DNA from: Heterotrichella gracilis
Lineage: Eukaryota; Sar; Xanthophyceae; Tribonematales; Xanthonemataceae
DNA length: 59,001 nt
Assembly (NCBI GenBank): GCA_032358255.1
Contig: JAULBX010025585.1
Span: forward strand, 1 to 59,001
Direction: 5' to 3'
The notes beneath the pieces were generated by a model. That model did not search any database. It was given only the letters and a program-made list of their open reading frames with translations, and was not told the origin of the DNA. Every line of letters starts with the position of its first letter. The first letter of the stretch is position 1. The translations under genes were made by a program, and so were the position numbers. Below are positions 1 to 59,001 of the stretch, in pieces.

Positions 1-406
1 CACCGTGTATGCTAACATATTGCATAGTTTTTCTACTCGCATTGACTGTGTTTGATCTCCAGTATGCCAGCTTCGCTATGTCCATTAGCTCCTCGATCTC
101 TAGCGGTTCCGGGCTGGGAAATGAAAATTAAAGTATTATTATTATTAAGAAAAAATGCTTAATTTTCCTTTTCTTTGTATGTCGCAGTATCATTAGTGAT
201 GTCGTTGTACCTTGGTAAATCAAATTAGCTTGCAAAGTATATCTATGCATGAAGTTGGTGTAGTGCAAGGTGCGGTGGGTTGCCCATGTCATTTGGCACA
301 CTTGGTCTCATACCCCTGTGCACTCCTTTGCATTGCGGCCCTCTCGGATCTACCACCGACTTGAAGATCGTATTCAAAGTGACACTGCATGCCATTGCAT
401 GTGCAG
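1..406. other. Left edge, no exon recognised
   Basis: AT-richer than the following exon. It ends in a plausible splice acceptor (GTGCAG at 401-406) that opens the first exon of the next gene. It is probably intron or 5' flank of that gene. No start codon that joins in phase could be chosen. Confidence 0.4.
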
Positions 407-3400
407 GGCGCGCCCGCATCGCCGCAGCGGGCGCCGCAGCCCAAGCCCTCCCCCGCCCGCGCAGCCAAGCAGCCGCAGCCAAAACCCTCGCCAGTGAAGC
501 CCACCAGCCAGGCCCCCAGCCCAGTCAGGCGCCCCAAACCGCCCAGCCAGGCACCAACCCCCACCCGCCCCAAACCCACCTCTAAGGCTGCCACCCCTGC
601 CCGCCCCGCCCCCACTGCCAAGCCCACCACCCCGCGACCCAAGCCCGGCACACCCTCCCAGCCCAAGCCCATCTGGCGCCCATCCTCAGTGGCTGCCAGC
701 CCCCGCCCCACACCCACCAAGGGGCAGCCAGCACCCGCACGCACCCCCTGCAGGGTGGCAGGGGGAGTTGGTGGTGGTGGCCCCGCCTCGCATGCCAGCC
801 CCACCGGGAGGGTGGTGAAGGCGCATGTGGCGGGGCTGAGCGCAATGTTCAACTCCACCGAGTTTGTGTTCCAGTCCCCGGGCCAAGGGTGAGTCCCCGT
901 GTGGGTGCATCGCCTGGTGTATTTGGGGGAGGAAGGGCCTGGAGATCATGCACTCACTGGACACACTGTTTGGCATTGATGGAGGATGTGCACGGGCGTG
1001 GCGGGCAATTACTTCCCCTCATGCATGTAAATTGGCCCTCATGCCCTGGCCCTCATGCACTGGGGAACCCCAAAGCCATCGTTTTGGTTGCCTTTGTGGA
1101 GCCGCGCATCTGAACCCAGTTGCTGGTGCAGGAACTCACCCACCGCCTCCCGTGCATCCCGCCGCAAGGCATCGGGAGCCTCAGCAGCAGCAGCTCGCAG
1201 GCAGCGTACGTACCCCACTTGCATTCCACACACCAGCATGACCCCTTGTACGGTAACACTTTGCGCATACCCTGCCGCCCCTCCAGGCAAATCCAAAGGC
1301 AAGAAGGCACATGTGAGCAACTACACCAAGCACTACGGTACATCACATTTTTTCCCACTACACCATGCCCCTGGTACAGCTGTCACCCTGATCTGCACAC
1401 TCCCACCTCCAGGCCGGTCCAAAGACAAGGGGCACTCCCGGCGCTCCAGCGCAGCCTCCACCCACCCCCTCCCCCGCCCCCACCCCTCCAACCTGTCCCC
1501 ACTCACCTCCCCAGAGGCCACCATCATCCCCCCCACGGTCACACCCCCTGGCCGCCACGCTCGCAAGCGCGGCAGCGACACCTCACTGGGTCTGGTGCCA
1601 CCCGGGTCTGCAGTGCAGCCGCCCCCCAAGCGCAGGCTGCAGCACGCCCTGTCGCTACCCTCGCCCAGCAAGGCTGCTGGGGCAGGTGGGTGGTTGAGAG
1701 CGCATGGGGTGTATGGGGAACATAGGCGGGGCAATCAGAGTGTGCATGGGCAGAGAGGCGGGGTTTGCCACAGTCATGCCTGCAGCAATGAGGTGTTGCA
1801 TGGCCCCATGATGGCGATGCACGTCAGTGCCCTTGGCGTGCGTTTTATTGCTTCATATTTAGTTAATTACTCTCAGATGAGAATAATCACTCCTCACTGG
1901 GGGGAAAATCCTCGCCGCTGTCTTCAAGAGTGGCCAATCGTGCCCTTCATTGTGTCCATTCCATCATGCGGCTCGCATCTCCCATGTTCAATAACCTGTT
2001 CATTTCATTCTTTAAACTGTGCAGGGGCAGGTGGCGGCGTCAAGCCCCGAGGCCAGCGCGCCACCATCGCAGTGGTAGGGGGACCACCAGCCGCCGCACA
2101 GGCAGCAAAGACCGTGCGGCACCTGGCGGCGGCTGCAGCGCATGCGCACAGGCAGGCCCAAGTGCAGGAGGCGCCAAGTAAGCAGGGATTAGGTTTTACG
2201 GCTGGCTGTGTAGGGTTTTGGGTGTATGGCTTCATTTTGGAGGGCTGGCTGTGCAGGGTTTAGGGTTTCAGGCTGGTTGTTTGGTGGTCTTTTATATTTT
2301 GCTAAGGGTTTCAGGCTGGCTGTGATGGGCTGGTGGTGGTGGGTGACCCTGCATGTGGTGGTGTGTGTGCAGTGCCAAGCAGCCCCTCCACCAGTGAGAT
2401 AAGCTGCGGATCAGCCACACCCGCACCCGCCGCGGCATCGCCGCCCGCCAACCCGCGCGCGCTGGACTCTCCCGGGGACAGCCGCGCCTACTTCACACCA
2501 GGTAAGAAATTAGTTTTGTGCTTCAAATCTTGGGCCGCAACCGGGCTATGGGGATTTACTGTGACTTTTCTCGGTTGCATGCAATCTAACAGCTATGCTA
2601 GGAGAGGAAATTGTGTTGCTCAAGCTTGTGCAAGGCTGATTGCTGCTGCGGCGTTTGAGCCGGAAGGCTTGTAGTTTTAATACTATAAAATTGAACAGCA
2701 CAAACAGGACAGCAGCCATGGCGATTCTTGGTCGTCTCCCTCCATCAGAAGTACCCTTGCCACCTTTTTGCATTCCACCGACACCCCCTGACACTGCCGC
2801 TTGCAGCCGCAGCGGTCAACACCACGCACTATGGCGCCAACCCCGGAGGGGCGGGCGGGAGCAGCGCTGAGAGCCGGCCCGCTGCCAAGAGCATTGCGCG
2901 CAAGATGATGGGGCTGAGCGCAAGCGGGAACATGGCGCCGCAGCCCCAGGCGGCACCCGCCACATCACCCACATTCATGGAGCACCCACTTGGTAGGGGA
3001 GGGAGGGGGGGTGTGTGCTGTGCGGGGGATACAGCAGGATATGTCAATGCCTGTGGCATTGAGCGGCCCCCGCAGGTCTATAGCCAGTCAAATGTTGCTG
3101 CCATGTTGTCTGCCTTGCTGCAGCAGGCCGCATGCGTGATGGCGGTGGCGCACATGTCCCCCCTTTTACCCCTTAATATTGTTTCTGGCCCAGGAATGTA
3201 GCATCAACCACGAATCCACACTGACGCCGAAGAACCACCATGCACCCATTTTTAAAATGCCCCACTCAGCTGCATTGCAGGACCAACCACAAAGCCTCAG
3301 CTTCACATAATGTTTTTACACAGGTCTCCTGTTGGCACGCAATCTCCAATCCCACCCCATCCCCACCTGCCGCAGGTCGCCTGGCCACGACCTCCGCCCC

Positions 3401-4221
3401 CAACCTTGCCCGCATGAAGGTGCGATCCCTGCTGGCGGCGCTGCAGACGGGGTCGAGCATGCACAAGAGTTGGATGGCTGCAGATGGCACCCGCAGCAAG
3501 GGCTCCATGCGGCGCGTGTGCGCGCAGGTGCTGGCGCATGCCCTCACGCTCACCTACCCCCATGGGTTCATGCGCAAGCCTCTGGAGCTCATCGTGCATA
3601 GGTGGGTGGGTGGGTGGGTGGGTGGGGTGGGGCATGTGCGTATCCATGGGGAGTACTGTCACCGCACTGTGTTCAGCAACCAAAAGGTTACCCTGAAGGG
3701 TATGCAGCCGGTGGGTCTCATTGCGCACAAAAAGGGGTGGGGTGAGGGTGAGGGGCAGCAGCAGGACGCACCCGCTGCACCTCCCTCAGCCCACCGCCTG
3801 CAAGCACTACCATACACCGCCGGCCTCTGAGCCCCCACCCACCCACTCCCTGTATGCGCACAGCCCCCTGTGCTGAGTGTAACTGTGCAACCCCTTGGTG
3901 GGTGGCGTGTTACCATACACTCGGGGTGCCTCCAACCCCAGAACATCTCCAACCCCTTCCCCCCCACCCCATGAATCTGACGCATTATTTCCTCCTGGCC
4001 GTAGGGTTGAGGTGATCTGCCCGCAGCCCCAGTGGACCTACTCCTCCTTCATCGCGGTGGACACAGACAGGGGCACCCTGGCGCTGCACCCAGCGGACGA
4101 GGTGGAGGCAGGGCTGTGGGTGGCGGGGCTGTGCGCAGGGTTGAATGCGGTGGCGGGGAGAGGGGGGGTGGGTGTGGGAGACATGCCCTGCTCAGACCTG
4201 CTCACACTGGCAGAGGCGTGA
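407..4221 (+). CDS. Pro/Ser/Lys-rich protein with PH-like C-terminus (5' partial)
   Basis: Nine exons join in phase: 407-888, 1132-1205, 1287-1337, 1413-1685, 2025-2177, 2373-2501, 2807-2992, 3376-3601 and 4005-4221, giving 596 residues to a TGA. The first 400 or so residues are disordered: PKPSP-type proline repeats, then basic/serine stretches such as RRKASGAS and KSKGKKAHVS, and KKR-like nuclear-localisation candidates. The last 140 residues look folded. A block beginning MKVRSLLAALQTG is followed by a segment with hydrophobic strands and a closing amphipathic helix (DEVEAGLWVAGLCAGLNAV), the usual end of a pleckstrin-homology fold. The PH assignment is inference from pattern only. The true start lies upstream of 407 and possibly outside the window. 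Intron 5 (2178-2372) carries three copies of a GGCTGGCTGTG phrase mixed with TTTAGGG. Function unknown; it could be a phosphoinositide- or protein-binding adaptor. Confidence 0.7.
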
Positions 4222-5952
4222 CCAAGGGGTGTGGATGAGCAGTGATTTTTGTTGGGGAGTTTCCTCATGGCGTGAGGGGGTCCAGTGCGCAAGGGGTGGG
4301 GGCAAAGCCCCAGGCTAGGGTTTGGCTGGCGGGGTGCCCTGATGTGAAGCGTTACCCTGACAAAGGGGGAAAGGCGAGAACCTAGGCTAGGGTTTACATG
4401 TAGGGAATAAGCGCTGGCTCACACTCAGCCAACCTGGCGGGAGTCTGGACATCAAATCCTTGCTAGGCTTTACTGGGCTGTGGGGCGTGGGACTTATCGT
4501 CGTTGCAGCCATACGGTAGGGTTGTGTGTCTGGCGGTGCCTCGTGCTGCCAATCGCACACCTGGAGTGCGCCAGAAGGTTTGGAATGGGGCCTATTCCAG
4601 TAGCCCTGGTTGCGCTGACATGTTTATTGAAATTGACGTTTTTGGATACATCAGGAGTTGAGGAGAGTTTTCCTCACGCCCCATGCCCTTAGTGCACCAT
4701 TTCATGCTGTGACCAAGAATGCACTGCTTGTATTAAATGGTGCAATACAAATTGCTGAAGTGCGGTCTGTGGTTGTCTTTTCCATTTTAGGTGGTTGGCC
4801 TGTGAGTGTTTTTTTGATAAATTTCCTTGCTGTACAGCCAGGGTCTTTACCATCCCTGATTCATTGTGCGCACCTCCCTGATACGTGACGCAGACAGTGT
4901 GCTGCGCGCAGCAACCACGTGAATGCCTTCGAAGCCCCTGTCAACAGAGGGCTATCGTTGGGGTTGAACATACTTGTTGTAAAACTGTCAAGTTTTGTGA
5001 ACATGGACTAGCTGCATCTTTGCCACCCCTGACAGTGTATCTACTGCCAAAACTTCCTTCTGGATACAAAAGACTCAAATTGCTTCACATTGGTGAACTG
5101 TAGCGGGCCCTTTGGCGCACTGTTTTAAAGCAGAGGCTGTGAGCTGCTGCTGTCGTGCAACGTGCTTGCCAGTCCACTTTTCTCCATGATGTCATGGGGA
5201 CTGGTGCCTCCCAAAAAGGTTTCTCAAGTTTTGCGAAGCATCCCTCGATTAGGGTTTGTATTAGGGTGCACTGCTGGGCGCTGGTTGTTCACCCACTTGA
5301 AAGTACCTCCAGACTCTATATGAAGCAAGGCTTATTAGTGCCCAGAAACGCAGTTTTCTGCGTTTCCCCAGTGAAGCTTATGCAGCCCGTTTCACGTACG
5401 GCGACAACAAACCCGGGCCAACCAACCAAACCCTCCCAGCTTCGATTAGGGTCACATGCTAATTAGTCTGGCTTTGGAACGGGTTGGTTCAATGCAACGC
5501 TACCACAGAAACGCTACCTTATTCCCTGGTGGCCCCTGTGGTCACTGGGCGTGCCACGGCGGCCCAACTCTTGCCTGTGACGTTCTGGTACACTTCGCCT
5601 GATACACTGCACCTGGTACAGCAGTACCAAAGCATCATGCACATCTCCACCCGCCCAAAGCCGCGACACTGGACATCTTCATGTGGAATATCGTATACGC
5701 CTAGCGGCCGCCCTCGCCGAAACTTTCCCCCTCTCGCATGCACACATTTAGGTGTCGTGTAGTTCATGCTATGCTACCGTGCATACCTGCGCCGAGGTTG
5801 TAAGTTGTCTATGCGGCACCACCCAGAGCGCCTTGGGTCATCCAAAGCGCCCTCACCTCGCAGCTGCGGCCTAGCCACTTCAGCAGAAGCGCTGGGTGAG
5901 GCCTCGGTTGAGCGGGCGTAAAGGTCTGCAGGTTCACGGCGAGAGCGTCACG
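4222..5952. other. 3' UTR and intergenic spacer
   Basis: No open frame here shows the GC3-rich codon pattern of the neighbouring exons. TAGGG-type motifs occur at 4312-4395. A TGTAA at 4978-4982 is a possible polyadenylation signal for the upstream gene. The last 150 bases or so would be the 5' UTR of the next gene. Confidence 0.5.
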
Positions 5953-8900
5953 ATGCGGCGCACAGCGTTTGCGTTGCTGTTCAGCCTGATCCTTCTGGCA
6001 GCCTGCGTCTCTCCCACTTTGGCGGCACGAAGGTGAGAATAGACCGCATACATAACGTTGGCTTGTTTCCTCCCTGACGCGGAAAGAAGGATGCTATGCT
6101 AGCTGTCATCGCGTCGTTTTGCCTGTGTACCCATGCATGTGCACATCAAACGAGCCAGCTGTCAAGTTGAGTAAGACGACAGCAGGCAACAGCAGGTGGG
6201 TTATGCCACAAGGCCCCTCGTTTGCTTTTACATGTGGTAGCCAGGCAAAGGTTTTGGCAGCTCTAATAGTAGGCTCCTGGGTGACCCACCGCACGCATGC
6301 ACCCTCGTGTACCTTGCTTACAACCTGGCGCCCAAAAGCACCCCAAAAGCTCTTGGCTCACGTTATTGGGACCCTCCTGTATGCAGTAGTTGAGCAGAAC
6401 ACAGGACACAGGGCCACGGGTTGAGTAGGTTGATGCGCTGGGTAGGAGGTTGAAGAGGCTGATGTGGGGGGGAAGTGATGGGGGATGGGATGTAACTGCA
6501 CCAAACAATATGAGCACAAGCATGCACGGAAGCCACTGGGTTGACTTCTTTGAGAACCACTGGGAGAGTGTACGGGGGTGCAAGCATCACAGGGCAACCT
6601 CCCTGCAAACCCTAAACCGTAAACCGGTAAACCCTAGCAAACGCAAGGCAGTTATAAACATTGCGCTGGCAGGGATATCACCCTGAGATTGTTCTATTTT
6701 AATGTGCACTACTTCCCCTTTTCCCAGGGCACCACCTAGAATTCGAAGACGCAAGTCACCACCCAGAAGACACAGGCCACCACCCAAGCCTAGGCGCAAG
6801 CCACCATCTCCCAGGCCACATCACCAAAGCCGCCATCACCAAAGCCACCATCTCCCAGACCACCGTCACCACAACCGCCATCTCCCAAGCCGCCATCTCC
6901 CAGGCCGCCATCTCCCAAGCCACCATCTCCCAGGCAGCCATCTCCCAAACCGCCATCCCCGTCGCCTCCATTGCCCCCCCCACCTTGGCCAGCACCACCA
7001 TCCCCTGCGCCTCCATCGCCCACGCGGCCTTCATCGGGCCCATCATCCCCTCCATCCCCTCGTGCAATCAATGACACTTAATATGACACCCTTCCATGAG
7101 GCTGGTATGATGCAAGGTACGCCATTGGTAGGAACACGTGAATGACTGAACAGGCTTGCCAAAAAAGAGTGCCACTCCTTCACCCTGCCTTGTCCTCAAT
7201 TAACCCCCTCTTGCTTACATGAGGACAGTAAATCTATATGGTAAGAACAGTGTTTATAATAGTTATAATAAAAAATTAACCTTACTTGCTCGTGTTCTAG
7301 TGATTTAGGCAAACTAGCAGTTTGTCCTGCATGCTTTGCAACAAAACGTGGCAGCCAATGCCGAGCGACTTGGAGATCATGTCCTGGCATTGCATATACC
7401 ATCCCTTCACTGGCAGTGGACAAAACGCCTAACGCCGGGTCATGACGCCTGGTCAGCCCATGCATCACATTGCGGCTCCAGGCCTCCCCGCATCGCGGTG
7501 CCCTACCCAATTGTCCTATTAAGTAAACTGTTTTAACATAACACACTTCGATATTATATCGTCTGACTTGCGCCCAACATGCTTGGCCATCGAAATACAA
7601 TAAAAGTACATTTAACATAAAATCATTTAATTGTGTACTTTGTTTTCCCTATTGAATTACTTGCCTTCACTAGGTGCACCGGGGAGGGCAAAGTTGATTA
7701 CTGCCGTTACGTGGAGGATGGTGAGGGGAAGTGGTTCTCTTGCGCACTGCAAGTGATTAGTGCAGCCGGCCACACATACACTACGCAACTAGACGATTTT
7801 GATGACACAACAGTTGGCACCGAAGGGTTCTGTCTGGGTGTGTTGGGGACCACAGAGGACGGGTCTAACGAGGTGGCTTTTGCCTCACCACCGCCGCCGC
7901 CCTCCCCATCTCCCCCACCTCCACCTCCACCATCCCCTTCACCACCGCCGCCGCCCTCCCCATCTCCCCCACCTCCACCGTCCCCTTCACCACCGCCGCC
8001 GCCCTCCCCATCGCCACCGCCTCCACCGTCCCCTTCACCACCGCCACCGTCCTCCCCGTCGCCACCACCTCCTCCCAGGCCTCCACCATCGCCTCGTGCC
8101 ATCAATGACACTGGATACGACACCCTTCCCTGAGGCTGGTATGATGCAAGGTACGCCAATGGCAGGGACACATGAAGGAATGAACAAGTTTGTCAAAAAG
8201 GGTGTCACTCCTTCAGTGCGCCTTTTCTTCAATCAACGCCCTCTTGCGTTACACAAGGAGAGTACTCTTATACAAATGATAAGAGGATTAAATTTGCATG
8301 AAAGCATGATTCACAAAACCTTTTTATTATGTACGGTTCTTTCCTTATTGAATTACTTGTTTTCACCAGGTGCACGGGGGAAGGCGAAGTGGACTACTGC
8401 CGTTACGTGGGAGATGGTGAAGGGAAGTGGTTCTCTTGCGCACTGCAATTTACCAGTGCTGCTGGCCACACATACACTGCGCCACTAGACGGATGAAACG
8501 ACAGTCGGCACAGGGTTCTGTCTGGTTGTGTTAGGGACCACAGAGGATGGGTCTGATGTGGTGGCATTTGCCTCACCACCACCGTCTCCACAGCCACCAC
8601 CATCCCCTTCACCACCGCCGCCACCCTCCCCATCGCCACCACCTCCACCGTCCCCTTCACCACCGCCCCCGCCCTCCCCATCGCCACCACCTCCACCATC
8701 CCCTTCACCACCGCCGCTGCCCTCCCCATCGCCACCACCTCCACCATCCCCTTCACCACCGCCGCCGCCTTCCCCGTCGCCGCCACCCCCTCCGGGGCCT
8801 CCACCATCGCCTCGTGCCATCAATGACACCGGATATGACACCCTTCCCCAAGGCTGGTATGATGCAAGGTACGCCAATATTGCAATGGGAGGGATGCAAG

Positions 8901-11542
8901 GTACGCCAATATTGCAATGGGAGGGATGCGTGAAGCAATGTACAGGCTCTGGCAAAAAAGCATGGAACTCCTTCACTCTGCCTTTTAATTTCCTTTCTTC
9001 CACCAGCGCCCTTTTGCTTCACACAGAGCGAGTACCTGATTTCCATTTCACTGCATGTTGTTTATAAGCCTCTAACAGGTGCATGCAAAGTTGGGGGAAG
9101 GCAAAGTTGACTACTGCCGTTACGTGGGGGATGGTGAAGGGAAGTGGTTCTCTTGCGCCTTGCAATTGACCAGTGCAGCCGGCCACACATACACTACGGC
9201 ATTAGATGGCTTTGATGAAACGACAGTCGGCACAGCAGGGTTCTATCTGGTTGTGTTTGGGACCACAGAGGACGGGTCTGATGTGGTGGCGTTTGCCTCA
9301 CCACCGCCGTCTCCACAGCCACCACCATCCCCTTCACCGCCGCCGCCACCGTCCCCATCGCCACCACCTCCACCATCCCCTTCACCACCGCCCCCGCCCT
9401 CCCCATCGCCCCCACCTCCACCATCCCCTTCACCACCGCCGCCGCCCTCCCCATCGCCGCCACCTCCACCATCCCCTTCACCACCACCGCCGCCCTCCCC
9501 GTTGCTGCCACCCCCTCCGGGGCCTCCACCATCGCCTCGTGCCATCAATGACACCGGATATGACACCCTTCCCCGAGGCTGGTATGATGCAAGGTACGCC
9601 ATTGGTAGGGACACTTGAAGGAGAGAACAGGCTCTGGCAAAAAAGGTTGAACTCCTTCAGTGTGCCTTTCCCTTGCTTTGAAGAAGTTGTTATATGGAAA
9701 AGAAAATAGGATTATAAAAAATATGAATCACATAATCATCTTGTTATGTACATTTGTTTCCATGATTGAATTACGTGTTTTTCACCAGGTGCACCGGGGA
9801 AGGAAAAGTTGACTACTGTCGTTACGTGGGAGATGGTGAAGGGAAGTGGTTCTCTTGCGCACTGCAATTGACCAGTGCAGCCGGCCACACATACACTGCA
9901 CCACTAGATGGGTTTGATGATACGACAGTGGGCACGGCAGGGTTTTGCATTGTGGTATTAGGGACCACAGAGGACGGGTCTGACAAGGTGGCCTTTGTCT
10001 TCCCCCCACCGTCTCCACAACCTCCACCATCACCTTCCCCATCGCCGCCCCCTTCCCCATCGCCCCCGCCACCACCCCCTTTCCCACCACCAGCTCCCCG
10101 ACCATCAGGTGTGACAACCCTTCTCCCCCTCTTCAGTTTGTCATCAACATCGCCATACCTGCACCCACCACACCCAATCGCCCTTTGCATGGGGTCACAC
10201 CCAGCACCATCATACCCTTGACATATAAACCCTAAACCCTAAACCCTGCACCATCATACCCTTGACACATAGACCCTGACCCTATCCTATCTTGTGATAA
10301 ACAAACTAAGAACATGTGACTGTAAAAGGCATGCCGCAAAAATTATAAACCATAAACCACTGCCATACACAAGCGTGCATGCTATGCATCTGGGTGGGGA
10401 CTGTTGCGCTGAATCTAAGTCCTTTTCCTTATTCATGTCCCTCATATCTACTACCTCACATATGTGATCAGCGGTTTCTTATATGAGCAAAGTATCAAAC
10501 TGATCATATATGGTATATCTACCGTAGTCAGTTGAGGTTCAGAAATGGTATAGGTATTATCTGTCAAATCTGCTTAATCTGCTCAAATACAGTCTGCTAA
10601 AAGACAAAGCCTTTGCCGGCATGTATTGTACAATTACACCCACTCCAATGAGTGTGAAATGGAGCGTGTTCACAAAAGGAGTCCTATTCATTGTGGGGTT
10701 CCGCCCACGGCATGTGCAGCCCAACAATCACTGGTTGAACCAGCTGGGCGATCACGTATGCACCAACGTATGCATTATATGGCGCCATATGACATGGGAG
10801 CACTCACTTGACTGTGTGTGTGGCGGCCTGTGCAGGGCTGGATGTGGCCGTCTCCTGCGGCAACCCAATTAGCGACGCCATCAGTGGTGCCATTGCCCAA
10901 ACCTTCACCCCGCTCAGCACCCTGGCCAACCTGTATGTGGACATGATTGATGTGTGGATCAAGCCTGGCTTGACCAACGTCACCTCCTACCAGCTGGAGC
11001 TGCGCCTTGTCGGCCCCGAAGGGATTCTGGTGGCCACCTCTGAGGTGGTGGATGTGGGCCCTGACGAGAGCTCGTCATCGGCAGGATGGTGCGTGTGGCA
11101 CGGGTGCATGCGCTGCAATCATGGACTTTGGCACTCTGTGTTGTCATCGGTGAGTATAATTGCAGGTTGGGTTTGAGAATAGGCCGCCTTCGCCAACCCA
11201 TCCACATTTTAGTAGCTGTAGTCGTTGATGCTATTGCAGAGAGTCGATTGTCCCAGGGCCGATACGGCTGTGTGTGCGTGGTTGAACCATTAACAGTGCC
11301 ATCCATATGCTTGCAGGGTGTCTTTCACCATGGCCGGCGCCTCCGCCCCCATTACCGCTGGCCAGGTGTACGCCTGGAATTTGGTGGCCACATCCGATTA
11401 CAGCGGCGGAGTCTCCTACTGCTTCAAGGATGTCGTTGTCATCGGTGCGAAATTCAATGGCTTCTGGCTGGGCGCAGTGCCGATAACCATTCCCGGGGAC
11501 TGGCTGTTTACGCTGTGGACCAAAGTGATCCACGCTCCGTGA
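5953..11542 (+). CDS. Secreted SPPPP-rich (hydroxyproline-rich) cell-wall protein with tandem duplicated exons
   Basis: Exon 1 (5953-6032) encodes a signal peptide, [18 protein letters not shown]..., and ends in phase 2. Five duplicated cassette exons follow (6728-7116, 7674-8150, 8370-8868 or 8929, 9079-9593, 9789-10108), then exons 10836-11088 and 11317-11542. A full cassette encodes a Cys-containing domain ([10 protein letters not shown]..., about 70 residues), an SPSPPPPP spacer and the tag [13 protein letters not shown]. The final two exons encode a beta-rich, about 155-residue C-terminal domain. The globular-Pro spacer-globular layout is that of volvocine wall glycoproteins such as pherophorins, but I do not recognise the pherophorin domain itself. 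The first four cassettes carry frameshifts or stops. Joining exon 1 straight to the last cassette is in phase and yields an intact 292-residue protein. Either the extra exons are skipped, the locus is decaying, or the assembly has errors in the repeats. Confidence 0.65.
6728..10108 (+). repeat. Five-copy tandem exon-plus-intron duplication
   Basis: Copies A-E lie at 6728-7116, 7674-8150, 8370-8868, 9079-9593 and 9789-10108, and the introns after A-D are recognisably related too (GTACGCC donor, TGAACAGGCTTGCCAAAAAAG-like start). A retains only the Pro-rich half and has lost one C near 6820 (frame change) and gained two stops (TAA, TGA) in the AINDT tag. B has one TGA where D has CGA and C has CAA. 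C has lost 5 nt near 8492, which puts a TGA in frame. D has 8 extra nt at its 5' end. E is intact. Copies B-D begin and end in the same codon phase (2-2) by descent, so cassettes can be added or skipped without changing frame. Confidence 0.85.
8861..8929 (+). repeat. 32-bp direct repeat over the donor site of cassette C
   Basis: The unit starting GATGCAAGGTACGCC occurs at 8861-8892 and 8893-8924, with a third partial copy at 8925-8929. It duplicates the exon's splice donor and creates a new donor (GATGC|GTGAAG at 8929/8930). Confidence 0.9.
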
Positions 11543-12242
11543 TTTTGCGTGTAGGGTAGTCAGCCTGGTAGGTATGTCGCAGGCTTGAATGTGCCCTTGC
11601 ACCTGCTGCTTGGCTACAGCTGGCATGCAACAATTACATACTCACGCAGCCATTATGATAATGGCTGCGCCAAAATGATTCAATCTTTTATTCAGCCGTA
11701 CATACTTATCGACCAGGTTCATCAACAAGTTATCTCTGCTAACTTGTTCATCAAGTTAAAAAGTTGTTGATCAACTGGTGTTCATTCCTTGTTCACGTAC
11801 GTTCACGGCAATCATCCGTTGATGGGGGGGTGTAAGAACTATCAGTCTTGGTTGCACAGCTTCAGCTAACACCAGAGTCCAAACGGGATACTCACATGTT
11901 ATTGGATACCGATGTACCTATTGATATGGGTGCAGGCTGGGCCGGTTGATATTGGTCTTGTGGCTCCACCATCTCAGAGGCCAGTATAACAGCACAGCAG
12001 TGTAAACCAACTTGTTCTATCCGACGAGTCAGTGACCACCTGCCGTACCCCACACACTACAACACCTGTTGGGACGAGCCCTTTGCGCTTCTGTTGAGTT
12101 TTCTGGTCGAGTTCTACAACAGCAGTTACAAAAGGGCCTGACTTTCACTTGAGCCTCAGGCTCACTTGAGCGTCAGGCCTCAGAGCCCTGGCGCGAGTCA
12201 CACATGCGGGTGGTTGCCCGGCTTCCGCCCCAGGCACGTGCT
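11543..12242. other. 3' UTR and spacer between wall-protein gene and LDAH
   Basis: No coding frame recognised. It contains the candidate TGTAA polyadenylation motif, then the presumed LDAH promoter and 5' UTR. Confidence 0.5.
11831..11835 (+). terminator. TGTAA polyadenylation motif
   Basis: TGTAA, the usual poly(A) signal in volvocine algae, lies about 290 nt after the stop of the wall-protein gene. Confidence 0.4.
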
Positions 12243-15200
12243 ATGGCAGCTTCCTCCGCCGCTGTTACCACCAAGCCGACCAAAGGTGGGTGCCGCACGG
12301 TATTTGGTGGGCGAAAGGGAGGAGATCTGTGTATCCTTGCTGCTCTGCTGTGGTGACCTGATGCAGTGCTGTGTTCCAGTGTGGAGGAGGGAGGTCCAAG
12401 TCGCGGGCAACACCACCGAAGTCTACGGGATTGAAGCCTCGACAGGTGAGACTGTCGCCTCCAAGGTTGTGCAGCAGATCATCTTGGGTGGCGAGGCCAT
12501 ATGCATGCATTGACAGCAGATGCATGCATGATGCATGCATGCATTAGCCATTGTGCAGATTCGTGTCGCAAAGGTTGTTCAGAACTGCATTGCAAGTAGA
12601 CAAACGCTTGAAAGACGTGCCACTAGCAGTATTTGACAGGTGAAAACCCTGCGTTGGGTTTGCCCTGGCATGGGTTGTCCAGGCCATCTGGCAGCATGCC
12701 CACCTGCACAAACCCCTGATAAGCAAGTGGGTACTGCAGCCTAGTCGCGCTCATCATTCTACACACCGTTCATCTTCATCACGCTGGTTTCCTATCCCTG
12801 TACCAACCCTCCTGAATTCCTCCCAGGAAACCCTAGGGTTCAGGTGCTGGTCGTGCCCGGCAACCCTGGGAGTGCGGGCTACTATGTGCCCTTCATGCAG
12901 AGCCTGCACGCGCTGCTGGGGGAGGAGGCGCACGTGTATGCAGTGAGCCACCTGGGCCATGCAGTCACGCAGGGCATGGGCGAACAGGTAAGGCAACTGT
13001 GAACTCAGATTACCGCATACTTGAGTGGGGAAATGAGATTGCATCGAGCCACCGGGCCAAGCAGTGACACAGGGCATGGGCAAACAGTAGGGCAGTTATG
13101 TACGCAGATGATCTTATATATGGCGGGCCCATGTATACATGCATGTGACCCACTTGGGCATTGAAGCCACGCAGGGCATGGGCGAACAGGTAGGGCTACT
13201 ATGAACAGAGACTACCACATACCTTGGTGGTATTTGAGTGGGAACACGGGCATGCAGTGAGCCACCCGGGCCATGCAGTCACGCAGGGCATGGGCAAACA
13301 GGTAGGGCTAGTGTGAACGCTGAACTAAGTACCGCTTCTTACCATTGCTCATCAATCACGGTCAAGCAATTCATGTGGCTTTGCCACGTGCCAACAACAG
13401 ACATTGGTGAGTTCATGCGACTACTTGAAGGGCAATAATATGGACAGGAATTGGTAGATTTCTGGCTTGCTCCCCACCAGCCCCCCTATTGAGTGGCCAA
13501 GCTGTAGTAGAACAAACCCTAAATCATTGCTGCAGCAAACCCTAAAGCATGCTGTTGCAGGTGTTCAGTCTCAGGGACCAGATTGTGCACAAAGCGGACT
13601 TCATCCGGGAGCATTTATCTGATCCTGGCGCACCCCCCCTGGCGCTGCTGGGCCACTCCATAGGTGGGTCAGTGGGGAATGCACACCCTAAACCCTAAAA
13701 CAGTACTGCGCCAATATATGGGCTAAGCTTAACCTACAGTCAATTTTGGTGCATTATTTCCTGGCTATCTCTCCCTGCAGGTAGATTGTGGGCCTGCCTG
13801 GCAATACAATGTGCTGTGGCCTCCTGTGGCGTTTTTTTTTTAAAGGCAACCCCACCCTTTGCAGGCACCTACATTGCCCTGCACGCCACGCACCAGCTGG
13901 AGTCGGACACCCTAGCGCAATACCCTAATGCAGGGCAAGGGCTGCCCCCTCAGGTGCCCCCAATCAGCAAGGTAAATGAAGCAACCACCCTAGATAAGGG
14001 CTTCATGCCACTGTATCGCACAGAGCAGAGCGGCACGGATAGGGTTTCACCTTGTAGGGGTACGTTTTGGGGACAGGATGGCCACTGATTCTTGTGGTTG
14101 GTGATGTTTTGCAAGTACAACTTGAAGCAGGCTTCCATGCTTGGGGCTCTAGAGGATATCCTTCCTCAGGATTTGGGCTACCCAGGACAGCGCACAACAA
14201 GCTCACCTCACCTTCTCTCCCTACGCCACAAATCAGCTTGTCGACCCCCTCCCCTCCCCTTCCCTTTCCTCCCCTGCCAGGTGATAGGCCTCTTCCCCTT
14301 CCTCACCTGCGACCCAGCCTCCACCCGGCAGCGCATGATACGCACAGTGGCGAAATACCCTAGGGTAATGGCGGGCATAGGGGGGGCGCTGGGCAGGCTG
14401 CCGGGGGGCCTGAAAAGGGGCATGGCGGCCACATTTGGAGGTACCCCCGCACTCCTGGCATACCTGATCCTATTGCATGGGTCCTAATGTTTGGTAAACG
14501 TTACTACCAGTCAAAAGTGAGTGGTGTCACTTTTGACACAGCCACAAATTAGTAGTACCTAGCGGCCCTGCCCCACCCAATCACTCAGGAGTTTCTTTTT
14601 TTCTCACACACAATTGCTACCACAGTATACTACTGTAGTACACTACCTGCTGATACTACCACCCCTGTCCCTCACCCACCCACTCCCCTCCCACACCACA
14701 CACACATACCCATATGACCACACGCACCCTCGCAGGCAAGCTTGACCCGCATGCTCTAGAGGCCACCCTGGCCCTGCTCCACCCGGGAGTGGTGCGCAAT
14801 GCATTCCATATGGGGGGGGAGGAGTTTAGGGAGCTGGCGGCACCCGCAGACTGGGAGATGCTCCAGGGGCTGGGTGAGGCTGGGCACCCTGGAAAACCCT
14901 AGTGTGGGGTTTGCTTTGTGGTCACGGTGCATTCCGTGCGGAGGGGTTGAAAACCTCAGCGTATTGGTTAGTTTTGTGGGTGCGCAAATCGTTGGTTTGG
15001 ATGAGGTATTCTGGAAGGTCCTGCATGTTTGCTTGCTGGGGACTCGGGTTGCGCCGTGAAAATATAATCCTTTATCTGTTAAGATAAAGTGAGCCAGTCG
15101 CTGCCAGGGAGGGACAGCTACTGCTGCCACATGTGGTTGGCAACACCAAATGTAATTACTGATGCAGTTGCATTGTTTAAAACATTGCTATCCTTTTCAC

Positions 15201-15971
15201 ATGGTTTTTTTTTGGGTGGGGGTCATTGCTCCCCTTGGCTGTGAAAGGAAGAAGGGAACGCCAACAGGGACAGGCAAGATAAAACACACAGCTGACCTGA
15301 ATCAACCTTCAATGGCTTGTAGGATCCAGAGCGGCTGTGGTATGCGCGCCCAATGACGTGTGGTTCCCCAGCTGGAAATGGGACCAGATGAAGGAGCGGG
15401 TGCCGGGAATAGAGGTGCGAGCAGACACCCCTTTCGGTGATGATGGTTTTTGCTGTAGGCATCCTTGCCATCCTTAAGCAATTGCCATTTCTAGCCTAGG
15501 TTTAACACTGCGTCGTATACCGTATGCATGCAATTTGTTTTATTATTCATTTGGGGCTTCTGCATGTATAACACACGTTTATCTGGCAACTTGCAATGCC
15601 TGTGAGTTGGCTACCCAACCAAAGCAATGTATTATGATTGTTTTTGCAGTTAGTACATACTTTTATTCAGCAAGTCACAGCACCTTGTTGGGTCTCAACT
15701 CTGAGCTATACCTCCCAATCATCAGGGATCAATGTGGGTCGTTGGGGTTCATCCAAAACCTGATCCCCCACCGCAGGCCTACTGGGAGGCCACCATGTTC
15801 CATGGCTTCTGCACATGCGTGGCCACATCGCACGCACTGGCGGAGCGCCTGGCCCCAGTCATACACAGGGCACTGCAATCGCAGCCTGGGGCCCAGCCTG
15901 AGGATGGCGTTACTGGGGCTGCTGATCACCCGCAGCAGCACCAGGAGGGATGTCAACCCAGCAAGCTATGA
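12243..15971 (+). CDS. LDAH: Lipid-droplet-associated hydrolase (alpha/beta hydrolase)
   Basis: Nine exons: 12243-12285, 12380-12445, 12827-12987, 13561-13663, 13865-13971, 14281-14440, 14736-14873, 15323-15414 and 15777-15971, together 354 residues. The family fingerprint is clear. VLVVPGNPGSAGYYVPF (exon 3) is the LDAH oxyanion-loop block. LLGHSIGTYIALH carries the nucleophile Ser123 across the exon 4/5 junction. VCAPNDVWFP (about 266-275) supplies the acidic residue Asp271. His299 in MFHGF matches the catalytic His near the C-terminus of the family. LDAH proteins sit on lipid droplets and act in neutral-lipid or sterol-ester turnover; the exact substrate is not visible here. There is no signal peptide. 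The length is slightly above the animal protein's. The last 25 residues are low-complexity and unlike the family. The gene converges on the K+ channel gene. Confidence 0.88.
13046..13301 (+). repeat. Three downstream echoes of LDAH exon 3's 3' end
   Basis: The last 45 nt of exon 3 plus donor (12942-12993) recur in intron 3 at about 13046-13087, 13145-13189 and 13256-13301, spaced about 100 nt. Each keeps GGGCATGGGC(A/G)AACAG. The second and third still have GTAGGG after the AG, so they could act as donors. Confidence 0.85.
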
Positions 15972-17063
15972 TGGGGGGTCCTTTGGATGGCGTTGGTGGG
16001 GCGTGTGCCAGCCTGTGCTGCATCCCATTTCTTTCCACATGCTCCCTTCTTTCGTTTCAAAATCTGGTGACCGTATGCAACTCCTTGGATCGTATCAGGC
16101 TCCTCGTGAATGCAGTCCCATCAGTGATTGCTGATCACTTGTAATTGCATCATATATTATACCCTTTAAGGGTATATTCTAAGAAGAGTATCAAAACGTT
16201 TTTGCATTTTCTACCCTCGACCTCGTATTGGCAGCGACACAGATTGGCAATGTTACACTTGAGACCTGTCCCTTGAAAAAAAATCAGAAAGGGGACATGA
16301 CTATTGAGTTGAAACGGTTGTCTTGTCAGTACCGATATATCATATGATCACTCTCCAAGTTGGCTCAGGGCCTGCAGATGCTTGAAGAACACTCAAAAGA
16401 CATTTTTAATGTAATACGCGATGTGATACTATCTTGAGATACTCACTTGCCTGTAACAAAATCCAATCATTGTGAAAATTGTGGTTAAAGCTCTGCACGT
16501 GCCTCAGGGCTCCAGATTGGCTGGCAGCTGCAGCAACTGGGTGATGAGTGTCCAGGCAGGATGCGCGGCAGGATGCCTATATGGCATGACGTATACACCG
16601 GTACCACCAATGCTGTAAAGGCACTGCCATGGCAAGTGTTGCGACAATTGAACTACCCGGTAGGCTATTTGCACCCTTGCTACAGGACCTGACTCAACCT
16701 CACAACTGCCCCCGTACCCAAGCCTGCCAGGATTTGAAGTCACCACATGTGTCAAAAAACCCAAACAGCTAAGGTTACCTCCCCCGTACCCCCCAACCCC
16801 CCACCCCCACCCCCACACACACAGACTCACGCATCTCTCCAACGCACCCGCGTCGTCTTCAAGTGGTTATTCTGAAAAATATTTAAACTGTATAAACATA
16901 ATTATCGTAGCCGCTTCATCCGCAGACTCCTTCCTCCACCATTGTCACATTGAGTCAATAAATTTCTTGCCTGATTCCTCATCGACCAGGATCTGATCCT
17001 ATCTGACTCCATTATTCTGAATCATGCGATTCCTCATCTACCTCCATTAATGATTCAGAGTAA
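15972..17063. other. Convergent 3' region between LDAH and the K+ channel
   Basis: No exon recognised. About 1.1 kb holding both 3' UTRs. The part from about 16900 contains decayed repeats of the motif ATTCTGAATC/GATTCCTCATC next to the channel stop codon. Confidence 0.5.
16140..16144 (+). terminator. TGTAA polyadenylation motif of LDAH
   Basis: TGTAA lies about 170 nt after the LDAH stop, a normal 3' UTR distance. Confidence 0.5.
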
Positions 17064-17075
17064 TTACTCTGAATC
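17052..17075. repeat. 24-nt perfect palindrome across the channel stop codon
   Basis: The half-site GATTCAGAGTAA is followed immediately by its exact reverse complement. The TAA stop of the minus-strand gene (17064-17066) lies in the middle. Imperfect direct repeats of the same words continue to about 16960. Confidence 0.85.
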
Positions 17076-20000
17076 TTCCGATTCATCATCAGGATCCGAC
17101 TCATCCATCTCGGGCACCGCCTCCCGCAGCTCCCGATCCAGCTCAGAATCCTGGGAACCCTACGCAAGGGTTTGGCACACATGTACCGTCAGATCAGGAA
17201 GTGGCCGACAGTCATGAGTCATCTCAAGAGCACTCGGCTACAACTTGTGAAAGGAGCTGGTGCATGGCATGTGTGACCATGGGTTGGTGGGTGGCATATG
17301 TGTGTTACGCCTTGGCAAGAGATGACCGTTGGTAATTGCATGCCAAATCTCAGCACCCAGGGACACAACATCCTATGTTATAACTTTATAACATTTAGCA
17401 AGCAAGTAGCTTCATTCAACGACCAGCTGCCAATGTGTGGGTTGAACCTTTGCACGCTCGTGCGTTTTTTAACACTAATTAAGAATCGTTACTCTCAGCT
17501 GGCGATCTGGGGAGATCCCTCAATCCCCACTCTTCCAACCCTACCTTGCTTGTTCTGACTGGGCGCGCCCCCACCTCCGCAGCATGCTCTACAACGTGGC
17601 TTGCCACCCGCATGTGGTGCTGGCCGGGGTCATAGGCAGTGTCCTGCAAGGGGAGCAATACAACGATGGGTAACTTAAGCTTAAAGCACACATGTTTAAT
17701 CTTGCCCTTTACTTAGGAAAATTAGAAAGTAACACAGATTGAAAAAGTATGACTGATAAGCAGTAGCATTGGCAACGGTGGATACACTTATCATTTGACT
17801 AAGATGACAACTGATCAAAGGGAAATTTGAAGCAATGTTATGTGACAAAGGGTATACAGAACACCAATGTGTATACAGAATACCAAGGTGTACACAGAAT
17901 AGCAACGACCACCCTGGTTGTAACCCCCATGGCATATGCAGGACGCATGACATGATACAAGGGGGTTCCTAGAGTCAAGACTGTAGCTGGGGCCTTGCAC
18001 ACGCCTATATGTTACACTGAACATGGCCTTCCAGACGCAGGCAGATTTATTTCGCATTATTTGCGCTTTTTTACAATTAACTTCAGCTCCAAAAGCAGAA
18101 ATTGGCGCTGCAATTCCTATTTGGCCCCCCACCCCTGCACTCACTTCGATCCCCTGCCCGCCCCCCTCCCGCCCCACCACCTCCTCCACATCCCCCTGCA
18201 TCTCTTCCCTCAGAGACAGGCTGCGCAGGGCCTGGCGCACTGATGGGGATAGCGATTCCCCGCTGGCATCCCCACCAAGGGCTTCTACCTGGGCGAGGAT
18301 GTCGGCCCTGGGAGGCAAAGAGGGGAAGTATTACATATGAGCGTGGTTATGATAGCAATGAGTGTGGCGTAAGGGGAAAACAAAACAACCGCATACATGC
18401 TCAGGAGCACAAACAACCTGTCAATCACGAACGCATCAACCTTGCGCATGCCAATTAGCCCGCAGCAGGATGCCCTGCCTGAGACTCCCTTACTCACCAT
18501 TTGCCCTCGGGGTCCCTGCTTGACCTTGTGAGGAGGGACTGCTTGTAGTTCTCGATCAGGATTAGGGTTTAACATTTTGTGCTCAGGGTTTTCTCATTCT
18601 CCTCTTACCCTCCAGGTCCCTGCTTGCAGTTCTCAACCAGGATTAGGGTTGCTTAGGGTTTTGTCACTCACCATTTGCCCTCCGGGTCCCTGCTTGACCT
18701 TGTGAGGAGGGACTGCTTGTAGTTCTCAATCAGGCCCTCGAGCAGCTGCACAAGGGAGGAGAGGAGACAATTATACAGTATATAGGCAACAAGGAGAAAA
18801 GAATGAGAATAAATGCTGGCAGTTCATAATCAGGCCTTGAAGCAGCTGCAAGCGGGGCAGACTCCTCGCAAACCCTACAATAGGGTTCACCTGCAGGTAC
18901 ACGTTGCTCAAGACCTCCAGCCTGAGCAACCCCATGCAACAGCCACCAATAAAACCAGTAGTGCAAACCCTTCACTAGGGTTCAAAGTTTCTACCTGCGG
19001 GTACACGTTGTCCAGGTGTCTGAGGTCGCCCAATTGCAGCACCCACATGGCCACCAACTAAAACGCTCAACCCTCAACCCTTAACCCCAACCCTTCACTA
19101 GGGTTTAGGGCTTCCACCTGCGGGTACACATTGTCCAGGTGCCGCAGGTCATCCAGCCTCAGCACCCACACAGTGCATGGCGTGAGGCAGCGGTAGGTTG
19201 CCAGGCGGTAGCGGCAGTCGGGGATGCGCGGGGCCAGGACCGCAGCCTTGCCCAGAATGGAGGGCGGGCGGACGAGCTCAAGCTCGCGGGTGTGGCGGAT
19301 GGCAAGGATCTCGCCTGCAAAGGGACGGAGGAGGGGGGGGAGAGGTGAGGGGCGATAGGGCACGTGAGTACAACATTAGCTATAAGAGATGTACAATCAG
19401 GAATGCATGGTCCCCATCACCTTCGTGCAGGCCCCACATGCAGTCCGCCTCCTCTGTAGTAACACCAAACCCTAAACCCTAAACCCTAGACCCCACCCAC
19501 CTTCCTGCAGGCACCACATGCAGTCCGCCTCCTTTGTAGAAGCCCTCAACCCTCAACCCTAAACCCTAAACCCCACCCACCTTCCTGCAGGCACCACATG
19601 CAGTCCGCCTCCTTTGTAGAAGCCCTAAACCCTAAACCCTAAACCCTAAACCCCACCCACCTTCCTGCAGGCACCACATGCAGTCTGCCTCCTCCCCCTG
19701 CCTGCACAGGTCGTGGCCAGGCGCCACCTGGCAGGGGCTCATGACAGCCGCCAGGTGGCGCAGCGTGGTGGCATCCATGCCCTTGAACACCTCGCTGGCT
19801 CGAAGCACGTCCTTGACCATGTGGTAGGCCACGTCGGTTTGGAGGGGCGCGGGCATCTCTTGGAAATAGGTGGACTCGTTTATCTCTGCACCACATGAAG
19901 AGTTAAGGGTTTGGCGATAGGGCTCGCATGCTGTCTATATCCACATGTCTGAGCAGCAGTGCCTGGCCCATCTCTTCGGCTTGCGCAAGACACCCTAAAT

Positions 20001-23000
20001 AGTAAACCTAGACCATCACCCAAAACCCTAGTCCCACCTGCTGTCTGTATCCACACATCTGAGAAGTAGTGCCTGATCCTGCTCTTGAGCCTGCTGGGGA
20101 ACTTCCTGCGCTTGAACCACGCCTCAACGCCCTGCATCTTCTCACGCACCTGTGTTCAAACCAACACATCAGCTATCGACCCATGAGTCAAACAGTCGAC
20201 CTTTCATTTCTGCAGATGATTCCCCTGCGCCTGAGTGAATACTCATGCCCGCCTTAAGGCTTCCAAAGTTGGCATTTTCCGTTTCCTTTCGTTTTCTATA
20301 CGAGTTTATCAGTGTTGAAATATACACCATGGAACATAGCAAACCAAGTCGCCTGTGGGGTGTTCACGCGTGGATTAAATTTTCCAAATTCAATGGAAGT
20401 TGCAACCAGCGTTTCCGTTTTCAACACCAAATGTTCTTGTGTGCGCACCATCTGGGACTTGCGTGCATTCCTTCCGTAGTTGCGCAGCAGGTCTCCCATG
20501 CTGTTGATCAGGAAACTGAAGCTGATGACCCCAATGAACATGAACAGGGAGACCACGATCTGAGAGAAGGAAGAAACAACATGGTGGTCAAAGCTGATGG
20601 TGATGGTGGTGATGGTGGTAATTATGATGCCATGTTGCTGCTGAATGATATCTGATCCCCTTTAACATGCATAAGATAAGAGACACCACCACTTAAGGAG
20701 CTGGAGGGAAATAAAACATGGTGGTTGAAGCTGCTGGTGTTGATGACGACATTGACTGAACTTGGATGATTTGCCATGGCATGCTGAGGACAACCGTCAC
20801 CTGCTCAGTGGTTGTGATGGCTGACACATCCCCAAACCCCACTGTGGACAGTATGGTCATTGTGAAGTAGACTGCGGCAACCCATTGCTGGATCTCAGAT
20901 GCAGTCGACAGGTCATTGGGGCCTGCACAGTTTGGAATGGAGCACAGGGTAAAATGGAGCACATTTTAGAATGGAGCACAGCTTAGAGTGGAGCACAGGG
21001 TAAATGGAGCACAGTTTAGCAAGCAGGGCGACTTTATTGAGCACCTCTCACAGTCTGGCAAGCCCGGGTGGGTCCCTAGATGTGACTGTTGATGAACAAA
21101 TAGGATAAAAAACAAAGAACTGGAACAAGTTTTCTTTAAAATGCTGTAACAAGGCTGCACCCGATGTCCAAAATAAAAGAAATTGATGTTATGTCGCGAA
21201 TTTGTGCTGCCACTCACCGACCATGGTGAGCCAGCTGACCTCCACCCCGCCTGTCTGGTACACCGCCACGAAGCGCAGCACGCACGCCAGGAAGTTGACC
21301 AGCACGCAGGTTGCGTACACCACGTTGAGCAGGAACATGGTGCCCATGGGCATGTGGTTGAGCAGGGCGCGGTTCACGCGGCTGGAGATCGACATGTCAA
21401 GCATGCCCTGCGGGGAATGGAAGGGGTTTTAACCAGGGTTTATAGGTTTTTGAGCAGAGCTTGTAGGGTTTTAACAGGAATTTCAGGGTTTTCAGGGAGG
21501 GCATGGTGCATGCAACTGGAAATAAGCATGTCAGCATGCCCTGTAGAAGGGTCCCGGGGGCGTGTGTATGGTATCCAAGCTTAGCTGGGCAGACGATTGA
21601 CGTATCACGAATGCCATGCACGCCGGAGTCGCTTCCATCCCTCCGCCATTAATTCCCGCTCACCCACACAGCAGCCGAAACACCCTCACTGTGGCAGCAC
21701 AACAACATTTTGACCCACAAGCCACAGTGTTTTGGACGGTGTAGGGTGTGTCTGAGCTCACCCTGAGCAAGCGCGCCACCCTGAGCACTCTGAGCAGCCT
21801 GAGGTATGTGAGAACATGCAGACCCGCGCCGCGCTGGATGGAGGGGACGGAGGCGTAGACGGCCTGCGACAGAGGCGAGGGAATTAGGGTTTTGTTCAGT
21901 GACCACCCTGGATGGAGGGAGGGGGTACTTGGCCAGCACCGCCTTCAGCTACCGTTATCTCTGATTGATTGTTACAAACCACTGATTGTCAGGGTCTAGG
22001 GTTTTATAGTTTAGAGGTATTCTTACCTCTGGTATGAATGCCAATGTGGCCAGCACGTCTGTCATGCAGTGGCCATGCCAGAAGTAGTACCAGGCGAACC
22101 CTAAACCCTAAACCCTAACACATGGAATAAATATTTCGAACTCTTTACCTCTGGTATGAATGCCAGCGTGGCCAGCACGTCTGTCATGCAGTGNNNNNNN
22201 NNNNNNNNNNNNNNNNNNNNNNNNNNNNNNNNNNNNNNNNNNNNNNNNNNNNNNNNNNNNNNNNNNNNNNNNNNNNNNNNNNNNNNNNNNNNNAACACAT
22301 GGAATAAATATTTCGAACTCTTTACCTCTGGTATGAATGCCAGCGTGGCCAGCACGTCTGTCATGCAGTGGTCGTGCCAGAAGTAGTACCACGCAAACCC
22401 TAAACCCTAAACACATGGAATAAATATTTCGAACTCTTTACCTCTGGTATGAATGCCAGCGTGGCCAGCACGTCTGTCATGCAGTGCCCGTGCCAGAAGT
22501 AGTACCAGGCGATGCGCTTGCCATCCATGACCAGCTTGCGCTGCATGCCGTACTTGACCGTGAAGCCGGTGGAGAAGTTCATGAGGATGTCGATGAGGTA
22601 TATGATGCCTGCGGGCACATCCACCGTTTGATCACACCCAAAGACCATTCAACTACATATGAATGACGTACAGCGCAGATGGTGGGGACAGAATGAACAA
22701 CAGCCAACCGAGGAGGGCGGGCAATGCCCTTGCCATTGCCGCAAAAATCGAGTGAGGATGTCGATGAGGTCCCTGCGGGCACATCCACCATTTGATCACA
22801 TCCATCGATCGATCAACCAAATAGATTGGTGCATGCATGTTTTGGTGGCAAATTAAAAAATGAATGCTATAATTTTGTCTTCTTGTTGAATGCTATACAA
22901 CAAGATGGGTGGGGAAGTGAACAGTGGCTGAGGTGGGCGGGCGATGCCCTCGAGGGGCAGTACCGCAAATCTGAGTCCTCTCCTTCCCTCCGAAGCCTGG

Positions 23001-24599
23001 TCATAGACCAGCGGCATAGCCATTTCTTCCATCTCTTAAACCGACATTCAATTTCAGTTTCAATGCACAGACTGGTGTGGCCTATATATTGGACTCTGTC
23101 CCCCACCACACATCACATCTTTTTCGTAACTCAATAATGAATGATAAAGGTTTTGTAAATTGATAAATTCGATGCAAACCCAGCACACACCCACCTCCGA
23201 TGCAGTCCATGACCACGATCCAGTTCCAGTGGTTTGCGTGCAGCGCGAACGCCACCGACACCGGCACGATGAATGCGGTGTAGGTGGCGTCTGTGAGGAG
23301 GGCGATGGTGGCCCACCAGCGGGCCGCGCGGCTATTGGGGTTGAGGGTGCGCCACCCAAACACGCTGCGCTTCCTGCACGCACACCACACCACGATAGAG
23401 ACGTTAGTCTGGACGCATGCCTGTTTTTGGGGACGCATGCATATATTCTCTACTGTTGAGTGTCATTTACCTTGTCCGGTTACCCTATACCCTAAACCCT
23501 TCATTGAACCCCTAAACCCTAAACCCTGCGTTTACCTGGAGTGGTGCTTGCCCGCAGGCAGCGCCATCTGCCCAACCAGCACCAAGCCTCAAATTGAATA
23601 CCTCCACTCAACCATAACCCCTAACCCCCTTCATTTACCTGGTCCGGTGCTTGCCCGCGGGCGGCGGCATCTGGCCCACCTGCACCAGCAGCTGGAACAC
23701 GTTGTGCTTGCCTCCATCCTCCTGCTCCAGCGCCTTTATGTCCTTGCACACAAAGCGTTTCCAGGACTTGCGGTCAACGCTCAGCTCGCGCGCGATGAAG
23801 GGCACGTCTAGCTCTGTGGGATTGGGATTAGGATTTAGGGTTTGGGGCTTAAGGTTTAGGGCAATGAAGGGTTTGTCGAGCTTGTAAATTGAGGTTAGGG
23901 TTTAAATCTGATTAGGGTTTAGGGCGATGAAGGGTTAAGCTCTGTGAGGGTTAAGTGTAAAGTTTCTAAAGGGCTTAACCCTTACTCCGGGTTAAGGGTT
24001 TGGGCGAAGGGCGATGATTTCCAACCCAAAAGCAAGCACAAGCCCAGGGCATGTGGGACAGAGCACCGCAGTGCAGCCCACAAACAGAACCTGTAGGTAA
24101 ATGGTTTTCCAGGCTTGCCAAGGCCCTAGGGGTCTGACAGGTGGTGGCCAGTGGAGGTGGAAAATATGCACCTCCACTCCACCTCCACAAGACGCTGTCG
24201 TCCACTTCCGCTGCGCCTCCACTCCACCCCCACAAGAGGCTCTAGTGAATGTAATTGAAGCCCTAGGGTGTGTGTCAGATGGTGTCCAAAGGGTGGAGAG
24301 CACCCTAGTGACTCCTCTTGAAGGACTCACTTGCACTCACCTTCACCGCTCACGGCGTTGCTGCAGGAGGAGATGGTGGCCTTCTCCTGCTTTTCAGTGT
24401 TCCCTCCTGAGCTCCCAAGGCTGTTGGCTTTCTCCATGGGGCTGTGCCCACCGCTGCCCACCGACCCCTCCTCACGTTCGTTCCCGTTCCCGTTCCCGTT
24501 CCCGTTCCCCCCCAATGAAAGGTTCCAGCTCACTGCCCCAGCCAGGCCCTCCTCCCCCGCACCTTGCGGCTTCGTGGAAGTCATGCGATATACGTGCAT
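17064..24599 (-). CDS. Six-TM voltage-gated K+ channel with C-linker and cyclic-nucleotide-binding-like domain
   Basis: Fifteen minus-strand exons: 24341-24599, 23639-23813, 23195-23373, 22442-22608, 21762-21863, 21218-21407, 20801-20922, 20449-20559, 20038-20149, 19661-19885, 19118-19314, 18672-18745, 18145-18307, 17575-17643 and 17064-17150, 743 residues. Transmembrane segments: S1 about 166-188, S2 about 194-215, S4 at 281-294 with arginines every third residue (LRLLRVLRVARLLR), S5 about 320-345, pore helix and filter TVGFGD at 384-389, S6 399-420. GFG is the K+-selective variant found in EAG/ERG channels. A C-linker (436-472) and CNBD (about 500-613) follow. The phosphate-binding cassette reads ILGKAAVL where ligand-binding members have GE, so cyclic nucleotide may not bind. 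The acidic C-terminus ends DDESEDSE. The start could also be 24584. Intron 4 contains a scaffold gap. Probable site: plasma or flagellar membrane (inferred). Confidence 0.88.
18498..18640 (-). repeat. Echoes of channel exon 12
   Basis: 18498-18560 repeats nearly all of exon 12 (real copy 18672-18745), including the donor, with few changes. 18610-18640 is a shorter copy. AACCCTAA-type words separate them. The large copy lacks an obvious acceptor, so I treat it as an echo rather than an alternative exon. Confidence 0.8.
18889..19045 (-). repeat. Echoes of channel exon 11's 3' end
   Basis: 18991-19045 and the more diverged 18889-18935 repeat the end of exon 11 (GGACAA(C/T)GTGTACCCGCAG in sense) with the following donor. 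Confidence 0.75.
19421..19612 (-). repeat. Three tandem echoes of channel exon 10's 3' end with TTTAGGG
   Basis: The sense sequence GCAGACTGCATGTGGTGCC...GGAAG|GTGGGTGGGG recurs at 19581-19612, 19501-19532 and 19421-19452. The spacing is 80 nt, and TTTAGGG-type heptamers lie between units. The real exon end is at 19661. Confidence 0.9.
19929..19966 (-). repeat. Echo of channel exon 9's 3' end
   Basis: It repeats about 38 nt of the end of exon 9 (real copy near 20041-20079). The two are separated, in sense, by TAGGG-rich sequence. Confidence 0.7.
22026..22395 (-). repeat. Array of exon 4 3'-end echoes around the assembly gap
   Basis: Copies lie at about 22326-22395, 22148-22193 (cut by the Ns) and 22026-22098. 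Each contains the coding end TGGTACTACTTCTGGCA... through GAG|GTAAAGAG and the same 30 nt of intron. They are joined by TTTAGGG heptamers in sense. The true exon end is 22442. The gap very likely hides more units. Confidence 0.9.
22194..22293. other. 100-N assembly gap
   Basis: Exactly 100 Ns, the convention for a gap of unknown length. It lies inside a tandem array in channel intron 4. Confidence 0.99.
23536..23577 (-). repeat. Echo of channel exon 2's 3' end
   Basis: It matches the end of exon 2 (GGCAAGCACC..., real end 23639) with its donor. TTTAGGG heptamers lie downstream in sense. Confidence 0.75.
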
Positions 24600-25854
24600 T
24601 CAACCATGGCTGCTAGGCCAGCTGCCTGAAAGTGGTGGTCGCCGGAACCGTGTGTGCGTGGGTTTTGCAGGCAGACACCTTGACAATCTGTATCACCACC
24701 CGTGCGGTTTGTCCCAGGGGATTTTACAAGTGTCTGCTGGGCGCGAGACGGGAAGATGGTGGCTGCGGTTGCTAAGAGGGACGACGTTGGCTGTTTTCGA
24801 AACACGGTTCCAACAGGAAGGAGTATGGCACATATTCCGCCTACCCAGTGGCGCATGCAGTTGACCGGAAGCAACGGATTAAAGCACGGATCGTTTGCAG
24901 GTTACTGCCACGCACACACCCACTATCCTGGTACAATACGTTAATGTGATATATATTTCATAGTCAATATGTAGCGTCTTTGGCCCAGCAAACAGGAACC
25001 GACCGGTGGGAAGGCATGTGCACGCCGTTTGGCAGATGCATGCATGCATATGTGGTTGGTGGGTGAAACAGCGTACATGCAACGTTAAGCGAGGAGGCAT
25101 ACCAACAGCATCATATGGCGTATGTTACAGCAACGCTGAGGAGCCGAGAGGTCGCTAGTGGCATCTGTGTCGCGCGTGGAAAACCTGATGGCGGGAGAAC
25201 TGCCCACGCCGCAGGATGGTTAGTAGCCCAAGCCCAAAGGGTTTACAACCTCCATCGTTGCTGAGTGCTTTTATTTGTTCTACTCATTGACCACTCGGCA
25301 AAAGGACGCAGCAGCAGGAAAGGAACTATTGAAGTGTTTATCAGAACTGTGGCTGAATACCCTGGTTCACAGTGTTGCATCACCGCTCAGCAGGTGTTGA
25401 TATACGTGGAGCACAAACAAAAGCCAAAAGCCAAATGCCAAAGGATCAGTTTGACTGCAACCTGCACCACACTCCTAGGATAGGAACTTCCTTGTCGGCT
25501 AAAAGGTGCCTACTAGGACATGCTACAGCTGGCAAATACCGCCACACTTGGGCGTAACATACGTCCGCACTGAGCAGTGCATATGACCCACTGGTGCAAA
25601 GAATCACCCTCATTGCTCCCGCAAGGTGCTATTTGGTACATCCCCACCCCTTGCCTCTCAGCTCATTGTGTATGGCTGCCACCACACCCGCCAGCACATG
25701 CCTCCAACCCCTGCTCAACTCCCCCTCTCACATGCCTCTATGTGGCCACCCAGCAGTTCAAACCATACGGAAAGTGTTCCTCGCGCCAGCCTCCAAAGCC
25801 CTGTTGAGGGCGGTTCCTCATGGCGTGCTTCAAAAACCCTATTGAGGGTGTTCC
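24600..25854. other. Spacer between channel 5' end and LTD 3' end
   Basis: No exon recognised. It holds the presumed channel promoter and the LTD 3' UTR. A minus-strand TGTAA (25243-25247) is a possible LTD poly(A) signal. Confidence 0.45.
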
Positions 25855-28788
25855 TCATGCCGTGCTCCTGCTGGCCATCTTCTCCTTGAGCGCCTCCACC
25901 ACATCCTCCTTGGTGGCAAGATCAAGGGGGGTCTTGCCATCGTTGTCCTAATCATAACACACACACACCACATGTTTAGGGTTAAGGGTTCAGGTCAAGA
26001 GGGTTTTACCCTCGTCGTCCTGATGATAACATACACACACACCACCTGTCTTTGAAGTTGAACAACGTGAAGCATGGCATCTTTTTCCAGGTCAAAATTC
26101 AAGTTTTGCTTGGTGCAGCACGCGTAGCTGTAACTAGCAAAGGGCCAATGGGTCATGTTGACACCACCGCGGCAATGCATGGATCAAGGCCTGCCAAGCA
26201 AGTGCCAGGTGGCCAGGTGCAGGCATTACTGCCACACACCCCAGGCAACAACTCCTGTGTGCGCACATGCACGCTGTTGCGGTCCCAGTGATGTCGCCCC
26301 AGGGCATGACATCACGATGCTGCATGCCCCTCCATGTGCACCTCACAGCTGGTCTAGGATAACGGGAAGTGTTTTGTGGTTCGCACGAGGGTTCTCACCT
26401 TGACTGTAGGGCCTGCACCCGCCCTGACTAGCAATTATATTTGTGGCATGTCGTTCTGGCTAGAATCCTTGATAGGGTTCGCATTAGGATCCGACAAGGG
26501 ATGTCGTTAGGGTTCTCACCTTGACGGTAGGGTCTGCGCCCGCCCTGAGCAGCGACTCTATCTGGGGCATGTCGTTCTCAGAGGCAGCCATGAGCAGGAG
26601 CACGTCCACAGGCTGCCGCCCTACACAGGGTAATGGGTCCACTGGTTAGGGTTGGAAGGCTGAGCCTAGGTTCTGGTCATGCGCATAAGCACGGGCACAT
26701 ACTTTGTTCTATATTCTTTTAATGGAGGAGTGTTTTTTTTAAAAGCGGGTGGCGTGCCAAGGTTAGGATTCAATGGGGAAGGTGCATGCCCCAAAAACAT
26801 GTGCGCCATTGGTGTGTGGCTTGCACCCATGCATGAAGTGCTGCGTACCGTTGCATGCATAGCCCCGTCCACGTGACAGCACCCTGAACGCACATGCACA
26901 AGGCCTGTGGGCGCATCTGGGTGCGAATGATGCATGCTAGCCCCCATGTAGATGTTCAGGGTTTAGGGTTCAGGGATTCTATGGAGATGCATGTGAGCTC
27001 CAGCAGGCCCCACATGGGTATTCAAAGGTGCATGTGGGTGCCAGCTGCCCCACATTGGCCCCATGCATGCCCATGTGGCTACATGCTAGCCTCACGTGGA
27101 GTGCATGCGGATGCCATATGGACCATGACATGAAGCCTGCAGCACCAATTTTCCTGCTCGTGACCTGATGCATTCATAAACCCTACCCCTAATGCATTCA
27201 TGAACCCTAAAACCCTAACCACTAGACTTACCCTCCATCAAGGCGTACATGCGGTCGTAGGTGCCCTGCGCAAGGGGGAGTTGGCCAATTAGCTAGGTAC
27301 AAGGCTTCCAGCAATGCAGCCAGATGAGCAGGGCCAAGGGAGGGACGCTTGTGTGAGTGCTGCGGTGGGCGCAAGCCGGTGCAAGCGCAAGGCTGGTGGT
27401 CAGCGCATGTATGATTGTCACCATTAGAATGACATTAAATGTAAATTAACCCACGCCATGTAGGGTAAGCACAAACCCTCTGATACTGCACACCCCGTAG
27501 CCATCGGATTACTCAACGCCCATCAATCCTATAACCTAAGATTTGACCTGTGCACCAGCATGTCGTTGGTCTGCTCATGCCTGGCTAGCATGGCAGCCAC
27601 TGTATCCACATTGGACTGAACACCGTGCATGCAACGTGTTGCGCAACTGATTGTTTAGACCAAGGTGCCATTAGCCAACGCTGGATGGTGAACTCTTGAA
27701 TGCACCCATACACACTAGCACTCCTGGTAACTTTGCTGTTCGGGGTTATCGGCAGTGCTAGTGTCAATAGATGCATTCAGGAATTCACCACCAGCGTCTG
27801 GTTGATGGCACACATGGTCGCAGTCTCGGGCACAGGAGGCTTAATGCATTCTGTTACAGAAGTCCGCATGCTCAATGTCCTTGCGAAACCACTCCCTCCT
27901 AAGTTCTGACGAAATGAATCCTACATTACTCCAAGCAAAGCCTTGAACATAACCCTAACCTAGCATACCCTAGACAAACCCATGGGAAAACCCTACTTCA
28001 ACCCTATCCATGACCATTAACCCAAGCCTTACCTCCGTGGCCAGCATGCCCATGTAGTTAAAATAGTCCTCCACATCCTCGTTGTTGAAGTCTGACCGGG
28101 ACTTGGTTTCAAAGGCTGCAGGGGTGAAATAGTGGAATTGGGTCACATCCCAGCTGTGGGCACGTGACAATGCGTTGCCAAGGGTCGTGCGGGGAGAGGC
28201 AGGAATGATGGGGGCAACCGTTGGACAAGGCGGGAGGCTAAGGGTTAATGTTGTGTGCGTTGAAGTGCGTGCTGCAGTCTGAGTGTGGCTTGCCATTGGG
28301 CTTGATCCGTGTGGTGGGTGGTATGGGCAAAACGGTGTGCAGGTGCGCATGTTAAGCAATGTGCCAGGAATCCATACAAGAGTTCAGGGCACAGTCTTAT
28401 GGCACATATATAGAGCATGACTCACAAATAGTCTATGTATGATATAGAGCATGGCAAAGATGGCGTTGGCTAGGCCTATTGTAAACAGCTGCAAGTGTCA
28501 AACTAGGCTGGCTTTTCAATACACACAGCGTAATGACAGAAGTCTACATGCATCTGCTGCAGTCACCTTGCACTCATTTTTTCAACCCCCACCTTCCTCC
28601 TTGGCGCCACCTAGCCCGAACCAGGCATGGCAGCGAGCCCCGTTCTGTACCGAAGTGCCCAGCTGCTTGCCAGATACGCTGCTGCTCCTGAAGGCCAACC
28701 TGCACACGCTGGCTGGTCGTCTGCTGACCGTGCTGCGTGCTGCAACTGGCGCGGATGCTGTTGAGCACAGCGCGACTTGTGCTGCCAT
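25855..28788 (-). CDS. LTD: LHCP translocation-defect protein LTD (plastid ankyrin protein)
   Basis: Five exons: 28593-28788, 28033-28115, 27232-27265, 26520-26620 and 25855-25947, 168 residues. LTD (also called GDC1) receives imported light-harvesting chlorophyll proteins at the inner envelope and hands them to the chloroplast SRP pathway. The first 50 residues or so are an Ala/Ser/Arg-rich transit peptide (MAAQVALCSTASAPVAARST). Family-specific blocks follow: NNEDVEDYFNYMGMLA, GTYDRMYALMEG, then QPVDVLLLMAASEND and the ankyrin segment LLRAGADPTVKDNDGKTPLD, as I remember them from the plant protein. The start is the first ATG preceding the transit peptide. Its length fits the family. It is head-to-head with coproporphyrinogen oxidase. 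Introns are long relative to exons and contain exon echoes. Confidence 0.9.
26002..26459 (-). repeat. Echoes of LTD exon 5 start and exon 4 end inside intron 4
   Basis: 26002-26042 repeats the beginning of exon 5 with its upstream intron (GTCGTCCTGATGATAAC versus GTTGTCCTAATCATAAC). 26394-26459 repeats the last 50 nt or so of exon 4 with its donor. Both lie in the same intron, one at each end. Confidence 0.8.
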
Positions 28789-29537
28789 GGTGTGGGCTGG
28801 GTAGATGGGGTTGACAATGGTGTGTGGTTTGGCAGATAGCACTGGTAAGTATGTGGGGAATCACTTTGTGGCAGTTGCTTTGTTGATCAAAGGGGAAATC
28901 TATGAAAGTTGAGGTGGAACGTTGGAAGCAAGTTGCACAGTATATTAGTTGCTGGTGTCGTGAGTGCTGTGGGTGTGAGGGGAGGGGGGAGGGGCTTCTA
29001 GGCAAGTGAACTATGACAACGCTGTGATGGTTGTTCACAAACACTGCTGCATCAGCCTTGGCCACTTTGGGGTGACGTTCCCAGCTGGTGCAGGCTCAGA
29101 GTTGCGTGAGTAAAATGGATAAGTTTTCCCGCGCTTCCGGCTGGGTCCTTGGCCAATCAGAGGGCCCATTTCCAAAGGTGGCAATGTGGACAGTTGAGGG
29201 GGTATGACATTTGCATCCACAAATGTGGGTGCTCCATCAACGTTCATACACATTTCCTACTGGATTCGTATTACAACCCTCCTCGGGTAGTGCATTCAAT
29301 TCTGGCATTTGTCGACACTGGATTTTGGATAAGGCGTATTGGTACTGTGTTATCTGCACTGGCAACTCCTGAAACTGCACGTAGCCCTGCGACGTGCACT
29401 AGTCTGTTCAAAGCAACCAAAGTGTGTGTCCTTGTAACGTTGCATAAAGGGGATGTGCAAGGCAGCAGCCCCTCACAACCCATAGCCACAATTTGGCCCG
29501 CTGTAATCAGCCCCTGTCCCATTGGAACCCAGCCAAT
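28789..29537. promoter_or_regulatory. Divergent LTD/CPOX intergenic promoter region
   Basis: 749 bp separate the two start codons, so both promoters must lie here or overlap. A GTAC core occurs at 29342-29345, about 195 nt before the CPOX start. GTAC is the core of the copper-response element that controls CPX1 in Chlamydomonas, but a single 4-mer is weak evidence. No clear TATA box was assigned. Confidence 0.45.
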
Positions 29538-33645
<4,108 letters not shown>

Positions 33646-35419
33646 CGCCAGGGGGGGGGTTGGGAGGGGGGGGACCCTATGGGGCTTGTGCGCAATCCCA
33701 GTAGGGGTTTGTGTCGATGGGCCATACCTAGTGACTCGCAGCAGCAATTGACTGGTGGGCTGGGAACGATCGTTGGGCACTGTGTGGCATTGTGCTTTGC
33801 ATGCAGGCGTGCGTGCAGAAGCTTAATTCAATCACGTGCTGCACACCAAGTGCTAGGACTGTGTGCCTCTGGTGGGTGTTCCTGACTGGAAGTGTGGATA
33901 AGCCCAGCGTGTGTGTATTTATGGACTTGCATATCAATTTTTGCTCGGCCCAGCACATGTTGAACAAACGAGTACACATGTAGCCTTTTGTTGTGCAATA
34001 TGCAAGGCGCGTTTGGGCAGTAGATGCCTGCGTTGCCTCTGTTAACAACGCTTTTTCGGTACTCATCCCTCTCTGGGTGACATCATCTGGTGATGTAACT
34101 AGCACTGCTATTTCACCAAGGTTGTCGTACTATATATGTATGCACTGTAAGCGCTCTGGGCAGGGCGTCAAGAGGTGGCAACTGACACATGCATCGCATG
34201 GCTGGTACCCTGCGTGGACGCCAAGGGCTGCCACGACACCCTGTTTCAAAGTTTGCGTTCAGCTCAAAGCTGATTTCAGAAGCTGTTCCCTAGAACCTGG
34301 TATCACACGGTCAGCAGCTTGGGGCAGTGCAGCTCTTTGGCACAAGTTGAAGGTGTTCCAACTCAGGAGAAGCTTCGTATTTTCAAACGTTCTCAAAGGG
34401 GGGTGGGTAAGGCATGGGAGTCGACTGTTTTGAACAACGTATTTGTATCTGCCACACTAAACCGCGACCCCTTGCGGTGGTCGCACCAGCGAAAACACTG
34501 CTGGCCCACCAAAAGACATACTACTGCCTGTGGACACCCACGCGCAACGGATTCCGTCACAATTGCACTGCGGAGGTAAGATGCATGCATGCATTGGATG
34601 TGGATGATTCGCCCGCCATGTCTGCATTCGGGGCGGCGCAAAAGCCGCTTCACCTTGTTGAACACGCACACTCTGCACTGTGAATATCCGCTTCGCTCAA
34701 CTAGGGTACCCGTCTTGCGTGTAGGACGGCCCCTTGTGCACCCGCGCTGCAGCAACCCCCCACATGTACATGTACCCCCCTGCATGCAACGCTGAAGTAG
34801 TGTGGTTCCCTGCAGCGGCCACGTGCAACTCGATGACGTCAAGTAGACGAGCCAAAAAAGGTGAGACTTGTAGCTTAATAGTAGTTAAATCCTTCCAGTT
34901 TGCGCCAACTGGTGCATTTTGCCCACCGAGGGTTGCCACCTTCTATCCACGACAGCTGGCAAGGTAGACCTTGTTATACCAGCACGTAGGTGTATTCAAC
35001 TCACTTGCACACCATTAGGAGGCTTCACAGCGATGATTATGGCCATGTGCATGCGTTATGGTTCCCACGTGGTCCTCCATGCAGCTGACAGCGTGTGGGT
35101 GGGGGGCGGGGCTGCAGCACGCATGTCTCCTCTGGCAACGCCGCTTAGCGGGGTTGTGGTAGTTGTACGTGTGTGGTGGGGACTGACTGCGCTTTTCGAA
35201 CCCCCTGTGCATTTCAGTCCCCTGTCCCCGCTTTTTGGACCTGCGCACAGGCAAAAGGGGTTGGATGGGGTTGGGAAAATGGGGTTGGGTGCATGATCCC
35301 ACCCAGCTGAGGCGTATGATGGATTTGGTGGGGGTGGGCCGGTAGCTGCGCACGTGTGTCCATACCGTTATCAAGCAGGTGATTGTGGTCCTTGAGTGCG
35401 TGTTTCAACCCTTGCGCAG

Positions 35420-36327
35420 GGTTCAAGAAGCTTGCGCTGCACCTGCACCTGCAGCGCCCCCTGCTGGTCCTAGACACAGAAACCACGGGCTTCGACCCAT
35501 ACACAGAGCGCATCGTGCAGATAGGCTTCCTCAAACTGCACCCAGATGGCGACACCACCGAGACAACATGGCTGGTCAACCCCGGGCAGCGGATACCCCC
35601 GCAGGCCACCAGCGTGCACAACATCGGGGATGAAGATGTGGAGGATGCGCCTTGCTTTGGCGAGGTGGCGGATGCCATTGTGGAGTGGTTCAAGGGGTGT
35701 GACCTGGCAGGGTACAACATATTGGGCTATGATCTGCTTATTTTGTTGGCGGAGTTTGAGCGGCTGGGACGGGAGCTGCCACTGGGTGAAAAGAAGCTGG
35801 TGGATTCTTCCTTCATTGAGAAGTACTTTCTTCTCCAAAATCCAGTCACTAACTGGAACGGCAGCCGCCTGCAGTGGCGCGAGTTCGAGATCCTGTGCAC
35901 AGACTACCTGCAGGAGAGCCAGCCTGACCTCCTTGCAGAGTACCTTGCGCAGCAGCACACCGCGCTGGGGGACTGCCGCGCCACCTGCCACGTGCTGCTG
36001 CACCAGCTGGCCAAGTACAGCCTGCCCCCCTTTGTGTCCAAGCTGCACAGCCTCGGCATGAAAACCCTAGGGTCACTTCCCGAAAAGGCGGACGTGCACG
36101 AGTTCCTTCAGCTAATGCTGGCCGAACCGATTCCTGCATCTTCCTCGGAAGAAGAAGATGATATTGAGGATGAGGAGGGGGAGGAGGATGACTCTGAGGC
36201 GCCCCCTTCGCTCATGGGGGAGTCGGATGGCAACAGTGACGAGGAGGCGGTGGCGGTGGCGGTGGCGGTGGCGGAGGCCCGGCCCGGGAGGGGCAGCGCC
36301 AGCAAGAGGAGACGCATCAGCAGGTGA
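35420..36327 (+). CDS. DEDDh-family 3'-5' exonuclease (5' partial)
   Basis: One long exon follows an acceptor CTTGCGCAG (35411-35419) and gives 301 residues to TGA. The exonuclease fold is complete. ExoI is LVLDTETTGFDPYTERIVQIG (Asp and Glu metal ligands). ExoII is the region DLAGYNILGYDLLIL. ExoIII is HTALGDCRAT, with the His and Asp of the H-x4-D DEDDh type. This is the fold of the DNA polymerase III epsilon proofreader (DnaQ), also used by many DNA/RNA trimming enzymes. After the domain comes a linker, then an acidic stretch (about 35 residues with 20 Glu/Asp), an (AV)4 run and a basic KRRRISR end that could be a nuclear signal. No in-frame ATG precedes the domain inside this exon, so at least one upstream exon is missing. 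Substrate unknown. Confidence 0.85.
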
Positions 36328-38156
36328 CATATCCCAAGGGTTCCAGTGTGACCACACACACAGGCGTGGTGGTTCTACTCTATGAAAGCACGACATGGGA
36401 ATGGCGCAGCTTCCTCCAGTGCCCAGCCCTGCTTGGTGCAGGACCAGCTCTGCCTTGGGTTGGACGCAATCAATTGGTTAGTTTGTCAAAAGCGTTTTGG
36501 CCCACCTTTTTCAAGCCTGGTTAGTCTCATTACAAGTTGCAGCGTGGCACACGTTGGGACACACAAGTAGTTTTGGGCAGTGTGCCCTATGCACATCATG
36601 AAATTCCCCCACAAAAGGTCATTGTACAATACGTAGTATAGTGGATGAATCAATTTGTTGAGAACCCTGTCCATGGCATTGCGCAGTGGCAATACAAATG
36701 CGCGGCATTGTCCATTGTTTTTATTATCCTTTACAATATTACAGGCAGAGTGAATATTTTCTCAAATCGAATGGCATTGCATGCCTCTGGCGCCAGTGTT
36801 CTTTTTGTTCTCTTACAGCGTTTTCACCAATTATTGAATTCTGCTGCAAAGTGACCAATTTCTGCCATCAAATTCTGACATTCTCAATACTAGCTTGAAG
36901 GTTGTTGTAAACCTCAAATACGGTAACTGGCGTGATAATGTGGAATCCTGTTTAAAACTTCGAAGATATTGTTGATTGATTTATTAGATCATGAGCCTCA
37001 GCTGTTGCGCCACGCCGCACCGGGTCTCGGCATCACATGATTGACCTCATCTGTGAACCATGCAGGCCCGGATCACTGTGCCAACAAGCTGTATCCTATC
37101 AACCAATAAGCCAACCACCCTCTGGGTTAACGTTCAAGTCCCAAGGGCTGTTTTGAAATTGCACGTAGCGTGCCCCCGCGCTTGCTGTGCCCCCTTAAAA
37201 ATTGAAGGCTTTGGATGTTGAACTGGAGTAAAGAAACTGCAGTGACATGGAAACGAAGAAAAAGGATTTGCAATTCATGCAAATCGTCATCATGATGTAG
37301 CTTCACACTAAGGCCCTGAGCTCGTAGGTCCCGGAAGGTTGAACCGACATTCTACACTGGGAACTTTGTTCAATGTTGAATTTGTTCAGTGCCGCATCTT
37401 ATCATTCACGAGAGAGGGTTGCATGTGGAAAAAATGCCCTAAGGATTGGATAAAAGCATAAGTTAAGACAACCGGCTTAGCCTAAAGAAGGAAAAACCAC
37501 CATGCAGGATGGCCTAGTTTCCGCGCGTGTGCACCGTCCAGGCTTGGAACAACTATCTGGGTCCTATGCTATGATTTGTCGCACCCTCCACCACCACATC
37601 ACTCAATAGGCGCCACCAGATGATAGCTGGTTCTGATTTGGTACCAGTACATAAAGGAAATTGGCTGTGCTCATTAGACTGGATGGTATGCTAGCAATCA
37701 CCTTTGCGAGTGACTAATTCTGTTGCGCAACATTGGATCTGAAAATAAAAAGAAAAACTAAAAAACCGAATGGTTTACAAACGCCGATGTTGCAAAGCTG
37801 GCGTCAATCAACCACCTAATTCTAGCTAGATCTACACTGTTCTTTTAGCTGCCGACGCTACACAGCTGTTCACTTGCTGGGTATCCTTTATGTGAAACCC
37901 AGGCGGCTGACAAACCAATGACCTGGAACCCTATCCTGTCCCTACAGCTCAAGTTCCTCTCGAAGAATGCAAAGCACCTACTCTGCACCCTAAGTTGCTC
38001 GTCTACTGTTTTGGAGATACCCTATCCGAATCCTAACAAAAACTACTTCCCAACCCTTTGGCCCCCCTTCCACCCCCAGCCCTCCTGGATCCAGCAGACA
38101 CGCCTCCAGCATGCAATTCATCCAGCCATCAAAACCCTTGTCAACCCTAGAAAGAC
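36328..38156. other. AT-richer intergenic region between exonuclease and GT-methyltransferase 3' ends
   Basis: Convergent 3' ends. TGTAA at 36906-36910 (+) lies 580 nt after the exonuclease stop. TTACA at 37775-37779, which is TGTAA on the minus strand, lies 380 nt after the glycosyltransferase stop. No exon, RNA gene or repeat recognised. Confidence 0.5.
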
Positions 38157-41100
38157 CTATGATGCATTCCCCCCCTCTCCCCCCAGCGCGGTGCTGTGAG
38201 TGAACAGGAACACCTCCAGTGGCCTCACCCCCGTGCGGTCAAGTACAGTGGGGTCTGGACCAAACATGCCACTGGGGTTGGTGATAACCTGTGTGGGTGG
38301 GGAGGCAGGGGTGAATAACCGTGGGTGTGGGGTGCAAGCCAGGTGCCATCTGGGGGCACCAAGGGGGGGATCAGGATCAAGGGGAATGGTGGCAGGGCCT
38401 GGAACAGCGCCGCAACAGCAGGGGTGGTGACAGCCTGGGCAAGAGGGGAAGGGGAGGGGAGGGGAGGGCAGGGGAGGGGGAGAGGGGGAGGGATCAAGAG
38501 GCCTCAGGCGGCAACAGTTGCGTGCCGTCAGTGTTCTAGGGTTTAGGGTTTGGGGTTGTCGACAGCAGGGCCTATAGGCTTGCAGGCACAAGGACAGGAC
38601 GGCCCCCACCGTTTTCTCCTAAACTTGGCTCTTCCGTTTTGCTCAAAAGAGCCCAATCCCCCTTCCATCCCCACCCGCACCTGCATGCGCGAGTCCAGGG
38701 TCCACTCCCATCCCCACCCTGTCTCGCACCACCGTGGCTTGGATGGCGGGTGAGGCATGGGCACATCCAGGTCACCCCAGGGATCGCTCTGATCCCAGAA
38801 GGAGTCGCACAGGGGGCCCGAGTGGCGCATGCTGGTGTAGCCTAGAGCCTAGGGTGAGGGGAGGGGAGGGGGTGTAAAGGAGGGGGGTAGGGGCAAAGTG
38901 TTGTGTATGCAACATTAAGGTATGATATGCGAGAGGTATGCCTGCTGTGCCACGAGGTCACCAGTCCTTCCTCCACTTGGATGGGCGATCATTGCAGTAG
39001 GTATACCGCATACCACATGCGCATCCGGTTTACCATATACTGTGTGTTGGCGAGGCAGGGGGGGCCTGCATTGTGGGCACGAGAACATGCAGCTGCGGAA
39101 ACGGTGCATGCAGATGGAGGCGCCTCCATCAGCATGTGGAGCGGGACGATGCGGGCAGTGGGTGGTGGCAAGAGGGAGAGATGCAGGCGAGTGTGACAAT
39201 GTGGGCGCGAGAGTTGCCCACAATGCGCAATCAGCAAAGGAATGCATGGCCTAGACCACGCACCCTTACCAGCATGACCCGCAGCCCCCTGACCAGCTCC
39301 GCCTTGGACAGATATACACCCTAAGGGTCAAACCCTACACCCTGAACCCTACACCCTTACAATGACCTCCGCACCTCCCTGGCCAGCTCCTCCTTAGACA
39401 AATATACAAAAACCCTACACCCAAAACCCTACACCCTACATCCCAACCCTACACCCTCACCAGCATGACCCTCCCCAGCTCCTCCTTGAACAGACAATAG
39501 AAAACCCTACACCATATATCAAAACCCTACACCCTGAACCCTACACCCTTACCAGCATGACCCTCCGCAGCTCCCTGACCAGCTCCTCCTTGGAAGGCGC
39601 CCACCTGATGTCATTTCTATCCAGCGGCCACTCAACCAGCACCACGCGCGGCGGCGGCCGGGACTTGAAGGCCAGGCGGAAGCCCATGAGGATGCGCGCC
39701 GCCTGGCGGTGTGCGGCCACCCGCACGGCTGCGATGGTGCCGCCAGCGCTGTTCACGGCAACCTGGGGGTGTGGAGGGGTGGATGGTGGGTGTGTGAGGG
39801 GGCGGCCTCAGAGGGATTTATGTGTGTTGGTCTGAAACCCTGCACCCTGCACCCTAAACAGGGCGGCCTTTGAAGGCCAGGCGGAACCCCGTGAGCATGC
39901 GCGCCGCATGGCGGCATGCGGTCATGCGCAGGGCGGATGTCGTCCTGCCCAACTGCGTCCACACCCTCTGCACTGCATGTCCGCAACCCTGGACAAGCTA
40001 GCTGCGTCTCGCTGCCCAGTGCATAACAGTACTGGATTAATGACCTCGATTGTAAGTCATATACGGTATCTTACCCAGAAGTGGAACAAACACAGAGGGC
40101 ACATCCAGTCCTCCCCACACCCACCCCCCTGCATGCCCGCCCCACCCCCCACTCCCTCCCTTCTCACCTGCGTGGACACCCTCTGGACCGAGTGCTCGCA
40201 CCCCCCTGCCCCCACCCTCTCCACCTCGCTGTCCATTGCATAGCCATACCCAAAGGCCTCGCTGGACTGGTGGGTGGCGGCGGTGGTGGTGGTGGTGGTG
40301 GTGGTGGTGGTGGTGGAGGGGCGCAGCCGCGTGCACACAGCGGGGGAGGGCTGGAGACCAACAGCAACCTGGAGGTGGGGGGGGGGGGGGGGGCAGCGGG
40401 TTTGAGATGGCGGGAGAGGGGAAGCACTGCCTGAGCAGGTGCAGAGGTGGGTATTGCCTTGTCTGGCATGCAGAATGGAGGCAGACACGGGATCGCCATG
40501 TCCTTTTCTGCCGTACCATGCCTTGCATATTTTGCCATGTCCTGACATGCTTAACTTGGTTTCGGAGCCTTGCCACAGTTTTCCCCCCTGACTTCCACCA
40601 CCACCCATGACCCCCTGCCACCCACCTTGAACAGCTTGAACCTCCCCCTCAGGTTGTTATATGCCAGGCTGGACTGGAGCGCTGCCAGGCTGCGGGGGGC
40701 AACCTCAAAGGCTGCGACGTGGATGCCGCGGGAGGCGGCGAGGAGCGAGAAGCTTCCGTAGCCTGGGCCATGGGGTGGGGGTGGGGTTTAGGGGAGGGGA
40801 CAGGCTGCATGTAGTAATAAGAGTAATAATAATAATAAACAGATAATAATATAACAATATAAACAATCATTGTTTCCATACGAAAATTAAACAATCATGA
40901 TGATAATAATAAGAGGCTGGGCGCATGCTTAGAGGTGGTGGCGGAGCTAAGGTGGTCACCGAGGCAGGGCCTCATGTTGCCCCACAGTGCTTATGACTGA
41001 GCACTCCAATCTCCACATTCCCCAGCCCTGGACATGCTCCTGCATCCCCTACCAGGTGAACCCACCCGCACCAGTGCCACTGCCCCTACCCCCCATCCCC

Positions 41101-44100
41101 ATCCCCCGCCCACCTGCGCCAATGTCCATGACCGTCTCCCCGGGCCGCACCCCCGCCAGCGCCTCCCCATACGTCTCAAACCCCCCTGGCACGCGTGTGA
41201 GCGGGTCAAAGGCCCCATGCATGGACAGCTCGTGAGACACATCCGCCCCCGCGTAGCTATCTCCCTGACCCAAGCTGTGCACCATGATGGCCAGGGGGGG
41301 GCGAGAAAAAACATCAACGGGGTAGAGCTGGCGCTGCAGGGCGGCCCAGGCGACTGCGTCAGCCGGGGAGAGGGGGGCGGGGGCGGGGGAGGGGCCGGCG
41401 GGGGGTGGCGGGATTGGGGGAGGGGGTTGGTGGACAGCTGGTGACAGGGATGGGGACTGGAGGGGGTTCTTCCAGCTGCCCATGAGGAGGTGTTGGGCGT
41501 ACGCGTGGGGGTGCAGGTGGCGGTAGTTGGCGTGGGAGGCCACCGCCACCAGGGGGAGTATGCGCACGTGGTGGCCGTCACCCTGCGAGGGGAGGGAATG
41601 GAGCCAGAGATTCAGCACATGAGGTATGTGTGGAAGCGCCAGCATACCCTGACGTAGAATTTCAGGTGATGCGCCAAATTTCCTGCTTCTCTTTTCACGA
41701 TGGGAGCGCTTCAACGGCGGCCATGATACGTGGCGGTAGAACACAACCCTGGCAGATGCTTCCACAACATGGAGATGCTGATATGATTGATATGATGCTA
41801 ATGCCGCCACCCCCCCCACGCATGAATCAATGCCAAAGATATGGCATTCATGATGGGATCGCCACCAAACCCTCCCCCGCTGCCTCACCTTTGACGGAGG
41901 GTGCGCCTCAGCAATTGCCATGACGGCGCGCGTCCACGCCCCCGGCCCCGTGCGGCCTATGGTCTCCCGCACATACCCCCCGCTGAAGTCGCTCCCCATG
42001 CTGCCCACGATGCTGTCGCTCACCATGGCCAGTGCAGAGTGGCCGGGCACCGATGCCAGGAAGTAGTTGCACAGCTGATGGGGAGGAGACATCGTTAAAG
42101 ATTTAATGGCTCAAAATTATACAACATATAAACAGTTTTTTAGAAAAACTTTTCTCTTCATATTTACCACTTTTGTCCATGTACTGATACTTTTAATTTA
42201 GCACTTTAACTAGCTTTAGATATTACAAGGGAATGGTTGCTGTGTACCGGTGGGATTGAGATCACGCTGTGTACCGATGGTATGATCACCGGCGGGATTG
42301 AGATGCCGCTGTTTAGGGATAAGGGTTAAATGTTGGTGTTTGCTGGACATAATACGGTAGTGAGTGCAACCTACAGTAGGGTTTGCGTGCTGCAACAGAG
42401 CGGTGCACTGCACAGGATTTGCTTGCGTGAGCAAGCGGTACCCTCAACTAGGGTTTTGCTATGCAACTGGAAAATACCACCCTATAGGGTCTGTGCGCTC
42501 AGGCCCCCACCTGCCGGAACGACCCAAAGTCCGAATCCAGAAAGGCCTCATAGCTCGGACACTCGTGTTCCAGTGCAGCAATGAGCCTATCCCCGGGATT
42601 GATGAGCGTGTCTAGGGGTTTGATGCACACCACGTCCGCATCAGCGTAAACCCCCCCATAGTGGAACAGGACCAGGTACCTGGGGAAGGGAGGGCATGGT
42701 CACTTGTCAATTCGATCACTTGTTATTTTGATCATGAATCAAATTAATGATTTGTCGATTTTGGCAATGTGGGCATGACTCGAGGGTAGCATGTGTGTCC
42801 TCAGGCGGTGTGCCTGACCGGGTGTGGCGTGTTGCATGGCCTGAAATTGCTGTGGGTGGCCATGCAGGTTTAACAGCAAATGAGCATGGCGCGCTCATGA
42901 GCACATGCACAGTGCACACATGGTGTCTGGGGCAGCAAATGCGTGCACCACATCGGTGCATGTGCTCCCGCCCCTCCCCTTCACCTGCACATATCTTCCC
43001 TCTTTTCACCGCGCAAAGCCACACAGGTCGGGTAGGGTAGTAGTGGGGGGAGTGATGCAAGTGATGCCTGCCCATATGCCTGCCCATATGGGGAGCACAA
43101 ACGTGCACCACAGCAGCCCCAGATGACCCCACATCCCCTCCCCCACCCCCTCCCCCACCTGCAGAAGTCTGCCCTCTCCACCGCCTTCTTCAGCGCCGCA
43201 TATGCCGGGTAGTAGTGCGGGAAGCTGCGCTTCACCAGGCCCTGACACCTGTCGTGGTCCCACAGCTCCTGGCGCCAGGAGGGGTTGAGCTCGCGCCAGG
43301 TGGCAAGGTACTGGCGCACCTCGCTGGGGAGGGCGGAGGAGTTGCGCACGGTGGTGTGGATGAGGCGGGGGATGGCGATGTCTCCCCTGACCACCTGCGA
43401 CAAGCCATGGCGTGGTTGTGGCACTGGCTGTTTAGGGTTAAGGGTTTAGGGTTTAGACTCTGATGTACTCTGCGCTACACTGTAGAAGTGTGTACAGTTG
43501 CAAGGACAGTTCATGGTGGGATACGAGTAAGCTAGGCCTAGCTTTAGAGCAAAGTGGGCTGGGTAACCAGAGTTGTCAGTGTGCTCCTGGCGGGGGTGAG
43601 TGACATGTGATTGTGCAGCGCCAGGGTCACTACTTTTGAATAGGCGGGAGTGAAGTGAGGGGTACTTGAGGGTTACAGGGTGGAAGGGGGTTGCTCTCTC
43701 AGTGGCAGATCGCGTCAACTTGAAACCCTCTTAAGGCCATGGTGGCCAAGGGGCATGGGACACAGCAAAACCCCAAAGGTACAATTGAGACCAACCCTTC
43801 AGCAGTGCCCATTACCACTGCTTGTGTAGCTATACGACCACCAATTCCTTTTTGAGGATCTGTCGTAGTCGCATTGTAACTTAGAAAGCGTCTGAATTAC
43901 GGGACAGTACCAAAATGTGACCAGTCGTTGTTGGGTACTAAAGGCATGCCGTGGGCCGATGCATTGTAGCTATGATACGCACGTGATGGACTGCCAGGAA
44001 CAACCGGCAACTTGACGTTTGAAATGTGACGTGCTATGCCTGCAACGGGCCAGGGAACAACAGCAACGAGCACGAGAGACAACACAGCCGTCAGCAGGAC

Positions 44101-44416
44101 GCAAGTGTGGTCAGCAGGACGTCACCCACTTGTCAGATCAGTGGCCAATCTGGACGTTGATCCGAAGGCCGTGGAAAGAACTTTCATACAGACGGGCATA
44201 GGGCAACGACGACCCATTCTCGATCGTTGCCTCGCTGGTAACCATCAAGTTTATTCCACGTACCTGTGCCGGAGGCTGGGACTCCTTTGAGCCAAACGCC
44301 CACCATGCCCAACCCGTCGCCAGGATGAAAAGCAGAGCGTACGTCCACAGAGAGCTCGCTAGCCTTGACAACAGTGGTTGCGGTCGCCTGGCCCCATCTC
44401 TGGAGTAGGCATACAT
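38157..44416 (-). CDS. Fusion of OCH1-like glycosyltransferase and FkbM-like methyltransferase, type II membrane protein
   Basis: Ten exons: 44264-44416, 43159-43394, 42511-42679, 41889-42074, 41114-41582, 40626-40762, 40168-40368, 39553-39762, 38681-38848 and 38157-38288, 686 residues. A short basic cytosolic tail and one membrane anchor (about 20-41, LASSLWTYALLFILATGWAWWAF) predict a Golgi type II enzyme. Residues 52-330 or so are a glycosyltransferase with a DXD sugar-binding region. IPRLIHTTVRN opens it, YADADVV (Asp143, Asp145) is the DXD, and NYFLASVPGH and RTGPGAWTRAV follow, as in alpha-1,6-mannosyltransferase OCH1 relatives. Residues 390-590 resemble FkbM/Methyltransf_21: SAM motif I ETVMDIGAGGYGSFSLL (Asp401), then HVAAFEVAPRSLAALQ and PPPRVVLVEWPLDRND. 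The two are linked by a Pro-rich hinge, and an 11-Thr run sits between methyltransferase motifs. Likely role, inferred: adding and O-methylating sugars on wall glycoproteins or polysaccharides. Confidence 0.82.
39262..39496 (-). repeat. Three echoes of exon 8's 3' end with TGTAGGG
   Basis: Copies of GAGGAGCTGG...GGGTCATGCTGGT(A/G)AGGGTG (sense) lie at 39455-39496, 39355-39400 and 39262-39310, downstream of the real exon end (39553). TGTAGGGTT heptamer variants lie between them. Confidence 0.85.
39866..39936 (-). repeat. Echo of internal exon 8 sequence in intron 7
   Basis: About 70 nt match exon 8 at 39661-39733 (GAAGGCCAGGCGGAA(G/C)CCC...GCGCGCCGC) with scattered differences. It is preceded by CACCCTAAACAGGG. 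Confidence 0.75.
40281..40393. repeat. Coding ACC repeat and G/C homopolymer at intron edge
   Basis: 40281-40314 is a GGT run on the plus strand, coding for poly-Thr in the minus-strand fusion gene. 40377-40393 is a run of 17 G, which in sense is the poly-C part of the pyrimidine tract before exon 7. Both are slippage-prone. Confidence 0.85.
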
Positions 44417-45830
44417 CCCGTTTACACTGAGATATAGACGCCCAGAAGAATCAGGTGTGCGCACGCTGTCACGGCTGTCTGCCACCAACCCACACCAAGA
44501 GGGCTGGCCATTGCATCAGTAGACGATACCAACACGACAGCGAGCACCGGGCTGTTGGACCGTCAGCGAGGGTGGCATCTTTGCTTTTGGGCTTCATGCC
44601 AATGCCAGGTGGCCCCCCAACATCATGGCTTTATGGCCCATAATTCGATTGTGCAGTGCGACACCTCTACTTTTCAACCTTTACTCCGCCCTGATTTCAT
44701 GGGTGTGCATATTCATCCAGCCGGCACCCGTGAAAGAACGGCAAGCCGATTTGATATCGGTTACAAAAGGCGCGGTCTGACGCCTGGCACGACGTCACGG
44801 GGTCCAAACTCCTGAGTTTAAAACTCCAGTGACTCACGGTGCAGTTCTCTAACCCTAAACCCTAAAGTGGTGGGCCACATATCAATGAGCCTCGAGGCTT
44901 GCCATTGGCCCAAGAGGCACACGCCACCTGCAGCGAGTCCCTAAGGTGGCAGCTCTGCTCGGTTGTGATCTGGTTTGGTGAAAAGGCACACAGTGGCCTT
45001 GTGAATGCCATAAAAGGGTTTTCCTGCTTGGTTGCTCAACTGAAAGCACCCCAAGACTGGGACGATAGATCTAGAGAAGTCAATTCGGGTAAAATAACAT
45101 CTACCAGTACCGAGCTCGGATCTGGACACAAGTACATACTGACCAGCTGCCCCTCCATGGCCTGGGCAGATCCATGGAACTGGCTTGGTCATTAAACTCT
45201 TGAGTAAATTAGTACATACTGTTGATCACCAAGTCAAAGCGCCTCGCCACCTTTGCAATCAGCCATATATTATTCATTCCCTGCAGCTAGTCACATAGTG
45301 TCTATTATCCAGTACGCTGTGGCTTACGGTGTACCCATGCGCCATAGATAGCACATGCCTAAAATGCAAAACTCAACATGTTGTAGGCTGTCACTACTGA
45401 AGGCCAAAAAAGAATCAACACTGCAGAAATTACTATTGCAAATAAGAACTTGACTAGGCCATAATTTCATAGCATGGGGTTCTCGTCCAAAGCAGTTGTC
45501 TTGGTAGTAGCAACAGTAACGCATGCCACGCCTGCAACGGTGTGCGTGTGCCACCTGTCCATAAACTGCGAACACTGAAGGACAACAGTCAACATATATC
45601 GTTGTGCGTTTCTTTTGTTGCAAAATTTGCCTTAGGATCGTGTAGATTGTAGCAACAATGACCCCGCCCCAACGGAATATCAACACTAAAAACGCTCGAC
45701 AATGAACAGCTACTGTTCTGCATGCCGCAAAATGCAGCTGGTGACCTCGCGGCCACCAAAGGCTCACGGCTAGAAGACCAGGCTGCCTCTATGGCCCATA
45801 CTATGGCATTCGCCGCCAAACACCTGCCCT
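44417..45830. other. Spacer between SxIP gene 3' end and fusion-gene 5' end
   Basis: Open frames here (for example 45324-45767 minus) lack the codon bias of real exons. It holds the promoter of the fusion gene and the 3' UTR of the upstream minus-strand gene. A CCCTAAACCCTAAA stretch occurs at about 44852. Confidence 0.45.
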
Positions 45831-48800
45831 TCACTGCCCTTTGCTGCTGCGCCTCTGGCCAAACAGGCAGCTCCACCACCTGCCCCGGGGCACTGGGCCA
45901 TCCTCCCCCTCCACGCACACCTTGACACCCACTGTGGATACCTCCTCCACTGGTGTTTCAACCTCCAATGCCATTGACAATGGTGGCTCGGGAATTGGCA
46001 CCTCGCTTGCTTCCGAGGGCTTGGCGGAGGGGGCGGGGGAGGTGCAGGTGCCCTTGCGAGTGAACAGGGGCGGGCGAGGGTGCAGGCGGATGGCGCTGGC
46101 TACGCTGGCTTGGGACACCTCTGAGCCCTGGCTGCTGGTGCGCTGGCGGGCCTGCAGGGGGGGAGGGCAAACCATGGCTTACTAATAGTAGGCATAGGTG
46201 ATATAGTTGAGAAGGGCAAACCATGGCAAACTAGCAGATCCAAAGCGACTCGTGCACCAGCAGCCACAATGCAAGCTGCATTACAATTTTTGCGTGGTGC
46301 TCTGTGGTGCCTCATGTTGCTTCAAATGACAACAGCAATAACCCTACCACGAGCAGGGTGCAGCACCCTGTACCCTAGCTAACCGTGCCAGCCCACTGTG
46401 TGTGCCACGCTACCTTGATGGCCACTGCACGCGCCTCCTCTATCGATGCCTGTGCTGATGGCACCTCGCTTGTTTCCGATGACTTGGCGGAGGGGTGGGG
46501 GGAGCTCCCCCTTGAGGGGGTGCGGGTGGGGCGGGTGGCCTTGGGACGTGTGGAGGCAAGGTGGGCGCTGGTCTGTGGCAAGTGGGGTAGGGTTAATGGC
46601 CAGGCTTTAGGGTATTACGAGGCTGTAGCATGCAAAGAACAGGGATGAAGTTATTTTGGACTTTGGGCTGATCCCTGGCAATGGATCCACAGTGTATGTG
46701 AGCATGTAAGGGGTGCACAACAACAAAAGCAACCATAAACGCCCACATAAACCCTACAGTAGGGTAATACAAATGTGACAGCCGCACCTCTCTTCCCAGC
46801 GCCATCCTCCGCTGGCGCATCTTGGAGGGGGGGCTTGATGCTGCCACGGCGGGGGGCCTGGTGCTGGTGTCAGGGACGGGTGGGGGGATGCTCACAGCCT
46901 TCTTCACTGAGTCACCACCAGCCACACCCACACCACCAGCCACTGCCACTGTCTCGGTGGGTGTCACAACATGCTCCAGTGCTGGTGCCACCCTCGCTTT
47001 CTCCACCTCCTCTGGCTGTGCTTCACCCCCTTGCTCTGAAGTGACAGGTGTTGCCTCGACTGCCTCCGCCACCGCAGTGGTTGGTTGGTCCAATGGCTGC
47101 GCTGCGTCCGCTGCCTGCTGGGGTGCCGAGGCCTCGCCATGCGCACCCTCAAATTCCTCCACTACACCCTCGCCAGTACCCTGAATAGGGTTTTCACACC
47201 CCTCCTCCGACTCCGCCCTGGGTAGGGTTTCCACCGCAAGAGCGCCATCCCCCACAGTGGCAGCAAACTGCCGGGGCTGCTCATCGGGGCATGCATCCCC
47301 AGCGGGAGCGTCCTCCACCTGTGGGGATTGCTGCACAGCTGCGGGCTCCGTCCCAGTGGGACCATCACAGCAGACTGGGGGTTGCTCCGCGGGTGGCGCA
47401 TCCACAGAAACGTAGGTCTCAGGCCCCTGGGGTTGCCCCACAAGGGGTGCCTCACTGCAGTTGGCGCCCTGAGGGCCGTGGGAGTCCCGCGCTGCAATGG
47501 CGCCCGCACCACCAATCTCCGGGGGTTGCTGCGCTGCAACACCATCCCCAGGCACGATGCTGGGAAGTCCCTGGGGTCGCTGCACCCTCTGTGCATGCCA
47601 GGCATTGATGGCAGCCTGCAACGCATCAGACTATTGAAAAAACGAGAGAGAAACAGTTGGAAAGAAAGTTACAGAACATACGCAGCCTGTACCTCCACAG
47701 GACCGCTGGTGACAGTCACAACAGGGTTGTGTGCAAAGAGTGAGCGTGCCAATGGGATTGATGTCAAGGTGGTTTCAAGAGCACATACAGCATTTGACGG
47801 AGTCCGGAACCCCATTTCCTTTGCCCCTGCCCCTCTGGCTCCCTACCTCGACAGTATCAATCTCCTGTTTGCTGCAGGCCATTGATGCTGCCCTGCACGC
47901 CGCAAGTTCCTCAATTGTGTAGGTGCCCTTCTTGATCTTCATGAGGTACATGAAGATGCGCTGCAGGTGGGGGGGCAGGCAGGCAGCCTCCTGCGGCACA
48001 GGCCCGCTCCAGAAGACCTGGCGGGTAGGCCCTGTGGTGACCAGGTCGACTGGACGCCTGGTTGCTGGTGCTGGTGCAGCGGGGCCAGCACGTACACTCC
48101 AGGCATTGATGGCAGCCTGCAACGCATCATATTGTTAATTAAAACAAGAGATTAACAATAGAAAGATATATACAAAACAAGAGACTATTAATAAAAAAGA
48201 AAAACACAAATCATAAAGCAGCCTGCCCTTCAACAGGACACGCTGGTGATAGTAACAACAGGGATTCCTGCAAAGAGTGAGCCTGCCAAATTGGTTTACA
48301 ACAAGGTTTCAGTAGCACACGCGGCATTTTTATAAGTACCCCCCATTACCCTTGCCACTGCCCCTCTGTCTCCTACCTCGACTGTATCAATCTCCTGCTT
48401 GGTGCAGGTCTGAGATACGGCCCTGCACGCCAGAAGCCCCTCATCTGTGTAGGTGCCCTTCACGATCTTCATGAGGTACATGAAGATGCGCTGCAGGTGG
48501 GGGGGCAGGCTGGCAGCCTCCCGAGGGATGGGCCCTGAGCTGAGCCTTTGCCTAATTGCTGTTGCGATTGCGGTTGCTGCTGCTGGTGAGATTGGTGCTG
48601 CTGGTGGGATTGGTGCCGGTGCTGGGGTTGGTGCTGTTGCTGGTTGGGGAGTGTCTGGGAATGACAGGGCACGGGCGGTCGTGCTCCGCTCACGGCCTGC
48701 ACCAGGAAAGGAGCGGAGACATATAAACTTGTTGCCTCAGGATCTGCTGAATTTCAAACCCACCCACCAGCAAACAGCTCATGGCTACTACCCCCCCACT

Positions 48801-50591
48801 TCCCACCCATTCCCTGCCCATTCCTTGGGCCCAGTGCCGCCCCCTACCTGAGCGGTGGTGCTTCTTGTGCCTGCGTGACCTCCTGTGACCCTTGCTGCCC
48901 TCGGTACACAAGGGGGGGGAGGGGATGCGGCTCTGGCGGCGCATGGTGCGGAAATCCTCACTGAGCTTGAGGCATTGCGGGGCCCCGGGGATCCTTGTTG
49001 CAGCCCTGGGGATGGCAAGGGGACAAATGACAATCCGATGCAATGATGGTAACAGTAAAGCAGGGCGCCCACAGACCTCATACTGTGATGCATGGTACAA
49101 TATCTTCCGAAGGGTGGTTCCCTATCCCACAGAGGTGTGTAGGCAAGACCAAGAACTTGCAAGTCATGTCATGTGCAACAAGAAATGCGCCAGCATGTGC
49201 ACACCAATTCCATGTGCCTGCAACATCAAACCACAGGCACCTGCAAAATGCCCCTGCTTACCTGTTGGCCAGCCACCTGTCAGGCTTGGCAGCGGCGCTG
49301 GCTGCTGGGGATGGGGACAGGGGCAGGGTGGGGATCTTGGAACTGGATGCTGGCCGCGACAGGCTGCGTCCCAGGGACTGTGCTGGGGATGCGGAAGGAG
49401 GTCTGGGGATCCTGCTTGCTGCGCCAGCGCATGATGGGTGTAGTGGGGGTCTCAGAGAGGAGGGCCTTGTGGTGAAGTCGCATGCCGCGTTGTTGAGGCG
49501 GCATGGGCCGGTGGGTGTGGCCAGCTGTGGGGTGACGAGTGGAGCGGAGGGGGAAGGGCTGGGGCGTGGGATGCGGGAAACGCCTACGGGAGGAAGTATA
49601 GTTGTAGATTTGAGAGGAGGCAAAGACAGCCTTCTTAGGGTTTAGGGTGCAGGGTGCAGGGTGCAGCCTTAGCTCTTGCACAGGGGATATATTAAGAGAG
49701 GGAAGATTATTCTGTACTTGCATCTAGTGCATCGAGTGGTTGTGCAATGCAATGTGATGCCATCCTGATTAGCGACTTGTCACAAAGCTGTGCACAATAC
49801 CTCATCACATACTCTGTAACAGCAACTACACATGCAGAGAACAGGCAAGGTCTGTACAGTTCCCACAAGGGCAGCTGCTGAAGAGCGTGCACTTAGCCTA
49901 CACCATGGCATAGCGCATACATTGGTCGGGTGTGCTTGGCGGCTGCCGGCTGAGTACTGGTGCGGTTCCTCTGTTGTTGGTGATGGCGGTGGCCAAACCT
50001 CTGGCGGTCATGTTGGAGGAGAGGTGGGGACTGCAGCTGCACAACCAGGTAGGAAAACACGTCAGGTGTCATGTAACAGAGACATATGAAACCCTGCCAC
50101 TGTGCGCAGGCAAGCTGGAAGGGTGAAGCAAGGTAAAAAGGAGAAAGGCCTCTCTATCTTTGTATCCTCTAAGTAGGGTTCACATCAATAACGGCAGCAC
50201 ACACACCCCCAGCACTGCCTGTACCCCCTCAGACCTACCATACGTCCAGTGAAATGACACTGGCGGCCTGCGCTTCCTTCATCTTGCTTGCAACCGGGGA
50301 TGGCACCAGCCTGCGGCTCAAGGAGGGTTTACATGGTTGGCATATGTACTCCAAGGTTGGGTTCTCAGCCATTTTTTGCTGACAGGTACAGGGCACAGCG
50401 ACTGTCAATGCCTCGAGGCATATCCTGGCAATTTGCCCCCACAGGAGATTTAGCAGCAACCGTGGAGAAAGAGGTCTACCAAGTTTGGGCTATAGTTTCC
50501 ACCACGCATTGTGTACGTACCAGTTGTCATCGGACGTGCCAAACTCCACGTCGGCGCGTTGAATGACGAGCTGGCACTCGGGGTTGGCCAT
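45831..50591 (-). CDS. Disordered protein with five S/T-x-I-P motifs and duplicated 54-residue module; candidate microtubule plus-end binder
   Basis: Ten exons: 50521-50591, 50239-50310, 49921-50030, 49262-49583, 48848-49005, 48377-48696, 47847-48116, 46788-47615, 46414-46572 and 45831-46151, 876 residues. No family recognised. Residues 85-245 are Ser/Pro/Arg-rich, with SRIP (87), SRIP (141), SKIP (166), TRIP (195) and SRIP (217) in basic Pro/Ser surroundings. That is the known EB1-docking pattern of plus-end tracking proteins. Exons 6 and 7 each contain one copy of a helical module, EAA(S/C)LPPHLQRIFMYLMKI... ending KQEIDTVE. Exon 8 adds a 276-residue Ala/Pro/Glu-rich acidic stretch. Exons 9 and 10 share a weak SAK(S/P)SE(T/A)SEVP repeat. 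The C-terminus is basic (CLFGQRRSSKGQ). The start Met (MANPECQLV) is the first ATG. The microtubule role is inference from the motifs only. Confidence 0.75.
47597..48540 (-). repeat. Tandem duplication of exon 6/7 with introns
   Basis: About 500 bp is duplicated. Exon 6's second half plus the following intron and the first bases of exon 7 (48098-48540) correspond to exon 7's second half, intron and the start of exon 8 (47597-48010). The AAINAW exon start and the introns are still alignable by eye. Confidence 0.85.
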
Positions 50592-52882
50592 GGCTCCCAA
50601 CCAGGGTTGGAAGGCCTTGCCTGCAGTTGCAAATAGGGCTACTCAGGACCGGCGCTATGGATATCAGAGTTTTACGGACGGTAAGACCTGATGGGAGTGG
50701 GCTCATTCGGGCTGCTACGGAAGTTGGGTGCACAGCTGAACAGGCAATGCATGCATATCGGCTCACGATTGAGGTTTGTGGCGACGTTTGCCCGAGAGAA
50801 CTGAAGGGAAACTGTGCTTGCTGTGCAGCAACAGCCGATATCGAAGCAAATAAACGTAACGTGACACGGAGTTGGCTGCCTCTACGGTGAGGAGAGCCTT
50901 GGAGGCGACAAAGGGTGTTGAGTCATGGCAAGGTGTTGTGGGTGAACACGGGTGTTTGTCGATGCTGAAAAGGCTTTGATATACGAGCAAACAACAATTG
51001 CAGGACGAGTTATATGCCTCTCGCTCTGGTATGGCAGCACTCTGATCGTGGTTGCTATGTTGTTGGGTACAGGCAGCAGCATGGGTTGGGCAGCAGTGGA
51101 GGCAATCACAGGGCGAGACACAGCGCTGGCTGCCGTTACCAGTACTGGCTGAACAGCTTCAGGGAAATACCACAGAACAGGTGGATCTGTTGTTTCTAGG
51201 ACTATCAACAGTGGAGTAGCAAGGCGTGAGGGCCGTTGGCACAGAAACTCCTCGCAAAGGGTGGCAAGCAGGTGGGGCTAGGCTTACCAAGGTCGATGGG
51301 CACTGCTGGGAAGCTCTATGGGTCTCTTAAGTACTTGCTTGCGCTACAACAGAAGGCTCAGAAGGTAGGCTTTCAAGGCGTAAATGCTGTTGCGCGGTCT
51401 TGTGTTCGCGAGGGGAAGGTTTTGTGTACGAGGGTGCGTGTTTGCCGGCACCAACAGGTTTGTAGGGAGACGAGGGTGAGGGGGTGGGGAATCGATCACT
51501 GGAGACGAAGTTAACAGAGGTCTGCAACGCCGCTGGTGAGTATATCGTCTAGTGTTTGAGAATAAGAAGGCGGCGTCCTGCTTCCTGTCCTCTTATGCAA
51601 AGCGACTCTCCGTCTGTCCATCCCCTCCGTCTAGGCCTGTGTGCACACCGCGTCGGGCAACTGAGTTGCACATGGTTCCCTGCCATGTGGGTGCACGTGA
51701 CTACCCAACATCCCACCTGGTGAAACCCTAAACCCTAAACCCTAAACCCTAAACCCTAAACCAAAATGGTATTATCCTTTCGCTTCAACACTAGTGCTCT
51801 GCAGAGTGCTCCTTTTCCTGATGCCGCCACTGTCTCACACCTCCACCTTAATGTGAAAAATCACCACCCCAAGATCATCGTCAACATCACCCGCAGCAGG
51901 CCCTAGGGTGGCGCCCACCACCCACCCCTCCCAAGCATATGGATGACAGGGTTGACACAAATTGACCCGCGCATGATACGATTGGTATGTTGCCCCAGTG
52001 CAATATCTGACATTTATCAGAGTATCAAGGAACATATATTATGATTACAATAGGCAGAGAGTGACAACCTCGGTCACTGTGGTACACGTACTACTTATGC
52101 TCTCGACAACGCTCTGTACAGCAGTTGTCCTGGTACGCTTGCTACCAGTCAACCCAAGTAGGCTTATGAAGTCTCGCATCCCTGCTTGATATCAAGGACC
52201 CAGACCATACGGTGTAACAGCGCAACGGGAACGATCCTCAGTTGTCCCAAAGAAGAGGCCTGGTAAGGTTCAGGTTTGTGGGCGCCATCAACAAACACCC
52301 TGGCAAGCAGGCGTGCACAGGAGGGAGACACTCGAATTCGTGGGTTGGTGCAGTGTTACATGGGGGTATATTGTAACAAGCTAGACTGTTGGGAGGTTGC
52401 TGACTGAGCAGAGCAGCCCCACACTTTGCCAAAAATGCAGACCCACTGACTCCCGCCATTGCACAAGTTCACAGAACAGCGTGGGTTGCAGCGCATACAG
52501 AACCAGTGGCGCAACAGCGTATGCCTCACGATCTTGCCAGTGCTGTGCACCCTTGAACTACAACGTGCCTTGTCTGTAAAGCTAACTATACAAGCCAGGG
52601 GTACTGGCGATGAGAAAGAGGACAAGTGTCGATGCGTTGTGTTGCCACTGCCACTCTCGAAAAAGAGTCCACGCTTGCGGTCCTTAGTAGGAATGATAAA
52701 GCCCTTGAAAATACAAATAAAGATGGAAATCAAACATGAACCTATTGTCTACAAGCCGTCCCCACTCAGGGGAAACGCTGGTGAAAAGCTGCCAAAGTAA
52801 AACAGGGTTGTATGCATGCATACTTAAAAATGCCACACCTCCGTTGCAAACAGTGTTCAAAACCCTGCCCAAGGGGTTACAG
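50592..52882. other. Spacer between SxIP gene and PEX22
   Basis: No exon recognised in 2.3 kb. It contains the presumed promoter of the SxIP gene, an interstitial telomere-type repeat, and the PEX22 3' UTR with minus-strand TGTAA at 52356-52360. Confidence 0.5.
51724..51768. repeat. Interstitial telomere-type repeat (CCCTAAA)n
   Basis: Six uninterrupted AAACCCT heptamers, the longest perfect run in the window, lie in an intergenic position unlike the intronic ones. Confidence 0.95.
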
Positions 52883-53641
52883 CTACGCTGCATCGAAGAA
52901 CTGCTGCAGGGAGGCTGCCACCCCTATGTTTGCCTGGCTCCACACCACCCCTGACCTGTCCGCATCCACCAGCACCAGCTGCGACAAGAAGCGCTTCAGG
53001 TCGTCCACCGTCTTGCTGTGCCCGTCGATATGCAGGTCGGGCTCCAGCTGCCTCACCAGCGACATCTTGCCGTCCAACGTGCCACAGAACAGAACCCTAT
53101 GGGGCTTCACCTGGCCCCCATGCTGGCCAATGATACCCACAGATTCCAGCGCCCCGCGCACGGTTGCCTCCCCAACGTCGTCCCCAACGTGCGCGATGAG
53201 GTACAGATCCACGGCTCTGGCGGTCTCTCGCACGAACGCCACGGCGCTGTCGTGGGGCGTGGCTGTCTCCTCGAGCTGTGATGGGCTGGTTTCGTGCAGC
53301 AGCACCCCAGGGACCGAGATGGTCACGCGCCGCACGCCTTGCAACCGGCTCCTGACCTTCTCGGCGGTGGACCTTGTCGCCGACTTGGAAGCTGCGGAAG
53401 CTTGCAGGGAGGTGGGTGCCTGGCTGGGGTCTTTGGAGGGTGCGCCAGCATGCGAGGTGGATGGGTGGCCTGTTGAGGGGCCGGCGGCCCTCCCGCGCGA
53501 TCGAAGCTGGTACCAGCCGTATAGGAGGACTGCCAAGCCAAGGACACCCGTCAGCTGCAGCGTTCCGGGGCTTGCGGTAGCGAAGTAGCCGGACACCCTC
53601 TGCAGCATCTGTAGGAAGAGGTGCTTGAGCAAGTAGAGCAT
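52883..53641 (-). CDS. PEX22: Peroxin-22 (PEX22), peroxisomal membrane anchor of PEX4
   Basis: Intronless, 252 residues. PEX22 anchors the ubiquitin-conjugating enzyme PEX4 to the peroxisome, so that the receptor PEX5 can be ubiquitinated and recycled. A single membrane span follows the short N-terminus (about 28-44, LTGVLGLAVLLYGWYQL). A Ser/Ala-rich linker comes next, then the globular PEX4-binding domain. It has the plant-family blocks RRVTISVPGVLL, VDLYLIAHVGDD, PHRVLFCGT, SLVRQLEPDLHID and the C-terminal SLQQFFD, as remembered from Arabidopsis PEX22. Length is close to the plant protein. It is the only complete single-exon gene here. It is divergent from the signal-peptide gene at 54720, 1.08 kb away. 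Confidence 0.9.
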   Translation of the reverse strand: MLYLLKHLFLQMLQRVSGYFATASPGTLQLTGVLGLAVLLYGWYQLRSRGRAAGPSTGHPSTSHAGAPSKDPSQAPTSLQASAASKSATRSTAEKVRSRLQGVRRVTISVPGVLLHETSPSQLEETATPHDSAVAFVRETARAVDLYLIAHVGDDVGEATVRGALESVGIIGQHGGQVKPHRVLFCGTLDGKMSLVRQLEPDLHIDGHSKTVDDLKRFLSQLVLVDADRSGVVWSQANIGVAASLQQFFDAA

Positions 53642-54719
53642 CGTGGCATCAACTCATGGTTTACACTCTCGGGCAGACTACGAGAGCCACCTTACTCGCA
53701 TCGTCCAAGGCTGTGAAAAAACACGAACGCAGCAGCCTCTGTATATGCACCAGTGCTCGTGCCACATATGCATGCATCAGAACGCTACGAGGAGGAATAG
53801 TCCCCCTTGAACAAGGGAATGCTGACCTCGATAAGGCTCGAGCCCGTTGTGCGGTATGCCACAGAACCTTGCCAGGAGGTCTTGCTTGAGGACGGTGGCT
53901 TTACTCCAAGCACCTGTGCACGGTTCCGATTTTGCCAGAAACCCTGGCACATGGCATGGTGCTGCCAAAGTATGGCACGCGCGACACGCGCTGTAATAAG
54001 CAGCAAGGAGTGCAGCGCCGGTGGTGAAGTCAAGCAGTAAACCAGTCTGGTTACTGGAGACCTGAGCAAAGCCCACCTTCGAACCCAGGTATCGATCGGA
54101 GATGCATGCATGCATGCATATGCCCTCGTGCACGGGCGCAGGTGTGGGTCTTGCCGTGTTCCCTTTGGTACACCAGCGACGCCCAATGAGATATTTTGGT
54201 CTCCTTATTCGGCTGACGAGTCCATCTCGTACAACTACGTCTGTTTATACAGGGATCTCTTGTTACCCCTTGCCCAAAATGGGTGCCTTACTGCACTAGA
54301 AAAGTGGGGCCCTAACTCTGAACCCGCCGCTGCCTGTACTAATACCCCCGCCCGCTGGTCGTCTGTAATGCCCACCGCGGTCTAGGCCTTTGTGACCCAT
54401 CACCCAACCTGTCCATGCATACTTTTCCCATCCCACCAGCCAGCTGGCCCATGACAGGAGAATGTTGTGGGTGGGGGCAAAGGGAGGGGTTGCAGACGTG
54501 GGTAAACCATCTGGGCGGCTGTTGATGGCTACCTTACTTTGCTATGGGTCATGACACCTCCCTTTCCTCCACAGCATACGGGGGTATCTGCCTCACGCCG
54601 CATCTCGCACGCACCCAAGCCATTGCCACCCCCCCACCCACCCGCCCTCCTCCCCACCAGCCTCACCACACCGCGCACCACCCGCAGGCACCACCCGCAG
54701 GCGGACAAGGAGGGGCGCA
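53642..54719. other. Divergent spacer between PEX22 and signal-peptide gene
   Basis: Contains both promoters. A TGCA-rich tract (ATGCATGCATGCATGCATAT) lies at about 54101-54120. No exon recognised. Confidence 0.45.
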
Positions 54720-57700
54720 ATGGCTGCCCCCACCCGCCACCCACCCACCCCCAGGTCTGCCGCCCTGCTGCTGTTGGTGGTGATAGGGCTGTGCCAGGTG
54801 GCAAGCTGTCGACAGCTGAAGGGGAAGGAGGACAGCCTGAGTACGTGGATATACTGCAAACCTTATACCCTACGCCTTACGCCTTGGAGCGTAAAGTGTA
54901 CCTGATTAGGGCTGATAGGGCTGTGCCAGGTGGGGAGTTGTGGGCAGCTGATGGGGGAGGAAGGCAGCGCGAGTGGGTGATATAAGTGGCCTGCCCGCTT
55001 TGGAACCTGTGCACCTCCCTCGCCAGGGGCGCACATACCCTGCTAGGGTAATTATATTCCCTCTGCACGTGGCACCATTCGTCGACCACCAGCGTGCACC
55101 ACATACCCCACTTCCGTCTGCCGATGCCCTCTGCATGTGCGCTCTGTGGTCATCAGCCCCCGCACACATCCCTTTCATCGCCACCCTTGGCAGCATCGCC
55201 GTTACGATCCCACCTCCTTCAAACCCTCCCAAACCCTCCACCCCCTCTCCACCCCCCACCCTGCACCACCCCACCACATCGCAGTCACCAATTGTACCCT
55301 CCTTTTCCCCCTTGCCCAACCCTCCCCCCCACATCACCACCACCGCCACCCTCCCCCCCGCAGCCATCAAGTGCAGCCTCACCCTGTCAGACACCTCCTC
55401 CCGAGACAGGCGCCTCTCGGTCAAGGGCCTGGTCTCCAGCACGCACAAAAAGTGCGAAAAGGTGTCATTCTCGCACCCCGTCATTGTCACCAAGGCCATC
55501 ATCTACTGCCACCTGCTGGGGGACCATCACAGCGCCTCGCAGCACAAGGACGCGTGTGGGGCGGCGCGCGCGGTGGCGTTTGCGCTTGTGCCGGTGAACG
55601 ACACCAAGCCGCACTTTTTCACGGGGGGCAGGGCTGCGTGCGGGGAGGATGCGTCGGAAGCAGGTGGGTGGTAGTGGGGGGGTGAAGAGGGGCGCTGGGT
55701 AAAGGGGGAGAGGGGGCCGGGCCGCTGAAGAGGAGGAAGCATTGGAAACAGGGGGGGGTACACCACGTGGCCGGAGGCAGTCAGTGGCAGTGCTGGCATG
55801 GGCACCGTCAGTAATTGGTGGTAATGGCGGCGGGTTACTTCATGCCATGCCACCTATGCACACATGTGGGTGCATGCGCACCTGCCTGCCATGACAGCGC
55901 AGCTGCGATCAGACCCATATCGATCACTCATATTCACGCCGATCACTCCTCATCACACCGATGACTCCTCACCTCACCCAGCTCGTGCACCCATAGCCAT
56001 CACCTAAATCGATCACACCACACTACACCACCGCCCACACCCGTGCACCGGTAGAAACCTGAGTGACATTCCAATCACATGCCAACCGTCCCTTTCTCAC
56101 CCCTCCTTTCCTGCCAGGCGCCATCATCACCCCCAACCTGCCCAACGCGGTGCGCCAGGCCGCCATCTGCTTCAACGCAAAGGACCGCAAGGGGGCAAGC
56201 AAGTCGGCTGGGCTGCTGAAGCCTGTAGGGGGGGGAAACACAGAGATGCTGCAGGTGGGGAGGGGGTTGTGGGGTGTTATTGTGGGTGCGTTTGGTGTTG
56301 GTTTCATGTGGCTGGGTCGGGGCTTGTTTGGGTGGTAGTGTCGTATATCATCTGTGTATACAAGTGGGTGTGCAGAACATGTGTACATGGGCATGGAGTA
56401 GGGGGTGGTCAGGTGCAGCAGGCATGTGAGGGGGACGCAAAACCCTACAACCTGTACGGAGACCCTGAAACCCTAGCCATTACAAATGGTGTATAATGGG
56501 TGGTGCTGCAGACCATTGAACGTCGCCAGCCGTGCGAGGCGCACGTGAAACCCTACAGCATTACATCCCTCTGCACCCACTTCCCAGGAGCCAAGCTCCA
56601 GATGGCAAAGGCTGCAAACCCTGAAATCTTACTCGACCCTACCTGAAACCCTACCCCGCCACCGCATCACGCGATTAAAGGTGCCAGCCACATGAAGGAA
56701 TGCAAGACCCTGAAACCCTCCCTGAGTACCTAAAACCCCACCTCACCCTACCTGAAACCCTACCATTCCACCCCCTTGCAGGAGGCCATGCTCCAGATGG
56801 TGAAGGCCGCCAGCCACGTGAAGGAATGCAAGACCCTGAAACCCCACCTAAAACCCTAAAAACCCACCTGACCCTACCTGGAACCCTAAAACCCCCACCC
56901 GAACCCCTTTGCAGGAGGCCATGCTTCAAATGGTGAAGGCCGCCAGCCACGTGAAGGGGAGCCGCTCCGACAAGAGCAAGCGCAAGGGGGGCGGGGTGCT
57001 GGATGAAACCGATGACATGGACCTGGACAGGCCATCGCTGGCCATGGCGGGGTTCCAGGTGAGAGCAGGGTTTTTTGCTGCACCGGGTACTGCGTGATGC
57101 AGAATGTAGCGATATTTGTCATGGTGTGCCACAGCCATGGCCGTTTTTGACCACGTTACCTCTAACCCTGCCCTCACCAATTCCTCGATTACCACCTTCA
57201 GGACACTGATGCGGACCTGAACCCAATCTTTGTAACCGCATCCACCCCCCAAAAACCCTATTCCAACACCTCGTATGCACCCCCCACCCACGCACCCACG
57301 TACACCGCCACCACCGCCACCACCCCGCAAAGCGGAGATCAAGCGCCACCTTTGCTGTCGCGCCCACCTCCCAAACCCTACTCCACACCTTAATACGCCC
57401 TCCCCCCCCACCACCTTCGATACAGGGCTGCCCCCCTTTCCAAACCCTACCCCGAAACCCTACACCCCCCCGCCCACCCACCCCCACCCTCTCCTCCACC
57501 CCCTGCAGGTGATATCAGACGCCGAGCTGAACGCCACCTTTGCTGGCTTACCTCCAAAACCCTACTCCACACCCTCATATGCCCAAAACCCTACAATCCC
57601 CTGATCTTTGTCGCTGCACCCACCTTCAAAACCCTACACCACACCCTCATATGGCCCCACTGCCACCAGGTCCCCTCCAATGCATGACTGATCCCCTTCC

Positions 57701-59001
57701 CAAACCCCACTCAAAACCCTACAAGCCCCCCACCTACCTACCCACACCTCTCCTCCACCCCCTGCAGGTGATCTCAGACGCGGAGCTGAACGCCACCTTT
57801 GCCGCCGCACCCACCCGAGACCACGACGACCACATGGGCCCGGGGGCGGCGCCGGGGCCAAACCCTGCCGAGGGTAACGCGCCCCTCACCCCGCTGCTGT
57901 TCACTTCTTTCTCCCGCCCTGTGGAGAAGGACGCCAAGGAGGCCAGGGCATCGCCCGAGGCCATGCGGATTGCTGGCAAGGGGAATGAAGGGGATGGGGA
58001 TGGGGAGGAAGAGGTGAGGGGTTGGGGTAGTGGGGAGATTCAGCGCTGGGATTCTTGTCTAGCCCCAATTGAGAAAAGAAATGTTTGGTCCTGTTTCTAT
58101 AGCCAAAGCCGGTGGGAAGTTGATATTTACAATGTGAAAGGGGTGGCGGTAAACAGAATCAGTGATGGAGATTGGGGCCTTTGTCGTGTGTGATGCTGGT
58201 ATGTTGCCTACTTTGCATGTGGGTGTGGGCACCTTGTCAGGTGGCGATGCTACCCCTGTCAAATTGCAGCCCATGGCTCCAAAAGCTATTTTTCTACTTG
58301 CTTTGCGTGTCATTCGTCATCAACCCTGTATCAAAGAGAGGCTTGGTTGTTTCAGGGTGACAGCGTTTGCACGCATCGCCTGCTGATGCCTTGCCTAAGC
58401 CGCCATGCGCATTGTCCGGCACACTCATTGCCTGCTCGTACCTTGCTCCCCTTGTCTCACTGGCTGGTGTGAATACCCTGCGCAGGGTGAGGAGAATGAG
58501 GGGGCCCCTGCCAAGGGGAGCAAGAAAGGAAAGCGAAAAGAGGCGGAGGAGACAGAGGAGGAGGGGGCGGAGGGGGACGAGGAACCTCCTCAGGTGGAAA
58601 AGGCATCAGGGGGTGACGGGGAGGAGGAGGAGGGGGCCAGTGACACAAAGGTGAAGAAGTCGGCCAAGGGGGGCAAGAAATCAAAGCGCAGTGAGGAGGA
58701 GGAGGGGGCCAGCCAGGGGGAAAATGCAGCTGCCGATGATGGGGAGGAGGAGGAGGAGGGGGGTGAGACCAAGGTGGAGGAACCAGCCAAAAGCAAGCGC
58801 AGCAAGGGGAAACGTGTGGCAGTTGATGATGGGGAGGAAGTGGAGGATGGCGTGGAGGCGATGGTGAAAAAGGCTGTCAAGAGTAAGCGCAGCAAGGGCA
58901 AGGGGGTGGCAGCAGCTGTGGATGACGGGGAGGAAGAGGAGGGGGGGGCGGGGGCTGGGGAGGCAGCAGCAGATGGTGGGGAGGAGGGGGACGCTGCGGA
59001 G
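54720..59001 (+). CDS. Signal-peptide protein with Cys-rich domain and long acidic/basic tail (3' partial)
   Basis: Six exons are visible: 54720-54840, 55364-55663, 56118-56254, 56915-57058, 57768-58013 and 58486 to the window end, 488 residues so far with no stop. The N-terminus has a convincing signal peptide (RSAALLLLVVIGLCQVASC). Residues 41-190 or so form a folded domain with at least six Cys (for example TIKCSLTLSDTSSRDRR, KAIIYCHLLGD, RQAAICFNAKDR). From about 320 the sequence is low-complexity: blocks of Glu/Asp/Gly alternate with KSKRSKGK-type basic clusters. I do not recognise the family. The tail looks nuclear or nucleolar, while the head predicts entry to the secretory pathway. 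That mismatch could mean an ER-resident or wall protein, or a mis-predicted first exon. Introns 1, 3 and 4 contain exon echoes. Confidence 0.7.
54911..54983 (+). repeat. Echo of signal-peptide exon 3' end
   Basis: GTGATAGGGCTGTGCCAGGTGG... to the donor region (54780-54853) recurs at 54911-54983 with changes, about 130 nt downstream. Confidence 0.8.
56586..56835 (+). repeat. Upstream echoes of exon 4's 5' end
   Basis: Copies lie at 56776-56835 (nearly identical, with GCAG acceptor), 56681-56712 and 56586-56622. Each is followed by CCTGAAACCC or AAACCCTAAA words. The real exon starts at 56915. Confidence 0.85.
57333..57545 (+). repeat. Upstream echoes of exon 5's 5' end
   Basis: 57501-57545 repeats the pyrimidine tract, CTGCAG acceptor and first 38 nt of exon 5 (real start 57768). 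57333-57362 is a weaker copy. AAAACCCTACTCC-type words follow both. Confidence 0.8.

Follow-up and report, generated by a model that had tools for sequence, protein, structure and literature searches.

The window, a stretch of 59,001 nt from contig JAULBX010025585.1 of the xanthophyte alga Heterotrichella gracilis, carries intron-rich genes in which an exon end, together with its splice site, recurs inside the adjacent intron. They include a K+ channel gene (Pfam Ion_trans and cNMP_binding), CPOX, an LTD candidate, a gene earlier called GT-methyltransferase, and LDAH, identified by a Pfam LIDHydrolase match in the downstream gene model. The junctions of CPOX introns 32542-32925 and 33064-33320 are covered by a gap-free alignment to Chlamydomonas CPOX; among the CPOX sequences listed as matches, the nearest shares 77% identity. 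A scan of the window for tRNAs and Rfam families found nothing, and a search of the assembly for the RuBisCO large subunit was likewise negative. The copies, referred to here as echoes, are listed below.

12945-13094, + strand: LDAH; exon segment 12945-12995 with a downstream echo at 13046-13094 (score 28, 51 nt)
18498-18641, - strand: K+ channel intron 18308-18671; upstream exon 3′ edge copied at 18498-18560 (97%) and 18620-18641 (91%)
18995-19047, - strand: K+ channel intron 18746-19117; one copy of the upstream exon 3′ edge (81%)
19421-19613, - strand: K+ channel intron 19315-19660; 3′ edge copied three times (19421-19454, 19501-19533, 19581-19613), with TTTAGGG arrays (gene sense) between them
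19929-19984, - strand: K+ channel intron 19886-20037; 3′ edge copy (79%)
22027-22394, - strand: K+ channel intron 21864-22441; three TTTAGGG-joined copies of the 3′ edge (22027-22097, 22149-22193, 22326-22394), one interrupted by a 100-N assembly gap (22194-22293)
26399-26457, - strand: LTD candidate (gene model without a Pfam match), intron 26354-26519; 3′ edge copy (83%)
30332-30348, + strand: CPOX intron 30279-30423; 17-nt copy of the downstream exon 5′ edge
31118-31140, + strand: CPOX intron 31041-31696; upstream exon 3′ edge (23 nt, 96%)
32588-32628, + strand: CPOX intron 32542-32925; 3′ edge copy (90%) preceded by TTTAGGG-like repeats
33226-33267, + strand: CPOX intron 33064-33320; downstream exon 5′ edge copy (90%), followed by AAAACCCTA
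39270-39482, - strand: gene called GT-methyltransferase in the first-pass annotation, intron 38789-39552; 3′ edge at 39270-39308, 39362-39398 and 39461-39482
54913-54974, + strand: intron 54845-55092 of a predicted gene model; 3′ edge copy (82%)
56770-56957, + strand: 55-nt pair 56770-56824 and 56903-56957, an acceptor with the exon 5′ edge, with AAACCCT-like repeats between
57208-57624, + strand: intron 57059-57767; downstream exon 5′ edge copied in part four times (57208-57247, 57332-57368, 57509-57543, 57606-57624)

The six example loci named in the first-pass annotation (in the K+ channel and CPOX genes and at 39262-39600 and 56776-56960) all hold such copies. The gene finder called both 56770-56824 and 56903-56957 exonic, which is probably wrong.

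Echoes were counted in 309 kb of the assembly, comprising the window and 250 kb from two other contigs, on which the gene finder was trained; the gene models underlying all intron counts are ab initio. Of the 319 testable introns, 53 hold a direct and partial copy of the edge of an adjacent exon. When each intron is aligned with its flanking exons, 61 of 638 edges are echoed at a local score of at least 14 (37 at donors, 24 at acceptors), all in direct orientation. At that score the reverse-complement control gives 0/638, and length-matched introns swapped in from other genes and dinucleotide-shuffled introns each give a mean of 0.0 over three draws. Chance or composition is ruled out as their source by the inverted, swapped and shuffled controls, and exon-edge echoes are real and far above chance. 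With a complexity filter 40 of 449 edges are echoed. Weak or simple-sequence matches among the 61 include C2 83652 (14 nt) and window 13972 and 2178. The first-pass annotation had 3′ edges echoed downstream and 5′ edges upstream; this is partly built into a search confined to the adjacent intron, but far edges of the flanking exons match in only 2 of 470 cases and other exons of the same gene in 6 of 2542, which also rules out copying from distant exons.

An assembly artefact is extremely unlikely to account for the echoes. It has in its favour the gap inside one echo array (22194-22293), and against it the divergence of the copies from their exons (0-28%) and their recurrence on contig C2, once on C46 and at three of six further heptamer loci. 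Rates differ between contigs: introns with an echo number 19 of 67 in the window, 33 of 196 on C2, 1 of 56 on C46 and 0 of 15 on C771. The two loci searched for haplotigs, and those only, are both single-copy in the assembly.

In support of a process that lengthens introns, those with an echo average 399 nt and echo-free introns 285 nt, although longer introns are more likely to hold an echo regardless. The filler may be either inserted sequence or old intron: after removal of the exon-derived parts echo introns average 331 nt, compared with 285 for echo-free introns and 379 with length bias. Copied splice sites persist as possible decoys, with GT kept in 23 of 37 donor-side and AG in 17 of 24 acceptor-side echoes. 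This retention might suggest that selection keeps the echoes as functional decoys or alternative exons, for which there is a slim chance: the copied sites seldom exceed the real ones in strength, many are lost, and identity to the exon decays over a broad range (0.72-1.00). The spacing of the copies is a multiple of three in only 16 of 61, without frame bias, which rules out in-frame alternative exons. Acceptor and donor decoys show no clear difference in decay.

TTTAGGG is the organism's own telomere repeat. (CCCTAAA)10 stands in telomere orientation at the starts of five contigs and on the other strand in four further contigs, and C626 encodes a TERT domain (Telomerase_RBD, two exon matches). 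In the assembly AAACCCTAAACCCT occurs at 7154 places and the reversed pattern at 4. Introns with an echo have 3.4 times the heptamer density of the others (6.30/kb against 1.83/kb) and hold 133 clusters, where length-matched introns hold 43 ± 8.6. That a TTTAGGG-like heptamer often sits at the join, as first noted, holds for about half of the echoes: 32 of 61 have an exact heptamer between the copies, but 29 have none. Over 61 joins, the 25 nt outside the inner join contain 22 heptamer matches (14 C-rich, 8 G-rich). C-rich heptamers occur at the inner join in 9 of 24 acceptor-side cases (1.5 expected) and G-rich ones in 8 of 37 donor-side cases (2.6 expected), so heptamers gather there with telomerase polarity. 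Since C-rich heptamers are found ahead of acceptors in introns without an echo as well (12/220, G-rich 0), this polarity may reflect splicing. In fillers of at least 60 nt the heptamers are not clearly nearer to the copy than to the real splice site. The suggested telomerase-like addition is consistent with the tie between the repeats and the joins, and telomerase fits as a candidate.

The echoes range in identity to their exon from 0.72 to 1.00 (median 0.86, 61 echoes), in agreement with the view that they differ in age and that the process is recurrent and has long been at work. They are concentrated at edges, with copies of 60 of 590 edges and of 5 of 485 exon interiors (61-120 nt), only one of the latter lacking an edge match. 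At a score of at least 22 copies are found at 4.9% of edges and 0.63% of intron segments, well above local tandem duplication; at the loosest score of at least 14 the difference is about twofold (8.9% and 4.0%). An annotation-blind scan for spaced copies found 23 spanning exon and intron, 9 in introns only, 4 intergenic only, 5 mixed and 5 in exons only, and all nine intron-only cases sit in introns that also hold an exon-edge echo. Both edges of one intron are echoed in 8 cases against 2.8 expected (P 0.003). Echoes do not cluster by gene (two or more in 12 genes, where 11.3 are expected). A sharp end of the copies exactly at the splice site is not claimed, as the position profile weakened this idea.

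Plain slippage or head-to-tail tandem duplication, offered earlier as one possible process, is not the whole story because the copies seldom abut and intron sequence is seldom duplicated in a spaced way. Filler of at most 5 nt separates the copies in only 4 of 56 exon-intron events (the sole class counted, the others being dropped as zero-period artefacts), and an intron-only spaced duplication is found in 1 of 266 echo-free introns. A broader version holds that small duplications from staggered-break fill-in with filler occur everywhere, that those inside exons are purged, and that those at edges stay visible longer as one copy is under selection. This account is rather unlikely, and several features suit it. 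All 61 copies are direct and none inverted, a few lie directly side by side or have intron flank in common (no filler at window 19315 and C2 4374), and in one third of cases homology reaches up to about +20 into the intron, as random duplication would give; small tandem duplications are, moreover, known to arise through CST-Pol alpha fill-in (PMC8355091). Against it, besides the scarcity of short fillers, intron-only events are far too few even when visibility is simulated: in the simulation they are detected about 0.7 times as often as edge events (average over ages), and a uniform rate would give about 58, compared with 1 of 266 echo-free introns and 5 of 319 introns after masking. Faster decay in intron-intron pairs may explain part of the edge asymmetry.

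The preference for edges, and the finding that in human and yeast cells transcript RNA alters end joining at breaks close to exon-intron junctions (PMC11390984), could also point to RNA-guided repair, in which a transcript paired with broken junction DNA directs end joining and limits the copied block to the exon. This is improbable. The copies reach across the splice site into the intron, so a spliced transcript cannot by itself have served as template; the bias of echoes along genes is not significant (rank 0.56 vs 0.49, P 0.21); and the repair in the available text of that study is independent of DNA synthesis, with no duplications reported there.

Damaged copies of exon ends, often near a stray telomere repeat, look like the scar of recurring repair at exon borders. 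It is quite possible, if short of probable, that breaks close to exon-intron junctions are repeatedly repaired in a way that carries a copy of the exon edge into the intron and at times appends TTTAGGG. A recurrent break would occur at or close to the junction; one end would copy the exon edge with its splice site and, as a rule, at most about 20 nt of intron, which would leave a direct copy in the adjacent intron, and the other would sometimes be extended with the cell's own TTTAGGG before the ends are joined. The gene would survive by continuing to use the outer, original splice site, the copy being removed by splicing. This would make the intron longer and give it a decoy splice site, after which the copy would decay. 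We infer the break, the copying polymerase, the part of telomerase and the cause of the edge preference from the arrangement of the copies. Against junction repair, C46 (1/56) and C771 (0/15) are almost without echoes. A mutational process anchored to the splice junction, probably linked to splicing or transcript RNA and completed by telomerase, which repeatedly copies exon ends into introns and is a main source of intron growth and decoys in this alga, is possible but doubtful. The earlier interpretation as a whole is partly supported.

If edge copying is truly bound to junctions, introns would gain sequence from their own exons by a route open to dating and counting, and the origin of intron sequence becomes a testable question. 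Many of the thousands of internal telomere repeats may then be by-products of edge copying, and DNA repair, telomerase and intron evolution would be tied together in one organism. The echoes resemble exons and are a warning for gene-prediction pipelines, as the gene finder used here seems to have mis-called one.

Templated insertion by Pol theta yields copies in both orientations. In the algal fillers local similarity is inverted in 7 of 51 and direct in 18 of 51 (control 4/51), while inverted exon-edge copies occur at 0 of 638 edges. Ordinary small tandem duplications share the direct orientation; they are joined head to tail without filler and occur at a similar rate in all unconstrained DNA, unlike the echoes, although at the loosest score the rates differ no more than twofold. 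Like introners and introner-like elements (PMC8469720), the echoes would reflect a lineage-specific process shaping introns. Introners form families of repeated elements, whereas the three long algal fillers that were tested are single-copy in the assembly, which speaks against a mobile filler family; filler repeats in the 309-kb sample are short matches only, mostly telomere-like.

Introns can be gained by tandem genomic duplication of an exon segment containing AGGT (reviewed in PMC3443670). There too duplicated exon sequence lies inside an intron, but a new intron is born and the upstream exon end recurs at the acceptor. In the alga an existing intron is lengthened and the echo is internal, followed by a donor-like site and more intron; by the coordinates listed at a score of at least 17, donor-side echoes stop about 43 nt or more short of the intron end and none abuts the acceptor. 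RNA-mediated end joining at exon-intron junctions (Jeon et al. 2024, PMC11390984) is similar in that the repair outcome is tied to the junction, but the outcomes given in the available text are deletions, intron loss and flipping, and exon-edge copies are not among them.

CST-guided fill-in by Pol alpha-primase at 3′ overhangs generates small tandem duplications (Schimmel et al. 2021, PMC8355091). These are likewise direct, local and tens of bases long and arise at breaks through a telomere maintenance complex, whereas the algal copies are usually separated by filler and concentrated at exon edges. In mammals, telomerase inserts interstitial telomeric sequences at double-strand breaks (Nergadze et al. 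2007, PMC2246262), sometimes with added sequence or duplication of the flank, the latter at 6 of 130 loci in rodents and 4 of 25 in primates. The alga has comparable short internal arrays of its own telomere repeat; unlike the mammalian insertions, its heptamers concentrate in introns beside exon-edge copies, and insertion is read here from one assembly.

The echo pattern, in which an intron carries a partial direct copy of the exon edge beside it, is widespread yet patchy in the DNA sampled. When up to 60 nt of exon from each side was aligned with the adjacent intron, 319 introns yielded 37 copies of upstream exon ends (donor side) and 24 of downstream exon starts (acceptor side) at a cut-off score of at least 14. 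Reverse-complemented, swapped and shuffled introns yielded zero at that cut-off. Echoes occur in a total of 53 introns: 19/67 in the window, 33/196 on contig C2 and 1/56 on contig C46. The result is independent of the window, because C2 and C46 were not picked by the first-pass annotation, which had noticed the echoes in the window from sequence alone. C46:1-50000 and a 20-kb hold-out, C771:200001-220000 (0/15 introns), are almost echo-free, and telomere-type heptamers (TTTAGGG, G-rich, or CCCTAAA, C-rich) are scarce on C46 too. Eight 3-kb stretches with heptamer arrays were also drawn, two of which were dropped for overlap; the six used contained seven echoed edges among 17 introns, contributed by three of the loci.

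The assembly comprises 68.5 Mb in 903 contigs, and the sample studied represents about 0.45% of the genome. All introns counted are ab initio predictions. The simple hidden-Markov gene finder was trained on 309 kb in total, made up of the window, 200 kb from C2 and 50 kb from C46, and settled on the donor GTRRGT and the acceptor YGCAG. Among eight proteins tested, the expected Pfam domains are present in the K+ channel, ABC1 kinase, two DUF819 halves, LysA-type decarboxylase, RNase III and LDAH models; the LTD candidate has no Pfam domain in this test. CPOX aligns with its Chlamydomonas reinhardtii counterpart at 74%, and named matches near the top of its list (best 120 of 8000) are chlorophyte, save a rank-1 Coffea entry; on these grounds the organism was read as a green alga. 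Read by coordinate, three of the four echo-bearing CPOX junctions are crossed without a gap in the C. reinhardtii alignment and the fourth falls at its very start; a six-residue gap lies near an echo-less junction.

Other genes were seen along the way. Two adjoining intron-bearing genes on C2 (L025:4284-6330 and L025:7809 to L026:666, in C2:1-200000) resemble LysR-type regulators, and both contain echoes; one has LysR substrate-binding and HTH_1 domains by Pfam. The window also holds a gene of two exons at 35058-36327, whose product has an RNase_T (DEDD exonuclease) domain, and three tandem ORFs (7621-8130, 9076-9615 and 9766-10218) that have a near-identical stretch in common and 48-nt CCACCATCC-type repeats between them. 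Two of the three have no Pfam match.

A copied block contains about 17-105 exon nucleotides, with a median near 40, plus the splice site and a median 8-9 nt of intron. The spacer separating copies has a median length of 59 nt for donor-side echoes and 96 nt for acceptor-side ones. Most echoed edges have one copy, with two to four in 15/61. Identity to the exon ranges from 0.72 to 1.00 (median 0.86), and the events have therefore built up over a long time. In 13 young donor-side echoes homology reaches a median of 5 nt past the splice site. The first impression from these, that homology ends exactly at the splice site, is softened by the position profile: mean intron-side identity is 0.50 at +7 to +12, 0.44 at +13 to +20 and 0.31 at +21 to +30, over a background of 0.26. 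A recent echo array in the window is interrupted by a 100-N assembly gap at 22194-22293, so its real number of copies may differ from the number seen.

Copying favours the exon edge. Copies were found in 60/590 tests of exon edges and in 5/485 of exon stretches 61-120 nt inside, only one of these five lacking an edge match as well; the same test gave 2/470 for the far edges of flanking exons and 6/2542 for other exons of the same gene. At a score of at least 14, 8.9% of edges have copies versus 4.0% of 60-nt intron segments with exon-derived parts masked, and at a score of at least 22 the values are 4.9% versus 0.63%. A cruder window scan found an intronic copy for 4.4% of exon windows lying no more than 60 nt from an intron and for 3.5% of intron-interior windows, echo arrays included, and an intergenic copy for 1.25% of intergenic windows. 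A scan for spaced copies made without reference to annotation (filler of at least 10 nt between original and copy) returned 23 events spanning exon and intron, nine intron-only, four intergenic-only, five exon-only and five mixed, and each of the nine intron-only events falls in an intron that has an exon-edge echo as well. In simulations of spaced duplications at seven ages, the detection rate of intron-only events was about 0.7 times that of edge events, averaged over ages. An estimate of our own, from about 25 edge events, about 24 kb of boundary positions that qualify and about 79 kb of intron positions, puts the number of intron-only events under uniform duplication at about 58; the actual numbers are 1/266 in echo-free introns and 5/319 once exon-derived parts are masked. 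This deficit is the strongest argument against plain tandem duplication.

Telomere repeats accompany the copies. In the assembly the two-unit repeat occurs 7154 times versus 4 for the reversed pattern; (CCCTAAA)10 occupies 11 overlapping positions on nine contigs, opening five in chromosome-end orientation and lying on the opposite strand in the other four, and contig C626 encodes a telomerase RNA-binding domain. Heptamer clusters on C2 number 2.48 per kb in introns, 0.66 in exons and 0.95 in intergenic DNA. GCATGCA (288 versus 121 expected) and ATGCATG (256 versus 91) rank next, by excess, among the over-represented 7-mers in C2:1-200000. Cluster density is 6.30 per kb in echo introns versus 1.83 in echo-free ones, and heptamers cover 11.3% of bases between copies, 5.2% of the rest of echo introns and 1.8% of echo-free introns. 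Immediately beyond the inner join, the point at which the exon copy ends, a C-rich heptamer follows 9/24 acceptor-side copies (G-rich 0), where these introns would predict 1.5, and a G-rich heptamer precedes 8/37 donor-side copies (2.6 expected), the C-rich form doing so in 5 (3.2 expected). Both preferred arrangements direct the G-rich strand towards the copy, as would be seen had telomerase lengthened the end that faces it. A C-rich heptamer also precedes the acceptor in 12/220 echo-free introns (G-rich 0), and in fillers of at least 60 nt heptamers are not clearly closer to the copy than to the real splice site; selection on splicing may therefore contribute. Binomial values for these last comparisons assume that joins are independent of one another.

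The reading we favour is break repair near exon-intron junctions. One end of the break would copy the edge of the exon, and TTTAGGG may be added to the other; the event would be tolerated because the gene stays intact through its outer splice site. Among the matches listed by a full-text search, judged by title and start of abstract and with subscription journals mostly outside its scope, none reports copies of exon edges within introns accompanied by telomere repeats. Two ingredients are known: CST and Pol alpha fill in overhangs (PMC8355091), and telomerase acts at breaks (PMC2246262). RNA-guided repair near junctions, as outlined in PMC11390984, is one candidate that could account for the restriction to exon edges.
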